The position numbers were made by a program, and so were the translations under genes. Positions 1 through 64,000 of a DNA stretch of 64,000 nt are shown here, in pieces; the stretch's first letter is position 1, and every line of letters starts with the position of its first letter. Origin of the DNA: a virus; the IMG/VR virus record IMGVR_UViG_3300001460_000018, positions 8,332-72,331 of that record; one strand, given 5' to 3'. The notes under the pieces are model-generated. The model worked only from the letters and a program-made list of their open reading frames with translations. It was not told where the DNA came from and made no database searches.

Positions 1-354
1 GATGAATCATCTGATGAAATAGAAGATAAAGAAGTAGCAAAAGGTAAACCAACAAAATCCGGAGATGGTGATGAAGTTGTTAATGATGACCAAGAAATAA
101 CTGCAAAAGTTACTGAAGCATTATCAGGAATTACTGAAGCAGGAGATGTTAAGCTTATGAAAAGAAAACTTGACTCTATTGTAGGATCTACACTAAAGAA
201 GATTATCGATGAATTAGCTAAGAAAGGTTTTTCAAAAGAGGAAATCGAAAAGTATATGGAGATTGTTGTTTCTGATAGAGTTGAAGAATCTTTTAAAAAG
301 GTTAATGAATCAGATGCAGACGGTGAAGGAAATATGGCATCCACTGAAAAATAA
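1..354 (+). CDS. Predicted capsid-internal polyprotein, C-terminal part (5' end outside window)
   Basis: The frame is open from base 1, so the gene starts upstream and an ATG at 157 is internal. About 117 residues are visible: an acidic stretch, then I-T-E|A-G (codons 44-48), a 62-codon helical Lys/Glu-rich module, and V-N-E|S-D near the end. The module is repeated almost unchanged in the protein at 1109-2113 and is bounded in both by sites of the T4 prohead-protease type (hydrophobic-x-Glu, then a small residue). Downstream genes carry capsid-targeting N-termini, so I infer that this is also a head-packaged protein cut during maturation. The biochemical role is unknown. Confidence 0.6.
   Translation, partial: DESSDEIEDKEVAKGKPTKSGDGDEVVNDDQEITAKVTEALSGITEAGDVKLMKRKLDSIVGSTLKKIIDELAKKGFSKEEIEKYMEIVVSDRVEESFKKVNESDADGEGNMASTEK
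130..315 (+). repeat. 186-bp coding module, copy 1 (second copy at 1697-1882)
   Basis: Codons 44-105 of the first gene encode a 62-residue module that recurs at 1697-1882 with only a few substitutions and no length change. Both copies begin at I-(T/G)-E-A-G and end at V-N-E-S-D, so the duplicated unit coincides with predicted protease sites. Confidence 0.85.
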
Positions 355-367
355 AAAATAGTTTAAG

Positions 368-1096
368 ATGAAAAGTTATAAAAGTTTTGTTAATGAAGCA
401 AAGCATGTTAATGATAATTTTACAGATGCACAGATTAAATATGCACAAGATGTCATGATGAAGACAGGTTTATTACAAAATCCTAAACTTGAACTTAACA
501 TGGATGGAAGAAAGGAATTTCCTGTTTTAAAGTTTGATTTTACTGCTAAAGCTCTTAAAGATATTAAAGTATATGATGACGATAATGGATATTCATCATT
601 TACTGATGAAGATGATCCAAAAACTGCAAAGATTAGAAATATTATAAAGAAGGCAGGCGAATCAATATCTAAAAAAGGAAAAAAAGCTAAAGCATTTTTG
701 CCAGGATTTAGCGTAGGTGGTACTCCAACTGTTAGCGTAATATTACTAGGTGTTGATATTCCAATGAATGAATCAGTTAATGAATCTGATGTATCGGTAT
801 CTAAAGCATCTCAGGGTGTTGCTATAGATTTTAATGGTGAATCTGAAATGGTTTTTGATGAAGATGAGATTAGTACTTTAATTTCAGTACTATCAAATTT
901 TAATAAGACAGGTAAAGTTAAAAACACATCAATCCAAGATATTGATAGATATGACGCTAATATATCCAAAGCAGGTAATGGAATTGCAATAGAATATCCT
1001 ATACCATTTAGTGAAGATGATGAAACTGCTGATGTTATTTTAAGTAAAGGAAAGGATGTTGAAAAGTTTATAAATGACTTATTGAAAATAAAATAA
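368..1096 (+). CDS. Predicted capsid-internal protein with targeting peptide
   Basis: The 242-residue protein begins MKSYKSFVNE|AK. This aligns residue by residue with the T4 internal-protein targeting peptide as I recall it (MKTYQEFIAE), with Phe7 and Glu10 conserved. A second cluster, M-N-E-S-V-N-E-S-D at residues 133-141, would split the chain into two similar-sized products. Both halves are acidic and rich in beta-prone segments, with no recognised domain. By T4 precedent the peptide would direct the protein into the prohead core and be removed by the gp21-type protease. It lies in a run of similar genes with 10-25 bp spacers containing AAATAAAAA. Confidence 0.65.
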   Translation: MKSYKSFVNEAKHVNDNFTDAQIKYAQDVMMKTGLLQNPKLELNMDGRKEFPVLKFDFTAKALKDIKVYDDDNGYSSFTDEDDPKTAKIRNIIKKAGESISKKGKKAKAFLPGFSVGGTPTVSVILLGVDIPMNESVNESDVSVSKASQGVAIDFNGESEMVFDEDEISTLISVLSNFNKTGKVKNTSIQDIDRYDANISKAGNGIAIEYPIPFSEDDETADVILSKGKDVEKFINDLLKIK

Positions 1097-1108
1097 AAAA
1101 GATTTAAA

Positions 1109-2113
1109 ATGAAAAGTTATAAAAGGTTTATAAATAAAAGCAAGTCTGTTAATGAAATGTATGGACTTGACCAGGATATTGCAATGGAAATCATTAATGC
1201 AGCTGGTCAATATACAAGCGATGCAGATGAGGCAGCTAACCAAATGTGGGATAGCGCAGAGGAACTTATTAGTTACCTAAAATCTGACCATATTCCTAAA
1301 AAATATCATAAGGCATTTGATAAAGGCGTGGCAAGATTTGCTAACGAATCAGTTAATGAATCAGCTAAGTTAGTAGATGAAAAAACCGGAAAAGTTGTTA
1401 AATTACCTTATAAGACTAAAGACTTTAGAGGTGATGCTATTGTAGTTAAAGGTTTTTCTGAACCTCGTCATTCAGCATCAAGCGGTAGAATACAAACAGA
1501 TCAAGGGGAATTTTTTCCAGGCGTAGCAGGTCTTAAAATTGTAGGACATCAATTTGAATCTGTTAAAGAAGGAAATGCATTCAGTGCTGCTAGAGCTAAG
1601 GCAATTGCAAATGACGAAAAAACATTTAAAGTCGGTGATGAAGAATACGATGTTGAGGATGTTGATGCTGAAGATAAAGAAAATGCTGAAGAGTTTATTG
1701 GTGAAGCAGGCGATGTTAAGCTTATGAAAAGAAAACTTGACTCTATTGTAGGAAGTACTTTAACAAAGATAATCGATGAATTGGCTAAGAAAGGATTCTC
1801 AAAAGAAGAAATTGAGAAATACTTAGGAATTGTTGTTTCTGATAGAGTTGAAGAATCTTTTGGGAAGGTTAATGAATCTGATGTACCATCAGAGCTTGCT
1901 GATTATGCTGGGGAATTATCTGAAATTGAATTTGATGATTTTGATGAATCTACTGCGGCTCAATTAAAAAAATTATCTAAGAAAATGTCTTTTGTTATCG
2001 GAGATGAATCCATATCTGGAATGATGACAATGAAAGATGTAATTAAAATACTTAAATCAAATAATATAAAATTCGTTGAAGTTAATGGAGATGAATCTAT
2101 GATTGTATTTTAA
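1109..2113 (+). CDS. Predicted capsid-internal modular polyprotein
   Basis: The 334-residue protein starts MKSYKRFINK. Position 10 is Lys instead of Glu, but S-V-N-E follows at 13-16. Further candidate sites are A-N-E-S-V-N-E-S (78-85), F-I-G-E|A-G (196-201) and V-N-E|S-D (254-258), which divide it into about four segments. Segment 1 is helical, segment 2 is beta-rich, segment 3 is the 62-residue module shared with the gene at 1-354, and segment 4 is acidic. The arrangement suggests a precursor processed into several packaged polypeptides. Processing is inferred from site spacing and from the similar predicted site in the major capsid protein. No enzymatic domain was recognised. Confidence 0.65.
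   Translation: MKSYKRFINKSKSVNEMYGLDQDIAMEIINAAGQYTSDADEAANQMWDSAEELISYLKSDHIPKKYHKAFDKGVARFANESVNESAKLVDEKTGKVVKLPYKTKDFRGDAIVVKGFSEPRHSASSGRIQTDQGEFFPGVAGLKIVGHQFESVKEGNAFSAARAKAIANDEKTFKVGDEEYDVEDVDAEDKENAEEFIGEAGDVKLMKRKLDSIVGSTLTKIIDELAKKGFSKEEIEKYLGIVVSDRVEESFGKVNESDVPSELADYAGELSEIEFDDFDESTAAQLKKLSKKMSFVIGDESISGMMTMKDVIKILKSNNIKFVEVNGDESMIVF
1697..1882 (+). repeat. 186-bp coding module, copy 2
   Basis: Codons 197-258 of the 1109-2113 gene. Same length and nearly the same protein sequence as copy 1 at 130-315, again bounded by hydrophobic-x-Glu|small-residue sites. Confidence 0.85.
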
Positions 2114-2138
2114 ATCATCAAAAATAAAAACATTTAAA

Positions 2139-3122
2139 ATGAAGAGTTATAAAAGCTTTTTAAACGAAAGAAGAACTATTCAAGTTAAGAGAAAATATGG
2201 AAAGTATGCATCAACAGTAGTTGGTGCAAATGCTCCAGTTAGACAAAAAATTCTTGGATTTGTATCTGAGCAAGGATCTTGTTGTAAAACTGACTTAATG
2301 GAATACATTAAATCTGCTAATGAAGAGAGCGGTAGAAAAACTAGTCCTCAGTGGATTAAAAAGAATTCCAGATATTTAGTAACTTTTGAGAAAAATGGCG
2401 AAACTCATTATAAATTATCAAAACTTGGTAAAAGAGTAATTAATGCCACAAATATTAATGAATCAAATAATGATTATGTTGAGGAAATTGGAGATCTTGA
2501 AGAATTAATTTATGATCAAGGTGATATGAGAACTACTGCAAAGTGGGATGATGAATCTGAAGTACTTTTACAAGGTAATATAACCTGGGCAGAACTAGAT
2601 GTTACTGATTTAAGAAATGCAATTGATATGGCGAGAGATTTTATGAGAAAGCATAAGATCAAAGAATCATTAGTTGTTGAAAATGCTGCTCAGGCTGCTA
2701 AGGATTTTGCCGATCTTAGAGCGTTAATTAAAGATGATGCAGATGGTGAACATATTTACAGTATGATCATGAAAGATGATAGCAAAAAAATTCGCACTTT
2801 AACAAAAGATCTTAGAGCATTATATAATAAACTTTATAGATATATGAATATGTCTGAAGAGTCTGGAGTTAATGAAGGAAATACTATAGATTCACCGTAT
2901 CTTCAAAGACAACTTGAGTTTACTATTAAAGATATAGAAAAAGATGAGCCTGATGTTGCTAGCGTTTTAAATGATTTATCAAGTAGATTAGATCAGTCAT
3001 ATCCACAAGGCGATGTAGATATGAAAATAATTTCAAGTATCTTAAAAGAGCCTAATATTAAAAAGGACTACGCTAAAGTTAGTGGTGATGTTGATTTTTA
3101 TTTAAGCCAAGCTCTTAATTAG
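2139..3122 (+). CDS. Predicted capsid-internal polyprotein with winged-helix-like module
   Basis: I start this at 2139, where MKSYKSFLNE follows an A-rich leader, rather than at an in-frame ATG at 2103 that overlaps the previous gene. The protein is 327 residues. The targeting peptide would be cut after Glu10. Residues 34-105 look like a winged-helix fold: helices around 35-61 and 66-76, then a beta hairpin ending K-L-S-K-L-G-K-R-V. Sites I-N-E|S (106-109) and V-N-E|G (244-247) separate two further helical acidic segments. A DNA-binding protein carried in the virion is possible but unproven. A strong hairpin terminator follows. Confidence 0.65.
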   Translation: MKSYKSFLNERRTIQVKRKYGKYASTVVGANAPVRQKILGFVSEQGSCCKTDLMEYIKSANEESGRKTSPQWIKKNSRYLVTFEKNGETHYKLSKLGKRVINATNINESNNDYVEEIGDLEELIYDQGDMRTTAKWDDESEVLLQGNITWAELDVTDLRNAIDMARDFMRKHKIKESLVVENAAQAAKDFADLRALIKDDADGEHIYSMIMKDDSKKIRTLTKDLRALYNKLYRYMNMSEESGVNEGNTIDSPYLQRQLEFTIKDIEKDEPDVASVLNDLSSRLDQSYPQGDVDMKIISSILKEPNIKKDYAKVSGDVDFYLSQALN

Positions 3123-3152
3123 CATCTTAAATTCTAATAATAAATATTATAA

Positions 3153-3182
3153 GGACGGTCTTCGGACCGTCTTTGTTGTTTA
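3153..3182 (+). terminator. Intrinsic terminator with TTCG loop
   Basis: GACGGTC, loop TTCG, GACCGTC, then TTTGTTGTTT. A seven-pair stem with a stable tetraloop ends the first block of internal-protein genes. Confidence 0.9.
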
Positions 3183-3213
3183 ATTAAATATTAAAACTAT
3201 AAATTCGTAAAGA

Positions 3214-4407
3214 ATGAAGGAAATAAAAGATTTCTATAACGAACTAGGTGAAGACTTTCTGAAGCAACTTCTTAATTCAAATGTAAAAGTATCTGAAAAA
3301 CTTACTGGAACTAAATTTGGATTTAAGAAAAGCAACAATGAATTAATATTTTTTGCTAGAGATAAGAGATATCCTCTTAATAAAATACAAAGAACTATAA
3401 CATCTCTATATGAAAAGCCTATTGCTCATATAAATTCATTAGATTTATCAAAAATTCCTGATGAAGTATTCTTCTTTTTTGAATATTTTTATAATAATAA
3501 GCCTACTAATGTTATATATGAAAATATTCCTAAGAATGGACTTATATTAACACATCTAATAGGATTAGAAGATAAAGATGATAATTCTATTATAAATGAC
3601 ACTAAAACACTTCTTAAGTGGTCAAAACTTCTTAAAACATCTACACCTAAAGTGTATTTTAATGGAGAGTTAAGCGAATTACAAAAAGAAAAGATTTTGA
3701 ATTTTATAAAAACTGATAAGTCTGATTTAATGATTAGTTTTAACACAAATAGTTTTACACGACATATTATTAAAATTTTAAATCCTAGATTAAAGAAAAC
3801 TACATTAAATGGAGACATTGACAAATCTATTGAAGGTTTTATATTTGAGTTTAGCAACAATGATAAAGTTTACACAGCAAAAACTATAGATCCGATATTT
3901 CATCAACTATCATTACATAAAAAAGTTAATAAATCTTCATCAGATGAAATAGGATTATTGATATATAAGTTCATTGAATGGCTTGGTGAAACTGATTCAA
4001 TGACAAAGGTAAATGCAATAGGAAGTAGTCCTGATGAAAGATATATAGATTTATTAAGTACATTAATATCAATGTTCATAGATGATAATTCTATTTTTAT
4101 AGAAGACTTTGATTTAAAGAAACCTACATTTGCTTTAATGCCTGAGTTTAAACTTAATACATCATTTATAAAGAATAAAAAAATACAAGATATTATTAAT
4201 AATAACCCAAATCTTGCAGATATTTATAAAATACTATTTTCATCATTTAGAAAAGAGCGTAAAAAAATTACTCCAATTATAGATATAAATATGAAAAAGT
4301 ATATAAATAATTATGTAAGGCTAATACATTCAAAGATTGCTAAAGAAACTATAAATGAAAACTATTATAGTTTTAGTGATTGGCGAAAATTTAAAAACAA
4401 AAAATAA
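3214..4407 (+). CDS. Uncharacterised protein with targeting-like N-terminus
   Basis: The 397-residue protein begins MKEIKDFYNE, which keeps Lys2, Phe7, Asn9 and Glu10 of the targeting peptides nearby but has Tyr at position 8. It is Lys- and Ile-rich, with no recognised domain or membrane segment. A second possible site (I-N-E near the C-terminus) precedes a short tail ending F-K-N-K-K. It sits downstream of a terminator and starts a three-gene run ending at 5351. It could be another head-internal protein, but the evidence is weaker than for its neighbours. Confidence 0.5.
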   Translation: MKEIKDFYNELGEDFLKQLLNSNVKVSEKLTGTKFGFKKSNNELIFFARDKRYPLNKIQRTITSLYEKPIAHINSLDLSKIPDEVFFFFEYFYNNKPTNVIYENIPKNGLILTHLIGLEDKDDNSIINDTKTLLKWSKLLKTSTPKVYFNGELSELQKEKILNFIKTDKSDLMISFNTNSFTRHIIKILNPRLKKTTLNGDIDKSIEGFIFEFSNNDKVYTAKTIDPIFHQLSLHKKVNKSSSDEIGLLIYKFIEWLGETDSMTKVNAIGSSPDERYIDLLSTLISMFIDDNSIFIEDFDLKKPTFALMPEFKLNTSFIKNKKIQDIINNNPNLADIYKILFSSFRKERKKITPIIDINMKKYINNYVRLIHSKIAKETINENYYSFSDWRKFKNKK

Positions 4408-4418
4408 AAATACACGTT

Positions 4419-4676
4419 ATGGCTAAAAAGAAAACTGAAAAAACTTTAGACGAGGCTGTTGAGAAGTTAAAGAATGTTGAAACTACTGAAGGTTCTAAAG
4501 AAGAATCTAAAACAGTAATTCCTGAACCTGCTAAATCTTCTGGTGATTTAAAAGTTGAATCTCTTAACCAAAAAAATGTTATAATTGACGGAAAGTCATA
4601 TAGTATTAATAGATCAGAACATAAAGCAATAGTAGCTGGTAATAAAGAAGTTATTGCAAAGGTTGTAAAAAAATAA
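4419..4676 (+). CDS. Small charged protein of unknown function
   Basis: This 85-residue protein is Lys/Glu-rich, has a disordered-looking N-terminal half (residues 1-50) and a short beta-rich C-terminus. It has no targeting peptide, although T-T-E|G around residue 33 resembles a protease site. Spacing to both neighbours is about 10 bp, so it is probably co-transcribed with them. T4 encodes small charged prohead-core proteins (gp67, gp68) in another location; a similar role is only a guess. Confidence 0.5.
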   Translation: MAKKKTEKTLDEAVEKLKNVETTEGSKEESKTVIPEPAKSSGDLKVESLNQKNVIIDGKSYSINRSEHKAIVAGNKEVIAKVVKK

Positions 4677-4685
4677 TATTAGTAA

Positions 4686-5351
4686 ATGAAAGATCTTGAT
4701 AATTTTTATTCCGTGAATATTAATGAATCTTTGGAAAATGCTAAAAAAACTATAGAAAAAAAGTTAGGAAAGTTTACCCAAGGATTTGAAATATACATAG
4801 ATGATAGTAATAAAAAAGATACTCTCATAATAAGTATAGATGAATTGGTTAAAGCTGGCGCTGAATACCCAGACATTCAAAAAGTCATTGATTCTGCTGT
4901 TAAGAAATATAGACTTAAGTTAGATAATTCATCTAATGATAGTGTTGTGTTTTTAACCGAAGGTGTATCAGATACACTAGATGAAGTTTCAGAAAAAATG
5001 GGAATGATGTTTACTATACTTAAAAGTAAATTAAGAGACGCTGCTAAACTACTTAAAAACTCTGATGATAGAGAAGAGTTTTATAAAATGGTTAAAGATT
5101 TTATTGAATCTAAAACTGGCATAGAAGTTATGGAAAATTTAGATTCTTTGCTTGAGAGAGCTGATTCTAAAGCACAGCGAAGGTTATTTGCTATTGCACT
5201 TCAATATAAGAGAGGCAATATAACAAAAGAAGAATTAGAACCTGAATATGCTGAAGAAATTATTAAAATTTCTGAGCTTCCTGAAAAAACGTTAAGAAAG
5301 TTTGCAAAGACTAAGGAAAAAGGACTTCCACATTATGTAGACAAAAAATAA
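4686..5351 (+). CDS. Predicted capsid-internal protein
   Basis: The 221-residue protein begins MKDLDNFYSVNINE|S, with the Glu of the candidate site at residue 14 instead of 10. A second site, F-L-T-E|G-V, at residues 89-94 splits it into an alpha/beta N-terminal part and a helical C-terminal part with many Lys and Arg. L-T-E|G fits the T4 gp21 preference well. Domain function is unrecognised. A hairpin shared with the oppositely oriented glycan gene cluster ends the transcript. Confidence 0.55.
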   Translation: MKDLDNFYSVNINESLENAKKTIEKKLGKFTQGFEIYIDDSNKKDTLIISIDELVKAGAEYPDIQKVIDSAVKKYRLKLDNSSNDSVVFLTEGVSDTLDEVSEKMGMMFTILKSKLRDAAKLLKNSDDREEFYKMVKDFIESKTGIEVMENLDSLLERADSKAQRRLFAIALQYKRGNITKEELEPEYAEEIIKISELPEKTLRKFAKTKEKGLPHYVDKK

Positions 5352-5352
5352 T

Positions 5353-5383
5353 AAAAAGACTAGGATTATTTCTAGTCTTTTTT
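5353..5383. terminator. Bidirectional terminator between convergent genes
   Basis: AAAAAGACTAG, 8-nt loop, CTAGTCTTTTTT. It is symmetric, with T-runs on both strands. It lies between the plus gene ending at 5351 and the minus gene, whose stop codon is inside the right arm. Confidence 0.85.
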
Positions 5384-6106
5384 AGTTAATTTCTTAAGAG
5401 TCATCCAACCTCCAACACCCCACTTGTTTTGATATGTTTTTTCACCACCTGATGTAAGGTAGGCTTTTCTATCTTCATCTTCTTCGGTTTTTACAGTAAC
5501 TCCTAAATTACCATTATGATGAAATACTCTTGAGCCAATTATAAGAGTATGATAAAATAAATGTTCTTGTAAAGTTCTTGAATAATCATTATCACAATAC
5601 CAAAATTCAAAATCTTCATCAAGATCTCCTATATGTTCATATATTTCTCGCTTTTGGAATATACACCATCCCGTGATATGATTTGATACTGCCCAACCAT
5701 CTTCATATTCTTTACCAGATTCAATATATGATATATGATTTTTTTTATTTGGGTTACAGCATCCTGCACTCCATATATTTCTCTTTTTCATTACATCAAT
5801 TGCGATTGATGCCCAATTCTTATCAAATGTTAAATCATTATTACAAAGAACCACATATTCAGCATTTCCTGCTTTTCTACCAATATTTAAGTATCTATGA
5901 TAACCAAAAGGTAATTCAGTGTAAATAGTTTTTACATTATAATATGTATCATAATTAACATCTTTATTGCTCTCAACCACAAATACATTAAATTGTATAA
6001 TAAATGCATCTTCTGATTCATAAAGAGATTCAATACATCTCTGAGTTTCATTTAAAAGAGCTCCATCTTTTGCATTACTTATAATTACAATGTCTACTTC
6101 TTTCAT
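5372..6106 (-). CDS. GT2-type glycosyltransferase
   Basis: The 244-residue protein has the features of a GT-A family 2 enzyme: an N-terminal V-D-I-V-I-I strand, a C-N-N-D metal/nucleotide-sugar motif near residue 91, and a later W-Y-C-D-N-D-Y acidic acceptor-side motif. It is the last gene of a five-gene minus-strand operon and overlaps the upstream sulfotransferase-like gene by 4 bp. The acceptor is unknown: capsid or tail protein, host surface glycan, or hydroxymethylated DNA are all possible. T4 DNA glucosyltransferases have a different (GT-B) fold, so the DNA option is weaker. Confidence 0.75.
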   Translation of the reverse strand: MKEVDIVIISNAKDGALLNETQRCIESLYESEDAFIIQFNVFVVESNKDVNYDTYYNVKTIYTELPFGYHRYLNIGRKAGNAEYVVLCNNDLTFDKNWASIAIDVMKKRNIWSAGCCNPNKKNHISYIESGKEYEDGWAVSNHITGWCIFQKREIYEHIGDLDEDFEFWYCDNDYSRTLQEHLFYHTLIIGSRVFHHNGNLGVTVKTEEDEDRKAYLTSGGEKTYQNKWGVGGWMTLKKLTKKD

Positions 6107-6687
6107 TTAGTTGTTATTTTACTATGATCTATTATACTTTTATAAATGTTTAAGAATGATGTAAAGTCATGTTTATTATCAGATGCTAATTCACAAAATC
6201 TACTATAAACATTATATGCATATAAGCTATCGCTTGTAAATCTATCAAAGTCTATAAAATCTAAAGGTATGTCATTTGATGCACAATCTATTGCTATTTG
6301 ATAAACTACTTTAGCATTATGATTCATTTGGCTGTTTACATCACTTGCATTCCATAACCCGCCTGGACTTACTCCATGCTTTGCTCTAGATTTTGCTGTT
6401 ATTTCTAAATCTCTCATAGGTACAAATACTTTCTTAATTTTGTACTTCTTAGATAATTCAGGTATTCTATTATAAAATTGAGGTGCTTTACATATTAATG
6501 GATAATTTTCATTATCTGGATCTAAATAGATTTCAAGACCTCCTCTGCTATTTTGATTTATATACTGTTCTATTTCATCACTTGTTAGGTTTTGGTATCC
6601 TGTATCTAATCCTAGTAATGATAACAATTTTACAAGAATAGTTGTACCGCTTCTACCTGTACCGGTTATTAAAATCTTGTTTTTCAT
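6103..6687 (-). CDS. Sulfotransferase-like P-loop protein
   Basis: The N-terminus carries G-T-G-R-S-G-T-T (residues 9-16), the 5'-phosphosulfate-binding loop typical of sulfotransferases. A V-P-M-R-D-L segment about 90 residues later resembles the second PAPS-binding motif. The protein is 194 residues, short for the family but covering the core. It lies between two glycosyltransferases with a 4-bp overlap and a 2-bp gap, which suggests one pathway modifying a sugar. True sulfate transfer is inferred; related P-loop proteins may act on other donors. Confidence 0.6.
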   Translation of the reverse strand: MKNKILITGTGRSGTTILVKLLSLLGLDTGYQNLTSDEIEQYINQNSRGGLEIYLDPDNENYPLICKAPQFYNRIPELSKKYKIKKVFVPMRDLEITAKSRAKHGVSPGGLWNASDVNSQMNHNAKVVYQIAIDCASNDIPLDFIDFDRFTSDSLYAYNVYSRFCELASDNKHDFTSFLNIYKSIIDHSKITTK

Positions 6688-6689
6688 AA

Positions 6690-7244
6690 TTATCTTTTTT
6701 GTGCTTCAGTTGTATTTGAATTAAAATCATAGTGGTATAGGACTTTATCTATATTATATTCACTATAATTTTTTTTGGCCATATTTTCACCAAAGAGATT
6801 ATCTTCACCTACATTAATTTCTGGAAACAATTCAACAATACTCTTTTTCCATACCATTAAATGATTAGGTTGTCTTAAATACATTGTTGGTAAATTTACA
6901 TTTTCAGTGAACTCTTTTGAATAATGGCAAATCATAGGATTAGATTCGTTTATACTAACAGATGCTTGAAAATTAATGCAATCTGTACCATGTTGATTTA
7001 TTGCATCTAAAATATCACTAACATAATTAGGCTCAACCCGATCATCATCATCTACAAAACATATGTATTTACCAGTTGCAAGATATATTAAGTTATTTCT
7101 CTTTTCACCTACGCTCATTTGCCAATTATCACCAAGATATAAAATTTCAACTGGCTTACCTTTAGCCTGTTTTGTAAGTTCTTCTATTACTGAAAATTGT
7201 TTAAGTCTGTTAGGCAGTGAACATAATAATATGCTAAGTTCCAT
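6690..7244 (-). CDS. Small GT2-type glycosyltransferase
   Basis: The 184-residue protein begins with M-E-L-S-I-L-L and contains F-V-D-D-D-D-R-V around residue 64, the DxD region of GT-A enzymes. A V-G-E-D-N-L-F motif further on fits the catalytic ED pair of family 2. It is shorter than most members and lacks an acceptor-specific C-terminal domain. It is tightly packed with its neighbours (2-bp gaps). The substrate is unknown. Confidence 0.7.
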   Translation of the reverse strand: MELSILLCSLPNRLKQFSVIEELTKQAKGKPVEILYLGDNWQMSVGEKRNNLIYLATGKYICFVDDDDRVEPNYVSDILDAINQHGTDCINFQASVSINESNPMICHYSKEFTENVNLPTMYLRQPNHLMVWKKSIVELFPEINVGEDNLFGENMAKKNYSEYNIDKVLYHYDFNSNTTEAQKR

Positions 7245-7246
7245 TA

Positions 7247-7831
7247 TTATAAAGATTTAATAAAGTTAATGATTTCCTCAGTATTAGATTTACCTACAAT
7301 AGCTGCATTATCTTTCCAAAGATCTTCAAAGTCTGTAGTGATTGTAGATACATATAAATCATTCTTACTTTCTTTAACAATCACTGCACATCCATGATCT
7401 TGCTCCCAGGTTTTAACAATTAATCCAGGTGTCTGTGCTGCTTTCATTATTGCTTTATATGAAGTTCCACACCATGACATAGTAGTGTATTTTAAATTAT
7501 GAGGCAATGCATCATGCATTACAATTATACCTCCATGATTCAAACGGTCTAATGAATTAAGCAAATCTCTCCATGTTTGATCTTCAGTATGTAGCCCATC
7601 TATAAAAATTAAATCAAACCCCTTATATTCAGGATTATCACTTTTAAAAAAATCATCTGATTTAAGAGTTAGTACATTATCTTGAACTCTCCTAGGAAAA
7701 GGTTCAACACCTACTTTATAAGGTACTTTTATTGTATCAAAATTGAATCCCTGTTGTATTCCAATCTCAAGATATTTTTTTGGTTTTTTTTCACTTATTA
7801 TAAATTCTAATAAGTCTGTTCTAGTTTTCAT
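7247..7831 (-). CDS. Class I methyltransferase (Methyltransf_24-like)
   Basis: A Rossmann-type SAM-binding start, K-Y-L-E-I-G-I-Q-Q-G (residues 19-28), is followed by G-V-E-P and L-I-F-I-D-G-L-H-T. The I-D-G-x-H signature is typical of small-molecule and glycan methyltransferases of the family 24 type. The length, 194 residues, is a single domain. Its position in the glycosyltransferase operon suggests it methylates a sugar or the aglycone. Confidence 0.65.
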   Translation of the reverse strand: MKTRTDLLEFIISEKKPKKYLEIGIQQGFNFDTIKVPYKVGVEPFPRRVQDNVLTLKSDDFFKSDNPEYKGFDLIFIDGLHTEDQTWRDLLNSLDRLNHGGIIVMHDALPHNLKYTTMSWCGTSYKAIMKAAQTPGLIVKTWEQDHGCAVIVKESKNDLYVSTITTDFEDLWKDNAAIVGKSNTEEIINFIKSL

Positions 7832-7853
7832 TATATTTATTATATGGTATATT

Positions 7854-8360
7854 TTATTTAATTATAGTAAATTTCTTAATTACTCCTTGATATGTTTTAT
7901 ATGGTCTTTTTAATAATTCTGAGCATTTTATAGCCTCTAATAAATTATGATCAGCATGAGTGTCATCAAAAATCCAAGGTATGGTTTGATTAAACAGATT
8001 AATATGCTTATGAAATCCTACTCGATGTGCATGAGGTCCATCTATTAATAAAAATGAATAATCACTTGGCAACCTTTCTTTAATGATAGATTCATTAAAC
8101 CACATATGATCTCCGTATGATATTAAAGGAGCATGTATGTAATTAGACTCATTAACATAATTTACCCATTTTAGGTTATCTTCAACAGAATATACAGTAT
8201 AGTGCTTACACAGTTCTTTAGTTCCTGTCCCACTACCTAATTCAACAATAGTAGATCCTTTAGGTATATGCTCTAAAATCCACTTAAAGGTATGTTCACA
8301 TATTGCAAATGGATTAGTTTTTCCATCTTCTGTAAATAAATTTTCAACCATCTTAAACAT
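7854..8360 (-). CDS. SAM-dependent methyltransferase-like protein
   Basis: The 168-residue protein has S-T-I-V-E-L-G-S-G-T-G (motif I, near residues 36-46), an acidic V-E-D position after the second strand, and F-L-L-I-D-G-P-H-A. It is probably a nucleotide-sugar or glycan methyltransferase working with the other four genes. It is the first gene of the minus operon. An in-frame ATG nine bases downstream (M-V-E-N) is an equally possible start. Only 35 bp separate it from the divergent dCTPase gene, so the promoters must overlap. Confidence 0.6.
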   Translation of the reverse strand: MFKMVENLFTEDGKTNPFAICEHTFKWILEHIPKGSTIVELGSGTGTKELCKHYTVYSVEDNLKWVNYVNESNYIHAPLISYGDHMWFNESIIKERLPSDYSFLLIDGPHAHRVGFHKHINLFNQTIPWIFDDTHADHNLLEAIKCSELLKRPYKTYQGVIKKFTIIK

Positions 8361-8395
8361 TTTAGCTATTGCTTGATATTTAATAATAAAAGATT

Positions 8396-8875
8396 ATGGC
8401 AAATATAGATAATAAGCTATCAGAATTAAAAGTTAATGATGTGCATAAAGTAGATTTAGACAATAATGAAGATACTTTAGCAAATTGCTGGAATCATCAA
8501 AAATATATGCAAGAAACTGTATATGGGTATGATTTTTCAAAAATCACTATTGGTGAGATTGTTGATTTTAGCTTTATGAATAAACATGCTCTTAATGATG
8601 AAATCGGCGAATTTATGGATGCTTTAGGTGGAATAGAAGATGGCGTAGGTAATGCTGCATGGAAACCTTGGAAAAAAAGCAATTCTTCTATTAGAGGTAA
8701 AAAAATATCTGATTTAACACCAGGCGATATTAAAGAACTTAAAATGGAGTTTGTTGATATGTTTCATTTCTTTATGAATTTTGGAATAATTATTGGAATT
8801 ACTCCTAAAGAAGTCTATAATATGTACTTTGCTAAAGCAAGTGAAAACGTAAATAGACAAAAACAAGGATACTAA
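8396..8875 (+). CDS. 56: dCTPase/dUTPase, T4 gp56-like
   Basis: The 159-residue protein hydrolyses dCTP (and dUTP) to the monophosphate in the T4 model, keeping unmodified cytosine out of phage DNA and feeding dCMP to gp42. It carries E-I-G-E-F-M, A-W-K-P-W-K-K, K-K-I-x-D-L-x-P and F-H-F-F-M-N, plus a C-terminal E-N-x-x-R-Q-x-x-G-Y. These match T4 gp56 as I remember it over more than 70 residues. The fold is the all-alpha dimeric NTP pyrophosphatase. It leads the replication operon. Confidence 0.85.
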   Translation: MANIDNKLSELKVNDVHKVDLDNNEDTLANCWNHQKYMQETVYGYDFSKITIGEIVDFSFMNKHALNDEIGEFMDALGGIEDGVGNAAWKPWKKSNSSIRGKKISDLTPGDIKELKMEFVDMFHFFMNFGIIIGITPKEVYNMYFAKASENVNRQKQGY

Positions 8876-8876
8876 T

Positions 8877-9122
8877 ATGACAATAAATTTAGAAACTATA
8901 CTAGGTTTAGAATTAGTTGGTGAAGAAATAGATACCTTTATTACTATCTTAAAAAGAATACATGAATCATCTTTAAAAGACGATAGCATAGGATTCAAGA
9001 GTGATAAACCAAACATTATTGAATTTACTGATGACGAGATTGGTTTAGTAAATTTAATATATGAAAACTTTAAACCTGTAGACAACCCTAAAGATGATAC
9101 TAGCGACAGAGCAAACACATAA
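8877..9122 (+). CDS. Small acidic protein, unknown
   Basis: An 81-residue acidic protein, mostly predicted helical, starting one base after the dCTPase stop and overlapping the polymerase start by 29 bp. The tight packing supports translation. No domain was recognised; a role in replication is suggested only by position. Confidence 0.5.
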   Translation: MTINLETILGLELVGEEIDTFITILKRIHESSLKDDSIGFKSDKPNIIEFTDDEIGLVNLIYENFKPVDNPKDDTSDRANT

Positions 9123-10563
9123 GATAGTAAAAATATCTTATATAGAAAATAATGAACGTAAATTTATAGATGTACCTAAAGAAAATTTTTGGTATTGGGA
9201 TGAATGTAAATCAGCAAAAGCAGATAAAACATTCAAATCTTATTTAGGAAAGCCAGTAAAGAAAAACTATGAAAAGGCTAGTAAATATAATATAAATAAG
9301 TTTTCTATATGGGAATGGATTAATACACAGCCTAAAGAGTTGCAAAATACTCTATATAAATTAGCATTTCCTAAAATGCTATTTTGTGATATTGAGACCG
9401 AGGTCATTGATGGATTTCCTGATGTAAATGTAGCAAAAGAAAAAGTAACCACTATTACTTTTACTTATGTGGATAAAAATAAAAAGATTCAAAGCATCAC
9501 TGTTGGATATAAAGAAGATTTTAATCATGAGCAGCAAAATAAGATGCAAGGATTTATTGATGACTATTTTACATCAGTAAATAACAATAGACCTATAGTT
9601 TTTAAATATAAGAAAGTTAATAATGAAACTGAGCTTCTTCAATTTTTTATAGAAATATGTAAAAAGTTTCATATTATAACAGGATGGTATTTTGAAGACT
9701 TTGATTGGCCTTATCTAAAAAGAAGAATGATGAATCTTGGTTTAGATTATAAACAAATATCACCAACCAATACATTAGATAGATATAATAACCCTAATCA
9801 TTTTGTAATCATTGATTACATGAAAGTGTTTGAAAAGAATGATAAAACTATTAGAGTTAAAGAATCATTAAGCCTTGAATTTATATCTAATGCTGTGTTA
9901 GGTGTAGGTAAATTAAAATATGGCGGGACATTACAAGAAATGTATGAAAATGATTATAAGAAATATGTTCTCTATAATAATGTAGATACAATTAATGTAT
10001 TATTAATTCATGACACTTGTAAAACTCTTAATGCATTATTAGCATTATCAAATATGTCAGCATGCGAAGTTGCTAAATGTCAATCAGCAGTAAACATTAC
10101 TGAAGGATTAATGTCAAAAGGATATTTAGCAGAATATAAAGTAATTCCAAAAAAATCAGGCAGAGGAAATGAAAAAGAAGAATATGTAGGTGCATATGTT
10201 AAAGCGCCTATTACTGGAATGCACGGTGCTGCAACATGCTTTGACTTTAGTTCACTATATCCATCCATTGCTCGTCAGTTAAATTTATCACCTGAATCAT
10301 TTATAGGTAAAAATACACCTAATATGACAGATAAGTATGGAAAAGAAGAATCTTTTGATAAGTATAAAGAATTATCTAAAAAAATAGATAGATCTAATAA
10401 TAAAGAAATTATATCTATATCAGGTTGTAAATTTACAACAAATGGGAGTACTCTTAAGACCATTTTTGATAATTTATATGCACAACGTAAAATTGACCAA
10501 ACTAGATTTAAGAAATGTGATAAGCTTGCACATGAATTAAAACAAAAGCTTAAACAAATGTAA
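9094..10563 (+). CDS. 43: DNA polymerase gp43, N-terminal part (exonuclease and palm motif A)
   Basis: This is the first 489 residues of a family B replicative polymerase. It has ExoI C-D-I-E-T-E, ExoII W-Y-F-E-D-F-D-W-P, an ExoIII-region Y-N-N-V-D-T, and polymerase motif A D-F-S-S-L-Y-P-S. It ends in the fingers region after a basic helix, just before motif B. Motifs B and C are in a separate gene at 11355-12572, with the sliding clamp gene between them. The two products total 894 residues, close to T4 gp43 (about 898), so nothing large is missing. They presumably assemble into one active enzyme. Confidence 0.9.
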   Translation: MILATEQTHKIVKISYIENNERKFIDVPKENFWYWDECKSAKADKTFKSYLGKPVKKNYEKASKYNINKFSIWEWINTQPKELQNTLYKLAFPKMLFCDIETEVIDGFPDVNVAKEKVTTITFTYVDKNKKIQSITVGYKEDFNHEQQNKMQGFIDDYFTSVNNNRPIVFKYKKVNNETELLQFFIEICKKFHIITGWYFEDFDWPYLKRRMMNLGLDYKQISPTNTLDRYNNPNHFVIIDYMKVFEKNDKTIRVKESLSLEFISNAVLGVGKLKYGGTLQEMYENDYKKYVLYNNVDTINVLLIHDTCKTLNALLALSNMSACEVAKCQSAVNITEGLMSKGYLAEYKVIPKKSGRGNEKEEYVGAYVKAPITGMHGAATCFDFSSLYPSIARQLNLSPESFIGKNTPNMTDKYGKEESFDKYKELSKKIDRSNNKEIISISGCKFTTNGSTLKTIFDNLYAQRKIDQTRFKKCDKLAHELKQKLKQM

Positions 10564-10596
10564 CATAATTAGTATTAAATTAAAAACGTAAAATTT

Positions 10597-11355
10597 ATGA
10601 AAAAAGTAGAATTAACTGGAGTAAATGTAACAGAGTTTACAAAATTTATTGGAATGCTTGCTAAATTAAGCTCAGCTAGCACAGTGTACTTTACAATTGA
10701 CAATGATAAGATAATTTCAGATTCTTATATTGAGAGTAAGTCACTGATTAAATCACTAAGATACAAATTATCAGATTTCTTTGAAGAAGATACTATTAAT
10801 AGTGTTGTAAAATGTACTTTTTATAGTGGTAAAAAACTTGCTGATGCATTTTCATACCTCAATGGGAATGACATAAGAATCACTATTGATTATAATGAAT
10901 ATGAATCTGAAAATTTTGCAACTAGATTTGTTATAACTGATGGTAAATTAAAAGTTACTCTTAAAGGTGGTGATCCTGCATTAATTGAATTTGTTAGTGT
11001 TCCTCAGAAAGCTATTGATACTTTAACTAATTGTGATTCTGCTGGGAATTCATTTCAGATAACATCTAATGAATTAAAGCAAATTAAAAGTTTAGAGAAG
11101 TTTGATACCAATCCTTACATTACATTCTCAATTAATGGAAGTATTAAAGTTAAATCAGAAAATTCTTTTGAAATTGACATTAATGATAACATGGATCAAG
11201 TTTCAACTGAAGGTGAATATAAAGTAGATAAGACTTTAATGGCATTAGTTGAAAATGAAACTTATTCAGCATATACATTTGATGATAAAATAATCTTAAA
11301 GAGCGTAGATGAAAAGATTATAAATGTAGTTGCTTTAACTGATACAGTTGATTAA
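10597..11355 (+). CDS. 45: Sliding clamp, T4 gp45-like
   Basis: This 252-residue protein is slightly longer than T4 gp45 (228). It is acidic and beta-rich, with the alternating strand pattern of the DNA clamp fold and a K-x-T-L-K-G-G-D segment in the middle. It would form a trimeric ring tethering the polymerase and, in T4, the late transcription machinery. Its place between the two halves of the polymerase gene supports the assignment. The stop codon overlaps the next start as TAATG. Identification rests on composition, size and context more than on one diagnostic motif. Confidence 0.7.
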   Translation: MKKVELTGVNVTEFTKFIGMLAKLSSASTVYFTIDNDKIISDSYIESKSLIKSLRYKLSDFFEEDTINSVVKCTFYSGKKLADAFSYLNGNDIRITIDYNEYESENFATRFVITDGKLKVTLKGGDPALIEFVSVPQKAIDTLTNCDSAGNSFQITSNELKQIKSLEKFDTNPYITFSINGSIKVKSENSFEIDINDNMDQVSTEGEYKVDKTLMALVENETYSAYTFDDKIILKSVDEKIINVVALTDTVD

Positions 11356-12572
11356 TGATTAATATATCAGAAATTCATACTGATGAGCTGGATAGTGTTG
11401 ACTTTAATTCTTTAAGTAAACAAGAATTGGTTAACACTATTCATCAGCTTGAAAATGAAGCTCTTGTGTATGACACTATGCAAATGGCCGAAAAAATTGC
11501 ACTTAACAGTATTTATGGTGCATTAGGTAATGAGCATTTTAGATTCTTTGATGTTAGATTAGCAGAAGCAATCACATTACAAGGACAAGATGCAATTAAG
11601 TATAGTGAAACTGTTCTAAATCAATATTTCTGGAAAGCATTTCATAGAGATAAAGAACTTCTTAATGCACTTAAAGAAAAATGCCCAGATGTTATAACAG
11701 AAAATGTAAAGCCATGTGAAAATCCTGTAGTTGTTTATATGGACACAGATTCTTGCTATGCAACATTTCAAGAAGCATTGGATAATGTTAATTGGACAGG
11801 TCATGTAAATGATTTTGTTCTTACTATGACAGACGCAAGATTAGGTAGTTATTTAACAAATGCATTTGAAAAATATGCAAAGCATTATAATACAGATAAT
11901 TACTTAATGTTTGAATTAGAATCTATAGCATATCATGGGATTTGGACAGCAAAGAAAAAGTATGTTCAAGAAATGGCATGGGCAGATGGTAAAATTTATG
12001 AACCTCTCCAAAAAATTAAAGCAACTGGATTAGAAATGATTCAAGCACAAACTCCAGCATTTTGTAGAAATATTCTTGCTGATGTAGTAAAGTGGATGTT
12101 TAAGAAAGGTGCTTCTTTTGAAATTAAGGATTTGGCTAATGAATTATCTAGCATAAAGAAGCAATTTCTAATATCAGATATAGATGATATTTCTAAAAAC
12201 ACATCTATAGGTGATTATAATAAATTTATATTAGAAGATGAAGCATCTCTAGAAATAGGTCCTCACTGTCCTGCACACGTTAGAGGAGCAGGTGTACATA
12301 ATCATTTACTTAATAAAAATCCAAAGCTAAAGAATAAGTATGATAGCCTAAGATCAGGTGATAAGGTTAAGTGGTATTATGCAGCAAGTATATCTGAAAA
12401 GTTTGATAAATTTTCATATAGGCGAGGAGATCACCCTAAAGAGTTTGCTTTGGCTATGGATTATGATACTCAATTTGAGAAAACTTTACTGGGTCCAGTA
12501 AATAACATCATAGAGGCAATGAAATATAAACCACTTACAGCGAGTCTTCATACTGCTAAAAAATTATTTTAA
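11355..12572 (+). CDS. 43: DNA polymerase gp43, C-terminal part (motifs B and C)
   Basis: The 405-residue product carries motif B, A-L-N-S-I-Y-G-A-L-G-N (about residues 50-60), and motif C, Y-M-D-T-D-S, with the metal-binding aspartates. The thumb region follows, including K-K-K-Y-V. The first 40 residues are acidic and may be an adapter to the N-terminal subunit. The gene begins inside the clamp stop codon, so translation is probably coupled. No frameshift could join it to the first part because the clamp gene lies between. Confidence 0.9.
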   Translation: MINISEIHTDELDSVDFNSLSKQELVNTIHQLENEALVYDTMQMAEKIALNSIYGALGNEHFRFFDVRLAEAITLQGQDAIKYSETVLNQYFWKAFHRDKELLNALKEKCPDVITENVKPCENPVVVYMDTDSCYATFQEALDNVNWTGHVNDFVLTMTDARLGSYLTNAFEKYAKHYNTDNYLMFELESIAYHGIWTAKKKYVQEMAWADGKIYEPLQKIKATGLEMIQAQTPAFCRNILADVVKWMFKKGASFEIKDLANELSSIKKQFLISDIDDISKNTSIGDYNKFILEDEASLEIGPHCPAHVRGAGVHNHLLNKNPKLKNKYDSLRSGDKVKWYYAASISEKFDKFSYRRGDHPKEFALAMDYDTQFEKTLLGPVNNIIEAMKYKPLTASLHTAKKLF

Positions 12573-12583
12573 AATAAAAAGAT

Positions 12584-13837
12584 ATGGCAAAAAAACAAGA
12601 AAGATCAATAGATGATATTTTTGGGAGCTTAAATAAAATAAACCCATTAAGTACAATGGATCTTGGCAATTCAAATATTGGTAGAATAACTGACCAAATT
12701 GATACAGGAAATTGGATTTTAAATGCAGCAGTCTCAGGATCAATAAAAGGCGGCATAGCAAATAATAAGATTTATCAAATGGCAGGTGAATCTGGTGCAG
12801 GTAAAACATTTGTATGTTTAAATGTTATTAAGAATGCTCAAGAATCTGGGTATTCTATAATGTACATTGATACTGAGGCAGCATTAGATCATTCAATGTT
12901 AGAAAAGTTTGGAATAGATACAAGCCTAAAAGGAAAGAGTAAGTTTATGTATATGCCAGTAGGTGATATTGATAAACTAAAGAGTACTTTAACCACAGTT
13001 GTTAAGGACCTTAAAGAAGTAAAAATAAGTGGGGGAACTATTCCAAAGATGTTAATTATATTAGATAGCATTGGAATGATTGCATCTAATAAAGAAATTG
13101 AAGATGCAAAAGAAGAAAACCATAAAGCAGATTTTACAAGAGCAAAAGGAATAAGATCCTTATTTAGAAATATTACATTAGATCTTGGATTAATCGGAGT
13201 ACCTATGATTTATACCAATCATGTTGGTGTAAACATTGGCGGGTATGGAGATCCTATGGTTGTAGGAGGTGGAGAAGGTAATAAGTACAGTGCATCAGTT
13301 ACACTCTGTTTAAGCAAATCTAAATTAAGAGAAGATAAAAAAGATGTTAAACGACAAACAGGCATCATATGTAAAGCAAAAACTCTAAAGAATAGATTTG
13401 CACAACCTATAGCAATAGAATTCCATATTGACTTTAGAAAGAGGTTTAATAGATACATTGGAGTACATCCTTTTATAAGCTGGGATAATTGTGGAATTGG
13501 CAAAGGAAAAATATGGACACAAAAGCAATTTGATAAGCTATCAGAATCAAGTAAGAAAATTTGTAAACCATTTACTTCTACTAAAGAAACTAAAACAGGC
13601 GAAGAAACTGTTACCCTATATTTTGAACCTAGAGAAAGCGCATTAAAATTTGTGGTTGAGCATCTAGGTGAAACTGTTGATAAATCTGAGCTTTTTACTG
13701 CAAGAGTAATGGAGCCAGTAAAAGATAGGCTTGATGAAGTAATCGTAGAAGCATTTTCATTTGGATCTGATGAAATTGAAGAAGAAATTGATAGTTTGAT
13801 AGATGAAATTGAAGAATCTGATGAATTAGTTGATTAA
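12584..13837 (+). CDS. uvsX: UvsX/RecA-like recombinase
   Basis: The 417-residue strand-exchange protein has Walker A G-E-S-G-A-G-K-T at residues 68-75. The M-Y-I-D-T-E-A-A segment holds the catalytic glutamate, L-I-I-L-D-S is Walker B, and Y-T-N-H-V-G follows. The acidic C-terminal tail is typical of RecA-family proteins. It would promote recombination-dependent replication with gp46/47 and gp41. It starts 11 bp after the polymerase fragment behind an AAAATAAAAA leader. Confidence 0.9.
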   Translation: MAKKQERSIDDIFGSLNKINPLSTMDLGNSNIGRITDQIDTGNWILNAAVSGSIKGGIANNKIYQMAGESGAGKTFVCLNVIKNAQESGYSIMYIDTEAALDHSMLEKFGIDTSLKGKSKFMYMPVGDIDKLKSTLTTVVKDLKEVKISGGTIPKMLIILDSIGMIASNKEIEDAKEENHKADFTRAKGIRSLFRNITLDLGLIGVPMIYTNHVGVNIGGYGDPMVVGGGEGNKYSASVTLCLSKSKLREDKKDVKRQTGIICKAKTLKNRFAQPIAIEFHIDFRKRFNRYIGVHPFISWDNCGIGKGKIWTQKQFDKLSESSKKICKPFTSTKETKTGEETVTLYFEPRESALKFVVEHLGETVDKSELFTARVMEPVKDRLDEVIVEAFSFGSDEIEEEIDSLIDEIEESDELVD

Positions 13838-13889
13838 TATTCAGATTCTTTTAAACATTTCATACTTAATAACTATTTAAAAATAAAAA

Positions 13890-15182
13890 ATGATTAATAC
13901 TGGTGAATTTGAAAAAGTTTTTTTACTATATGCTTTAGAGAATCCTCATTATCTTTCTTCTGTTGATAAAGGATTCTTTGAAATTAAAGAAATTGATACT
14001 TTAGCAATAATAGTAAAAGCATATTGGAGTAAATTTAAACAAACTCCAACTAAGGAACAGTTATGGATGTTAGTTAAATCTAAAGATATTCAAATTGACG
14101 GTGGGTTATATAATAAAATCTTTGAAAATCCTTTAGAGAAATATGATATTGACTGGGTTAAAAGAACTGCAGAATCTTGGATATTATGGAAAAACCTAGA
14201 TAGTAGTTTAACAGATACCCTTGAGTTCGTTAGCACACAACAAGTATCTCCTGAAAATGTTGAAGGTATAATAAGACAAGTTAAGGATATTATAAATGGC
14301 AGAAATTCAATCAATTTTAATAATGATTTAGGATTAAGTTTCTATAATGCAATAGATCATAAATTAGATTCACTTTCAACTATCACAACTAATTATATGT
14401 TTGTTGATAGACTGATGGGCGGGTATACAAAAAAGACATTAAATGTTTATGTTGCACCGCCTAACACAGGGAAATCATTATTCATGGCACATGATGCTGC
14501 TGAGTATATTAAAAAAGGCAAGAATGTTATATATGTAACTCTTGAAATGAGTGGCCAAAAGATTCTTAAAAGAGTTGGTGCAAATGTATTAGGAATCTCA
14601 ATAGATGATTATGAATCAAAATCTAGGAATACTGAATTCATGGAGAAAAAGATTAAAGCATTCAAAAATCAATCTCTAATGGATCCAGGTGAATTAAGAG
14701 TTGTTGAATTCCCTACATCCACTGGAACTGTTGATGACATTGATGTGTATCTTAAAAATATTCAAGAAACTACAGGCATTAAGTTTGATGTTGTTATTAT
14801 TGATTACATTAATATTCTTAGAGATATTAGAAACCCAAACACAGAACAAACGTATATTAAAATTAAGAATATATCTGAAGATCTTAGAGCGTTTTCACAA
14901 AAGAATGATGTTGTTGTGATTAGCGCAACACAAACAAATAGAGGTGGCTTTGATTCTACTGAAGTTACTATGGCAAATATTGCTGAATCTGCTGGTTTAG
15001 CTCATACTGCCGATAATATCATGGCAATTATTCAAGACTCTGAGATGAATCTTAATAAAGAATACTGGCTTAAATTACTTAAAGTAAGAGATGGCGCTGG
15101 TAAACACACTAAATGTTTATTAAACATTGATTATGATTATATGATATTATCAGAAACTGATGTTTTAGTAGAAGATAATTAA
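13890..15182 (+). CDS. 41: Replicative DNA helicase, T4 gp41/DnaB-like
   Basis: The 430-residue hexameric helicase has an N-terminal helical domain (1-140) and a RecA-like motor. Motifs include A-P-P-N-T-G-K-S (Walker A, about 189-196), Y-V-T-L-E-M-S, V-V-I-I-D-Y-I-N and S-A-T-Q-T-N-R-G, characteristic of DnaB family members. It unwinds DNA ahead of gp43. No primase (gp61) gene was recognised in the window. Confidence 0.9.
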   Translation: MINTGEFEKVFLLYALENPHYLSSVDKGFFEIKEIDTLAIIVKAYWSKFKQTPTKEQLWMLVKSKDIQIDGGLYNKIFENPLEKYDIDWVKRTAESWILWKNLDSSLTDTLEFVSTQQVSPENVEGIIRQVKDIINGRNSINFNNDLGLSFYNAIDHKLDSLSTITTNYMFVDRLMGGYTKKTLNVYVAPPNTGKSLFMAHDAAEYIKKGKNVIYVTLEMSGQKILKRVGANVLGISIDDYESKSRNTEFMEKKIKAFKNQSLMDPGELRVVEFPTSTGTVDDIDVYLKNIQETTGIKFDVVIIDYINILRDIRNPNTEQTYIKIKNISEDLRAFSQKNDVVVISATQTNRGGFDSTEVTMANIAESAGLAHTADNIMAIIQDSEMNLNKEYWLKLLKVRDGAGKHTKCLLNIDYDYMILSETDVLVEDN

Positions 15183-15198
15183 AAAAAAATAAAAAAAC

Positions 15199-15636
15199 GT
15201 GGATAAATCATATTATAATGAAAACCGGTATTATGATGCAGATGTCACAAAGCATGATACTAAATTAGAAATTGACACAAACTCTCCTGTTTATACTAAT
15301 TATGAACAAGACTATGTTGAGAAATTACAAAGCATTAAAGATCTTGAGAATCATATTAATAATGATAGTGTAATAAGAAAAATTGTAGATAAAATACCTA
15401 CTGCTGATATTAAAAAGAGAATTACTTTAAATATAGAAGAAACTAATAAATTTTATGGATTCTGTAAGCTTAGATTAGAATCACAGTATACACAAGTACA
15501 AATATTTGATATTGCAACGTCATATCTTAATATAGAACCTAAAGATTTTTACGCAAAATTATCAATAAAATTTAAAGAAATGCTATTATCTGAATTATCA
15601 GATAGTGGCCATTATAAATCAAAAGCATTATTTTAA
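15199..15636 (+). CDS. Possible gp33-like late transcription coactivator
   Basis: The 145-residue protein uses a GTG start after an A-rich leader. The N-terminus is polar and Tyr-rich. Residues 80-145 are helical and end H-Y-K-S-K-A-L-F. The pattern of a helical core with a short hydrophobic C-terminus resembles gp33 of T4-like phages, whose tail binds the sliding clamp. It lies immediately before gp47 with no gap. The resemblance is weak and was judged by eye, so the product may simply be an unknown replication-region protein. Confidence 0.35.
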   Translation: MDKSYYNENRYYDADVTKHDTKLEIDTNSPVYTNYEQDYVEKLQSIKDLENHINNDSVIRKIVDKIPTADIKKRITLNIEETNKFYGFCKLRLESQYTQVQIFDIATSYLNIEPKDFYAKLSIKFKEMLLSELSDSGHYKSKALF

Positions 15637-16701
15637 ATGGCAGGAATTTGGCTTTTTACGGACACGCATATAGGCGCAAGAAGTAATAGTAATGAGTGGA
15701 TGGATATTATTTCATCTGCGCATTTTAACTTTATTATACCAACGATTGAAAAGAATTGGAAAGAAGGTGATCTTATCATACATTGTGGAGATGTATTTGA
15801 TAATAGACAAAGTACAAATCTAAAAGCACTTGATATAGGAATAAAGGTTTATGAAAGACTAGCAAAATTAGGACAAGTTCATATCATTGCAGGAAATCAT
15901 GATATTTATAAAAAAGATAGCACAGAAATCACAAGTCTTGATTCTCTTAAATGGATTCCTAATGTAAACATATGGAAAAATCCTGCATGTATTAATGTAA
16001 GACAGCATAAGTTATTTTTAATGCCTTGGAGAGCAACAGTTAAAGAGGAAGGTGAAACGCTTAAAGAATATCAAAAGCAATATAAACCAGATTACGCATT
16101 TATGCATGGTACATTTAGCGGAACTCAATATAATAAGTATGTAAAGATTGATGCGAAAGAAGGTGGATCAACAACATCAACTGCAGGATATAAAAGAGTA
16201 TTTTCTGGACATATACATTGGCAACAAGATGTTAAGAATATTAATATCATGGGAAGTCCTTTTGAAATCACAAGAGGTGATGCAGATAATAAAAAAGGAA
16301 TGTATTATTTGGATCTTGAGACAGGTAATGAAACTTTTTATGAAAATACTATATCTCCTAAACATCTTAAATTTAGGTTCACGGAATTCAATAAAGAGCT
16401 ATTTGAAAAAATAGCCAAAGTTGCACCTAATAATTTTATAGACATTCAGGTTGCTAACTCAGTTCTCGCAAAGAATGCATCAAAATTCTGGAAATCTGCT
16501 GAAAAGATAAAGGATCTTGCTAGGAACCTAGAACTTCAACAATATGAAGATGAGGTTATTGATGATGATGTAGCTGAGGTAAGTGAAAATATGGATCATG
16601 ATGAATTAATCCAAACAGAAATTAAAAAGAGACTTCCTGAAGAAACTGATAGGAAAAAAGCAATAAAGATAATTGATGAAATAATTAAAGAAGTATCATG
16701 A
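15637..16701 (+). CDS. 47: Recombination nuclease gp47 (SbcD/Mre11-like)
   Basis: The 354-residue metallophosphoesterase carries F-T-D-T-H-I-G at the N-terminus, G-D-V-F-D-N-R, I-A-G-N-H-D and G-H-I-H, the four metal-binding blocks of Mre11/SbcD. With gp46 it resects DNA ends for recombination-dependent replication. The end overlaps the gp46 start by 4 bp (ATGA). Confidence 0.92.
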   Translation: MAGIWLFTDTHIGARSNSNEWMDIISSAHFNFIIPTIEKNWKEGDLIIHCGDVFDNRQSTNLKALDIGIKVYERLAKLGQVHIIAGNHDIYKKDSTEITSLDSLKWIPNVNIWKNPACINVRQHKLFLMPWRATVKEEGETLKEYQKQYKPDYAFMHGTFSGTQYNKYVKIDAKEGGSTTSTAGYKRVFSGHIHWQQDVKNINIMGSPFEITRGDADNKKGMYYLDLETGNETFYENTISPKHLKFRFTEFNKELFEKIAKVAPNNFIDIQVANSVLAKNASKFWKSAEKIKDLARNLELQQYEDEVIDDDVAEVSENMDHDELIQTEIKKRLPEETDRKKAIKIIDEIIKEVS

Positions 16702-18401
16702 GAATATTAGAATTAGAATTTAAAAATTTCAATTCATATGGAAATGGATTGCAAAAAGTTGATTTAAGAGATCCTAACTTCTATTTACTTTACGGTGTTT
16801 CAGGAGTTGGTAAAAGCACAATAAGAGAAGTTATTGGATATCTTTTATATGGTAAAGTTGATGGTAAGAACATGGGCGATCTTCCTAATCGGACAAATAA
16901 AAAAGATCTCTATGGTCGAATCTTATTTGAGGCAGGAGGAAGCATTATTGAATTAAAAAGAGGTATGAAGCCTAATATATTTGATGTAACTATAGATGGT
17001 GAACCTGAAGATACTGCAGGTAAAAAGAATGTACAGGAGATACTTGAAACAGAATACTATAAAATACCACAAAGCACATATAACAACATTGTAACTATAT
17101 CAATAGATAAGTTTAAGTCGTTTTTAAATATGTCTCCGTCTGATAAGAGAAAAATCATTGACCAGATATTTAGCTTTATTGTATTCAATAAGGTTTATGA
17201 GAGACTAAATAGGAAAGTACTTGATTATAACACCGAGCTTAAAAACATTAATGGAAAAATCACAGTTCTTACCGAGAGCAAATCAGATATTACTCAGAAG
17301 TTAGAAACCATGAATAGCCTTAATAAAGAAAAGATTAATGAAGCTCTTGATAGTTTAATTCCAAGGATTAAAGATTTGCGGGAAACGTCAAAAAAAATAG
17401 AAGATGTATTAGTAACTATTAAAGGTAAACAAGATTTAATAACACAAAAAGATTCTGATTTAAGATCAGATATATCTACTTATAATTCTGATATATCAAA
17501 ATATAAAACAGAGATTAAAAATGTTGATAAGCAAATAGATTTATATGATTTAGGTAAATGCCCAACCTGCACAAGTGATTTAACAACTGATTATCATAAA
17601 GATCTTAAGAATGAATTGCTTAAGACACGGACTAGCTTAATTAAAAAGAAAGAAGATTTTGATAAATTAGTTGATTCTAAAAATGCAATGAGAACTACTA
17701 TTCTTGATGCAAGTAAAAAGGTTCAAGACAAGCGATCACAGTTAAGTAATAAGCTAAGCACTATTAAGAGTAATTTATCAACTCTTGCACATGAATATAA
17801 AATGACAAAAGAAAGTCTTGAAAGCGACAGCTCAGAATTTGATGGCATATTAAAGAATACTGTTGATAAAATAGACAATCTTATGAATAGCTTAGATAAT
17901 TTAAGTAAGGAAGAATTCCTATATTCTGAAATATCTAAAATATTTGCAGAGGATGGTGTTAAGAAACAAATCCTTAAATCTGTTTTACCTGGATTAAATA
18001 AGTCAATTAATGAATTTACTAGAAAATTGCATTTTCCATATAAAATTGAAATAGATGATAAATTTAATTCAGTTATTACAAGCATGGGTTCTACTATTTC
18101 TGTAAAGACATTAAGCACAGGTGAACATAAAAAAGCTGATTTTGCTGTCCTTATATCAATTATTAAAATAATGAAAAGAAACTTTCCTGGAATTAATTTA
18201 TTATTTCTTGATGAGCTTCTTGGAAATATTGATGGTCATGGTATTTATGAATTGCTTTCATTAACTAGAAAAATAGTTGATGAGCTTGATATGAATGTAT
18301 TTGTGATAAATCATGCTGAATTACCATCAGAGATTTTTGATTATAAGATAGAAGTTGTTAAGAAAAGTGGCTTTAGTGAAATGGCAATAGAAAAAACATA
18401 A
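16698..18401 (+). CDS. 46: Recombination ATPase gp46 (SbcC/Rad50-like)
   Basis: The 567-residue SMC-like protein has Walker A G-V-S-G-V-G-K-S at residues 33-40. Long coiled coils flank a zinc hook, C-P-T-C, at 288-291. The C-terminal block has L-S-T-G-E (ABC signature) and L-L-F-L-D-E-L-L (Walker B). Its size is close to T4 gp46 (about 560). It is the partner of gp47 in the overlapping upstream gene. Confidence 0.92.
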   Translation: MRILELEFKNFNSYGNGLQKVDLRDPNFYLLYGVSGVGKSTIREVIGYLLYGKVDGKNMGDLPNRTNKKDLYGRILFEAGGSIIELKRGMKPNIFDVTIDGEPEDTAGKKNVQEILETEYYKIPQSTYNNIVTISIDKFKSFLNMSPSDKRKIIDQIFSFIVFNKVYERLNRKVLDYNTELKNINGKITVLTESKSDITQKLETMNSLNKEKINEALDSLIPRIKDLRETSKKIEDVLVTIKGKQDLITQKDSDLRSDISTYNSDISKYKTEIKNVDKQIDLYDLGKCPTCTSDLTTDYHKDLKNELLKTRTSLIKKKEDFDKLVDSKNAMRTTILDASKKVQDKRSQLSNKLSTIKSNLSTLAHEYKMTKESLESDSSEFDGILKNTVDKIDNLMNSLDNLSKEEFLYSEISKIFAEDGVKKQILKSVLPGLNKSINEFTRKLHFPYKIEIDDKFNSVITSMGSTISVKTLSTGEHKKADFAVLISIIKIMKRNFPGINLLFLDELLGNIDGHGIYELLSLTRKIVDELDMNVFVINHAELPSEIFDYKIEVVKKSGFSEMAIEKT

Positions 18402-18413
18402 TAAATATATTAT

Positions 18414-19262
18414 ATGAGCGACCTTCCACACATATATAATACTTTTCAAAATAAAGATGATGTACTTATAAGATCAATTCTAGTAGGTACCTTGCATTCT
18501 TTTAAAGATAAGATATATTGGCATAATGTTATTAATAGTGAAAAAACTAAAGTAGATGTACCTTTTTACTTTACGATTGCAGGATCTGAAAGATTTTTAA
18601 GTGATATATTTTTAAATGAATATAACCTTGATAATGGTCAAGCAGCTGAATCTGTTTATAATAAATACCCAAGAGCTCATGTATCATTAAATAATATTTC
18701 AATACAAGAAGAATACTTAACAAATAAATTTACTCGAGCTAACTTTTTAAAAAATACATCAGATGGCGAAGTTCTTGAATATAATGCAGAATTTCAAAAT
18801 ATGCCACTTAAAGTTGATATGTCAATAACTATATTTGTTGACTCTATTATAGATATTTTTAAATGTATTCAATCAACAATGGAAAACTTATATAAGAATG
18901 TTTACTATTATGTAGATACACAAGGTATTAAAGTACCTTGTCATTTTTTTATTCCTGATAGTGTTGAAAAGGAAAGAACTATGGAATTTAGTTTTACTGA
19001 TAAGAAAGAAATAAAAGTAACATTTGATATAGAAGTGCATGCTGATTATCCATTATTTAAGAAAGATACTGAACTTTTTGCAGGTACTTCTATGAGCAAG
19101 ATTGTATATAAAGTAAACACAGTTAATGCATCATCGCCTGCAACTCGTGAAACTCCTGCTAATGAAACAGATAGTTCAGGAGGTAAATATACAGTCACTA
19201 AATCAGTGTGGCCAACAGAAAATAATAAGGGCAACTTTTATCCTAACAAAGAAAGTGAATAA
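18414..19262 (+). CDS. 15: Tail terminator/sheath stabiliser, T4 gp15-like
   Basis: The 282-residue protein aligns by eye with T4 gp15 over most of its length. It shares a conserved V-P-F-Y-x-x-A start region, P-R-x-x-x-x-L, an N-x-P-x-K-x-x-x-x-x-x-x-F-V-D-x-x-x-D-I-F segment, and a final strand set ending V-x-A-D-Y-P. gp15 caps the tail and joins it to the head. The C-terminal 50 residues are polar and Thr/Ser/Asn-rich. It stands alone after the recombination genes, away from the other tail genes on the minus strand. Confidence 0.6.
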   Translation: MSDLPHIYNTFQNKDDVLIRSILVGTLHSFKDKIYWHNVINSEKTKVDVPFYFTIAGSERFLSDIFLNEYNLDNGQAAESVYNKYPRAHVSLNNISIQEEYLTNKFTRANFLKNTSDGEVLEYNAEFQNMPLKVDMSITIFVDSIIDIFKCIQSTMENLYKNVYYYVDTQGIKVPCHFFIPDSVEKERTMEFSFTDKKEIKVTFDIEVHADYPLFKKDTELFAGTSMSKIVYKVNTVNASSPATRETPANETDSSGGKYTVTKSVWPTENNKGNFYPNKESE

Positions 19263-19286
19263 ATATAAAAAATAAATGGTTTGGAA

Positions 19287-20960
19287 ATGAAAATCAATAT
19301 CAAAGAAAAATTTAACTTAATTGAAAAATTAGAAACTCTTAATGAATCTGTTAAAGATCATGCTGAAGCTAATAGTATTTGCTCAAAAGGTATATATGAA
19401 TTTAAGAAAGGTGTTAATCCTGGATTATTCGGTTCTTTTATGAACACTCTTAATGCATACAATTGGATTTCAGAAGTTGATGGATTCATCAATGATTACT
19501 CTAAGTTTATCAATGAAAATCAAGTAGGTGTACAATTAGAACAGATTCTTAACTCATTAGATTCAAGTAATCATAGAGCAACTTATCAGTCTGCAATTGA
19601 CACTCTTAATGAATTAGTTCCTATGAAGGAATCTAAGATTAAAGAAAACTTACATAAATTAAAAGCTTTTAAATTTATACCATCTTTAAGAGTATTTTTA
19701 GAAAATTATGAAAAGGTGGAATTTGCGGTAAGCAACTCTGTTAAAGCAATTGTTGAAAAAGAACATGTATCACCAGTAATGATTACTGAAAGTGGTTATG
19801 TTTTTAACTTAAATGGAATAAATTACGAAACCAACTCATCACTAACAAGTCTAAAGAAATTTGAAGGTAAAGTTTCTGGTAAATTTAATTATGGACTTAG
19901 AGCATTATCTATGTTTAATGCAGATGCTGGTGAATTTGTAATGGAAACAAAAAATGGCTATATTAAAATAGTAGCAACTGATGAAGGCGAAAACAAATTC
20001 TTTATCGGTGAAAATGAATTCTTTGGGAAAGAATCTATATTAACTGCTCTTAATGTAACAAGAGTTGTTGATTATTTTGACAAAGATGTTAAATCAGTAC
20101 TTGAGTTTATGTTTGATAACGCTAATGAGTATGCTGTTATTGAATGTGTAAAGAGTATAAAAATGGCTAACGAAAGTTTTAAAACATCTTTCATTAAATT
20201 AGCAAATAACAAAATATTACTTAATACTGTAAATTCTTTTGAAAGAACAAATGAAATGACAGAAATTACCGGAGACAATTTTGATTCTATTGTGGAATCT
20301 TTTGCTAAAGGTTATAAGTTAGATATTATCCCAGTTCTTGAAAGTATTAAAGTAAACTTAAAGGCAGTAGAATTTGCTAAAAAGGTTAAAGACATCAATT
20401 TATCAAAAATGGTTAAAGATTCTGATGCAATCTTTACTGAACTTGATGAAGCGTTATCTTTTTATGATTCAATGAACGAAGGAGAAAAGTCAGATTGTTC
20501 TAAATCTTTTAAATCTTTAGATTCTAAATGTACTATTGCTAAATCTGAAAAGGTTAAGTTTTTGTTAGAAGCTAAAGCAAAGTATACAAATGAAGAAGTT
20601 GATGGAATTACTAATGTTCTTGAATTACTTAACATTGAATTAAAGAAAGCTTTAGGAAAAGTTAATGAAGATAAGTCATTTGATGAATTTGTTGCATCAG
20701 TACCAAAAGCATTATCTGATACAGTTAAGAGCGTTTTTAAGAAATTAAGAAAAGATACAGATGATTATCAATTTCGTGAAGATGGTGCAATATACTTAGG
20801 TAATAAACCAAAGAAAGTTTTAAGTAAAACAATAGGTCTTGATGTTTATAACTTTTATGTTGACACTATTGCAATGGTTGGCGATGTAATTTCATATGAA
20901 GAAAAGGATAATGACTCAGATAAGATGGATAAGACATTTAGTTTTGTTCCTTATGAATAA
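19287..20960 (+). CDS. Large uncharacterised protein, possible capsid-internal precursor
   Basis: I use the ATG at 19287; an in-frame TTG lies two codons upstream. The 557-residue protein is Lys/Glu/Ser-rich and largely helical, with a beta-rich region near residues 160-230. The N-terminus (M-K-I-N-I-K-E-K-F) is not the canonical targeting peptide, but T-L-N-E|S-V at residues 18-23 matches the cleavage pattern of neighbouring internal proteins. M-N-E|G recurs near residue 397. It directly precedes two genes with full targeting peptides. No enzymatic motif was recognised. Confidence 0.5.
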   Translation: MKINIKEKFNLIEKLETLNESVKDHAEANSICSKGIYEFKKGVNPGLFGSFMNTLNAYNWISEVDGFINDYSKFINENQVGVQLEQILNSLDSSNHRATYQSAIDTLNELVPMKESKIKENLHKLKAFKFIPSLRVFLENYEKVEFAVSNSVKAIVEKEHVSPVMITESGYVFNLNGINYETNSSLTSLKKFEGKVSGKFNYGLRALSMFNADAGEFVMETKNGYIKIVATDEGENKFFIGENEFFGKESILTALNVTRVVDYFDKDVKSVLEFMFDNANEYAVIECVKSIKMANESFKTSFIKLANNKILLNTVNSFERTNEMTEITGDNFDSIVESFAKGYKLDIIPVLESIKVNLKAVEFAKKVKDINLSKMVKDSDAIFTELDEALSFYDSMNEGEKSDCSKSFKSLDSKCTIAKSEKVKFLLEAKAKYTNEEVDGITNVLELLNIELKKALGKVNEDKSFDEFVASVPKALSDTVKSVFKKLRKDTDDYQFREDGAIYLGNKPKKVLSKTIGLDVYNFYVDTIAMVGDVISYEEKDNDSDKMDKTFSFVPYE

Positions 20961-20979
20961 AAAATAAAAAACATTTTAG

Positions 20980-21555
20980 ATGAAGAGTTATAAAAGCTTT
21001 TTAAATGAAAATTACGACAAAGAAACTATCAAACAAATAAAGAAGTCTAAGAATTTTTCTAAGAAAGATAAGAAAGATATTATTACAATTTCAGAAATTT
21101 GGGGGTTAATTGATACTTGTCATGAAGAAGTACTTGCAAAAACAAGAAATGTTAAAGTACCAGAACACAAAAGGTTAATTGATGAAGCAGAAGATGATTT
21201 GAATGCAATTAGAATTTCATTGAATGATTTCTTGGCTGATAAAGAAGAATTACTTGATGAAGCAAAGCATGTTAATGAAGCAGATATATCTGGAAGCAAA
21301 ATTAGCATGCTTGGAACTAAAATCTTCAATAAAATAAAGATTGGTTCTAAGTTTAACACAGACACTAATGTTTATACTGTTAAAGACTTTGGTAGAGCAT
21401 CAAATGCATTTAAAGAATATATCGTAACTGATAAAAATGGTAAAGATATTGGTGCTAAGCTTAGCGCTATGTACAGTACTACCTTTGCTCTTTCTGATGA
21501 TCCAAGAAGTTTAGTATTTAGAAAAGAAGAAATGCTTAATTCTATAACCATATAA
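20980..21555 (+). CDS. Predicted capsid-internal protein, two segments
   Basis: The 191-residue protein begins MKSYKSFLNE|N, identical in its first ten residues to the protein at 2139. Residues 11-97 are helical and charged. A second site, H-V-N-E|A-D (97-102), lies in E-A-K-H-V-N-E, a phrase also found after the targeting peptide of the protein at 368. The C-terminal part is beta-rich with a V-x-D-F-G-R segment. Function is unknown; packaging and processing are inferred. Confidence 0.65.
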   Translation: MKSYKSFLNENYDKETIKQIKKSKNFSKKDKKDIITISEIWGLIDTCHEEVLAKTRNVKVPEHKRLIDEAEDDLNAIRISLNDFLADKEELLDEAKHVNEADISGSKISMLGTKIFNKIKIGSKFNTDTNVYTVKDFGRASNAFKEYIVTDKNGKDIGAKLSAMYSTTFALSDDPRSLVFRKEEMLNSITI

Positions 21556-21573
21556 AATAAAAAGTAACCTAAG

Positions 21574-22161
21574 ATGAAAGGATATAGAGAGTTCTTAAAT
21601 GAATCAAAAGAATCATATAATGATAAGGGTTTTTGGAATGGTGTTAGCAAGGAATTAGCTAAACAGCTTAAACCATATAAAGTAAAATTAGCTAAATTTA
21701 GAGTTGATAAGTATTCAAGAACAATTACATATGAATTCAAACAACGTGCAAACTCATTTATTTTAGAGATAGCGCATGATTGGGGTAGAGATGGCAGTGA
21801 AGGTAAACCTGATACAACATTTACAGTTAATGTATCTGATGGAGAAACTTTTACTGAGGATTTAGGTAGATTTGCAATATGGGATGAGCTTAATTATGTA
21901 GCTGAGGATATTATTAATGTAATGAAATCTATGGAAGGTGAGGAACTTGCTCAATGGATATTTGAATCTGTAGTTAATGAATCATGTGATGTACATAGCT
22001 CTTATGATGAAGACTGTGATGATTGTGTTGCAGGTGAAACTAATGAAAAAGAGTTTAAACCCCATATGATGTATGATACTGAAACAGGAAAAGCATATAA
22101 AGCAGAAAAACCTGAAGATCATGAGAGAATGTCTAAGTTAGGATATACTCATAAAAAATAG
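21574..22161 (+). CDS. Predicted capsid-internal protein
   Basis: The 195-residue protein starts MKGYREFLNE|S, a close variant of the targeting peptide. A second site, V-V-N-E|S-C at 133-138, releases a roughly 59-residue tail containing C-x8-C-x2-C and His residues that could bind a metal. The tail also has the phrase M-Y-D-T-E-T-G-K-A-Y-K-A, seen in small metal-binding or transcription-associated proteins. A terminator follows the gene. Confidence 0.65.
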   Translation: MKGYREFLNESKESYNDKGFWNGVSKELAKQLKPYKVKLAKFRVDKYSRTITYEFKQRANSFILEIAHDWGRDGSEGKPDTTFTVNVSDGETFTEDLGRFAIWDELNYVAEDIINVMKSMEGEELAQWIFESVVNESCDVHSSYDEDCDDCVAGETNEKEFKPHMMYDTETGKAYKAEKPEDHERMSKLGYTHKK

Positions 22162-22189
22162 GTTAAAAACAATTCTTAAATTATATTAG

Positions 22190-22217
22190 ACGGGTGGCAT
22201 TTGCTGCCCGTTTTTTT
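22190..22217 (+). terminator. Intrinsic terminator
   Basis: ACGGGTGGC, short loop, GCTGCCCGT (two G-T pairs), then seven T. It ends the internal-protein run and separates it from the gp55 gene. Confidence 0.85.
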
Positions 22218-22268
22218 AAACATTTCTCCAAGTTATTTGATTTAATAATTATACCAAATACTCTAAAA

Positions 22269-23099
22269 ATGGCAAGAACAAGAAATTATGTAAACAATGT
22301 AGATCTTTTAGAAGAACTGTATTTGTCTATAGAACAAGAAAGCTTAACACGTAAAGGATTAGACATGTTAATGAAGCTTGCCCAAAGAACACAAAGAAAA
22401 TTATATTACTCTTGCGATGATGATAAACAGCATTGCTTATCTGAAGCATACTTTGATTTAATTAAAAGATGGACAAAATTTAATCCTTATTCTGTAAGAT
22501 CTTTTGGCTTTGAATTAATTGACTATAAAGGAAGTGGTGGAAAAATAGAATTATCAAGTGAATCAAGAGACATGAAATTTTATAAAGACCCTAGCAACAG
22601 AGAGTCAATTTTAAAATGTGAAACAGTTTCAGGAGTTGAAATAGGAATACGAAAAGATAAAAAAATTAGTTATTTAAAGATTACAGACTTAAATATTGAT
22701 TGGACAGTAGCACGAGAAGGTTTCATTAAAGCTAACCCACACTTATTTAAAAAACCTGGATATAGGCTACCACCTGAAATGCCAACAGTTTCTGAACTAT
22801 TACTAAAAACATTTTCAAATAATCAAACAGGTATTTTTGATCCTTTAAAAACAAGAGTTAGAGTAAAGTATAAAATACTTGGATTGCCTAAAGATGATAT
22901 TAAATATTCTGAGTGTTGGGTTTATAAAACTAATGCAGTAGTAAAAGACCCTAATCCATTTTCATACTTTACATCAATATGTATCAATGGATATGCAAAA
23001 GGATTTAAAGAACTTCGACCTAAAAAAGATAAGGGTAAGTTTATTTCACTAGATGCAGGATTTAATAATGATGATGGGACTGACTTATTTAATACATAA
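22269..23099 (+). CDS. 55: Late sigma factor, T4 gp55-like, with large insertion
   Basis: I start at ATG 22269; an upstream in-frame GTG at 22194 lies within the terminator. The 276-residue protein opens with R-N-Y-V-N-N-x-D-L and a helix ending D-L-I-K-R-W-T-K-F-N-P, then resumes at N-P-F-S-Y-F-T-S-I. Both match the gp55 core of T4-like phages, where these two blocks are nearly adjacent. Here about 150 residues of mixed composition lie between them. The short acidic tail ending D-L-F-N-T may bind the sliding clamp, as the T4 tail does. It would direct host RNA polymerase to late promoters. Confidence 0.7.
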   Translation: MARTRNYVNNVDLLEELYLSIEQESLTRKGLDMLMKLAQRTQRKLYYSCDDDKQHCLSEAYFDLIKRWTKFNPYSVRSFGFELIDYKGSGGKIELSSESRDMKFYKDPSNRESILKCETVSGVEIGIRKDKKISYLKITDLNIDWTVAREGFIKANPHLFKKPGYRLPPEMPTVSELLLKTFSNNQTGIFDPLKTRVRVKYKILGLPKDDIKYSECWVYKTNAVVKDPNPFSYFTSICINGYAKGFKELRPKKDKGKFISLDAGFNNDDGTDLFNT

Positions 23100-23114
23100 A
23101 AATAATTTTATGGG

Positions 23115-23585
23115 TTGTCAATAAAAAATTTAAAACCTAGAAAAGACGCCAAAACCAAACAAGGGTATTTTCCAATAAATGAATCTAAAAAATATTTTGG
23201 CAAAGGTCCTGTTATTTATAGAAGCTCATGGGAATATAGATTTTGTGTATGGGCTGAGAGAAATCCTAACGTAACTAATTGGTCTAGTGAACCTGTAGGC
23301 ATTAAGTACTTTGATACATACAATAATAGATATGCTACATACTATCCAGACTTTTTAATTGTATTAGATACAGGTAAACGTGTATTAATAGAGGTAAAGC
23401 CGCGCCAGCATCTTCTAAAACCTTCTCAACCAAAGAGAAAAACAAAAAAATCACTTAAGAGTTATTTATATAATCTAGAACAGTACACAAAAAATATGTG
23501 CAAATTTCAAGCTGCACTAAAATACTGCGAATCTAAAGGATGGAAGTTTAGAATAGCAGATGAGACTTGGTTTAAAAACGTATGA
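23115..23585 (+). CDS. 4: Head completion nuclease, T4 gp4-like (TnsA-like fold)
   Basis: The only plausible start is TTG at 23115, because an ATG at 23110 in another frame stops at once. The 156-residue protein has Y-R-S-S-W-E-Y-R-F, N-P-N-V-x-N-W-S-S-E, Y-Y-P-D-F and V-L-I-E-V-K-P, the layout of the gp4 family (restriction-like D..ExK core). In T4 this protein finishes filled heads. Its place just upstream of the portal region fits, and it overlaps the next gene by 4 bp. Confidence 0.75.
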   Translation: MSIKNLKPRKDAKTKQGYFPINESKKYFGKGPVIYRSSWEYRFCVWAERNPNVTNWSSEPVGIKYFDTYNNRYATYYPDFLIVLDTGKRVLIEVKPRQHLLKPSQPKRKTKKSLKSYLYNLEQYTKNMCKFQAALKYCESKGWKFRIADETWFKNV

Positions 23586-24193
23586 CACTCTTAACTGAAA
23601 TTAAAAAAATCCAAAATCGTGTAGGTTTACGAAAAGCTAAATCAGATTCATATAGCTGGTATACAAGCGCTAAAAAATTTGAAAATTTATCTGTTGCACG
23701 TGCTCCTCAACAAAAAGGACATTTAGAACCTGGAAAGATACACATATTTACATATAATCCTAAAGGTAAAAAGATTTTAGATTATTATGATAAGAAGCCT
23801 ATTGTTATAAGTTTAGGAACGATTAAAGAAGATAATGGCAATGTTTATGATTTAGCATTAAATCTTAATTTTATTCCATATCCATATAAATGGTATATCT
23901 TAAACATGCTTACTCAACTATATGGAGAATTCTATAAATCACAGTCTACTGGGAGAAATGCAGGAAATGCACTATTACAAGCAAGAATTAAATATAAATA
24001 TAACGTACTAAAAATACTTTTAACAAAATACGGATTTCCATTTGCAATAAGAAAGTATATACCAAGCAGAAAAAGTAGGGTATATGTTTGTAGTTATGAA
24101 ACTTGGATTAATGTTGCATTCTTATCTATTGAGAATTTTGAAGGTATTGACTACGATGAAATGATTAAAAAATACAAAGCGTCAAAACTATAG
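23582..24193 (+). CDS. Conserved head-region protein, unknown function
   Basis: The 203-residue basic protein has F-T-Y-N-P-K-x-K-x-x-x-x-Y-Y-D-x-x-P-x-V-I near residues 56-76. It then has L-N-L-N-F-I-P, a pattern I associate with an uncharacterised protein found next to capsid genes of other T4-like phages. There is no catalytic motif. It lies between gp4 and the portal with tiny gaps, suggesting a role in head or neck assembly. Confidence 0.5.
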   Translation: MTLLTEIKKIQNRVGLRKAKSDSYSWYTSAKKFENLSVARAPQQKGHLEPGKIHIFTYNPKGKKILDYYDKKPIVISLGTIKEDNGNVYDLALNLNFIPYPYKWYILNMLTQLYGEFYKSQSTGRNAGNALLQARIKYKYNVLKILLTKYGFPFAIRKYIPSRKSRVYVCSYETWINVAFLSIENFEGIDYDEMIKKYKASKL

Positions 24194-24196
24194 AAG

Positions 24197-25843
24197 ATGG
24201 CAAGTATATATAAAAGCTTAAAAACAATAAAAACTGGAGGGAGTACATTTAACTCACCTTCACTAAGAAATCTTGCAGGGAAAGGATTTGATTATAAGGA
24301 TTCTGTTATACTAAACTCTGAGGCTATTGGTAGTTTAGAAAATGAATTAGGATGGCAACAAAACAATTCACTTCTTCGATACGGCCAAGATAATGTTGAC
24401 TTAAATGATCTTTATAATTTTGCAGCTGCAGATGTTTATAGCAAAAAGAACATTCCATTTTTTGACCAGGAATATCCTGCTAAAAGAGATCAGTTAAGAA
24501 AATATAGTTTACAAGATGAAATTGAACAAATTTTAGATATTCTTGTAGATGAACTAATTGTGTATGACACAAAGAAATACTTTGCTAATATTAAATGGGA
24601 AGAAGATCTTAATATAAAAAAATCAGAAAGAAAACGAATTAATGAAACGCTATCTTCTAATTTTAGAAAGATGTATAGAATGTTCGGCTTTAAGAATGAA
24701 AATACTGCATGGCATTATGGTAAAAAATATGCAGTAGATGGTTACCTATCATTTGAAATTATTTGGGATAGATCTAATAAGAATATTATTGGATTTAAAG
24801 AACTTGATCCAATTTCACTAACACCTAAAGTGTTTAAAGATGGTACAAGAGGTTGGATCCAATATGATAATGATCCTATTAAAGCTAGAGAACTTAATGA
24901 TTCCCAGGTTATTTTATTATCATATTCTGCAATTAATAGCGAAGGTAGAATTTCATATGCTGAAAGGCTTGTAAGATCATTTAATCTTTTAAGAATCATG
25001 GAACAGTCAAGAATTATTTGGTCTGTTGTAAATTCTTCATATAAAACTAAATTTATTATACCTGTAGCAGGTAAATCTAAAAACATTGCAAAGCAAACAG
25101 TATCTAACTTAATGCAAGCATATAGAGAAAACATTAATTTTGATACAGATAGCGGTGAATTAGAAGTTAATGGTAAACCAATGTTACCGTTCAATAAAGA
25201 ATATTGGGTTCCTGAAGGTGATAGTGGAACTCCACAGATTGAAACCATTGGCGGTGAAGGTCCTGATTTATCAGACACAGGTCAATTAGAATACTTTAGA
25301 GATAAATTAATATCAGTTTCTAAATTACCTAAAAACCGATTTATTAAAGATGAATCTCCTACATGGGAATCTTCACCTGAAGGATATACCAGAGAAGAAA
25401 TATATTTTGAGCGGTTTTTAAGTAGAATACGAGCACAATTTCAAGAAATTTTAGTCAAGCCTACTATATTACAAACTAAAGTAGATATTATAGAACTTAA
25501 AGATGACCCAAGCTTTGATGCTGATGTTTATTTAGATTGGTCTAAATATGATGTATTTGAAGAAATTAAAGAAATGGAAATGTTTAAAGCAAGAATTGAT
25601 GTTATATCATCTGCTAAAGATTCATTAGTTGACTTTGATGAAGAAGGTAATGAAGTTAGATACTTCTCTAATGAATACCTTGTTAAAAAGTATTTAAAAA
25701 TGACAGAAGATGAAATCCGCCTTAATGAGCAATTAAAGACTAAAGAAGATGAAGAAATAAATACAAATAATAAAGAAGGTGACGAAGGTGAAGATAGCGA
25801 AAAAGATAGTAAACCTGATACAGATTTGGATTTAGGCTTCTAA
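24197..25843 (+). CDS. 20: Portal vertex protein, T4 gp20-like
   Basis: This 548-residue protein is close to T4 gp20 (524). Diagnostic segments include Y-P-A-K-R-D-Q-L-R-K-Y and Q-D-E-I-E-Q-I-L-D-I-L-V-D-E, followed by F-G-F-K-x-x-x-T-A-W-H. Later segments are G-E-G-P-D-L-S-D-T-G-Q-L-E-Y-F and L-P-K-N-R-F. It forms the dodecameric DNA entry ring. The C-terminus is an acidic tail. Protease-scaffold and capsid genes follow in the T4 order. Confidence 0.9.
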   Translation: MASIYKSLKTIKTGGSTFNSPSLRNLAGKGFDYKDSVILNSEAIGSLENELGWQQNNSLLRYGQDNVDLNDLYNFAAADVYSKKNIPFFDQEYPAKRDQLRKYSLQDEIEQILDILVDELIVYDTKKYFANIKWEEDLNIKKSERKRINETLSSNFRKMYRMFGFKNENTAWHYGKKYAVDGYLSFEIIWDRSNKNIIGFKELDPISLTPKVFKDGTRGWIQYDNDPIKARELNDSQVILLSYSAINSEGRISYAERLVRSFNLLRIMEQSRIIWSVVNSSYKTKFIIPVAGKSKNIAKQTVSNLMQAYRENINFDTDSGELEVNGKPMLPFNKEYWVPEGDSGTPQIETIGGEGPDLSDTGQLEYFRDKLISVSKLPKNRFIKDESPTWESSPEGYTREEIYFERFLSRIRAQFQEILVKPTILQTKVDIIELKDDPSFDADVYLDWSKYDVFEEIKEMEMFKARIDVISSAKDSLVDFDEEGNEVRYFSNEYLVKKYLKMTEDEIRLNEQLKTKEDEEINTNNKEGDEGEDSEKDSKPDTDLDLGF

Positions 25844-25903
25844 GAAGTTAACACAACTTAAATAAATAAATAAATAAAACAAATAAAATAAAATTCTATA
25901 AAA

Positions 25904-27538
25904 ATGAAAGAATTATTATTAGTAGAAAAATCATCAACCAGTATTGGGAAAACATCTGATCCTTATACACTTGAGGGTATGTTTACTGAGTTAGGTGAAG
26001 AAAATAGAAATGGTCGAATTTATACTAAGGATGGTTTTTTACCTCACTTAACACAATTACAAAAGGTAGTTGAGCAAGGTAAAGCTGTAGGTGAATTAGA
26101 TCACCCTAAGGTTTTTGAAACAAGCTTAAAAAATTCTTCTCATGTTATAGAGAAAATTTGGTTTGATGAAAAAGATAATAAAGTATACGGTAGAATAAAG
26201 TTACTTGATACAGATGCAGGAAAAAATGCAAAGGCATTAGTTGATGCAGGAGTACCTCTTCATATATCATCAAGAGCTGCAGGTACAGTAACTGAAGATA
26301 AGTCTGTAAAGATTCATAAATTATTTACATATGATTTAGTTGCAGACCCTGGATTTGAAAATGCAGTATTAAATACAGTTAACGAATCTTATGGTATTGA
26401 AAATGCAAAATCTTCAAACTTTTTTATGTATGAAGTTGCAGAATCTAAATTATCTAAGAAGCCTGTAATAGATAACCAGAAGTTTATATCTGAAGATGAT
26501 CTTAACGGATTTACAAAATACACTAAAGAAACTATTGATTCTCTTAAAGAAAACCTTGATAAATTACAGAAAGCACAAAATGCAATTATTAAGCAAAATG
26601 ATGAAATTGCTGATAATATCAATAGTAATGTATTACAGGAATCTATAAATTTAATTAATGATAAGATTAAAGGTATTGAGGATTGGTCTAATCATGTAGT
26701 TGAAGAGTTCACTACAATTAAATCAGAATCTGATAGAATTAAAGTTCTTGAAGATAAACTAACAGGAATCGAAAATTGGTCTGAGCATGTTACTGAAACT
26801 GTATCAGGAATCGAAAATTGGTCTGAGCATGTTACTGAAACTGTATCAGGAATCGAAGATTGGTCTGAACATGTTACTGAAACTGTTACTGCAATCGAAG
26901 ATTGGTCCGATGAAGCAACTACTACAGTATCAGGAATCGAAAATTGGTCTGAGCATGTTACTGAAACTGTATCAGGAATCGAAGATTGGTCTGAACATGT
27001 TACTGAAACTGTTACTGGGATTGAGAAGTGGTCTGATGAAGCAACTGATGTTGTAACAAAATTAGAAGAAGGCGCACTTACAGAAAATCCAATAAAACGT
27101 AAAAAGAAAGTTGATGTTTCTTTATCTGAAACATATATAACTGGATTATATAAAAAAATTGATTCTATTATCGATGATGCTAAGAAGCAAAAAGCTGAAG
27201 AGAAACAAGAATTAGTAAAAGAGGAAAATGAGTTTAATAAAACTGAGGAACCTTTCTGGAAATCAATGATGCCAGGAAAATACACAGAATTATGGGAAGC
27301 ATTATCTGAATCTAAAAAATCATCAATTGTTAAAAGAGCTACAATTTGTGAATTTCTAACTGAAAGTTCTGTTACAGAATTTTGGAATGCAACATTTGCT
27401 AACACTACAATTGAAATGATTAAAGAATCTTCAAAGATGCCAGTGCAAAAAACTGCTGAGGAAGTAGAAAATGCAATAGCAGCTAGAAGACTAAGAATTG
27501 TTGAAGGCTATAATAAAAACTTCAAAACAAATCATTAA
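25904..27538 (+). CDS. 21: Prohead protease-scaffold fusion (gp21 + gp22-like)
   Basis: The 544-residue protein starts with a gp21-type serine protease (about 1-155): G-E-L-D-H-P gives His67 and I-S-S-R-A-A-G gives Ser122/123, followed by V-A-D-P-G-F. V-N-E|S-Y at 159-162 looks like a self-cleavage site. A coiled-coil region, seven 14-residue repeats (288-385), A-L-T-E|N-P and a charged helical C-terminus then follow. In T4 the protease (212 residues) and the scaffold gp22 are separate adjacent genes; here they are fused. The C-terminal part would form the prohead core and then be digested. It lies between portal and capsid genes. Confidence 0.8.
   Translation: MKELLLVEKSSTSIGKTSDPYTLEGMFTELGEENRNGRIYTKDGFLPHLTQLQKVVEQGKAVGELDHPKVFETSLKNSSHVIEKIWFDEKDNKVYGRIKLLDTDAGKNAKALVDAGVPLHISSRAAGTVTEDKSVKIHKLFTYDLVADPGFENAVLNTVNESYGIENAKSSNFFMYEVAESKLSKKPVIDNQKFISEDDLNGFTKYTKETIDSLKENLDKLQKAQNAIIKQNDEIADNINSNVLQESINLINDKIKGIEDWSNHVVEEFTTIKSESDRIKVLEDKLTGIENWSEHVTETVSGIENWSEHVTETVSGIEDWSEHVTETVTAIEDWSDEATTTVSGIENWSEHVTETVSGIEDWSEHVTETVTGIEKWSDEATDVVTKLEEGALTENPIKRKKKVDVSLSETYITGLYKKIDSIIDDAKKQKAEEKQELVKEENEFNKTEEPFWKSMMPGKYTELWEALSESKKSSIVKRATICEFLTESSVTEFWNATFANTTIEMIKESSKMPVQKTAEEVENAIAARRLRIVEGYNKNFKTNH
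26765..27058 (+). repeat. Seven tandem 42-bp repeats in the scaffold region
   Basis: Units start at 26765, 26807, 26849, 26891, 26933, 26975 and 27017. Each encodes a 14-residue unit of the form G-I-E-(N/D)-W-S-(E/D)-H-V-T-E-T-V-S. Several units are nearly identical at the DNA level, which suggests recent expansion. A divergent unit precedes the array. Confidence 0.9.
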
Positions 27539-27555
27539 AAAAAATTAACAAAAAA

Positions 27556-29241
27556 ATGTTAAACGAGTCAAAATTGATGCAAACTTGGAAGCCAGTTGTA
27601 GAATCAACTGTTGGAGAAGTACCTGCACACAAACTTGGATGGATGTCTAAAGCATTGCAAATCCAAGAGAACTACGAAGCTCAGAGAGCTAGCAGTTCAT
27701 TAAATGAAAATAACTTTTTCGCACATAAAGCATCTGTAAATGGTATGGGTGCTGTATCATTACCTGAAAATCCTGGTAATGGATGGAGTACTGGTGATAC
27801 AGGTTCAGGTGATGTTCCTTATTCATTACTTCCATTAGCAATTCAAGTTGCTGCACAAACTATTGGATTGGAATTAGTACCTGTTATCCCAATGAACGGT
27901 CCTGTTGGAATGCTTTCTTACATGGATTTTGTTTATGCTGGTGGTAAAGCTGGTTATGTTCCACAAAATTCACTATATCCTGCAGGAACTGCTGGAGATG
28001 GTAAAAATTCTCCAATTTTCATTAAAGCTAAACTTGATGTTTATACAGGTGTAGCTGCTAACACTGCATATACTATTCCTGCTGGAACAGGTACAGGTAC
28101 TTTATCTGTTACATTCTTAGGTCAGTCTAGAATTGATGGATTTGCAATTTTCAAATTGCCAGAAGTATTGGTTGATTCAGCTGGTGTAAATTACTCAGTT
28201 GCTGATGCTATTCCTGCTAACACTGCTGTTGGTGGAACTGCAATTGCTGTTACTGGTGCAAGTGCTACAACAAAGATTATTTCTAAAGCAGAATTAGTAA
28301 AAGGTGTAGAAGATCATATTCAAGGATTCTCAAGTAACCGATATGATTCAACTGATGCAATGTCAAGATTAGAAGGAGAAACTACTCCAGATAATACAAT
28401 GAACATTACATTATTCAGTAAATCTGTTGAGGCTAAAACTGTTCAAGCTGCTGCAGCTGTAACAAGAGAGCAAGTTCAGGATTTAAAGCAGTTTGGTATT
28501 GATGCTGTTGCTCAAGTAAACCAAATCTTAGCAAATGAATTAACTCAAAACGTGAATAAGGATATCTTAGGAAACATTTTTGACCTAGGTAAAATTAATC
28601 ACGCTAACATCACTGCAACATCTGGTGTATCACTTCACTTAGTATTAGGTGCTACTGCTGCAACATTAACTGTAGGTACAGAAGCTCAGGTTTCAACTCC
28701 ATCATTTATGTATTTTGGCGCAGGTACTTCAGTTACTCAAGTTGATGCAGTTAACACAGGTGCTGAAAACCTTTCAACTAGACAGAGAAGATTGATGTCA
28801 AGAATTCTTGCTGCATCAAATATGGTTTCTGTTAGAGGAAGAAGAGGACCTGCTACGTTTGCAGTATGTTCTGCTCAAACTGCTTCAGGTTTACAAGACT
28901 GTGCTGGATTTATTGCTGCACCAATCGCTAATACAATAAACCAAGTTGCTGGCGCACTTTACCCAATTGGTAATCTTGCTGGTCTTGCTATCTATGTTGA
29001 TCCTAACATGGAATGGGGAGATACAAGAATTGCTATTGGTAGAAAAGGTGATGGTCAAACTCCTGGTTTAGTATTCATGCCTTATATTATGGCTGATACT
29101 GTTGAGACAATTGCTGAAGGTACTATGGCTCCAAAAATTGCTATCAAATCTAGATATGCATTAGTTAGAGCAGGTCACCACCCAGAAACAATGTACTTAA
29201 CATTCGGAGTTTCCGATTTAGTTGATGGATACTGGGCATAA
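27556..29241 (+). CDS. 23: Major capsid protein, T4 gp23-like
   Basis: The 561-residue protein begins near W-K-P-V-V-E, like T4 gp23 (W-K-P-L-L-E). It has S-L-N-E|N-N-F at residues 48-54, corresponding to the T4 maturation cut after Glu65. HK97-fold landmarks follow, including P-M-N-G-P-V-G and A-A-A-V-T-R-E-Q-x-Q-D-L. Others are R-A-G-H-H-P-E and a C-terminal Y-L-T-F-G-V-S. It ends before a hairpin terminator. The predicted L-N-E site matches the sites in the internal proteins, supporting one protease specificity. Confidence 0.92.
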   Translation: MLNESKLMQTWKPVVESTVGEVPAHKLGWMSKALQIQENYEAQRASSSLNENNFFAHKASVNGMGAVSLPENPGNGWSTGDTGSGDVPYSLLPLAIQVAAQTIGLELVPVIPMNGPVGMLSYMDFVYAGGKAGYVPQNSLYPAGTAGDGKNSPIFIKAKLDVYTGVAANTAYTIPAGTGTGTLSVTFLGQSRIDGFAIFKLPEVLVDSAGVNYSVADAIPANTAVGGTAIAVTGASATTKIISKAELVKGVEDHIQGFSSNRYDSTDAMSRLEGETTPDNTMNITLFSKSVEAKTVQAAAAVTREQVQDLKQFGIDAVAQVNQILANELTQNVNKDILGNIFDLGKINHANITATSGVSLHLVLGATAATLTVGTEAQVSTPSFMYFGAGTSVTQVDAVNTGAENLSTRQRRLMSRILAASNMVSVRGRRGPATFAVCSAQTASGLQDCAGFIAAPIANTINQVAGALYPIGNLAGLAIYVDPNMEWGDTRIAIGRKGDGQTPGLVFMPYIMADTVETIAEGTMAPKIAIKSRYALVRAGHHPETMYLTFGVSDLVDGYWA

Positions 29242-29275
29242 TCCTTAAAGGATTAACCCTTAGATCATAATTTAT

Positions 29276-29307
29276 AAAACGCTAGGATTTTTTCCTAGCG
29301 TTTTTTT
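29276..29307 (+). terminator. Intrinsic terminator after major capsid gene
   Basis: AAAACGCTAGGA, T-rich loop, TCCTAGCGTTTTTTT. A smaller inverted repeat (TAATCCT/AGGATTA) lies just after the capsid stop at about 29239-29256. Confidence 0.9.
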
Positions 29308-29344
29308 ATGCATATATAATTAATAAATATTAAAATCAATAATT

Positions 29345-30052
29345 ATGTCACACTCAAATAAAAGCATAACACAAGTTCATCCAAAAAAGAAAAGAAAGAG
29401 TCCTATTAAGTTTGATATTACTCTTACTCAAGAACAAAAGGAAGCTAAAGCTATAATGCTAACATCTACGTGTTCAATATTAAATGGTAGTCCAGGGACT
29501 TCAAAGTCTACACTATCAATGAATGTTGCTTTAGATTTATTATTTAGAGGGGAAATCCAAAAAATATATTGCACAAGACCGCCTGTAGAATTATCTCAGT
29601 TTGCTAAATTTGGTGCTATCCCTGGAACTGAAAAGGATAAAAACGCAGTTTATATGCAACCATTCTTAGATGCTATTAAAGCAAATTATAGTAACGGTGC
29701 TTCTAAACTAAATAGAATTAATAAAGCTATTGATGAGGAAGAGATAGTGTTTTTACCTATGCCTTATTTAAGAGGAAGGAATTTAGGTGATTCTATGGAA
29801 ACTGCAGTAGTTCTTGTAGATGAAGGACAATCATGCGATCCTCATACTATGTATGCCTTATTAACTAGGCTAGGAGAAGGTTCTAAAATGTTTATTACTA
29901 TGGATATTAAACAAGCTGATCATAAAGGTAAATCAGGCGGTGAACGGTTATTTGAAATAGTAGATAAGATAGAGGGATTAGAGCATATAGAGTTATTTCA
30001 GAATTATAGAAGTAAATTTGTTCAATTAATTAATAAATACTGGTGGGATTAA
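29345..30052 (+). CDS. phoH: PhoH-like ATPase
   Basis: The 235-residue protein has Walker A G-S-P-G-T-S-K-S-T at residues 48-56, Y-C-T-R-P-P-V-E, V-L-V-D-E-G-Q-S (Walker B) and T-M-D-I-K-Q-A-D, the usual PhoH core. PhoH proteins are common in T4-like and marine phages; an RNA-related ATPase role is often proposed, but the job in phage is not established. It follows the capsid terminator and probably has its own promoter. Confidence 0.85.
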   Translation: MSHSNKSITQVHPKKKRKSPIKFDITLTQEQKEAKAIMLTSTCSILNGSPGTSKSTLSMNVALDLLFRGEIQKIYCTRPPVELSQFAKFGAIPGTEKDKNAVYMQPFLDAIKANYSNGASKLNRINKAIDEEEIVFLPMPYLRGRNLGDSMETAVVLVDEGQSCDPHTMYALLTRLGEGSKMFITMDIKQADHKGKSGGERLFEIVDKIEGLEHIELFQNYRSKFVQLINKYWWD

Positions 30053-30066
30053 AATAAAACATTACA

Positions 30067-30522
30067 ATGTTAGATATATTCATAATAATAATATTCACAA
30101 TACTTATTGGTTTTATAAATGCGTTAAAAGATAGTAGCGCATTAGGCAGATTTAAGAAGAATTGGTGGAATAAGAGTAGTAGTTGGAAAATGAAATGGAA
30201 AATAGATAAAACAGTGTATTTAGATAAAACATCATATTCAAATAAGATGCCATTACCTAACTATAAAAAACCTTGGTATTATTTAGGAATGCATAAACCT
30301 ATGTACATAGAAAGGTTTCCATATAGCTCAACTATATTAGTCAGCTTTACAGATGGTTGGCACCTACTGCAAAATATTCAATTCAGTTTAATATTCCTAG
30401 CAAAATCAATTTTATTATTTGATAGCTTATTAAATATAGTAATATCATTTGTAACAATGAAAACTATTTTTTCAATTACATTTGAATTAGTTTATAGAAA
30501 AATACAAAATAGAAAATCATGA
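30067..30522 (+). CDS. Predicted membrane protein, unknown
   Basis: The 151-residue protein has an Ile-rich transmembrane segment at residues 2-20, a Trp/Lys-rich central region (33-75) and a second hydrophobic stretch near 105-135. It overlaps the next gene by 4 bp. Function is unknown; membrane insertion is inferred from hydropathy. Confidence 0.55.
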   Translation: MLDIFIIIIFTILIGFINALKDSSALGRFKKNWWNKSSSWKMKWKIDKTVYLDKTSYSNKMPLPNYKKPWYYLGMHKPMYIERFPYSSTILVSFTDGWHLLQNIQFSLIFLAKSILLFDSLLNIVISFVTMKTIFSITFELVYRKIQNRKS

Positions 30523-31691
30523 TGCTTTTAAATATATCACAATATGAAGAAATGAATGAAACATTTCTCTTGAATAGATCTTGCCCAGAATATGATAAGT
30601 ATACTAAAGCAGAGTGGCTAGCAGCATATTTGTATATTATTGCACCTGCAGGTGTTGATACGTTTTGCGAATCTAATATAGAAATGAGCATTAATGACCT
30701 TTTATTAGAATCTAACGGGTTTATTAACGAAGGTCTTTTTAAAGACATTAGAAATGTTCTAAGAGGCCGTAAATTAGTTAAAGCTAAGTATAAAGGATAT
30801 GACCAAGCAGCAAAAAATTATGTACAAAAGTCAAAAAGCATAAGTGATAATGATAAAGAATCTGAAATAAAAGATAAAGAAAGAGTTGCATTAAAAAAAT
30901 CATATGATGCAGCAATTAAATCAATAGATGATAAAGTAAAGAAACCTCTTGATGATCTAAAGAAAGAATCTCCAGTAGTTTCAAAATATGAAAAGTATGC
31001 TAAGTTAAAATATCAACTAAGTCTTTTTAAATTACATAAGAAGTTTCAAGTTTCTATGGCAAATGTAAGAGCATATAATTCTGAAATTGCTAGTATAAAA
31101 TCAGAAATCGGAGAAATTGCTGCAGAGATTGGTAGTATTGAAAAAGAGGTTAAGCAAAAAACCGATGATGATGGTGAGCCTATTACAAATAAAGATGCAA
31201 AAGACGCAGTAAAGAAAGCAGAAGATGATTCTGCTAAAGATGACGATAAAGATGGTGAGTCTAAAGATACTGAACCTTTAACTAAATCTGCTGAAGATGA
31301 TGAGTCTAAAGATACTGAACCTTTAACTAAATCTGCTGAAGATGGTGAGTCTAAAGATGAAGAACCTAAAGAAGAACCTAAAGAAGAACCTAAAGATGAT
31401 GATCCTAGAAGTAAATTAGAGGCAGACATTAAAGGATATAATGATGCAGCTGAACAAGCACAAAAGGATATTGATTCTTCTAACGAAAAGATTAAAGAAT
31501 TAGAAGATAAAAAGAAATCAGCAACAGATACTGATAAATTTACACAATTAATTCAAAAAGAAAAGAAACTTATTGATGACAATAAGGAAGATATTGCTGA
31601 GCTCAAAAAAGATGAAAAGAAAGCAAAAGAGGATCTTAAAAAGTTAGGCGAATCTCGTATTAAACCATTATCACATTTCTTAAAATCATAA
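30519..31691 (+). CDS. Coiled-coil protein with acidic repeats and candidate cleavage sites
   Basis: The 390-residue protein has a folded N-terminus (1-65), then F-I-N-E|G at 68-72, a basic stretch with R-G-R-K, and long coiled coils. A low-complexity region of repeated S-K-D-T-E-P-L-T-K-S-A-E-D and E-E-P-K units lies near 245-295. Another coiled coil ends L-G-E|S-R-I-K-P-L-S-H-F-L-K-S. Sites near both ends and the charged repeats resemble prohead-core or internal proteins. No targeting peptide is present at the N-terminus. It overlaps the membrane protein gene by 4 bp. Confidence 0.5.
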   Translation: MMLLNISQYEEMNETFLLNRSCPEYDKYTKAEWLAAYLYIIAPAGVDTFCESNIEMSINDLLLESNGFINEGLFKDIRNVLRGRKLVKAKYKGYDQAAKNYVQKSKSISDNDKESEIKDKERVALKKSYDAAIKSIDDKVKKPLDDLKKESPVVSKYEKYAKLKYQLSLFKLHKKFQVSMANVRAYNSEIASIKSEIGEIAAEIGSIEKEVKQKTDDDGEPITNKDAKDAVKKAEDDSAKDDDKDGESKDTEPLTKSAEDDESKDTEPLTKSAEDGESKDEEPKEEPKEEPKDDDPRSKLEADIKGYNDAAEQAQKDIDSSNEKIKELEDKKKSATDTDKFTQLIQKEKKLIDDNKEDIAELKKDEKKAKEDLKKLGESRIKPLSHFLKS

Positions 31692-31694
31692 TTA

Positions 31695-32330
31695 GTGCTT
31701 CATAAATTTAAAAGGCATAAATATAGGAAAGGGTTTGCAGTAGATAGAATATTTAAAGGATTATCTACTAATAAATTTTCTAAGAATGGAAGACATTTGT
31801 TTACAACTCATAAATATCTTTCTTCCTTTTATGGTGATGATAGGTTTTGTAATATGTTAGTTCAATGGAATGAAACTATTTATACTAAAATATCATCTAC
31901 TAAAGCTAAGCGCCTTTTTCCATTATACCCTTCATTTATTCCACTATATAATCAAAAGACAGTTGTCTCAAAAAATGATTTTTATAAAATAAGCACAGGC
32001 ACAGAATATAATTGTATAAATTGTGGAGCTGAAATATTTGTAGAATGGGGATCAAGAAACATTAGGCATTTCATATGCAGTAGATGCACTAGTTTACACT
32101 TTTTAAAGAGCAACAGCAGCTTTCATTATAGTTCTAATATCAAATCATTATATGGTGAAAAGTTTTCTAAAAACATAATAGATTTTTTTAAGCTTGAACA
32201 AGATAATGAAAAGGCTATTTTAAATAAAATACTTAATAGGCATAAAAACTATTTAAGAAGCATATACCCTGATGATAAAACTAAAATAAGCGGAATATAT
32301 AAAAGCATTAAAAATAATCTCCCGATTTAA
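31695..32330 (+). CDS. Basic protein with CxxC zinc ribbon
   Basis: The 211-residue Lys/Arg-rich protein uses a GTG start. The pairs C-I-N-C and C-S-R-C, about 20 residues apart near residues 112-135, form a likely zinc ribbon. No enzyme signature was seen. The 3' end overlaps the convergent minus-strand gene by 23 bp. Confidence 0.5.
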   Translation: MLHKFKRHKYRKGFAVDRIFKGLSTNKFSKNGRHLFTTHKYLSSFYGDDRFCNMLVQWNETIYTKISSTKAKRLFPLYPSFIPLYNQKTVVSKNDFYKISTGTEYNCINCGAEIFVEWGSRNIRHFICSRCTSLHFLKSNSSFHYSSNIKSLYGEKFSKNIIDFFKLEQDNEKAILNKILNRHKNYLRSIYPDDKTKISGIYKSIKNNLPI

Positions 32331-32946
32331 TAAGATTCCTAGCAATAGGAATCAAACACCTTTCAGCATCTATAGATATATTTGAAATTATTTGTATGTA
32401 GTTTTCTTCATTGTTTAAAAAACTATAATTATTTGAATGAAACGTCCCTAAATTAATAATTGATGATTTTCCTACTTTATATTTTTCTATAATTCCAGTA
32501 TCACAAGATTCTATAAAATATATAGGAGATTTTCTTTTATTTTTTATTTTATTAAAAATTTTAATATTTGCAATAATATATTCCATATGAGCTCTTAACT
32601 CATAGTACATATTACCAATTACATTATAACCAAATTCAACTATCCTAGTCACTTGAGCATACTCATTAGAGTTATTAGGTAAATCATAGATGTAATCAAA
32701 TAGCTCTTTATCATGTTTATTAGCATAAATAATTTCAGAGCTTTCTTTAAAACTTTCGATGTCTTTATATCGTTTTTCTATTATTTCAAAATCTGGAAAC
32801 CAATATCCATTATTTACATTATTTCCACATTTCTTTAAAAACGCCATTAGTTGATATACCTTATATTCAAAATCTATAGGTTTTTCAATAAACCATGATG
32901 GGCTTAATTCATTTTTAATATAAGTCACTTCAGCTATTTCTTTCAT
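32308..32946 (-). CDS. Uncharacterised protein, lone minus-strand gene
   Basis: A 212-residue mixed alpha/beta protein with no recognised domain. It is the only minus-strand gene between 8396 and 39915 and converges on the zinc-ribbon gene. The 53-bp gap to gp44 must hold promoters for both directions. Length and codon composition match the neighbours, so I treat it as real; its orientation suggests separate regulation or later acquisition. Confidence 0.6.
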   Translation of the reverse strand: MKEIAEVTYIKNELSPSWFIEKPIDFEYKVYQLMAFLKKCGNNVNNGYWFPDFEIIEKRYKDIESFKESSEIIYANKHDKELFDYIYDLPNNSNEYAQVTRIVEFGYNVIGNMYYELRAHMEYIIANIKIFNKIKNKRKSPIYFIESCDTGIIEKYKVGKSSIINLGTFHSNNYSFLNNEENYIQIISNISIDAERCLIPIARNLIKSGDYF

Positions 32947-32999
32947 TTTTTTAAAACATATTAACCATCTATTGTATTTAACAAATAAAAATACATTAT

Positions 33000-33959
33000 A
33001 TGAGCATTAAAAATAGCATTTGGGTAGAGAAGTATAGACCACAAAGCATAGAAGATATGATTCTTCCTGAGCGGATTATCACTAAGGTAAATAATGGAAT
33101 TCAGAATCATATGCTACTGCATGGATCAGCAGGGTTGGGTAAAACTAGCCTAGCACGTATCATTGCAAAAGGTAAAAGCTCTATGTATATAAATTGCTCT
33201 ATCGAAACTGGTGTAGATACGGTTAGAAATAAGATTACTGATTTTTGTTCAAATATTGCATTAAGCTTTGAAGGTGTAGATAGAAAAGAAAAGATAGTAA
33301 TTCTTGATGAGTTTGATGGTGCATCAGATTCTTATTTTAAAGCAATGAGAGGTGCAATGGAACAATTTTCCTCAACTACTAAATTTATTGCAACCTGTAA
33401 TTATTTCACTAAGATACCTGATCATATGAAATCTAGATTTGATTGTGTTGATTTTAATTTTAGTAAAGAAGATGAAAGGGATTTAATAAAGCAATATATC
33501 ATAAGAGTTCATAAAATTTCTAAAAACGAAGGAATACAAATTACACCACCTGCAATACTTAAAATAGTTAAAGAATACTTTCCAGATCTTAGAAGTACCA
33601 TTACTTTTTTACAGAGTATTAACTCTGAAGGTAAGACAGTTATTAACGAAGATGACTTGGATAAATTTACAGGAGAATTTAAAGAATTATTTGAAATGTT
33701 CTTCATCAAAAAGGTAACATATTTTCAAATTTATAGTTATATTTATAAAAACTATCTAGGTAACGAAGATAATGTTATTATGGCTTTAGGAAAGGATTTA
33801 GGCGATTACATTAATAAAGAACAAAGCGATAAAATAATGCTATTAGGTCCTATCACATCACTGCAAGCAGATTGGATGTACAAGTCACAGTTTGTTGCTG
33901 ATAAGATGAACGCATTAGCAGCATTAGTATTTAACATTCATAAATTAACAAATTCATGA
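33000..33959 (+). CDS. 44: Clamp loader ATPase, T4 gp44-like
   Basis: The 319-residue AAA+ protein is equal in length to T4 gp44. It has W-V-E-K-Y-R-P near the start, Walker A H-G-S-A-G-L-G-K-T (41-49), Walker B I-L-D-E-F-D (101-106), sensor-1 A-T-C-N and the S-R-F arginine-finger region. It loads the gp45 ring together with gp62. Confidence 0.92.
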   Translation: MSIKNSIWVEKYRPQSIEDMILPERIITKVNNGIQNHMLLHGSAGLGKTSLARIIAKGKSSMYINCSIETGVDTVRNKITDFCSNIALSFEGVDRKEKIVILDEFDGASDSYFKAMRGAMEQFSSTTKFIATCNYFTKIPDHMKSRFDCVDFNFSKEDERDLIKQYIIRVHKISKNEGIQITPPAILKIVKEYFPDLRSTITFLQSINSEGKTVINEDDLDKFTGEFKELFEMFFIKKVTYFQIYSYIYKNYLGNEDNVIMALGKDLGDYINKEQSDKIMLLGPITSLQADWMYKSQFVADKMNALAALVFNIHKLTNS

Positions 33960-35260
33960 AAAAATTAACTTACTTAATAGATGGAAACTTCTATTTACAT
34001 AAAACTTTATCAGTATGCGGAGCATTTGATACAACATCTCCAATGTTTTTAAAAACAGATGATAAAGATAAGCAAGAAAAAGATAAAAATTCATTAATAC
34101 ATAAACTCACAATGGATTTATCTTCAGATGTTAGAAAGTCTGCAAATATAATAAATGAAATTATTATTACAGTAGATGATTACTCTTGGAGAAATGATTT
34201 CTTTCAAGACAAATCATATGCATCATATGAGCCAGATTTAGATAAAAGTGGAAACCTTTTAGATTTAGAAGGAAATGTAATTGCAACTGCTGAAGAATAT
34301 AAAAATGCTGAAGCTGAACAATTAAAACACTTACAAGACATTGCATCATTATCAATAGATTATAAAGGAACTAGAGTAAAAGACAAATCATTTAATTGGT
34401 CTGCAGTGTATTCGATATTTGATGAATTCTTAAAAGATATTAAAGAGCTTGTAGGTATTAAAACTGTTAAGATTAATGGATGTGAAGGTGATGATCTTAT
34501 ATTTGCCATATCTGCTCACTACATGGCTAAAGCAAAATCTGTTATGATATATAGTGGAGATAATGATCTTAAACAGTTAATAGGACATAATCATGTAAGT
34601 GAATCATTTGTTATACATCATAAGAAAACTGAAAAGAAAATTGTAATGTGTAATGACACTGCACAATATCTATTAACAAACGATTCATTAATTAGAAATA
34701 AATTTAACGGGTTCACACAAAGCAATGATATTAATTTAGTAGTAGAAGATCCTTTTGATATTATCTTTACTAAAATATTAACAGGAGATGATGGTGATAA
34801 TGTTAGATCAGTTATCATGGAGCCTAGAAAATTTATGTCAGGTAAACGAAAAGGACAGTGGAGAGATGTTAGAATAGGAAAACGAGCTATTGATAAAATA
34901 AAAAAAGAATTAGATTATAATAAATATAACTTTTTAGATTTTTTTAATAATGATTTTATAGTATCTCTTGCTAATTCAATACTAAGAAACTTTAAACCTA
35001 CAAAAACTTTTACAACTGATAGCATATGTAATAATATAAAAATTAATAGAGATCTTATGGGATTACATCATGGTTGTCTACCACAAAGCATATATGAAAC
35101 CATGGTTGATTGGATTGAAGAAACTTATGATACTAATGATCTTAACCTAAAAGATATGCTTTCATATAAATCTTTATTGCAAAAAAATCCGCACTACACA
35201 AAAGATACTTATGAACAGCAATCAACAAGTGCTAACTTATTTAAACATTTAGGATTATGA
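33956..35260 (+). CDS. rnh: RNase H/5'-3' exonuclease (T4 Rnh-like)
   Basis: The 434-residue FEN-type nuclease has L-I-D-G-N at the start and the metal-binding motifs C-E-G-D-D-L, S-G-D-N-D-L-K-Q-L and T-G-D-D-G-D-N. It would remove lagging-strand primers. It is longer than T4 Rnh (305); extra sequence around residues 85-125 and a longer C-terminus account for the difference. It overlaps gp44 and the next gene by 4 bp each. Confidence 0.85.
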   Translation: MKKLTYLIDGNFYLHKTLSVCGAFDTTSPMFLKTDDKDKQEKDKNSLIHKLTMDLSSDVRKSANIINEIIITVDDYSWRNDFFQDKSYASYEPDLDKSGNLLDLEGNVIATAEEYKNAEAEQLKHLQDIASLSIDYKGTRVKDKSFNWSAVYSIFDEFLKDIKELVGIKTVKINGCEGDDLIFAISAHYMAKAKSVMIYSGDNDLKQLIGHNHVSESFVIHHKKTEKKIVMCNDTAQYLLTNDSLIRNKFNGFTQSNDINLVVEDPFDIIFTKILTGDDGDNVRSVIMEPRKFMSGKRKGQWRDVRIGKRAIDKIKKELDYNKYNFLDFFNNDFIVSLANSILRNFKPTKTFTTDSICNNIKINRDLMGLHHGCLPQSIYETMVDWIEETYDTNDLNLKDMLSYKSLLQKNPHYTKDTYEQQSTSANLFKHLGL

Positions 35261-35691
35261 GTATTGAAATTAAATCATATTTTGATATTTTAAAGGTACT
35301 TGGTAAACCTGCTTATGATAATGTATCTGCTGTTGATAAAGGTAGGCATATCTTTATGGTTAATAGGCATCTTGCTAGGATATATCCTGAATTATCTGCA
35401 TCATTTAGCCATTTAAAAACCAACCCAGTAATTGCAACGGATTTTTGGAATGGATATTTTAAATTGATATACTCTGCTAAGAAAGACCCATTACCTGCCA
35501 AAGTTAACTTTGCTAAGCTAACATCACCTAAAAACTCAAAAAGCATAGACCCAGATTGTTTACTATATATGGTAAATAAGTTAAGATTAGGATCTAATGA
35601 TTTATCAGTGCTTAAGAAATTAAAAGAGCCTGAGTTAATTAAATATCTAAAGGAGATAGACAAACTCATAAATGAGAAAGTTAAGAAATGA
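35257..35691 (+). CDS. 62: Clamp loader small subunit, gp62-like (probable)
   Basis: The 144-residue protein has F-M-V-N-R-H-L-A near residue 33, followed by a hydrophobic helical region and a C-terminal K-x-L-K-x-x-x-L-I-K-Y-L. I associate this layout with the short gp62 of cyanophage-type T4-like phages (P-F-x-V-N-R-x-L-S). T4 gp62 itself is longer and less similar. Position two genes after gp44 in an overlapping operon supports the call. Confidence 0.5.
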   Translation: MSIEIKSYFDILKVLGKPAYDNVSAVDKGRHIFMVNRHLARIYPELSASFSHLKTNPVIATDFWNGYFKLIYSAKKDPLPAKVNFAKLTSPKNSKSIDPDCLLYMVNKLRLGSNDLSVLKKLKEPELIKYLKEIDKLINEKVKK

Positions 35692-36311
35692 AATTAACAC
35701 TTCAGGAAAAATTTTGGATAAGTACATATATTGGCTTATGGTTAATAGTTAGTACAGTAAGTACTATTCATAGCGTAGAGTTCTTTAAATTATCAAATGG
35801 CATAGGATTAAGCTGGTCTTTAGCTTTAGCCTTTGAATTAGGTGCAATTGCATCTCTTGGAGGTTTATTAATTTCAAGAGGAAATAAAACGCTTATTTGG
35901 AGTTTATTTATAGTGCTAACGATATTTCAAGTACATTGTAATATGTATTGGGCTTGGATAAATGCTAAAGATTTATCAGAATGGATTCATTTACTTAGTT
36001 TAATAGATGAAGATCCTGATATTCAAAAAAGAATATTTACAATAATAAGCGGAGGAATTTTGCCAGTAGTTGCATTAGGATTTATGAAATCTTTATTAGA
36101 TTATTTGAATCCTAGTAAATTAGAATCTATTGAAGAGAAGCCTATAGAAAAATCTACTAAAGAGAAGCCTATAGAAAAATCTACTAAAGATAAGAAGGTT
36201 AAAAGCATTAATCCATTTTGGAGTAACCTAGATCCTACAAAAACTTTAAAGGTATTAAACGTATCAGACAAAAAAATAGAAAAAGGAACACCGAACAGTT
36301 CTAAAAAATAA
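35688..36311 (+). CDS. Four-helix membrane protein with Lys-rich tail
   Basis: The 207-residue protein has four hydrophobic segments at about 10-27, 42-62, 68-88 and 115-133. A cytoplasmic-type tail contains a tandem E-K-P-I-E-K-S-T-K repeat and many Lys. It overlaps the previous gene by 4 bp. Function is unknown; the tail could recruit a soluble partner. Confidence 0.55.
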   Translation: MKLTLQEKFWISTYIGLWLIVSTVSTIHSVEFFKLSNGIGLSWSLALAFELGAIASLGGLLISRGNKTLIWSLFIVLTIFQVHCNMYWAWINAKDLSEWIHLLSLIDEDPDIQKRIFTIISGGILPVVALGFMKSLLDYLNPSKLESIEEKPIEKSTKEKPIEKSTKDKKVKSINPFWSNLDPTKTLKVLNVSDKKIEKGTPNSSKK

Positions 36312-36321
36312 TAAAGTTCTA

Positions 36322-37269
36322 ATGACTGCATATAATAAAAACATCAATATTAATGAAAATGGGCCAAAAATAACAAGTAATGGAAACTTAGTATTTAGTG
36401 ATGTATCATTAAGTCTTAAAGACTTCACACAATCAGTAGATAATTGGAGTAGCTCAACATACTTACTTAATAAAAACGAAGAGATTGTGATAGATGGGAA
36501 ATGGAAATTTTTATTTGTTAGATTACGTTGGTTAGACAAGCCCAAGTCTTCTGATAATGATGGCTCTTTAACTATATATGATGCATGCTCATCTATATCT
36601 TCAGTAGGAAGTAATTGTGGTTGTAGCAGCGGTGCAACTGCAAGCAGCGGTAAAACAGCTCCAATACCTAGCTTAGCAACTTTTCAAACTACTCAATACA
36701 CTGAATATATGTTAAGTAACGAATTTAGTTATTTAGATACAACAGTCGCTCTGGGTCCTACAGGTGCATCTGCTCCTAAAGTAAAAGATTTATATGATCA
36801 TCAATTTAGCGCAGTTTTATCCAGTAACTTTTTATACTTTTCTGGAGTAACTGGTGCAACAGGAGCAACTGCAAACCCATATCCTGCAAATAAAGAATAT
36901 TACTCATATGTTAATCAAGCACTAGATGTAATATTTGTTTATAATCTTGATACAAGCAAATGGGTTCTTGTATCAACTGATACTGCATTAGGTGGAGTTG
37001 ATGGCACGGCAAATGTTGTAATAAATACTTTAGATACAGCAGATTGGGGCGCAACTAGTCACGAAATAGGAAATAGTTCAAAATTTATTCCTGAATTAAC
37101 AAACGGGAATGGGACATTAAAAGTTGATAAGTCAGTAGATTTAGAAGATGTTAATATGCCAGTATCATTTAAGTTTTCAGAAGTATTATTATTACCTGCA
37201 TATAAATTCACAGGTAAGATAGTTTCTGACTTAGATAACCAAGAAATAAATATAATGTTAGGTAAATAA
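36322..37269 (+). CDS. Possible virion surface/structural protein
   Basis: The 315-residue protein is Ser/Thr/Gly/Ala-rich and beta-prone, with C-x-C near residue 95 and short G-x-T-G-A-T-G-A-T collagen-like triplets. The C-terminal 80 residues look like a compact beta domain. Composition suggests a decoration, fibre or neck protein, but I recognise no family. Confidence 0.45.
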   Translation: MTAYNKNININENGPKITSNGNLVFSDVSLSLKDFTQSVDNWSSSTYLLNKNEEIVIDGKWKFLFVRLRWLDKPKSSDNDGSLTIYDACSSISSVGSNCGCSSGATASSGKTAPIPSLATFQTTQYTEYMLSNEFSYLDTTVALGPTGASAPKVKDLYDHQFSAVLSSNFLYFSGVTGATGATANPYPANKEYYSYVNQALDVIFVYNLDTSKWVLVSTDTALGGVDGTANVVINTLDTADWGATSHEIGNSSKFIPELTNGNGTLKVDKSVDLEDVNMPVSFKFSEVLLLPAYKFTGKIVSDLDNQEINIMLGK

Positions 37270-37291
37270 TTAATTTTTAAACAAATAGATA

Positions 37292-37534
37292 ATGAGCACA
37301 GAAAATGTAAAAGACGCTCCAGAAGCGAAAGCAGAAACTTCACAAGATGTGGATGTTACTAATGTTGGACAAGCTATTCATGTATTGATACAGGCAGCTG
37401 ACTTAGGTAGAAAAAATGGAATATTTGATTGGAATGATTTAAAATTAATTAGCCAATCAATTAGCCTATTAGCTCCGACTAAAGAAGATGAGTCAAATGG
37501 TCCTGATATTGATAATGTTGCAACAGAAGGTTAG
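37292..37534 (+). CDS. Small acidic protein, unknown
   Basis: An 80-residue protein with acidic disordered ends and a helical core around residues 26-65 (Q-A-I-H-V-L-I-Q-A-A-D-L-G). It ends one base before the glycosyltransferase start, so the two are probably co-translated. No domain was recognised. Confidence 0.5.
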   Translation: MSTENVKDAPEAKAETSQDVDVTNVGQAIHVLIQAADLGRKNGIFDWNDLKLISQSISLLAPTKEDESNGPDIDNVATEG

Positions 37535-38734
37535 ATGAAGGTTGTTTTAACAATGATAGTAAAGAATGAGGAGCACGTGATGGAGCGTGTTCTTAATTCT
37601 TGCATAGATCTCATAGATGCATACTGCATAGTTGACACAGGATCAACGGATAAGACAAAAGATATAATTAATGCTTTTTTTGATAAGCACCCAAGAATTT
37701 CTGGAAAGATAATTGATTTTGAATTTACAAACTTTGAGGAGTGTAGAAATAAATCAATTGAACATGGAAAAGATCTAGGAGATTATGGCTTTTGGATAGA
37801 TGCAGATGAAGAGCTTAGATTAAATTCAAGTTGGGACAAAAATAAATTTAAGCAAGAACTTATTAAGCAAATGCCAGATCAGTTATTGTTTAAATGTGTA
37901 TATGGTTCATTAAAATATAACAGATCTCAGCTATATAATTTTAAGTCTGATTACCATTGGTATGGCCCAGTACATGAAATACTTAGAACTAATGATGTAA
38001 AGAATGAAAACGCATTAGCATTTTCATATGGTGATGTTTTTATTAGGGCTGAAGGTAATTCATGGAGAGGAGATGTTAGTAAAAAATACGAAGATCATGC
38101 AGATATTTTATTAGAATATCAAGAAAAGAATGATTGGGCAGATCCTAGATGGACATTTTATCTGGCACAAAGTTATAAAGATGCTGCGTTGATTGCTCTT
38201 GGCAAAAATATTAAAAATGAGCGTGGTTTAGATTTACTTAAAAAGTCTATTAATTTTTATAAAGATAGAGTTGCTACAGGCGGTGGATTTAATGAAGAGA
38301 TTTATTATTCACAGTTAATGATAGGCAGGCTAAGTTGGTATGTTTCAAGTAATGAGCATGTTATATTTGAATTAAGCAAATGTGAAGAATATAATTCCAA
38401 CGGTAGGATTGAGCATATATTTGAATTAACTACTTTGTATAGAAATGCTAAGATGTGGAGAAATGCTAAGATGGTGGCTGATATTGCTCATGACATTTTA
38501 CATAATAATAAAAACACAGCTTCTTTATTTATAGAAACTGATATATACACATGGAGGTTTTATGATAATATGAGTGTAATACTTTACTTTAATGGATTAT
38601 TAGATGAATCTTTAAAAGTAACAGAATGGATACTTAATAAATACTCTAAAGAAATGCCAGATCATGAAAGAAAACGTATTGAAAATAACGAAAAACTCAC
38701 AAGAAACGCTATTTCTGCTAGAAAGAACATATAA
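37535..38734 (+). CDS. GT2 glycosyltransferase with C-terminal helical repeats
   Basis: The 399-residue protein begins with a family 2 core: M-I-V-K-N-E-E-H-V, D-T-G-S-T-D-K-T, the W-I-D-A-D-E-E DxD block and H-W-Y-G-P-V-H-E. From about residue 185 it is helical and TPR-like. This glycosyltransferase-plus-TPR layout is common in bacterial and phage surface-glycan enzymes. The acceptor is unknown. It is separate from the 5372-8360 glycan cluster. Confidence 0.8.
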   Translation: MKVVLTMIVKNEEHVMERVLNSCIDLIDAYCIVDTGSTDKTKDIINAFFDKHPRISGKIIDFEFTNFEECRNKSIEHGKDLGDYGFWIDADEELRLNSSWDKNKFKQELIKQMPDQLLFKCVYGSLKYNRSQLYNFKSDYHWYGPVHEILRTNDVKNENALAFSYGDVFIRAEGNSWRGDVSKKYEDHADILLEYQEKNDWADPRWTFYLAQSYKDAALIALGKNIKNERGLDLLKKSINFYKDRVATGGGFNEEIYYSQLMIGRLSWYVSSNEHVIFELSKCEEYNSNGRIEHIFELTTLYRNAKMWRNAKMVADIAHDILHNNKNTASLFIETDIYTWRFYDNMSVILYFNGLLDESLKVTEWILNKYSKEMPDHERKRIENNEKLTRNAISARKNI

Positions 38735-38930
38735 TTATAAAGTTCTAAACAAATCAAATAAGTATATTACATTACATTTATCTGATGGTTCTATGCTACA
38801 GATACAAAAATATCAAAGTGTTTGGGATAACGGCGTTTGTAAAGACACTCGTGTTTTATATAATAGCATTATATATCATGTTGATGATATAAAGCAAAAT
38901 GATGATGAACTGATTTTAACCTTAAAATAA
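38664..38930 (+). CDS. Small protein overlapping glycosyltransferase end, start uncertain
   Basis: The only ATG for this 88-residue frame lies 71 bp inside the glycosyltransferase gene. The compact beta-rich part begins after residue 24 (Y-K-V-L-N-K-S), so translation may start at a non-standard codon near 38735. The C-terminal half reads like a small folded domain. Function is unknown. Confidence 0.4.
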   Translation: MKENVLKITKNSQETLFLLERTYNYKVLNKSNKYITLHLSDGSMLQIQKYQSVWDNGVCKDTRVLYNSIIYHVDDIKQNDDELILTLK

Positions 38931-38935
38931 TTCTA

Positions 38936-39355
38936 ATGGATAATAGTGAATTTAAAAGTGGAGCAAGATACTTTTCAAACGTAGAAAATGTCTTAAAGAG
39001 TATAAAAAATATTCAATCAACTATTCATAAACCAGGTGTAAGATCTTCAGATGAATATCCGTTAGCGAACTCGTTTAACCTATCATCTAATAATGAAAAG
39101 CTTTTAATTAATATGGTTAAAGGGCTTGCTAGTATTATTGATACTCAAAATGATATTTTAAAATATATCGTATCACATGATAGTAAAGCAATTATAGATG
39201 AATCATCTGAAGCTGTTACTCCTGGGCAGTTTTTTATACTTAAGACTCTTGAAACAATCGTAGTAGTTAAAGAACGAATTAATAAAGATAATGTAAAGGT
39301 ACATATAATTTCAAAAAGCATAGATAAAATTGTAAATATTAAAGACTTAGAATAA
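38936..39355 (+). CDS. Uncharacterised protein upstream of ClpP-like protease
   Basis: A 139-residue, mostly helical protein with a short basic beta C-terminus. Its stop codon shares one base with the start of the ClpP-like gene, suggesting coupled translation. It could be a partner or substrate of that protease, but no motif shows it. Confidence 0.5.
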   Translation: MDNSEFKSGARYFSNVENVLKSIKNIQSTIHKPGVRSSDEYPLANSFNLSSNNEKLLINMVKGLASIIDTQNDILKYIVSHDSKAIIDESSEAVTPGQFFILKTLETIVVVKERINKDNVKVHIISKSIDKIVNIKDLE

Positions 39356-39915
39356 TGAATGCACTACCTATTCCAATGGAAAGATCCATTATGTTTAGCT
39401 CTCAAGTAGACCAAAAGACTATAGGAGCGTTAACTCAAAAAATTTTAGATATTAATAATAATGATGAATATCTAAAGAAGCTTTATAAAATCAATAACTT
39501 AGAATATAGCCCATCTCCTGTTAAAATATACATAGATTCATATGGAGGACAAGTCTATCAAATACTTGGTCTTGTTTCAGTTATAGAAAAATCAAAAACA
39601 CCTATACATACAATATGCACAGGGGCTGCTATGAGTTGTGGGTTTGTATTACTTATATGTGGTCATAAGAGGTTTGCATATGAACACTCTACTCCTCTAT
39701 ATCACCAAGTGTCTTCACGGGCTTCTGGTACAGTTAAAGATATGGAAGAAAGTATTAAACAATCAAAAAATCTTTTAAAGAAATTAGAAAAAATAACAAT
39801 TAAGTACACTAATATTACTAAGAAAAAACTAAAGAAAGTTTATAAAAGAAAACAAGATTGGTATTTAAAATCTAGTGAAGCATTAGAGCTTGGTGTTATT
39901 GATGAAATTATTTAA
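39355..39915 (+). CDS. ClpP-like serine protease
   Basis: The 186-residue protein has D-S-Y-G-G (61-65), the G-A-A-M-S-C-G nucleophile loop with Ser94, and L-Y-H-Q with His117, spaced as in ClpP. It lacks a signal peptide. Phage ClpP homologues are often prohead maturation proteases, yet a gp21-type protease is already present here. It may instead process another substrate or work with host Clp ATPases. It is the last gene before a terminator. Confidence 0.8.
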   Translation: MNALPIPMERSIMFSSQVDQKTIGALTQKILDINNNDEYLKKLYKINNLEYSPSPVKIYIDSYGGQVYQILGLVSVIEKSKTPIHTICTGAAMSCGFVLLICGHKRFAYEHSTPLYHQVSSRASGTVKDMEESIKQSKNLLKKLEKITIKYTNITKKKLKKVYKRKQDWYLKSSEALELGVIDEII

Positions 39916-40003
39916 GATATGTTGAATAAAACAGAAAAAGACATGATATGCCATTTACACATAAAATTAAAGAAGAAGTGAATCATTATAGATAGTATTA
40001 AGA

Positions 40004-40035
40004 TAAAAAAGAACCGCTAGTTACGGTTCTTTTCT
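40004..40035. terminator. Bidirectional terminator
   Basis: AAAAAAGAACCG, 7-nt loop, CGGTTCTTTTC, between the plus operon ending at 39915 and the minus tail operon ending at 40088. The remaining 39916-40087 bases hold no supported gene. Confidence 0.85.
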
Positions 40036-40087
40036 GTTTACATATGTTTTTATATAAATAGACGTTAATCTTATTAAATGTCTTTAT

Positions 40088-42982
40088 TTATCCATTAATT
40101 AAATTGTCTTCTACACGTACATCAAGAGTACCTAATAGAATTACCTGAAGATCTTCAAGACTACTTACTATGTCATCTATCTTACCACCTTCTTCAGTAT
40201 TACTTAAAGCATTACCTGTAGATTGATTACTTGAATCATTAGCACCTGGTAAAAGTCCGCCGTATTTTTCAAAACTCACAAGAGTATTTTCCTGCAGTGA
40301 TGACAGCTCTTCAATAATGTTCCTTAACATTTTTAACGTATCCTCAATGTTATCAAACTGCTTTCCTAAAGTTTTAGCCATAAGAGTAAATTTATCCATA
40401 AACCTATTCAATTGTATTAATTTATTCATATCTAGCTCATTTACAGCTTTGCTTATTATATTAATAGCATTTCCTACAGCTTGTGTAGGTTTTTCCTTAA
40501 CATCTTTAGCAAATGCGGCATAAATCCAAGTAAGATATGTACCGAACTGTTTCATATTTCTTTCTGAGCTGTCATCATATCCACTGTTCTTACTGAATGC
40601 TGCTTGGATTCCATTAACAAAATATCCTATTTCTTTTGCCATCTTTCTTCCACTAAACCCTCCTACTGACATTGCTGCAAAGGCCTTAACTCCTTCACCA
40701 ATTTGTGATATAGGCTTACTTAACTTTCCTAGCATTTTAAGACCTGTTTCAAAATTTGAATTAAAAAAAGTTCCTGATTTTGTTCCTAATAGTTCTATAG
40801 GTCCTGTAAGAGCTTTTACTAATTTTTGTATATTTTTCTTAACATTTTTAGTAAAATCTGCATCCATTGGCTTAGTGTCTTTTAGGACTAGCTGACCTTT
40901 CTTAACTTCATATACAGGAACCTGTAAATTAGCCATCGCTTGAACGCCTAAAGCAAAGCTAGCAAGAGAATTACCTAGCCTACCTAATAAGTCTACTCCT
41001 TTACCAACAGCGCCAGAAAAGAACATTCCTTCTTGCTCTCCTAACCTTTTCATTGGTAAAATAAGAGCATCTGTCATCATGCCAATGTTAGTACCTAAAT
41101 CTGTAGCAAAAGTTGGCGAGATTGGCTCTGTTGATTTTAGGACTAGCTTACCTTTCTTAACTTCATATGTAGGAACTTGTAAATTAGCCATCGCTTGAAC
41201 ACCTAGAGCAAACTGACTTAGAGAATTACCTAGCCTACCTAATAAGTCTACTCCTTTACCTATAGCTCCATCAAAGAACATTCCTTCATTTTCTCCTAGC
41301 TTTTTAAGTGGGTCTATAACTGCATTTAACATGTTAGCAATATTTTCACCTACTTGCTGAGCAAAATTAGGATCTAATGGCTTTGTTCCTACTAAAACTA
41401 GCTTACCTTTCTTAACAGCATATGTAGGAACCTGTAGCTTTGCCATTGCAGCAACACCTTCAGCAAATTGAGACATTGAGTTACCTAAATCCCCTAATAG
41501 TTCAGTACCTTTTATTGCTTTATCAATGTCTTCACTATCAATATCATCAAATATTTTAATAAATCCTTTTAAAATAGTTTTCATAGCAAACATTAAAGTA
41601 GTTGAATCTGCATCTGTCCATGCTGCTTTTTTATACTGCTCTAAAGATTTTGTAAATAAAACCAAACCTGCCCCCATTACAACTAAAGCACCAGCACCAG
41701 CAAGAGTGAATGCTATGGTAAATGGATTACCAATAAGTGTCATTGCTGCAGCTAATCCAACTATCGTTACACCTAATAAGCCCATGTCTTCTTTTGTAGC
41801 CTTTGCTTTCATATACATCTGTATAGATTTTGCTATTATGACTACAGCAACTCCTGCTACTATCATCGCTGCGGCTCCTGCTAAAATAAACCCAGGTACA
41901 GGACCTGCTCCTGCTACTGCCATTGCAGCTCCTATGCCAACAATAACTAAACCTAATAAGCCCATGTCTTCTTTTGTAGCCTTTGCTTTCATAAACATCT
42001 GTACAGATTTTGCTATTATGACTACAGCAACTCCTGCTACTATCATTGCAAGGGCTCCTTTAATAATAGGTTTCATTATTTTACCCATTACAAACATAAC
42101 ACCGCCAATTACTGCTATTGCTAGAGCAGCAATTCCTACACTAATAAGAGCAGCCATAGGATCTGATGCAGCTGCACCTAATGACTTAAAGAAAGATTCT
42201 ATTCCTAAGCCTAACAAATATATTGCTAATGACATTACTGCTATTCCTATAGCAGCTTTAGTTAAATTCTTAGACCTCTTTGCAATAAAAATCATAGGGA
42301 GTGTCAGTATGAATAAACTAAAAGCTACTGTTGCTGAATTTATTACTGACCCAGCAACACCTCCATTAATGAATATAAATCCTGCTACAGCAAGAGCTAG
42401 TACAGCAACTGCTACTCCCATTTTAAAAATAGTTTTTGCTCCTGATGTAATTTGTTTTTCGTATTTACCTAAGAAATTAAAAGCTGCACCCCACAGTAAT
42501 ATAAGAGGCAGCGTGACTATAGTTCCTATTATTAATAATGGTGCTGATAGTGCAACAGTAATTGCAAATAGCGCTATTCCTTTTGACATTTTAGTAAAGA
42601 ACATTGAAACTAATGTAAGCTTTTTTTCATCTAGCTTATTTATAGATTCAACGAACTTAGTTATGGAATTAGCTAAAGTACCGACTGATTTACCCATAGC
42701 ATCAATCTTCTTAGGGCTAATCTCAGTAAGAAATGCAGCAAGCTTTTTAACCATTTTACCTCCACCTCCAAATAAACTAAATGATGTAGATCCAGATTTG
42801 CCAGTTGCCTTTATTAATTTTTCTAAAAGACCTGTATGTTTTTTAAGCTCATTATGTATTTGCTTACTTAAAATTTCATTACTCTTTTTAGTAGCAACTA
42901 ATATCTGGGCATTGATTTGAACATTAGCCTCTGCATATGATGATATCTTATCAAGAATGTTTACTACTAAATTACCACCCAT
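40088..42982 (-). CDS. Tail tape measure protein
   Basis: The 964-residue protein is the last gene of the tail operon. It has a coiled-coil N-terminus with a G-G-G-G-K stretch, a long hydrophobic region (about 130-440) with many predicted membrane-spanning helices, and three 85-residue repeats. A helical C-terminus follows. These are features of tape measure proteins, which set tail length and enter the host envelope. It is longer than T4 gp29 (590), implying a longer tail. Two internal repeat families suggest growth by duplication. Confidence 0.75.
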   Translation of the reverse strand: MGGNLVVNILDKISSYAEANVQINAQILVATKKSNEILSKQIHNELKKHTGLLEKLIKATGKSGSTSFSLFGGGGKMVKKLAAFLTEISPKKIDAMGKSVGTLANSITKFVESINKLDEKKLTLVSMFFTKMSKGIALFAITVALSAPLLIIGTIVTLPLILLWGAAFNFLGKYEKQITSGAKTIFKMGVAVAVLALAVAGFIFINGGVAGSVINSATVAFSLFILTLPMIFIAKRSKNLTKAAIGIAVMSLAIYLLGLGIESFFKSLGAAASDPMAALISVGIAALAIAVIGGVMFVMGKIMKPIIKGALAMIVAGVAVVIIAKSVQMFMKAKATKEDMGLLGLVIVGIGAAMAVAGAGPVPGFILAGAAAMIVAGVAVVIIAKSIQMYMKAKATKEDMGLLGVTIVGLAAAMTLIGNPFTIAFTLAGAGALVVMGAGLVLFTKSLEQYKKAAWTDADSTTLMFAMKTILKGFIKIFDDIDSEDIDKAIKGTELLGDLGNSMSQFAEGVAAMAKLQVPTYAVKKGKLVLVGTKPLDPNFAQQVGENIANMLNAVIDPLKKLGENEGMFFDGAIGKGVDLLGRLGNSLSQFALGVQAMANLQVPTYEVKKGKLVLKSTEPISPTFATDLGTNIGMMTDALILPMKRLGEQEGMFFSGAVGKGVDLLGRLGNSLASFALGVQAMANLQVPVYEVKKGQLVLKDTKPMDADFTKNVKKNIQKLVKALTGPIELLGTKSGTFFNSNFETGLKMLGKLSKPISQIGEGVKAFAAMSVGGFSGRKMAKEIGYFVNGIQAAFSKNSGYDDSSERNMKQFGTYLTWIYAAFAKDVKEKPTQAVGNAINIISKAVNELDMNKLIQLNRFMDKFTLMAKTLGKQFDNIEDTLKMLRNIIEELSSLQENTLVSFEKYGGLLPGANDSSNQSTGNALSNTEEGGKIDDIVSSLEDLQVILLGTLDVRVEDNLING
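40881..41645 (-). repeat. 255-bp (85-residue) repeats in the tape measure gene
   Basis: Matching points at 40881, 41136 and 41391 are spaced exactly 255 bp. Each encodes an L-G-x-L-G-N-S-x-x-x-F-A, Q-V-P-x-Y-x-V-K-K-G and L-V-L-x-x-T segment. The two copies nearest the gene's 3' end (40881-41390) are almost identical DNA; the one upstream of them is more divergent. Confidence 0.85.
41771..42130 (-). repeat. 180-bp (60-residue) hydrophobic repeats in the tape measure gene
   Basis: The stretch beginning at 41771 recurs at 41951 with very few changes for about 100 bp. Each copy encodes a membrane-type helix (A-G-V-A-V-V-I-I-A-K-S) followed by M-K-A-K-A-T-K-E-D-M-G-L-L-G. Confidence 0.8.
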
Positions 42983-42991
42983 TAGGTTTTA

Positions 42992-43312
42992 TTATATTTT
43001 TGGCATTTTTGGCATTTTTGGCATTTTACCACCTCCTATGCCTTTCATATACTTTGATGAATCGTTTTTCATCTTATCATAAGTATCATCTACGTTATAT
43101 TTATTACCATCTTCACTTTCATTCTTTTCTTTTAAAATATCAATAAGATCTTTAACATAATATTGATATTCATAAAAAGGTCTATTTTCATATTCAGATG
43201 GCTGTAACCTAAAATGATATAATAGACGAGCACGCATTGTAAAATACTGCCTAATATCTATCTGAAACGATTTGAATAGCTGTTTATTTGTTAATTTAAC
43301 TTTATAAACCAT
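42992..43312 (-). CDS. Small tail-region protein
   Basis: The 106-residue protein has a basic N-terminal half and a polar middle, ending in G-G-G-K followed by three M-P-K repeats. It lies between the baseplate-hub-like gene and the tape measure, where many phages encode tail assembly chaperones. That role is inferred from position only. Tandem TTTTTGGCA repeats near 43003-43024 encode the M-P-K tail. Confidence 0.5.
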   Translation of the reverse strand: MVYKVKLTNKQLFKSFQIDIRQYFTMRARLLYHFRLQPSEYENRPFYEYQYYVKDLIDILKEKNESEDGNKYNVDDTYDKMKNDSSKYMKGIGGGKMPKMPKMPKI

Positions 43313-43325
43313 TATATAGAGAAAT

Positions 43326-43347
43326 AAAAAGGGGTATTAACCCCTTT
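43326..43347 (-). terminator. Intrinsic terminator downstream of 43354 gene
   Basis: AAAGGGGT, ATTA loop, ACCCCTTT. On the minus strand it is followed by TTTTTATTTC. It may reduce transcription into the small gene and tape measure. Confidence 0.7.
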
Positions 43348-43353
43348 AATTTA

Positions 43354-44370
43354 TTATTCCAATTCATCATCTAAAATACCTTCTTCAACAAATAATCCTT
43401 TAATACCAGTAGGTAATTGAATTTCTGCCTCAATAGGTTCTGCACAAGAATCACATTTCTTTAGCATTTTTTCCTTTACACCAACTTGTAGCTTTTCAGA
43501 TAGCTGAGTGTATAATAGGAATTGTTTTTTATCCCATCTTAAAAAATCCATTTTAAGATTATTAATCTTAGGAATTGATAATCCTCTCCAGTCAGGTGAT
43601 AAATATGGAAGTACTTTTAGAAAAGGCATATACTCTTTAATATCTTCGCCTGCTTGTGAAAGATTTTTAATATACTCAGCAATTATTCGCATAGAACCTA
43701 TGCTAGGCGGTGACATTCGTATTTCTCCAAAAGTTTTTGATTTAATTATAAATATCCGAGACTCTTCAGAATAGTATTTTGATATTCTCTCAGGTAACTC
43801 CCTGCGTTGGAAATTTTCATTTTTTATTTCCATTTGGTTTGGTGCTTTACATGAGCTGCATTTTACCTCAAATGATATTCGGTTTTCATCTTCAGCAAAT
43901 GTAAGTTCCCTTATTGCTAATACGATGTATACCTTATCCTCTTCTTTAATATCTTTCCAAGATCCTTGTCTATTATCATATGAAACTTTTACACATATTT
44001 TTAATAAATCAGTAATAGCATCATCGACACTATATGGGTCGCTTTCATCTATTATAGAAAAATGTTTAATTTCATTTACAGTAGCAGCTTTAATTACAAC
44101 TTTAATATCTGTCTCATAATATCTTCCGATAGATGGAAAGTTTTCAGCATGTAATCTATGCCATCCAAACTTCTTTTCAGTTTCTTTAACATCTTGTGCT
44201 GCGTGGTCAAATCTTTCAACCTTTCCTAGCCCTTTAGGTTCACTATAGGCAGACTCTTCGGCTTTACCTAAACTGTTTACCTGATCTTCGATTGAATTTG
44301 TAGAGTTTTTGTTAAGCTCTTGGTCAAGCTTATCTAATGCATTCTTTTCTGCATCTTTGTTATTATTCAT
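43354..44370 (-). CDS. Baseplate hub assembly-like protein with two zinc-binding pairs
   Basis: The 338-residue protein has a charged disordered N-terminus (1-75). The body contains C-S-S-C and, near the C-terminus, C-D-S-C-A-E-P-I-E-A-E-I-Q-L-P, two CxxC pairs that could bind a zinc together. Proteins of this type between tube and tape measure in T4-like phages are usually annotated as baseplate hub or hub-assembly (gp26/gp51). The exact equivalent is uncertain. Confidence 0.55.
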   Translation of the reverse strand: MNNNKDAEKNALDKLDQELNKNSTNSIEDQVNSLGKAEESAYSEPKGLGKVERFDHAAQDVKETEKKFGWHRLHAENFPSIGRYYETDIKVVIKAATVNEIKHFSIIDESDPYSVDDAITDLLKICVKVSYDNRQGSWKDIKEEDKVYIVLAIRELTFAEDENRISFEVKCSSCKAPNQMEIKNENFQRRELPERISKYYSEESRIFIIKSKTFGEIRMSPPSIGSMRIIAEYIKNLSQAGEDIKEYMPFLKVLPYLSPDWRGLSIPKINNLKMDFLRWDKKQFLLYTQLSEKLQVGVKEKMLKKCDSCAEPIEAEIQLPTGIKGLFVEEGILDDELE

Positions 44371-44410
44371 AATTGCGCTTTTTAATATCTAACGTATTAT
44401 TTAATAAACC

Positions 44411-44440
44411 TAAAAATGGGCGAGTTTCCCCGCCCGTAAA
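44411..44440 (-). terminator. Intrinsic terminator after tail tube gene
   Basis: On the minus strand ACGGGCG, loop, CGCCCAT, then TTTTTA. It lies 18 bp after the tail tube stop codon. Confidence 0.8.
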
Positions 44441-44457
44441 TTTCTTATAAAAGTTTC

Positions 44458-45012
44458 TTATACCATGTTTTCTGTCCAGTAGTCAGATCTAATTTGAACT
44501 TCCATTTCAAGAGGATCTCCTGTTGAATAATCAAGTCCTAATTCAGGAATATCATTTACAATAAAACAGTCATGAAAAGTTCTTTGCCAAAAAATATCTC
44601 CAGTTCTATCAAACATAGTAACTATCATTCTAGAATCAGCATAATCTTTTTTTAGACCTTCTTCTCCAGTTAGTGGGTTATAAATTAGTCTCTTCCAATC
44701 TCTTAATGTTTTATAAACGTACATTTCTTTGTTATCATTAAGGTTTAATGAAAAGTTAACTGTTAGATCTACAGTAGTTGATGTAGGCCGTCCATTTGCA
44801 TAAGATCTTTGAGCAAATTTATATTCTTGCTCTACAACCTCAGCACCTTTTTCGGTGTTTAAGCCACTTATACTTCTAACATGCTCTAATAATATAGAGC
44901 CACCTGAAACACCAGGAGGTGGAAGTATAGTAACTTCAAATAGGTTAGTATAAACTGGCTCATATTTATTAACAGCTGCTTTACTATTTCTGTAATGCGG
45001 TAATCCTGCCAT
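44458..45012 (-). CDS. 19: Tail tube protein, T4 gp19-like
   Basis: The 184-residue protein has Y-x-N-L-F-E-V near residue 22, D-L-T-V-N-F, R-D-W-K-R-L-I-Y-N-P-L-T-G, D-I-F-W-Q-R and a P-L-E-M-E-V-Q-I-R-S-D end, matching tube proteins of T4-like phages (gp19 is 163 residues). It lies between two terminators, so it may be expressed strongly on its own. Confidence 0.88.
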   Translation of the reverse strand: MAGLPHYRNSKAAVNKYEPVYTNLFEVTILPPPGVSGGSILLEHVRSISGLNTEKGAEVVEQEYKFAQRSYANGRPTSTTVDLTVNFSLNLNDNKEMYVYKTLRDWKRLIYNPLTGEEGLKKDYADSRMIVTMFDRTGDIFWQRTFHDCFIVNDIPELGLDYSTGDPLEMEVQIRSDYWTENMV

Positions 45013-45048
45013 AATAGTTTAATTATTTTTAATTATTTATTAAGAAAC

Positions 45049-45076
45049 CTGGGAAGGTTTTTAAATCTTCCCAGAT
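45049..45076 (-). terminator. Intrinsic terminator after tail sheath gene
   Basis: On the minus strand CTGGGAAG, 10-nt loop, CTTCCCAG, then GTTTCTT. It lies just downstream of the sheath stop codon. Confidence 0.8.
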
Positions 45077-45086
45077 TTTCTATTTT

Positions 45087-48000
45087 TTATGTTCCTTGAA
45101 TTTGGAATTGTCCTAAAGCAATTCCACCAGTTTTAAGAATCGTAACTCTCTGAACTAATTTCTCAAGACCTTTTACAGGTTCTACTGCAAGATCAATAAT
45201 ACCGAAGTCATTATCAATAACCTCAGGAGTATTATTAACAGAATTCATAACCGTTTCATACGCATATAACCCTTGGTCATTTTGTATTTGCGATAAGAAT
45301 CCATCTACTAGAGTTTTAATTTCCAATCTTGTTTGAACTGTGTTAAATTCAAATTGGTAACCTTTTAAGATATTTTCAACCTCTTCCTCAATATAGATTA
45401 ATAATTCTCTTACATGTATTTTAGATAATGCTGACTTAACAGATTGTTGTGCTGTTTGGTTTGAATTAATTACTAATCCTAATCCTTGTTTAGGCAAGAT
45501 TACATTAAACCCAAATGGCTCAAGTGAATTAAGTCCATTTCTATCATAAACATATTCAACACCTGTTATATTCTGGCCTGCAATAATTCCTCTTCTAGGA
45601 CCAGCTACAATTGAATATGGCTGAGCAGTTCTATACTTCTCCATAAAGTTATTTGAAACATATGGAGCAGGTGGTACTGTTTTAACAGATGCACCTTCTT
45701 TAAGAATTAAATTCGGGTGGAAGTAACCTGCATAATTTGCACCTTGTTGAATAGTAGGCAATGATAATGTATTACTTGGATTAAACTCTTGGTTTCCTCC
45801 AGTTGATATATACCTAGCGCTATAATTTGACTGTGCATTTAATTTAAACAGTGGATTTGTAGATTCACTTAGTTGTTTAACACTTGGGCTATTAAGAATA
45901 GCAAAAGCAAACTGTCTAGTTTTACAAAGGTCACTTAATATGTTTTTAGTACCTGGTTCTATTGTACCTTCAAATGTATCTATTACATATCTAAATGATA
46001 TTGCTTCTTTATCTGCAAGAGCATTAAATAACCCAGTGTTTACTAATGTACTTAATATTTCACCTTGTCTTGTTGCTTGCCCATTAGGCATTGTGTCAGG
46101 TCTTAATGTAAATCCATCAAGCTTAGTAAATTGATAATTAGTTACAAAGTTTTGAACTGATTTATATCTCTCAACAGATGTGTTAGAATTAGTAAAGTAA
46201 ATTGGGTCCTTTGTCTTAACTGTTATAGTAGCAGTAGATTCTTTTACTGAAATAATTCTTGTATATCTTGTATTACCTGTGCGTGAATCAATGTTAGTGA
46301 ATGTTGCACCATTTTCAAATCCTCTCATAATAAAATCCTCTGGTTTAATGTTACCAGTGAATAAACCACTTGAATTATCAATAGTAAATTCATAGTCATT
46401 AACTTTAACAACAGTGAATGACTGATTAATGTTTCCTGCTTTTGACTTAAAACTTAACGGAGTAGTAATACTTGACTGTGCGTTAAATGTATAATACGTA
46501 ATCTTGTGTGAAAGTACCTCAGATCCTAAAAGAGTATCAAGATCATCTGCATTTCCATCTCCTTGAGCAGAAACAACTGTAAAAACTTCAAACGATGATG
46601 CTCCTACTTTAACTTCATCCCCACTTGATAATGTACCACTTCTAAAATCAACTCCAGCACTAGAATCATATGATGCTAAATAATCACTTGCACCATTACT
46701 TGCCACAAACTTAACTGCAGAAAATGTAGGTACATTATAATCAGTACTTGTAGTGAGAGTGGATCCATCTATGAATAATTCTTCAGTAGCAGTTTCATTA
46801 GCAGCACTTAATTGGATAATAACCTTATCTGCTAGCCTAGCAACATCCTTCACAACTGATTTAGTTGAAACTCCACCGGCCCCACCACCTGCTAAAGTTT
46901 TAGAAATATTTATAAATGAAGAGCTTACTTTAATTGACTGAGCCCATGCTAACCATAGAGCATCAGTAGCAAATGCATTTGCTGTAGGTTTTGCTGCATC
47001 TACTGATGTCGGTGAGTAAACTGTAATAGTGTCATACTTATCAGTGCTTGATGTATATGCAGTGTTATCAGTTAATGACACAACAGCATTTGCGGCTCCT
47101 GAATATGCACCATCGGCAATGTTATCAGCAGTGTTTGTAATAAACGTCTGAGAAACTGCTGCAGCAAAAGGAGAAGTATCCGCATATTGAAGATTTTCAG
47201 CAATTGTACCAAAGTATCCAAGGTAGTCAATAACAGAAACAGTGTTTCCATCAATAGTACCTCCAATTAAATCAATACCTCCATCTTTACCAGAAATTAC
47301 TGAACCAGTATCAAACAAGTTTTCATCTACTGCACAATATATACCAGTGAATGCTGTTTGTAAGTTTACAATATCTTGAATGTATAATTCATTTCCATTT
47401 TTATCTAAGAAGTTTGGTATAATTACACCATCTATTGATGATAACACAACAACTTCTTTTAATTCAACAAATTTATCTAAACCATCAAATTCATTTCCAT
47501 TTGTATCTTTATAAGTTTTCTTAAGACCATTTGTATCAAAGTAATCTCCAAATAGTGGATCTACTGATAGTTTTTGGTAATCAGAAAAATCTCCTTTAAT
47601 AATTTGTACATTTACTGCATAATCATTAATGTAATCTTGTTCATCCATAAATTCAGGAACATTTCCTTCACCATACCAATCTTTAGCAGAAATGTCAAGT
47701 CCTAGTATCTTTTTATTTGTTACAAGAACAGATACAGAATTAGTACCAACATTAGCAAAGTTCAATATGGATTTAGTATATCCTGATGTATTATTAATAT
47801 TTTTTAAAGCTTCGTCAGTATCAAGTTTCCAAAACTTAGAAGTATCATAATATTTAGATAGCGGAGCGCTTCCAATATTTTGATTAATTTCAGATGCATT
47901 TGCAGAGTAACTGATAAACTCAGTTTTGTCTAATGTATCATTAAGAGCTCTTAGGTTTAGAGCAATGATAGGCGACTCTCTTAGCATTTCTAAAGCAGAT

Positions 48001-48230
48001 AAATGAAAGTAAGAACCTTTTCTCTCTAGAGATTTGTCTCTTTCACCATAAATGCCAGTAAAGAATTTAGTGTCTTCGCAGAAAACAGGCGTATTGAATG
48101 GACCAACTTTTGAAAATCCTATAATCATTCTTAATGTACTAACAGTACTTGTAATGATTTGACTTTGGTCAAACTCAAACGTGTATACTCCTGAAGACTT
48201 TATCGTAGTTAAATAACTCGGTAATGCCAT
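45087..48230 (-). CDS. 18: Tail sheath protein, T4 gp18-like (long form)
   Basis: The 1047-residue protein starts with a P-x-V-Y-x-x-E-F-D-type sheath N-terminus including G-F-S-K-V-G-P-F-N-T-P. The conserved C-terminal core (about 740-1047) has F-R-Y-V-I-D-T, I-V-A-G-P-R-R-G, I-H-V-R-E-L and V-Q-R-V-T-I. It is much longer than T4 gp18 (659). The extra length lies mainly in a Ser/Thr/Ala-rich central region (about 330-650) that probably forms surface domains. It is the first gene of the minus tail operon. Confidence 0.88.
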   Translation of the reverse strand: MALPSYLTTIKSSGVYTFEFDQSQIITSTVSTLRMIIGFSKVGPFNTPVFCEDTKFFTGIYGERDKSLERKGSYFHLSALEMLRESPIIALNLRALNDTLDKTEFISYSANASEINQNIGSAPLSKYYDTSKFWKLDTDEALKNINNTSGYTKSILNFANVGTNSVSVLVTNKKILGLDISAKDWYGEGNVPEFMDEQDYINDYAVNVQIIKGDFSDYQKLSVDPLFGDYFDTNGLKKTYKDTNGNEFDGLDKFVELKEVVVLSSIDGVIIPNFLDKNGNELYIQDIVNLQTAFTGIYCAVDENLFDTGSVISGKDGGIDLIGGTIDGNTVSVIDYLGYFGTIAENLQYADTSPFAAAVSQTFITNTADNIADGAYSGAANAVVSLTDNTAYTSSTDKYDTITVYSPTSVDAAKPTANAFATDALWLAWAQSIKVSSSFINISKTLAGGGAGGVSTKSVVKDVARLADKVIIQLSAANETATEELFIDGSTLTTSTDYNVPTFSAVKFVASNGASDYLASYDSSAGVDFRSGTLSSGDEVKVGASSFEVFTVVSAQGDGNADDLDTLLGSEVLSHKITYYTFNAQSSITTPLSFKSKAGNINQSFTVVKVNDYEFTIDNSSGLFTGNIKPEDFIMRGFENGATFTNIDSRTGNTRYTRIISVKESTATITVKTKDPIYFTNSNTSVERYKSVQNFVTNYQFTKLDGFTLRPDTMPNGQATRQGEILSTLVNTGLFNALADKEAISFRYVIDTFEGTIEPGTKNILSDLCKTRQFAFAILNSPSVKQLSESTNPLFKLNAQSNYSARYISTGGNQEFNPSNTLSLPTIQQGANYAGYFHPNLILKEGASVKTVPPAPYVSNNFMEKYRTAQPYSIVAGPRRGIIAGQNITGVEYVYDRNGLNSLEPFGFNVILPKQGLGLVINSNQTAQQSVKSALSKIHVRELLIYIEEEVENILKGYQFEFNTVQTRLEIKTLVDGFLSQIQNDQGLYAYETVMNSVNNTPEVIDNDFGIIDLAVEPVKGLEKLVQRVTILKTGGIALGQFQIQGT

Positions 48231-48487
48231 TGTTATATATTTTTTTAATATTTATTTAAGTAAGGTTGTTTGTGGTTTTTATATGAATTTTTATTTTTTT
48301 CATATTTTTTTAAACAAAATAAAAAATTGTGTATTTAATATATTGTAAAATATCTGAAAGAATCTGAGACTCTGATTCTTCTAGAGCAACACCAAAAAAA
48401 ATTATAATAAAAAAACTAAAATAATTTGTATTACCGGAAAAGATTTTTATATATTTAAAACTTCAATTACTAAATCCAATAAACACT
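48231..48487. promoter_or_regulatory. Divergent intergenic region between sheath and sigma-like gene
   Basis: These 257 bases hold no gene. They are extremely AT-rich, with poly-T and poly-A runs on the two sides, and must contain promoters for both operons. AATAAATA-type sequence lies at 48247-48258 on the minus strand. TTTGTATTA at about 48425 resembles sequence downstream of the 56053 promoter box, but no clear -33 partner was found. A weak inverted repeat (GAATCTGAGAC/GATTC) lies near 48360-48380. Confidence 0.45.
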
Positions 48488-49147
48488 ATGAGTAGACTAA
48501 AACTGACTCCTATTAACACACTAGGAGCAGAGTTCAAACGCACTAAATCTGAAAAAGCATTTAAAGAAATTTATGATAGGCTTAGAGGAGGCGTCATAAA
48601 TTATTATTCTAATTTTGGCAAAGATCATCAAATTGTTGAAGACTCTTATAATGAAGCAATGATTTCATTTTGGGCAAACATCGATAAATTAGATATTGTT
48701 AATTATTCTGTAAGTACCAATGTATACCTTAAAACAAAACAAAGTATTATAAGACATAATCTAAAAAAAGAACGAGCGACTGGGAATGGAAGCGATTTTA
48801 TGCAAGAAAATTCTGAAATATCTGATAATATTAGTTTTACTAATGTTGATGTAGCTAGTGGCAAACATGGAAAATATATAAATGCAATTAATTCTAGGGT
48901 AACCTTAAGTGATGAAGATGTTTATATAGATAATGAAACTAGAAATATCTTTTGGTCATTGGTTAAAAAAGCAAAGTTCTTTGAAATTGTTTATGATCAT
49001 TATTATAATGGCCTTAAATATAAAGAATTGGCTAATAAGTATAACATTGAAATACAAATAGTTAAAAATAGAATATTTCATGGCAAAAAACAAATAAAGC
49101 AAATACTAACAAAAGAATATGAAGAAATTTCTAAAATATTTGATTAA
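48488..49147 (+). CDS. ECF-like sigma-70 family factor
   Basis: The 219-residue protein has a region-2-like helix set (about 20-85) with E-D-S-Y-N-E-A-M-I-S-F-W. A polar linker follows, then a region-4-like helix-turn-helix near 165-205 (Y-K-E-L-A-N-K-Y-N-I-E-I-Q-I-V-K-N-R-I). This resembles host-type ECF factors rather than gp55. It leads a plus-strand operon, so it may switch host RNA polymerase to a subset of phage promoters. Confidence 0.6.
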   Translation: MSRLKLTPINTLGAEFKRTKSEKAFKEIYDRLRGGVINYYSNFGKDHQIVEDSYNEAMISFWANIDKLDIVNYSVSTNVYLKTKQSIIRHNLKKERATGNGSDFMQENSEISDNISFTNVDVASGKHGKYINAINSRVTLSDEDVYIDNETRNIFWSLVKKAKFFEIVYDHYYNGLKYKELANKYNIEIQIVKNRIFHGKKQIKQILTKEYEEISKIFD

Positions 49148-49604
49148 TTATGATTTTTGGAAATCATATAACAGTGAAAAGAATCTTAAAAAAGGTCTTG
49201 CTATATTTTTTGAGTCAGAATCGAAAGGTTTACAAAAACTATTTTTAAAGAATTTTAGTTATCCAGCTAATATGGTTGAAGACCCTGTTAGATTAAACCC
49301 AGAGACTAGTCAAGTTTATTACATTATAAACTTTACAAGTAAAGAGCTATTTTTAAATGAGGCTACATTACAAGCAGCATTTTCTCAAAGTTTATCTATA
49401 TTACAAGTTCAATTACCTATTGGCGTAACTGAGTATATGGTTCCTGAAATTGAAGGTAGGATAGATGAGAGCTATAGTATCTTAATTACATTAACTCCGT
49501 CATATGAACATTTAGGATATGGAAATATTTTTAAAGCGCTTGTTAAACCATTCTTGATTACTCTTATATTAATCAGTATAATATCAATTATTACATATGT
49601 CTAA
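49119..49604 (+). CDS. Tail-anchored membrane protein, unknown
   Basis: The 161-residue protein has a polar alpha/beta body and a single C-terminal hydrophobic helix (about 141-161). It overlaps the sigma-like gene by 29 bp and the topoisomerase gene by 8 bp. A membrane-bound regulator of the sigma factor is conceivable from gene order but not shown. Confidence 0.5.
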   Translation: MKKFLKYLINYDFWKSYNSEKNLKKGLAIFFESESKGLQKLFLKNFSYPANMVEDPVRLNPETSQVYYIINFTSKELFLNEATLQAAFSQSLSILQVQLPIGVTEYMVPEIEGRIDESYSILITLTPSYEHLGYGNIFKALVKPFLITLILISIISIITYV

Positions 49605-51384
49605 ACCTAAATATCAAAAGCTTACTAATGTTGAGCATGTTTTACATAGACCTGATATGTACATAGGATCACTTATAACTGAGCCTATTACAGCTTGGGT
49701 ATGTAAAGAAGGTAATGTATTTGAAAAAGATGTTAAGCATAATCCAGGATTCTTAAAACTCTTTGATGAAATTATTAGCAATTCATCAGATGAACATAAG
49801 AGAAACCCTAAACTTAATAAAATAGATGTACATATAGATGTTAGAGGAACTATTCAAATTAAAGATAATGGAGGCATACCTGTTGAAAAGCATAAAGAGT
49901 ATGGTGGATATATTCCTGAAATGATTTTTAGTGAAATGTATTCAGGATCAAATTTTGATGACACTGAGGAGAGAACTACTGTGGGAACCAACGGATTAGG
50001 ATCAGTTCTTGTTAACATTTATTCTAAAAGCTTCACAATAGATACAGCAGATGGAAAGAAGCAATATACTCAAAAGTTTTCAAATAATATGGCTAAAAAA
50101 GAAAGTCCTATTATTAAACCATCTAAACTTAAAGGAACTTCTATTACATATGTGCCTGATTTAGAAAGATTTAACATGGTTTCTATTGATGATGACCATG
50201 TTCTTCAATTAAGAAAGAGATGTTTAGATGTGGCTGCAAGTAACCCAGGATTATCCGTAAACATAATAATTAAATCAAGTACTTCTAAAGAAAGTGATAA
50301 GTTTAAGTTTAAAGACTTTACAGAATATATTAAGTTTTACCTTGATGATTTTACAGATCATTTCTTTATCAAGAATAAAAGAGCTGATATTGCTATTGTG
50401 GCAAGTGATAGAGGTTTCTATCAAAAGTCTTTTGTTAATTCAGTTGATACTTTTGGTGGAGGTACTCACATTAGACAAATAGAGAATCAGATTATTGATT
50501 TTACCAGGACATACATTAAAAGAAAAACTAAATATGATATTAAACCTAGTGATGTTAGAAATCATTTTGGTATTTTTGCTAACTGTCTTGTAACTAATCC
50601 TAGATTTAAAGGCCAAACTAAAGAAGTATTAAGTACAGCTGCTAAAGATTTAGGATGTGACCTTACTATACCTGATAAGATTCTTAAACAAATAGTAAAA
50701 TCTGACATCACTGCATCTATAATGGATTGGGTTGATAAGAAAAAGGCAGCTGATGAGAAGGCTGAAATGCGTAAGCTGAATAAAAAAATCGGCGGAGCTC
50801 TACCTATTAATTTATTAGATGCAAAAACTAAAAGACGTCATGAAGCTAAACTCTACATAATGGAAGGTAAGTCAGCAATGTCAGCAGTAAGAAAATTCAG
50901 AAATCCACAAATACATGGATGTTATCCACTTAAGGGTAAATTTATGAATGTGCTTGAAAAATCTAATGTAGATGTTATTCAAAATAATGAAGTACAAGAT
51001 CTTGTAAAATCACTAGGTCTTAAGTTAGGAGAAGATGCGTTTGAAATGGTCCCATTAAGTGGTAAGAAAGTTAAGATACTTCTAAATGATGGTTATATAA
51101 CAGTTGATGAAAACGAGGAGATTTTAGTAAATGGAAAATGGGTACTTGCAAAAAAATTAGTTAATCTTAAACCAAAAGAAGTTAAAATAGATTTAATAAC
51201 TAAACAGGTTAAGACGGAAGTGATTAAGACTAAAACCAAAATTATAACAGAAGAACCTGTGATTGATACATCTCAAGTAAAAGGAAAGGAAAAGGAAATT
51301 GAGAAATACTTAAAAGAAAAAGGCTTATCAGATGATAAGGTTAAAGAAGTTATTAAAAAAGGTAAAACAAAGGGATTATTTTAA
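49597..51384 (+). CDS. 39: Type II topoisomerase large subunit, N-terminal part (gp39-like)
   Basis: The 595-residue protein has the GHKL ATPase core: E-I-I-S-N-S-S-D-E, D-N-G-G-I-P and G-x-N-G-L-G-S. It continues through the transducer into the start of TOPRIM, Y-I-M-E-G-K-S-A with Glu423. The chain leaves the TOPRIM fold after L-G-L-K-L-G-E-D-A and continues with about 105 further residues, including D-G-Y-I-T-V-D-E-N-E-E-I-L-V-N-G-K-W and a Lys-rich helix. The rest of TOPRIM is the next gene. T4 also splits this subunit, into gp39 and gp60. Confidence 0.88.
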   Translation: MSKPKYQKLTNVEHVLHRPDMYIGSLITEPITAWVCKEGNVFEKDVKHNPGFLKLFDEIISNSSDEHKRNPKLNKIDVHIDVRGTIQIKDNGGIPVEKHKEYGGYIPEMIFSEMYSGSNFDDTEERTTVGTNGLGSVLVNIYSKSFTIDTADGKKQYTQKFSNNMAKKESPIIKPSKLKGTSITYVPDLERFNMVSIDDDHVLQLRKRCLDVAASNPGLSVNIIIKSSTSKESDKFKFKDFTEYIKFYLDDFTDHFFIKNKRADIAIVASDRGFYQKSFVNSVDTFGGGTHIRQIENQIIDFTRTYIKRKTKYDIKPSDVRNHFGIFANCLVTNPRFKGQTKEVLSTAAKDLGCDLTIPDKILKQIVKSDITASIMDWVDKKKAADEKAEMRKLNKKIGGALPINLLDAKTKRRHEAKLYIMEGKSAMSAVRKFRNPQIHGCYPLKGKFMNVLEKSNVDVIQNNEVQDLVKSLGLKLGEDAFEMVPLSGKKVKILLNDGYITVDENEEILVNGKWVLAKKLVNLKPKEVKIDLITKQVKTEVIKTKTKIITEEPVIDTSQVKGKEKEIEKYLKEKGLSDDKVKEVIKKGKTKGLF

Positions 51385-51864
51385 ATGGAAATAATAAAGT
51401 TAGATTTAGATAAAGAAAATGTTAGGAGAAGGCGCCCTATAGTTAATAATATTCTTAGATACGGTACAGTTGTTATATGTACTGATGCTGATACGGATGG
51501 TTATTCAATATGCGCACAGCTTATTAATTTTTTCTATAAGTATTGGCCTGAAATAATCCAACATAATAAATTAGAAATATGCAACACTCCTATACTTCAA
51601 GCAAAGGATGGAAAAACCACATTGGATTTCTATTCTATTGATGAATATAAATTATGGGAATCTAAAAATTCTTCAAAATTATCAAGATATAAAGTTGCAT
51701 ATAAAAAAGGTCTTGCGGCATTAGATGATAAGTCATATAAAAAAATACTTCATGAACCTAATATTACAATTATTGATGAAGATTATATAACAGAGAAAAC
51801 CTTAATAGATTGGTTTCATAAAGATAAAGAATTTAGAGATAAGCGAAAAGAAAAAATAAAATAA
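51385..51864 (+). CDS. 60: Type II topoisomerase large subunit, C-terminal part (gp60-like)
   Basis: The 159-residue protein begins M-E-I-I-K-L-D and contains C-T-D-A-D-T-D-G, the TOPRIM metal-binding DxDxD, then the F-F-Y-K-Y-W-P-E-I and T-P-I-L-Q-A segments. Its size and start resemble T4 gp60 (160 residues). The ATG follows the stop of the upstream part directly (TAA|ATG), so reinitiation is likely. No mobile element separates the parts. Confidence 0.88.
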   Translation: MEIIKLDLDKENVRRRRPIVNNILRYGTVVICTDADTDGYSICAQLINFFYKYWPEIIQHNKLEICNTPILQAKDGKTTLDFYSIDEYKLWESKNSSKLSRYKVAYKKGLAALDDKSYKKILHEPNITIIDEDYITEKTLIDWFHKDKEFRDKRKEKIK

Positions 51865-51866
51865 TT

Positions 51867-52376
51867 ATGGAAAAAGAAATTAAATTACCGATAAAAGAAG
51901 ATGACTTAGATGATTTTAGAGATAGGATTAGTGAAACAGTGTTTATTGAAGTAGACATACTTAATAAAATATACTTTGAGTTTTTTGCTGATGATGATTT
52001 TGTTAATAATTTGATTATGGCTGATTTAAAGTTCATTCAAAATAACTGGGCATTTTTATTAAAGACTCATGAGAATGATCATAAGCTTTATAATGTTAAT
52101 TTACAAGAAATTGATATACCAAAATCTAAATATACTGATGATGATGGTAATATTATAAATAAAGTATATGATCTTAATGATGATGATAGAATAAATTATT
52201 GCATAAATTTGCTTGCTAATACTAAAGATGCTGTAATAGAATTAATGCGCTCTAATTATTTTAATAATATAAATGATGATGACTCTATATTACCTGTTAA
52301 TGATATTATCATTCATATAATAAAAAAGCTCGATGAAATTATGTTAAGAATTAATGCTAACTTAAACAAATTATAA
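51867..52376 (+). CDS. Acidic protein, unknown
   Basis: A 169-residue acidic, Asp/Asn-rich, helical protein with no recognised domain. It starts two bases after gp60, so it is co-transcribed with the topoisomerase subunits. Confidence 0.5.
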   Translation: MEKEIKLPIKEDDLDDFRDRISETVFIEVDILNKIYFEFFADDDFVNNLIMADLKFIQNNWAFLLKTHENDHKLYNVNLQEIDIPKSKYTDDDGNIINKVYDLNDDDRINYCINLLANTKDAVIELMRSNYFNNINDDDSILPVNDIIIHIIKKLDEIMLRINANLNKL

Positions 52377-52407
52377 AAAACTTGTATTAAAAAATAAATA
52401 GATTATT

Positions 52408-52941
52408 ATGGAAAAAGTAACAGAAAACCCAACAAGACAAATGGCAAAGACAGTTTTAAAAAGCTTCTACGAAAAGGATGTAGATGAATTAGGAAAAGAT
52501 TTTCAAGTATTGTTAGATTCTTATGAAAAAGAAAAGTATGGTATTGAATTATCTACTGCTGAAATTCAGTTTATTGGAATACAGGTTCTTGAAGGAGCTA
52601 AGTGGAAAGGAACTGAAGTATATGGAATTAAAGCACTTAGAGAAATTTCAACTACATTAGTAGCTGATAAAATAGTACTTTGTGAAAGAGAATCTGTGAG
52701 AGCTCTATTTCATTACCTAAATGAGTATGCAAGTAAAGGTACGGAATTTATGAACTTGCAAATGAGTGTTCTTGAAAAGGTATCATTAGTTGTTAAGGAA
52801 ATTAATGAGGCTGAAACTAACTTAAGAGATGCTTCTTTTGAAATGGAAGCTAAGAGACAAGGGATTGATCCTGAGCAATTAAGAGAACAATCTGCTGAAG
52901 TTCAATCATCTACACAACTTTCTGATGGACCACAAATATAA
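52408..52941 (+). CDS. Helical acidic protein, unknown
   Basis: A 177-residue, almost entirely helical protein with a polar Gln/Ser-rich tail. It begins after an A-rich leader. It sits between topoisomerase genes and has no enzyme motif. Confidence 0.5.
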   Translation: MEKVTENPTRQMAKTVLKSFYEKDVDELGKDFQVLLDSYEKEKYGIELSTAEIQFIGIQVLEGAKWKGTEVYGIKALREISTTLVADKIVLCERESVRALFHYLNEYASKGTEFMNLQMSVLEKVSLVVKEINEAETNLRDASFEMEAKRQGIDPEQLREQSAEVQSSTQLSDGPQI

Positions 52942-52955
52942 AAAACCTGCTTTAA

Positions 52956-53282
52956 ATGGAAAAGATTAAACATTACATTCCTATCACCGCAGTAGTATTT
53001 ATGATAATAGTATTTATGAATACCTGTGGTACAAAAAGTAAAATAAAATCATTAAAGAAAGATATTGTTAAATTAGAAAATGTTGTTAAGTTACAAGATT
53101 CTTTAATAAGTAATACAGTTTCTAAAAATGATTTAAGACTTATCATTGAGCTTGAAGGTTTAAAAATTTCAAAAAGAAATTTATATGATCAGAATTCTAT
53201 TATAAGAACAAAGATTAGGCCTGATGATAAGATGAATGAATATGATCAGCAAATGAATGATATTCGTAAAAAGCTGAAATAA
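52956..53282 (+). CDS. Small membrane-anchored coiled-coil protein (possible spanin-like)
   Basis: The 108-residue protein has a single N-terminal membrane segment (about 8-23), then C-G-T-K and a Lys-rich coiled coil to the end. The topology matches inner-membrane spanins (Rz-like), and an amidase gene lies 1.4 kb away. The Cys after the segment does not fit a standard lipobox. The lysis role is inferred. Confidence 0.45.
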   Translation: MEKIKHYIPITAVVFMIIVFMNTCGTKSKIKSLKKDIVKLENVVKLQDSLISNTVSKNDLRLIIELEGLKISKRNLYDQNSIIRTKIRPDDKMNEYDQQMNDIRKKLK

Positions 53283-53285
53283 ACT

Positions 53286-53318
53286 AAAACGGGATTCGAT
53301 ATTGAGTCCCGTTTTTTT
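53286..53318 (+). terminator. Intrinsic terminator
   Basis: AAAACGGGA, 12-nt loop, TCCCGTTTTTTT, 4 bp after the small membrane protein stop. Confidence 0.88.
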
Positions 53319-53332
53319 ATTAAGTAAACTCC

Positions 53333-54673
53333 ATGAACAATAAAATAACAGTAACTAATTATTTAGATACTAAATATTTAGAATATGCTAAAGGTGTTGT
53401 AGAAGATAGGGCTATACCATCAGTCATTGATGGATTTAAGCCAGTTCATAGAAAAATTATAACTGCAGCATTACAAAAAGCTAAAACAAAATACTATAAA
53501 ATATTTCAGTTAACTGGAATAGTTGCATCAGATATGAATTATGCTCACGGCGATGCATCACTTAATAGTTCAATAATAAATATGTCACAGGACTTTAAAA
53601 ATTCTTTGCCATATTTTGATAGAGATGGTCAATTTGGTTCATTAAGAAGCCCTGAAGCAGGTGCACCTAGATATATAGGAGTTAAAGTAAATGATGTATT
53701 TAGTAAACTATTTAGAGATCTTAATATAGTTGAATATAAATATGAAGAAGGGCAGAAAATAGAGCCTGTTTTATATTATCCTATAATTCCTACAGTTTTA
53801 TTAAATGGACAAAAAGGTATAGCAGTAGGTCACGGTAGCGAAGTTCTTAATAGAAATCCTCTAGATTTAGTAAATTCAATAACAAGTCTTGTAAAAAATG
53901 GAAAGTGGAAAGAACCTTCTCTTTATCTTAAAGGATTTAATGGACCAATAACACTCACAAACGGTTCTTGGGAATATTCAGGTACTTATGATGTAGTTAA
54001 TTCAACTACTTTAAAAATAACTGAAATACCTCCAAGTAAGTCATATGAAGATTTTGAAGAACACTTGGTAAAATTGCAAGATAACGGATTAATAAAATCA
54101 TATGAAGATAATTCTTCTGAATTTCCTGAGTACACGATAAAAATGGAAAGAAAGATATTATCTGACCTAATCCAAAAAGATTTTATTTTTAAAGCCTTTA
54201 AGTTAACGGAGAGCAAAACAGAAAATCTTACACTGCTTGATGAAAACTTTCAAATAATTAAGTTTAGTACTATACAATCTCTCTGTGATCACTTTATTAA
54301 GTATAGGCTTGGTATATATTCAAAAAGAAAAGAAGTTCTTTTAAAGCAATATAAATACGAGCTAGAGTTTAAGAAGAATCTTATAAGGTTTATAAAAATG
54401 TATATGGATGGAAGTCTTATAATTGCTAAAAGACCTATTGAAGATGTACTTAATGATTTTGAAAAACTTAACTTTAAAAAAATAGATGGATCATATGAAT
54501 ATTTGATAAAGCTACCTCTTAAGAAATTAACAAAGGAAGAATTGATAAAGCTTAAAGATGATTTAATAGAAACTGAATCTAATATTAAGAATCTTAAGGC
54601 AAAAACAGAACAAGATCTATACTTACAGGATTTATATGATCTTAAAAAAGATCTTTCTAAAATAGTTAATTAG
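53333..54673 (+). CDS. 52: Type II topoisomerase medium subunit, T4 gp52-like
   Basis: The 446-residue protein (T4 gp52 is 442) is the DNA-cleaving subunit. G-F-K-P-V-H-R-K-I, Y-A-H-G-D and A-P-R-Y-I with the catalytic Tyr114 are all present, followed by coiled-coil C-gate helices. It would pair with the split gp39/gp60 subunit. It begins directly after a terminator. Confidence 0.92.
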   Translation: MNNKITVTNYLDTKYLEYAKGVVEDRAIPSVIDGFKPVHRKIITAALQKAKTKYYKIFQLTGIVASDMNYAHGDASLNSSIINMSQDFKNSLPYFDRDGQFGSLRSPEAGAPRYIGVKVNDVFSKLFRDLNIVEYKYEEGQKIEPVLYYPIIPTVLLNGQKGIAVGHGSEVLNRNPLDLVNSITSLVKNGKWKEPSLYLKGFNGPITLTNGSWEYSGTYDVVNSTTLKITEIPPSKSYEDFEEHLVKLQDNGLIKSYEDNSSEFPEYTIKMERKILSDLIQKDFIFKAFKLTESKTENLTLLDENFQIIKFSTIQSLCDHFIKYRLGIYSKRKEVLLKQYKYELEFKKNLIRFIKMYMDGSLIIAKRPIEDVLNDFEKLNFKKIDGSYEYLIKLPLKKLTKEELIKLKDDLIETESNIKNLKAKTEQDLYLQDLYDLKKDLSKIVN

Positions 54674-54694
54674 ATATAAAAATAAATAAGTAAC

Positions 54695-55324
54695 ATGAAA
54701 AGAATTACATGGTTATTAGATGCAGGTCATGGAGGAATGATTAATGATGGTAAAGGAAAATTAGTATATGCTACAGCACCAGCAAAGATGCATACATTTG
54801 AAGATGGGTTCGTCTTATATGAAGGTGTTTTTAATAGACAAGTCATTGAAATGGTTAAAGACATTATGAATGTTAAAGGAATGAAGTATATTGATGTTGT
54901 TGATACGGAATATGATAAGCCTTTAAGACAGCGAGTAGAAAAAGCTAATGATTTTTATAGAGGCGATAGAAGATGTGGTTATTTTTCTATGCACGGTAAT
55001 GCAGCCAACACAAAAGCACATGGCATAGAGATATTTACAAGTAAGGGAGAAACTATGTCTGATAAGTATGCTACAGCTGTGATGGAATCAATAATGAAGA
55101 ACTTTCCAGATGAAAAGTTTAGATTAGATACATGGTCTGATGGTGACATTGATAAAGAAGCAAACTATTATGTTCTTAGAAAAACTGCAATGCCTGCTAT
55201 GTTGCTTGAAATGTGGTTTTTTGATAATAGAAAAGATGCTGAAAAAATGAATAATCCTGAAATGAGAAGACGAGTTGCAGAAGCAATTGTTGAAGGATTT
55301 GAAGAGATTGAAAAACAATATTAA
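54695..55324 (+). CDS. N-acetylmuramoyl-L-alanine amidase (endolysin candidate)
   Basis: The 209-residue single-domain amidase_3 has L-D-A-G-H-G-G (His12), a glutamate in Y-E-G (43), S-M-H-G-N-A (His100) and L-L-E-M-W-F (Glu172), the zinc and catalytic residues. It has no signal peptide or wall-binding domain, so release would need a holin not recognised here. It would cut the stem peptide from host peptidoglycan. Confidence 0.85.
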   Translation: MKRITWLLDAGHGGMINDGKGKLVYATAPAKMHTFEDGFVLYEGVFNRQVIEMVKDIMNVKGMKYIDVVDTEYDKPLRQRVEKANDFYRGDRRCGYFSMHGNAANTKAHGIEIFTSKGETMSDKYATAVMESIMKNFPDEKFRLDTWSDGDIDKEANYYVLRKTAMPAMLLEMWFFDNRKDAEKMNNPEMRRRVAEAIVEGFEEIEKQY

Positions 55325-55353
55325 GAAACTTTTAATTTAACAATAAAAAGACT

Positions 55354-56025
55354 ATGTGGTATAATTCATTCACTAATGCACAAGATGCATTTGAAAAATT
55401 ATTTGATGCAATAAATGAAAATGGCTTAGTGTACATAGGTACTAAAGCCATTTTCGATATCGGCTTCATTATAGAAAACCCTGAAGATAATCAGATAAAT
55501 ACTCCTTGGCGAAAATGGAATAAAGAATATGCTGATTATGAATGGGAATGGTACTTAAGTGGTGATAGATCTGTTGAGCAATTAGAGAAGCGTGCAAAGA
55601 TTTGGTCAAAAATGTATAACCCAGATGATGCAGAGAAAAAAGTAAACTCTAATTATGGTTATCAATGGGAAAGAAATAATCAGTTACAAAAGGTAATTGA
55701 TAAATTAAGAAAAGATCCTTACACAAGACAAGCTGTTATTTCAATATATGACGGTAAAGAAATAGATGATTATGAATTTGATACTCCATGTACAAATGCA
55801 ATCACTTTTTACAGTACACCACAAACTCCTGAAAAATTAAACATGAGTGTTCAAATGAGAAGTAATGATTTAGTATTTGGTTTTTGTAATGATCAGTATT
55901 TTTTCTCTAAGCTCCAAAAAATGGTTGCAGATAAATTAGGATTAGATGTTGGTTATTATTATCATCATGCAGTTAATCTACATGTATATAAAAGACACTT
56001 TAATTTAAAGAAAATAGATAGATAA
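55354..56025 (+). CDS. 42: dCMP hydroxymethyltransferase, T4 gp42-like
   Basis: The 223-residue thymidylate-synthase-fold enzyme has N-S-N-Y-G, P-C-T-N with catalytic Cys146, M-R-S-N-D-L-V-F-G-F-C-N-D, and N-L-H-V-Y-K-R-H. Asp180 sits where thymidylate synthases have the dUMP-selecting Asn. T4 gp42 has Asp at this position and nearly the same M-R-S-N-D-V-V-F-G-F-R-N-D string. It would make hydroxymethyl-dCMP using methylene-tetrahydrofolate, giving 5-hydroxymethylcytosine DNA. gp56 and dCMP deaminase elsewhere in the window support this. Confidence 0.88.
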   Translation: MWYNSFTNAQDAFEKLFDAINENGLVYIGTKAIFDIGFIIENPEDNQINTPWRKWNKEYADYEWEWYLSGDRSVEQLEKRAKIWSKMYNPDDAEKKVNSNYGYQWERNNQLQKVIDKLRKDPYTRQAVISIYDGKEIDDYEFDTPCTNAITFYSTPQTPEKLNMSVQMRSNDLVFGFCNDQYFFSKLQKMVADKLGLDVGYYYHHAVNLHVYKRHFNLKKIDR

Positions 56026-56028
56026 ATC

Positions 56029-56060
56029 TTTGATAATCTCATTATTTCTAGTTATATTTG
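56029..56060 (+). promoter_or_regulatory. Bacteroidota-type promoter upstream of DNA ligase
   Basis: TTTG at 56029-56032, 20-bp spacer, TATATTTG at 56053-56060. This is an exact match to the Bacteroidota consensus TTTG-N19-21-TAnnTTTG. The ligase start codon is 23 bp downstream. It implies recognition by the host primary sigma factor and early or middle expression. Confidence 0.7.
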
Positions 56061-56083
56061 TATTGTACTAAAACAAATAAAAT

Positions 56084-57475
56084 ATGATTAAAAACATCCT
56101 AAACGAGATTGCTTCAGAATCATCCACGAATAAAAAAATGGATATTCTGAAAACTTACAAAGACAATGAAATTCTAAAAGCTGTCTTGTATTTAGCAGAG
56201 TCAAAAAGAGTAAAATTCTACATCAAGCAAATTCCTGAATACTCAGAGAATACTGGTGAACTAAGTTTAAAAAATGCTATAACTGAACTCTATCAAATAT
56301 ATAAGAGAAACGTGACTGGTAAAGATGCAAGTAATTTTCTTAGTAATTTATTATCTAAAGTTTCTGAAGATAATGCATATGTTATTGAAAGAATTATAGA
56401 AAAAGATGTAAAGATCGGCATGGGCTCAACTAATATTAATAAAATATTAGGAAAGAATTTTATTGAAAAGACTCCATATATGGGAGCTGTTGCATTTAAA
56501 GAATCTATCGCTAAAGATATTTTAAGTACAAGTAATGGAGCAGTATCCGATGTTAAGATGGATGGAAGATATTGTAATGCATTAATTGACGGTGGAACAA
56601 TTAGATTAGAATCAAGAGGAGGAGAACCAAGTTACTTAGAAGGATCAAAATTCTTAAATGAATTAAAAGAATTTAATGATAACATTGTTTTGAATGGTGA
56701 ACTTACTATGGATAATGTTACTAGGTATGAATCTAATGGTATTATTGCTTCATGTATTTCAATCGGGAAAAAGCGAACTGAAGGTAAAGATATTGATAAA
56801 GAACTTATCAAGTTTAGCAAAAAACATAAAATGAGCTTACAAGATGCGTTAGACCGTATCGTGTTTACTGTATGGGATTGCATAACACCTGATGAATATG
56901 CGGATAATAAGTCAGATACAGTATACTCAGTAAGACTTAATACACTACATAAACTAATATCAACATATAATCCTATAATGATTAGGTTAGTTGAATCTAA
57001 ACAAGTTAATTCATATAGTGAAGCTGTTGAACATTTTCTTGAATGTTTAAACAGAGGAGAGGAAGGTACAATTCTTAAATCATTGAACGGTGCATGGAAA
57101 GATGGAAAGCCTAAATGGCAATGTAAAATGAAATTAGAAATGGATCTTGATATGGAAATTATAGGTTTTAATTTAGGTACACCTGGATCTAAAAACGAAA
57201 ACCTAATATCATCTGTCACTGTTCAATCATCTGATGGAATTGTAAAAACTAGTCCAGCTGGAATGTCAGAAGATGATATGGAATATGTAACTGCTAACCA
57301 ACAAGATTTATTAGGTAAGATTATTAAAGTAAAATGTTCAGGATTATCTGAAAATAGTAAAGGGTCTAAATCATTACTTCACCCAGTGTTTATTGAAATA
57401 AGAGATGATAAATCAACTGCAGATTCTTATGATGATATGTTACAAATTGAGAATATGAAAAAGAAATTATCTTAA
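56084..57475 (+). CDS. 30: ATP-dependent DNA ligase, T4 gp30-like
   Basis: The 463-residue ligase carries motif I K-M-D-G-R with the adenylated Lys158, L-E-S-R-G-G, L-N-G-E-L, an E-G-T-I-L-K motif and W-K-D-G-K-P-K-W-Q-C-K-M-K before an OB-fold end. Size is close to T4 gp30 (487). A Bacteroidota-type promoter lies directly upstream. Confidence 0.92.
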   Translation: MIKNILNEIASESSTNKKMDILKTYKDNEILKAVLYLAESKRVKFYIKQIPEYSENTGELSLKNAITELYQIYKRNVTGKDASNFLSNLLSKVSEDNAYVIERIIEKDVKIGMGSTNINKILGKNFIEKTPYMGAVAFKESIAKDILSTSNGAVSDVKMDGRYCNALIDGGTIRLESRGGEPSYLEGSKFLNELKEFNDNIVLNGELTMDNVTRYESNGIIASCISIGKKRTEGKDIDKELIKFSKKHKMSLQDALDRIVFTVWDCITPDEYADNKSDTVYSVRLNTLHKLISTYNPIMIRLVESKQVNSYSEAVEHFLECLNRGEEGTILKSLNGAWKDGKPKWQCKMKLEMDLDMEIIGFNLGTPGSKNENLISSVTVQSSDGIVKTSPAGMSEDDMEYVTANQQDLLGKIIKVKCSGLSENSKGSKSLLHPVFIEIRDDKSTADSYDDMLQIENMKKKLS

Positions 57476-57495
57476 AAACCAATAAATAATTTAAT

Positions 57496-57705
57496 ATGAA
57501 TTACACACTCTATGAAAAAACAATAAAAGAGATTCCAAACGATTGGGAACTAGGAAAAACACTAAGATCTTTAATCCCATTTAGTATAAGTAAACTTGTT
57601 CCTAATGATAGGGAATTAGGAACTCTTTGTAGGGCAGATGCTTTCTTTTTCAAAAAGAAGAAATACTTAAAGCTCATTGAATGGCCTAGCGAAGTAACTA
57701 TTTAA
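57496..57705 (+). CDS. Small basic protein, unknown
   Basis: A 69-residue protein with two related segments, P-N-D-W-E-L-G-K-T-L-R and P-N-D-R-E-L-G-T-L-C-R, about 25 residues apart. A Lys-rich C-terminal half follows (F-F-K-K-K-K-Y). It is co-oriented with ligase and ends before a long hairpin. Confidence 0.5.
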   Translation: MNYTLYEKTIKEIPNDWELGKTLRSLIPFSISKLVPNDRELGTLCRADAFFFKKKKYLKLIEWPSEVTI

Positions 57706-57710
57706 AATAT

Positions 57711-57760
57711 AAAATCCCTGCATTTTTAAAATATGTTTTTAAATCTGCAGGGATTTTAGT
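57711..57760 (+). terminator. Long-stem terminator-like inverted repeat
   Basis: AAAATCCCTGCA at 57711-57722 pairs perfectly with TGCAGGGATTTT at 57746-57757. The A and T ends allow action on both strands. The 23-nt loop is longer than usual. Confidence 0.75.
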
Positions 57761-57813
57761 GTAATCACGTTTTTAAATATTAGCAATAATTAAATATAGT
57801 AAATAAGATATGT

Positions 57814-58803
57814 ATGAAAAGTTTAAAGTATTTCATAAATGAATTAGTTTCATATAATATGCCAATGCAAATTATAATGAGAGGTAACATAGGACTTACC
57901 TCAAAAGAAGAAGACTTTACAAAGAAAGCAATGAAACGCCTTTATGAAAAATACATTAGGCTAGTTCTTATTAAAAAAGAAAGCAATTATAATACTGATG
58001 ATGATGTTCCAGAAAATAGGAAAAATAAAATATCATATGAATATCCTATTTTAAATTTTACATCTACTCCTAATGACTTTATTGAATCTGATGATGCTGT
58101 TATCTTTAACAAAATAGATGATTATGCAATAAGCGCAGATAAGAAAGTATTTTCAAAAGAGCTTGGTGATACTTGTGAATGTATTCCTAAAACCGTATAT
58201 TCATTAGATGATATTGAAGATCTTACATTACCTATTATTGCTAAACCTGCTGAAGGATTTAGCGCACAGGGGATTGAAAAATTTGATTCATATGAAGATG
58301 CTAAAAAATCTGATTTAGAATTTGATATTTGGTGCGAAGCTAAAGATCTTGATAGAGAATTTAGAGCATTTATCATGAATGGCAAAATTCTTTTAATTGC
58401 TGAGAGAATAACAAATACACAAAATGATAAATCAGTTGGTGAAAAAGACGCTGAAGAAAAAATAGATTTAATTTATATTGACCAAGATATGGATAAATTT
58501 CCATACATGGATAAAATAAAAAAGATTCAAAAGCAATTAGAAACCAAAGTTAAATTAGATTTTTATAATATTGACCTAATGCTTGATAATGATGGTGAGT
58601 TATGGGTTCCTGAAATTAATGGAGCTCCAGGGATAGGCCCATCACATTTTAAAGTTCTATATGAAGCATGGCTAAAAATGGCATATAATGCAAAAATGTC
58701 AAATGATGTTAATAAAGAACTTACAGATATACAAAATAAGCATAGGAAAGATATGAAAAACGAATATCCTAAAGAATATAAGTCATCATTATCACCTTTA
58801 TAA
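57814..58803 (+). CDS. ATP-grasp ligase-like protein with capsid-targeting N-terminus
   Basis: The 329-residue protein begins MKSLKYFINE|L, matching the targeting peptide with Glu10. The body is RimK/glutathione-synthetase-like: P-I-I-A-K-P-A-E-G-F-S-A-Q-G-I (ATP-lid region), W-C-E-A-K-D-L-D-R-E-F-R-A-F, and D-L-M-L-D-N-D-G-E-L-W-V-P-E-I-N-G-A-P-G with metal-binding Asp, Glu and Asn. ATP-grasp enzymes join a carboxylate to an amine. If packaged, it would be an enzyme delivered with the DNA. The target is unknown. Confidence 0.7.
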   Translation: MKSLKYFINELVSYNMPMQIIMRGNIGLTSKEEDFTKKAMKRLYEKYIRLVLIKKESNYNTDDDVPENRKNKISYEYPILNFTSTPNDFIESDDAVIFNKIDDYAISADKKVFSKELGDTCECIPKTVYSLDDIEDLTLPIIAKPAEGFSAQGIEKFDSYEDAKKSDLEFDIWCEAKDLDREFRAFIMNGKILLIAERITNTQNDKSVGEKDAEEKIDLIYIDQDMDKFPYMDKIKKIQKQLETKVKLDFYNIDLMLDNDGELWVPEINGAPGIGPSHFKVLYEAWLKMAYNAKMSNDVNKELTDIQNKHRKDMKNEYPKEYKSSLSPL

Positions 58804-58814
58804 ATAGAATTATA

Positions 58815-58961
58815 ATGGAAAGCAATCACTGGAAAGGCAGATACATATCATCATGTAATGGAAACTATATATTACAACCAAACGGTAATGTAATAATTTG
58901 TGATGATACTTATGTATATGACGAATTTAAAGAACCTGTTAATAATATAGAAAATGATTAA
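58815..58961 (+). CDS. Short 48-residue protein, unknown
   Basis: A 48-codon frame fits exactly between the ATP-grasp gene (12-bp gap) and the GcvH-like gene (8-bp overlap, ATGATTAA). The predicted product has a compact beta-like pattern (W-K-G-R-Y-I, N-Y-I-L-Q-P-N-G-N-V-I-I-C-D-D). Gene packing supports translation; there is no function call. Confidence 0.45.
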   Translation: MESNHWKGRYISSCNGNYILQPNGNVIICDDTYVYDEFKEPVNNIEND

Positions 58962-59325
58962 AGAAGATTTATTATACACTGAAGACCATGAATGGATTCA
59001 GATAGAAGATGGTGTGGCTATTATAGGAATTACCTATTTTGCTCAAGATCAGTTAGGAGATATCGTTTATGTTGAAATAGAAAATGAGGCAGCAGTTTCT
59101 GGTGAAGTAATGGGATCAATAGAGGCAGTTAAAACAGTAAGTGATATATATGCTCCTATAACTGGAAATATTATAGAAATAAATGATAGCCTAGAAGATA
59201 TGCCTGACCAAGTAAACAATGATCCTTACGGTACAGGGTGGTTAGCAAAGATAAGTATAGATGATGAAAGCGAAATAGGCTCTTTACTTACAGCTTCTCA
59301 ATATAAAGAATTGGTAGGATCATAA
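58954..59325 (+). CDS. gcvH: Glycine cleavage H-protein-like lipoyl carrier
   Basis: The 123-residue protein matches GcvH over its full length: Y-T-E-D-H-E-W-I, G-I-T-Y-F-A-Q-D-Q-L-G-D-I-V-Y-V-E, E-A-V-K-T-V-S-D-I-Y-A-P (lipoyl Lys60), L-E-D-M-P-x-x-V-N-x-D-P-Y-G-x-G-W-L-A-K-I. All key positions for lipoylation are present. GcvH shuttles aminomethyl groups in glycine cleavage, yielding methylene-tetrahydrofolate, the cofactor of gp42. No GcvP, GcvT or lipoate ligase was found here, so it must use host partners or have another role. Confidence 0.88.
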   Translation: MIKEDLLYTEDHEWIQIEDGVAIIGITYFAQDQLGDIVYVEIENEAAVSGEVMGSIEAVKTVSDIYAPITGNIIEINDSLEDMPDQVNNDPYGTGWLAKISIDDESEIGSLLTASQYKELVGS

Positions 59326-59328
59326 TAT

Positions 59329-59628
59329 ATGAAAAGCATTTACATAATATATAATGAAGAGCGTGATAGGTTTAAGATAGGATTTTCAAAAAATCCGTTA
59401 AAGAGATTAAAGGCTTTACAGACTGGTAATGATGATGTTATTAAATTATATTATGAAAGAGAAGTAAAGCACTATTCAAAAATAGAAGCATATCTTAAAA
59501 GATACTATAAAGAGTACAAAATACAAGGAGAGTGGTTTGAGTGTCCTTTAAGTTTTTCAGCTCTTGATGACATGATTACATCAGCAGATAGACGTTTTGA
59601 ATCTTTAATAGATAATCCTTTCTTTTAA
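59329..59628 (+). CDS. GIY-YIG superfamily protein (T5orf172/MUG113-like)
   Basis: The 99-residue protein has Y-I-I-Y-N-E near the start, F-K-I-G-F-S-K-N-P-L-K-R-L-K-A-L-Q-T-G, a later I-E-A-Y-L-K-R-Y-Y-K and E-W-F-E-C-P. This is the layout of the small GIY-YIG relatives called T5orf172 or MUG113. Nuclease activity is likely but not assured. It is too short to carry a separate DNA-binding domain, so homing is doubtful. Confidence 0.7.
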   Translation: MKSIYIIYNEERDRFKIGFSKNPLKRLKALQTGNDDVIKLYYEREVKHYSKIEAYLKRYYKEYKIQGEWFECPLSFSALDDMITSADRRFESLIDNPFF

Positions 59629-59681
59629 TTTTTGTATCATAAATAATTTTATTATATTTAAAGTAACCAATAACATTAATC

Positions 59682-60284
59682 ATGACAACTTTAAATAGGC
59701 TCGCCATCATTTTCATGGCTTCAATAATACTATCAAACTTAACAATTCCTAAAAGAATAATAACTGATATTGAACCTGGTGTATTTTATAAAGATAGCAT
59801 ATCTTTAAATAAAACAGATTTTATTAAGTTAAAAAAACAAAAGACTTTTAAGGAGTTTCTTGATAAATTATCTTTTAGAGAATCTAGCAGAAACTGGAAA
59901 GTAATAAACAGGTTTGGATATGCTGGCAAATATCAAATGGGAAAGGCTGCTCTAACTGATCTTAACTACACTCTTAACATTGATTCATTCAGAATTAATC
60001 CTAATACATTTCCTGAACATGTACAAGACTCTCTGGTTGTTGAGTTGTTTAAATTAAATAGAAAAAGAATTAAAACATATATCAAAAAATATGTAGGGAA
60101 AGTTATAAATGGGGTATATGTTACTGAAAGTGGAATACTTGCAGCAGCCCATTTAGTAGGCGGAGGTAACGTACGAAAATGGCTTAAAAGCAATGGAAAG
60201 AAATGTCCTACTGATGGCAACGGAACTAGCATAGAAGAATATTTAATATTATTTTCAAATTATAAAATAAGCATACACTCTTAA
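59682..60284 (+). CDS. Exported lysozyme/transglycosylase-like protein
   Basis: The 200-residue protein has an N-terminal hydrophobic segment (about 5-20), possibly a signal or signal-arrest anchor. The fold is lysozyme-like: L-S-F-R-E-S-S-R-N-W with the likely catalytic Glu, G-Y-A-G-K-Y-Q-M-G, and A-A-A-H-L-V-G-G-G-N-V-R-K-W-L. It probably cuts the glycan strand of peptidoglycan, complementing the amidase at 54695. Confidence 0.65.
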   Translation: MTTLNRLAIIFMASIILSNLTIPKRIITDIEPGVFYKDSISLNKTDFIKLKKQKTFKEFLDKLSFRESSRNWKVINRFGYAGKYQMGKAALTDLNYTLNIDSFRINPNTFPEHVQDSLVVELFKLNRKRIKTYIKKYVGKVINGVYVTESGILAAAHLVGGGNVRKWLKSNGKKCPTDGNGTSIEEYLILFSNYKISIHS

Positions 60285-60293
60285 CTAATAAAA

Positions 60294-60578
60294 ATGAAAG
60301 AAACTGTTATTAAATTAGCAAAAAGCGGATGGAACATATCAGATACTAAAAATGGCCCAATTGCATGGTTATATAAAGATCAGGTTACTAAAGAACATCG
60401 TACAGATATTAAGCATATTTTATCGGATCCAGCTCTTTTAGAATGTTCATACACTGATACTCTATCGGTTATACTTAACTTTCCTATTGATGGCATTAAA
60501 GAACATTTATTAAAGAATAGGTTATTGCCTAATAATTACAATGAATTACAAATGACTGCAACATATATTAAATTATGA
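60294..60578 (+). CDS. Small protein upstream of dCMP deaminase, unknown
   Basis: A 94-residue alpha/beta protein with no recognised domain. Its stop overlaps the dCMP deaminase start by 4 bp (ATGA), suggesting coupled expression. Confidence 0.5.
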   Translation: MKETVIKLAKSGWNISDTKNGPIAWLYKDQVTKEHRTDIKHILSDPALLECSYTDTLSVILNFPIDGIKEHLLKNRLLPNNYNELQMTATYIKL

Positions 60579-60982
60579 GACCTACTTGGGATGAAACTTG
60601 GATGAATTTTACAAAAGAAATTGCCAAGAGAAGCGTTGATGCTAAATATAAGATTGCGTGCGTAATCATAAATAAAGATAACACAAGAGTACTTTCAGTT
60701 GGGTATAATGGAGATGAACATGGTGGATCTAATGAACGTGAAAGTATGGATACTGGAGGTAGCGGATTTATTCATGCCGAAGAGAATGCTTTAATAAAAT
60801 TAGATTATAGTGAACCATATAAAAAGGTATACATTACACATAGCCCATGTAAGTCTTGTGCAAAGAAATTAATTCAAGCAAAGGTAAATGAAATTATTTA
60901 TGAAAATGTATATTGCCCAGATTCATTAGATTGGTTGATGAATCATCCTATAGGAAAAAACATAAAAATTAGAAAATTATAA
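60575..60982 (+). CDS. cd: dCMP deaminase (T4 cd-like)
   Basis: The 135-residue zinc deaminase has H-A-E-E-N (His67, Glu69) and S-P-C-K-S-C (Cys92, Cys95). It converts dCMP to dUMP for thymidylate synthesis. It is shorter than T4 cd (193) and lacks the extra allosteric region. Together with gp56 and gp42 it partitions dCMP between dUMP and hydroxymethyl-dCMP. Confidence 0.88.
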   Translation: MRPTWDETWMNFTKEIAKRSVDAKYKIACVIINKDNTRVLSVGYNGDEHGGSNERESMDTGGSGFIHAEENALIKLDYSEPYKKVYITHSPCKSCAKKLIQAKVNEIIYENVYCPDSLDWLMNHPIGKNIKIRKL

Positions 60983-60984
60983 TT

Positions 60985-61242
60985 ATGGACATAAGAGTAA
61001 CCAAACATTTTCAAGGAGTACTTAAGCATAACAAAATTCTCTGTGTTACATTCACTAGAGATAATGAAGATCCTTTAGAATATTCATTTGGGTTAGCGCC
61101 TTCATATGATGATATTCCAAAAAACGAATTGCCTACATTTCAAAACTTGCTTATAAATGGATTAATGATGGATGAGCAAATAAAAAATATTAAAACCGTA
61201 TCAGTATTAATAAAATATCCTAAGCCTAACAGATTATTTTAA
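60985..61242 (+). CDS. Small protein, unknown
   Basis: An 85-residue beta-rich protein starting two bases after the deaminase stop. There is no domain match by eye; nucleotide metabolism is suggested only by position. Confidence 0.45.
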   Translation: MDIRVTKHFQGVLKHNKILCVTFTRDNEDPLEYSFGLAPSYDDIPKNELPTFQNLLINGLMMDEQIKNIKTVSVLIKYPKPNRLF

Positions 61243-61266
61243 TAGCATCTTTAAATAAATAATAAT

Positions 61267-61653
61267 ATGAAGAGTTATAAACAAATAATGAATGAAAAAG
61301 CTGAAGGTCATATATCTAGAAAGATTAAGTTTGATATTGATATAGAGTCAACATCACATGCAATTAAAAGACTAAATAGAAAAGATGAGCAAGGAAATTC
61401 TTCATATGAACCTGTTACATTTAAAGAAGTTAATTCTATCATAAGCAAGGCAACTGAAATACTCATAAGAGATTTAGTTAATGACACTACAGATATTAAC
61501 AAAGATAGGGTTATTTTGCAAAGAGAAGGCGATGGACTAACAGTTGTAGGAATAATGGAAAAGAAAGGAAATGAACTATCATTTGTTGTTATTACTTTAT
61601 ATAGAGGAGCTGAATTTAGAGTAGGTCGAAATCAAAAAATCATTAAAGTATGA
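61267..61653 (+). CDS. Predicted capsid-internal protein with DUF4258/RelE-like core
   Basis: The 128-residue protein begins MKSYKQIMNE|K, keeping Lys2, Tyr4, Asn9 and Glu10. Residues 26-40 contain S-H-A-I-K-R-L-N-R-K, a His-Ala-x-x-Arg motif seen in DUF4258 and some RelE/barnase-fold toxins. A beta-sheet pattern ends I-T-L-Y-R-G-A-E-F-R-V-G. A small toxin-fold protein packaged in the head would fit a host-takeover role. Both packaging and fold are inferred. Confidence 0.55.
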   Translation: MKSYKQIMNEKAEGHISRKIKFDIDIESTSHAIKRLNRKDEQGNSSYEPVTFKEVNSIISKATEILIRDLVNDTTDINKDRVILQREGDGLTVVGIMEKKGNELSFVVITLYRGAEFRVGRNQKIIKV

Positions 61654-62180
61654 AGTACTTAAACGAATTTTATCAATCATATAAAGATTATAAAAACTCT
61701 AAATCTAAATTTGGAACTCCTGAAGATTTATTAGAAGATGCATTAATTAGTATAAATCCTGCATTACCTAATGGTAAAAAAGACATTGATAGCATATCTG
61801 ACGAATCTTCTGATAAAGGAATTAAGTTTAAGATAGTTATAGGTAAAGACGTAGTTCATATGTATAAAGTAGGTTCATATAGATATGAATGGGAATTTTA
61901 CCTAAATAAGCGCAAGTCAAGTAAATATGAAATAAGTAATTACTTTGCTGATAAGCTCTTATCTCCATATGAAAAGGTTTTAAGAAGCCTATTAAGCTAT
62001 GATTTCACTACAGATTATATAGATAGTGGATCACAATATAAAAAAGCAACAGAATCTAATAATGAAAAGATTAAAGAATTTAATAAGCTATCAAAATCAG
62101 ATAAGAATAAAGTAATTAAATCTTTAATCAAATCAATGCCTAATCAAGCAAATAGTATTAAAAGAATTTTCATAAGCTAA
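61650..62180 (+). CDS. Uncharacterised protein with degenerate targeting peptide
   Basis: The 176-residue protein begins MKYLNEFYQS, which keeps Lys2 and Phe7 but lacks the N-E at 9-10. It overlaps the previous gene by 4 bp. It is Lys/Ser-rich with an alpha/beta centre and a helical C-terminus. It may be an internal protein that is not trimmed, or the likeness may be chance. Confidence 0.5.
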   Translation: MKYLNEFYQSYKDYKNSKSKFGTPEDLLEDALISINPALPNGKKDIDSISDESSDKGIKFKIVIGKDVVHMYKVGSYRYEWEFYLNKRKSSKYEISNYFADKLLSPYEKVLRSLLSYDFTTDYIDSGSQYKKATESNNEKIKEFNKLSKSDKNKVIKSLIKSMPNQANSIKRIFIS

Positions 62181-62247
62181 GTACTATAATTTCTTAAACA
62201 ATTATCTTAATATTTGTATTAAAATAATAACTAAAATAAATTATATT

Positions 62248-62463
62248 ATGAAAGTATTTGTAACTATTGATGATGATGGCCAATTGTCTGCTGCATCAAC
62301 TAAAAACCCAATTGAGTGTATGGAGCTAATTGAAAAAGATAAGTCTCTATCAAGTACATTTGATAAAAATGGGAATCAGCCAGAAGATATGATTAATTTT
62401 GAAGATTTCTTAACTCAATTTATTAGCACAGGAAAGGCTAACATTATTGAAATAGTAGAGTAA
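62248..62463 (+). CDS. Small acidic protein, unknown
   Basis: A 71-residue acidic protein with a beta strand start (V-F-V-T-I-D-D-D-G-Q-L) and helical remainder. It stands alone before a bidirectional terminator, with TATTTGTATTA about 30 bp upstream as a possible promoter element. Confidence 0.5.
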   Translation: MKVFVTIDDDGQLSAASTKNPIECMELIEKDKSLSSTFDKNGNQPEDMINFEDFLTQFISTGKANIIEIVE

Positions 62464-62471
62464 AATAAAAG

Positions 62472-62503
62472 AAACCCTCAGAGTAGCGAATTCTGAGGGT
62501 TTT
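62472..62503. terminator. Bidirectional terminator
   Basis: AAACCCTCAGA, 9-nt loop, TCTGAGGGTTTT, between convergent genes. Confidence 0.88.
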
Positions 62504-62543
62504 AATAGCCGAAACTATACACGGTCCTAAAAACGTATTTCGT

Positions 62544-63266
62544 TTATTCTAATAATTCTTTTGCTCTCTGTGTAAATACAATAACATCATTTACTTTATA
62601 TCCCATTTCTCTGGTAATATCTTCAAGATTCTGATAACCTTTTTCAAGATTTTTTGGCCAATCACCCTTTCCTTTCATCTTTTCTCTATTTGATTTAATT
62701 GAGTGATTAGATGAAGGCTGTTCAAATGAATACTCTCCATATTTAGAAAGATCTAAGGTTTTCATATGATCATCAACAGATTTCTTATATGAAACATATT
62801 CCTTTTCAAGAGTGCTTAATAATTTATTAAATTCTGGGCTATCAACTTTAGTTCTCTTACCCCAATAATTAGTAACTCCGTGCCAGTTATCATCATCTAT
62901 TGCTCCTTTAAGAGATTTTAATTCTGACAATGCTTGGTCATATCTAAACTCTGTTCTATTAATCTTAGGAAGATACTTCGTTAATATCTTTTTAATAAAA
63001 TCATCAAGCAATTCCTCAAGAGCATTTTCAATCTGATCAGGATGGTTATATTTACCTATTCCTTTACTAGAAAGAGCACGCGGAAAATCACCATCATTAT
63101 AATATCTATAATATTGTCTAAATATTGAATCTTTCTTATTCTTTTCACCTTTTCCTAAAATGTCTTTATCATATAGCCATGACATAAGTCCATCTATTTG
63201 ATTAATCTTTCCAGACCAGGCTCTTCCTTTTTTAGCCTCGTTTATAAATTCATTTAAATCTCTCAT
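62544..63266 (-). CDS. Predicted capsid-internal protein
   Basis: The 240-residue protein starts MRDLNEFINE|AK, aligned with the targeting peptide. The rest is charged, Lys-rich and helical, with a W-x-G-K-I segment after the cleavage site and two Trp-containing loops. No domain was recognised. It is one of three consecutive minus-strand genes with N-E-F-type motifs. Confidence 0.6.
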   Translation of the reverse strand: MRDLNEFINEAKKGRAWSGKINQIDGLMSWLYDKDILGKGEKNKKDSIFRQYYRYYNDGDFPRALSSKGIGKYNHPDQIENALEELLDDFIKKILTKYLPKINRTEFRYDQALSELKSLKGAIDDDNWHGVTNYWGKRTKVDSPEFNKLLSTLEKEYVSYKKSVDDHMKTLDLSKYGEYSFEQPSSNHSIKSNREKMKGKGDWPKNLEKGYQNLEDITREMGYKVNDVIVFTQRAKELLE

Positions 63267-63303
63267 ATTATTTCTTTTCTTTTGTTTTATTTTTTTCTAG
63301 GAG

Positions 63304-63585
63304 TTATTTATTCCAGTTTTCAGACTCGTTTAAAAATTCATTTAAAACTTTTTGGCGGACTATATGGTTTCCTAAAATAAATTCTATGTTATCATCAATA
63401 TCCTCTCTGGTATTAATGTCACCGCTGTCATATATATCTTCCAGTTCTCTTTTTAAGTTATTGAATTGTGTTTTAGTTTTTATAATATTTTTTGGTAATT
63501 GTTGTATAATTTCTATAACAGCAGCATTAAATGTTTTTCTATCCATCTTACTTGCTTCGTTTAAAAATTCGTTTAAGTTTTTCAT
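63304..63585 (-). CDS. Small predicted internal protein with two targeting-like motifs
   Basis: The 93-residue protein begins MKNLNEFLNE|AS and ends with a second near-copy, V-L-N-E-F-L-N-E|S (80-88), six residues from the C-terminus. Trimming at both would leave a helical core of about 77 residues. The C-terminal copy may be a second sorting signal or the start of a lost fusion partner. Confidence 0.6.
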   Translation of the reverse strand: MKNLNEFLNEASKMDRKTFNAAVIEIIQQLPKNIIKTKTQFNNLKRELEDIYDSGDINTREDIDDNIEFILGNHIVRQKVLNEFLNESENWNK

Positions 63586-63605
63586 AGCTTAAAATCATTC
63601 TTTTA

Positions 63606-64000
63606 TTATTTAATTCGCTTATTCTTACTTTCAATAATATCATAGTATTCAAAACAATCACAAGTTGCATTATAGTTTACTTGATAAATCTCCCATCTAT
63701 TATTCCTTTCAAAAATATACCAATACATTGAATATCCACTACTATTTTTATTAGAGCGATAAAAGAGTTTACCTTTATATGGATATGGATCAAATTCTGC
63801 ATTAAGACCATGTACAGATTGATTTAGAAAAAATTCATTAAGGTTAACTTGTTTCTCTAACGGTTTAAAATAATCAGAGCTTATGCTTGATATTATACTA
63901 TCCCTTTCGTTTTTAGCTTCTTTATGATATGTAGAGATTTCAGCCTTAATAGCATCTTTAGCTCTGGATACTATAAATTCATCTGCCTTCCAATAAAAGT
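63606..64000 (-). CDS. Uncharacterised protein, C-terminal part (5' end outside window)
   Basis: The minus-strand frame is open from the window edge to a TAA at 63606-63608. About 130 residues are visible: a helical start, then V-N-L-N-E-F-F-L-N-Q-S near the middle. A Tyr/Trp/Asn-rich beta C-terminus contains C-D-C-F-E-Y-Y. The N-E-F phrase echoes the neighbouring internal proteins, but position 10 is Gln. Confidence 0.5.
   Translation of the reverse strand, partial: FYWKADEFIVSRAKDAIKAEISTYHKEAKNERDSIISSISSDYFKPLEKQVNLNEFFLNQSVHGLNAEFDPYPYKGKLFYRSNKNSSGYSMYWYIFERNNRWEIYQVNYNATCDCFEYYDIIESKNKRIK

Follow-up and report, generated by a model that had tools for sequence, protein, structure and literature searches.

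Nine proteins encoded in the window, by which we mean the whole 64,000-nucleotide stretch of viral DNA analysed here, begin with a common ten-residue peptide that is probably a capsid-targeting sequence of the type carried by the internal proteins of phage T4; a minority of the tagged cargo would be cassette polyproteins, with packaging and cutting inferred. We observe the motif and its statistics, a head protease gene, a conserved site in the major capsid protein, the recurrence of the tag in relatives, and left cassette borders that lie at protease-type sites.

The ten-residue start in this phage

All nine starts proposed in a sequence-only reading of this DNA fit the motif M-(K/R)-x-(Y/L)-x-x-(F/I)-(L/V/I/M)-N-(E/K), each at the first ATG of its open frame. 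Seven lie on the plus strand: 368..1096 (MKSYKSFVNE|A, with internal MNE|S at 135 and VNE|S at 139), 1109..2113 (MKSYKRFINK, with Lys10 and V-N-E at 14-16), 2139..3122 (MKSYKSFLNE|R, with sites after residues 108, 181 and 246), 20980..21555 (MKSYKSFLNE|N, internal VNE|A at 100), 21574..22161 (MKGYREFLNE|S, internal VNE|S at 136), 57814..58803 (MKSLKYFINE|L, with an ATP-grasp domain of R2K type) and 61267..61653 (MKSYKQIMNE|K). The two on the minus strand, 62544..63266 (MRDLNEFINE|A) and 63304..63585 (MKNLNEFLNE|A, with a second tag-like KVLNEFLNE|S near the C-terminus), also carry the motif, but the positions first given for them were gene ends, and their true starts are 63266 and 63585. A TTG is found further upstream of the motif-bearing ATG of the gene at 2139.

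Run beyond the window over a 171,834-base contig of the same phage (99.997% identity across 75,213 bases), the motif matched 12 of 207 gene starts, against 0.003 expected by composition. Only one of 952 internal methionine positions matched, and it is a better start for its gene (G001:150108). Without the methionine, the nine-residue form occurred a single time in 54,089 residues of protein bodies, as the KVLNEFLNE close to the C-terminus of the 63304 protein. At the DNA level, the ten-mer gave 8 and 12 forward matches in the contigs of this phage versus one for the reversed control in each; the same control gave three matches in two relatives. A looser pattern yielded 19 tags, including the rejected 3214 and 59329; position 4 is L, Y or I, position 7 is F in 17 of the 19, and Glu10 is present in 16 of the 19 and in eight of the nine listed cases, the exception being Lys10 of the 1109 protein.

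Two weaker matches had also been proposed, and neither survived. The 3214 protein has 14 homologues in other phages, aligned over most of the chain and mostly from the first residues; the starts of this family lack the site, and we therefore do not consider it tagged. The 61650 protein has Ser at position 10. Two candidates outside the earlier list were likewise rejected: 59329 fits the motif loosely but contains a GIY-YIG domain, and 52696 is a GTG located within a gene.

Targeting, processing and the tagged cargo

The internal proteins of T4 are a well-known system, and the T4 peptide given in the sequence-only reading agrees with IPIII (AF158101), which starts MKTYQEFIAEA. According to the accessible part of one report, IPIII depends on residues 4 and 7 for targeting and on residues 8 and 10 for processing (PMC9026906). 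These functional positions are kept in the tags of this phage. Together with the head genes, this supports at the sequence level the proposal that the shared start is a T4-type sorting signal. A head maturation protease fused to a scaffold, gp21/gp22-like (25904..27538, plus strand), matches PHROG 207 over residues 18-520 (E 1e-41) and is the candidate processing enzyme. The major capsid protein (27556..29241, plus strand) has a predicted cut, LNE51|N, at 27706-27708, which aligns with LME64|N of phage PAU; the sequenced mature N-terminus of the PAU capsid protein (520 of 585 residues) lies at most one residue from that site. The portal protein is encoded at 24197..25843 (plus strand), and a T4-type late sigma factor-like protein, supported by a weak match (E 1e-4), at 22194..23099 (plus strand). 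When only the site was fixed, aromatic residues stood at P7 in 74 of 97 N-terminal sites and at P4 in 76 of 97, versus 23 and 27 of 243 internal sites.

During prohead assembly, each protein would be attached to the scaffold core through positions 4 and 7 of the ten-mer, which correspond to P7 and P4 and are aromatic or hydrophobic, and the gp21-like protease would then cleave after PhiXE at the tag end. The body would be left inside the head and ejected together with the DNA. For some of the cargo, a minority, the same type of site is repeated within the chain, where small exchangeable cassettes begin or end; a single tag could thus import several proteins that the protease would later separate. 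It is only by inference that the proteins are packaged, cut and ejected, and the same is true of any part they play in counter-defence or host take-over. There is so far no virion evidence for any protein of this phage.

The bodies behind the tag are diverse and include, as had been suggested, apparent enzyme and DNA-binding folds: the ATP-grasp protein, a GNAT protein whose tagged gene lies just outside the window, and a predicted winged helix. A sequence search of the PDB with the ATP-grasp and GNAT proteins gave no match, nor did an Rfam search of the window. Individual tagged proteins match ADP-ribosyltransferase, zeta-toxin-type kinase, ATP-grasp and phosphoesterase families, and three match a nucleotidyltransferase-like family. 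That the bodies are unrelated holds only in part: the 1109 gene and the gene just upstream of 368 have a 182-bp segment in common, 87% identical, and some of the cargo consists of mosaics of small cassettes that recur in different proteins. T4 internal proteins are usually described as basic, a character not met here, with a pI of 5.5 or less in six of the nine listed proteins; basic pI is a described trait of internal proteins that targeting does not need.

Longer forms of the tag, of 13 and 14 residues, are found in relatives. Starts with the core motif were found in 96 of 1261 representative proteins of relatives against 1.1 expected, mostly in the 13-residue form, which occurred in nine of 18 records searched (two being the same phage) with none for the reversed control. 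The protein set used for tag, site-density and border counts came from loci selected for a relative of cassette B, C or D or of the capsid protein, together with G001, G003 and LR756500. The phage's own loci were left out of the 1261-protein count and of the capsid-protein and cassette relatives; set A3 still contains two proteins of the phage itself, through L092. From one ORF set we removed near-duplicates, the single family MK(M/R)YIPFLNEC, ORFs running off a contig end and those shorter than 65 or 75 residues. The exact ten-residue form was present in 0 of 295 and 0 of 544 genes of two partly covered relatives (220 of 254 kb and 400 of 462 kb) and was not found in LR756500, LR756502, LR756504, Lak-B5, PAU, PTm1 or T4; it was counted once in LR745206, six times in LR756501 and five times in MA9V-2. 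PAU, with seven tagged genes, and LR756500 carry other tag forms, and Lak-B5 and PTm1 none of the three forms searched. In the window, a possible long-tag cargo protein (4686..5351, plus strand), for which evidence is weak, starts with MKDLDNFYSVNINE|S and contains a DUF3008 segment that, in relatives, is the start of separate proteins.

Cassettes, their borders and alternative readings

Of special interest is the mosaic 1109 protein, which has internal sites of gp21 type (PhiXE followed by S, A, G or N) after residues 80, 84, 154, 199 and 256, that at 154 being VKE|G as read off the sequence. Its predicted structure (mean pLDDT 57) is too poor for fold assignment; in this poorly predicted fold, cut 199 is located within a helix. 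Cassette B (1361..1567, plus strand; residues 85-153) is present in different proteins of other phages. Cassette C (1571..1705, plus strand; residues 155-199) was found in 211 viral stretches, some inside protease-scaffold proteins; in bacterial genomes, none of 251 pattern matches was confirmed. Of 62 distinct contexts of cassette C, 61 have PhiXE in front of it. Conservation of its Glu-Gly-Asn start could have other causes. With B and C occurring separately elsewhere, the chain has several different domains, a trait of polyvalent proteins. Cassette D (residues 200-256) is duplicated DNA of 182 bp (1702..1883, plus strand), running from one base before the Glu199 codon to just past two codons beyond the Glu256 codon; its second copy (135..316, plus strand) lies in a gene that ends at 354 and begins upstream of the window. 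A search of viral_contigs found cassette D only in this phage. Neither cassettes B and C nor a 462-residue mosaic protein (L292) had a homologue in 50,697 named phage records, apart from one chance-level match (E 4).

The 2139 protein contains a winged-helix-like cassette (2169..2462, plus strand; residues 11-108), assigned by a weak match that did not reach E 0.001. Some of its homologues follow a tag-like start, and others, in different proteins, follow an internal site. One cassette pair, 91% identical, stands behind the tag in one phage and behind an internal VNE|S in this phage.

The comparison of cassette borders excluded HSPs of fewer than 25 or more than 250 columns, as well as overall homologues and proteins that merged at 60% identity. 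At left borders, a site lay within six residues in both partners in 20 of 82 cases, against a shifted null mean of 3.0; the D, K and reversed controls gave 0, 4 and 5 (null means 1.1, 2.0 and 2.7). Right borders had sites in 27 of 140 (null 5.2), yet the reversed motif rose as well, to 22 (null 3.6), which makes the right-border result nonspecific. The reversed motif can match N-E-S-V within true double sites, and this could, but need not, account for the rise. Within a wider set of 75 tagged proteins, 12 have a strict internal site and 63 have none; strict sites are enriched 2.2-fold in this set (p 0.006), and the broad motif is not enriched over background. In a 76-kb contig, internal sites numbered 10 in 2968 residues versus 16 in 19,522, the set having been chosen after inspection. 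Strict sites reach 1.3 per 1000 residues in tagged proteins versus 6.3 in protease-scaffold proteins. In the latter, sites stand at 6.3 versus 0.6 per 1000 and the reversed motif at 3.3 versus 0.2, and Asn-Glu is also rich, so this site richness is partly a matter of composition.

A broader proposal, which we put forward as an almost even call and no more, is that the head maturation protease acts as a polyprotein protease in this T4-like group. Tagged chains of cassettes with gp21-type borders would be cut apart in the prohead, and cassettes would be exchanged along the site-coding junctions, among tagged proteins, protease-scaffold proteins and phages alike, so that the injected proteins form a combinatorial repertoire. 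What weakens this reading is the result for the reversed motif at right borders. The same result speaks for a reading in which the internal PhiXE are uncut, ordinary linkers, with only the N-terminal tag processed and cassettes exchanged by domain shuffling at flexible linkers; the 63 proteins without a strict site and the background-level density of the broad motif fit as well. We nevertheless regard this as rather unlikely: left-border sites are about seven-fold over shifted controls, with no such excess for the D, K or reversed motif, and the same cassette is bordered interchangeably by N-terminal or internal sites.

The mosaics might instead be prohead core proteins like T4 gp22, gp67 and gp68, with tag or core-binding parts and a role in head size, cut at many sites into pieces that leave, without delivery. 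The presence of cassette C within protease-scaffold proteins, which have the top site density, would fit core material later destroyed, and the available portion of one source states that T4 gp22 and gp67 are cleaved and that most of the resulting fragments are removed (PMC9026906). This remains an unlikely account, as other tagged proteins match enzyme families, most lack a strict internal site, and the cassettes are conserved small units in many different host proteins. Finally, an A-rich sequence directly before the ATG is common to some tagged genes, and the shared start could be imagined as a nucleotide element, a promoter or translation start, with no peptide signal. This is very improbable and was already disfavoured by the varied synonymous codons that encode the peptide. 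An exact T4-type late promoter octamer precedes none of 18 tagged genes versus six of 189 others, and with at most one mismatch 11 of 18 versus 89 of 189. A link between late promoters and tagged genes is in itself too unclear for use.

Significance and comparison with known systems

If the peptide is a targeting sequence, a short readable tag would allow unknown genes of large T4-like phages whose products are carried in the virion to be picked from sequence alone. Tagged products would probably be injected ahead of phage gene expression, where early counter-defence or take-over proteins are expected. If the head protease does release the cassettes, tailed phages would have a polyprotein system inside the virion, and the tag could be tried as a device to load several proteins together. 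In literature searches limited to open-licence PMC, at the level of listings, titles and abstract openings, neither this family of tags nor cleavage of cassette polyproteins by a prohead protease came up.

Several systems share part of this design. Polyvalent proteins of phages and conjugative elements are likewise multidomain chains, thought to be packaged and delivered and compared to viral polyproteins, and the accessible text ascribes their release to their own peptidase domains (PMC5512222); here, a Pfam scan found no peptidase domain in 10 window and nine relative proteins, and sites of head-protease type lie at the left borders. Inner-head and ejection proteins of phiKZ and SPN3US are also cut by the prohead protease after a short Glu-ending motif, with propeptides thought to target, but most of these are long, several exceeding 100 residues, and no short tag common to a large family is described in the portion available (PMC5694885). 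DarB of P1 similarly has an N-terminal signal into the head, of which 30 residues are enough; P1 is a different phage type, and the text at hand describes no many-protein family with one short tag (PMC9024508). The T4 core proteins gp22, gp67 and gp68 likewise have several gp21 sites per chain but are mostly lost after cutting, whereas recognisable cassettes recur here in different proteins.

Also close are IPI, IPII, IPIII and Alt of T4, in which variable bodies follow an N-terminal peptide of ten residues that shares the key positions, with a protease of gp21 type. As far as the accessible part of one study goes, T-even phages have diverse defence proteins with only the targeting sequence in common (PMC3012670). 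This phage differs in having Asn-Glu at positions 9-10, where IPIII has Ala-Glu, in the mostly acidic bodies of the window, in its many more genes, in the multi-cassette build of some cargo, and in the 13- and 14-residue forms of its relatives. What looks new relative to T4 internal proteins is the breadth of the family, together with the longer tags and the build in cassettes.

The N-terminal tag in this phage and its relatives

The window (bases 8332-72331 of a 76,225-b IMG/VR virus contig; 29% G+C) comes from the same phage as the 171,834-b contig G001, with 99.997% identity across the 75,213 b matched. The sequence-only reading had picked out nine proteins beginning with the ten-mer M-(K/R)-x-(Y/L)-x-x-(F/I)-(L/V/I/M)-N-(E/K), and all nine were confirmed as real tagged proteins. 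The strict motif opens 12 of the 207 G001 genes vs 0.003 expected; only one of 952 internal Met positions matches it, and this one is a more suitable start for the gene in which it lies. Without its Met, the 9-mer has a single copy within protein bodies, close to the C-terminal end of the 63304 protein. More tagged genes lie beyond the window, for example one for a GNAT acetyltransferase-like protein directly upstream (L002:7372-8034, MKRLKKFINQ). Three weaker cases were excluded from the count of tagged proteins: 3214, 61650 and 59329. A loose pattern collected 19 tags, with 3214 and 59329 still among them. These have L, Y or I at position 4, F at position 7 in 17 cases, a hydrophobic residue at position 8 throughout, E at position 10 in 16 and either S or A at position 11 in 11.

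We searched 1261 non-redundant proteins of relatives for the core [YFLI]xxF[LIVM][NS]E beginning no later than residue 9, and found it in 96 proteins from 41 loci (1.1 expected). In 72 of these the core starts at residue 7, which makes a tag 13 residues long, MK-x-(I/L)-x-x-(F/Y)-x-x-F-(L/I/V)-N-E. This form is present in nine of 18 whole records (13, 10, 10, 10, 9, 7, 6, 1 and 1 copies), and its reversed pattern in none of the 18. Two of the nine records, LR756500 and G005, are one phage: the comparison, between the named 462-kb record (LR756500, locus L123) and a 429-kb IMG/VR contig (IMGVR 3300025030_000039, locus L189), showed identity throughout its 21,611 b. Phage PAU carries a 14-residue form in seven genes, including gp142 and gp154, which the depositor annotated as internal capsid proteins on an unknown basis. 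An exact ten-mer scan of IMG/VR returned at least 119 stretches with many differing bodies, some of the matches being chance ones within very short frames. In the relative G003, nine tagged genes form a near-continuous run (L263:13186-17603, +), all separate representatives at 60% identity.

Head genes and the proposed protease site

PHROG profile matches revealed T4-like head genes in this phage: a portal (PHROG 213), a head maturation protease with scaffold (PHROG 207), a major capsid protein (PHROG 138; the better match is PHROG 28442, of unknown function) and a DNA end protector (PHROG 429). The named phage records closest to the capsid protein are uncultured huge phages (LR756500, 47.6%), Prevotella Lak phages, phage PAU, and Tenacibaculum and Chryseobacterium phages. 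Elsewhere in the window we observed a family B DNA polymerase split over two ORFs (9094-10563 and 11355-12572, +), which cover consecutive Pfam profile positions 23-143 and 144-452 and have a separate gene (10597-11355) between them; a type II topoisomerase in three pieces (+), namely a gyrase B part (49597-51384), a Toprim part (51385-51864) and a subunit A part (53333-54673); a minus-strand cluster (5372-8360, -) with a methyltransferase and a weak glycosyltransferase match; and a glycine cleavage H-protein (58954-59325, +; Pfam GCV_H, E 6.6e-39) near a tagged ATP-grasp gene.

The T4 protease gp21 is described in a review as cleaving after L/I-X-E (PMC9026906, section 2.5). An alignment of 78 capsid proteins has Glu41 in every row and Leu39 (L-x-E) in 73; the five rows without Leu39 (four phages, the window's counted once) have an inserted L-N-E close by. 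By N-terminal sequencing, the mature PAU capsid protein is reported to comprise 520 of 585 residues (PMC5646251). A cut at PAU LME64|N would leave 521 residues, one off the sequenced number; in the alignment this PAU site falls on LNE51|N of the window capsid protein. The strict site has a density of 6.3 per 1000 residues in 13 protease-scaffold proteins vs 0.6 elsewhere. Because the reversed motif (3.3 vs 0.2) and Asn-Glu (15.5 vs 5.7) are raised there too, this richness is partly compositional; the D and K control motifs are not raised in these 13 proteins.

T4 IPIII begins MKTYQEFIAEA (AF158101). A review states that its first 10 residues are enough, residues 4 and 7 having a part in targeting and residues 8 and 10 in processing (PMC9026906). 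Judged by sequence, the tag of this phage is a signal of the same kind. Holding only [LIVM]NE[SAG] fixed, we compared 97 N-terminal with 243 internal sites and found an aromatic residue at P7 in 74 vs 23 of them and at P4 in 76 vs 27. N-terminal sites thus bear an extra recognition part missing from internal sites which, judged from sequence, would be as predicted by the T4 work.

Cassettes and their borders

Protein 1109 is a mosaic of cassettes, including B (residues 85-153), C (155-199) and D (200-256). B and C occur, jointly or singly, at 70 loci including its own, and D is duplicated in the neighbouring gene as a 182-bp match that opens a single base ahead of the Glu199 codon and closes a single base past the second codon downstream of Glu256. 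For cassette C, 211 viral stretches were confirmed and 80 of these were fetched; PhiXE, with variable P2, directly precedes it in 61 of their 62 distinct contexts, although this Glu may have other reasons for its place in a conserved block. The first part of 2139 is a predicted winged helix after a disordered linker (10-residue mean pLDDT 81 to 93 over residues 31 to 100), its best PDB matches being mostly winged-helix proteins, all at E 0.002 and above. This part lies behind a tag-like start in four proteins and, in a fifth, behind an N-terminal LNE alone; two further protein types have it behind a VNE|A or VTE|S inside the chain. Residues 302-400 of G001:153516 share 91% identity with L166:12184-12900 around and after the tag end of the latter. 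In L234:10252-12123 (+), a homologue of 3214, ligase-like by eye, is joined via LNE|A to a part that appears nucleotidyltransferase-like by eye.

Borders were defined as ends of local matches between otherwise unrelated proteins, a set enriched for cassette B/C loci. At left borders the site count reaches 89 in the central 9-residue bin, vs 17 to 38 in other bins, and at right borders the peak is less sharp; in these binned matches the D and K motifs show no peak, and the reversed motif rises slightly on the left (38 vs 22 to 31). A site lies no more than 6 residues from the border in both partners of 20 of 82 left pairs (null from 300 shifts: mean 3.0, maximum 9) and 27 of 140 right pairs (mean about 5.2-5.5, maximum 11); the strict motif gave 7 (null 0.6) and 12 (null 0.7). 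The D, K and reversed controls gave 0, 4 and 5 left pairs (nulls 1.1, 2.0 and 2.7), so the left-border result is specific. They gave 1, 6 and 22 right pairs (nulls 2.0, 3.7 and 3.6), and with the reversed motif equally enriched the right-border result is not. N-E-S-V in true double sites matches the reversed motif and could cause the right-border rise; the two were not separated.

Likely cargo and comparison with known systems

A Pfam scan (E 1e-4) covered 81 tagged proteins, of which two belong to this phage, plus a further 92. Only 18 and 17 families were listed, several overlapping on one protein, so the large majority of the scanned tagged proteins lack a match. The cytidylyltransferase-like fold was matched three times; single matches were to ADP-ribosyltransferase, zeta toxin, sulfotransferase, 2'-5' RNA ligase/LigT phosphoesterase, ankyrin, leucine-rich repeats, RimK-type ATP-grasp, PNK3P and, weakly, NleE-type methyltransferase. 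In other phages, tagged proteins at L020:2088-4379 (-) and L090:6360-6974 (-) have bodies opening with nucleotidyltransferase-like GRFNPPTIGH or GRMNPPTVGH; by eye, they are possibly a packaged NAD-pathway enzyme, and two members of this set match the cytidylyltransferase-like family.

Exchange of cassettes at protease-type sites would suggest polyproteins. Nine of the 62 distinct contexts of cassette C lie within protease-scaffold proteins, which also fits the rival reading of these as core proteins destined for destruction. On their annotation, the matched enzymes would be more in keeping with delivered proteins for take-over or counter-defence than with scaffold. The reversed-motif counts at right borders slightly lower the odds of polyproteins. 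Such a design is a minority feature, since a strict internal site is present in only 12 of the 75 tagged proteins that make up the wider set, and the 2.2-fold enrichment of internal sites in tagged proteins seen with the strict motif is gone with the broad one.

Internal proteins of T-even phages in which a conserved tag precedes variable bodies are already known (PMC3012670, PMC9026906), and T4 Alt is a known case of an ejected ADP-ribosyltransferase (PMC9026906). Our literature search, confined to open-licence PMC papers, found no report of the 13- or 14-residue tag forms, nor of cassette polyproteins cleaved by a head protease. The nearest idea for multi-domain delivery is that of polyvalent proteins, whose release is credited to embedded peptidases (PMC5512222).
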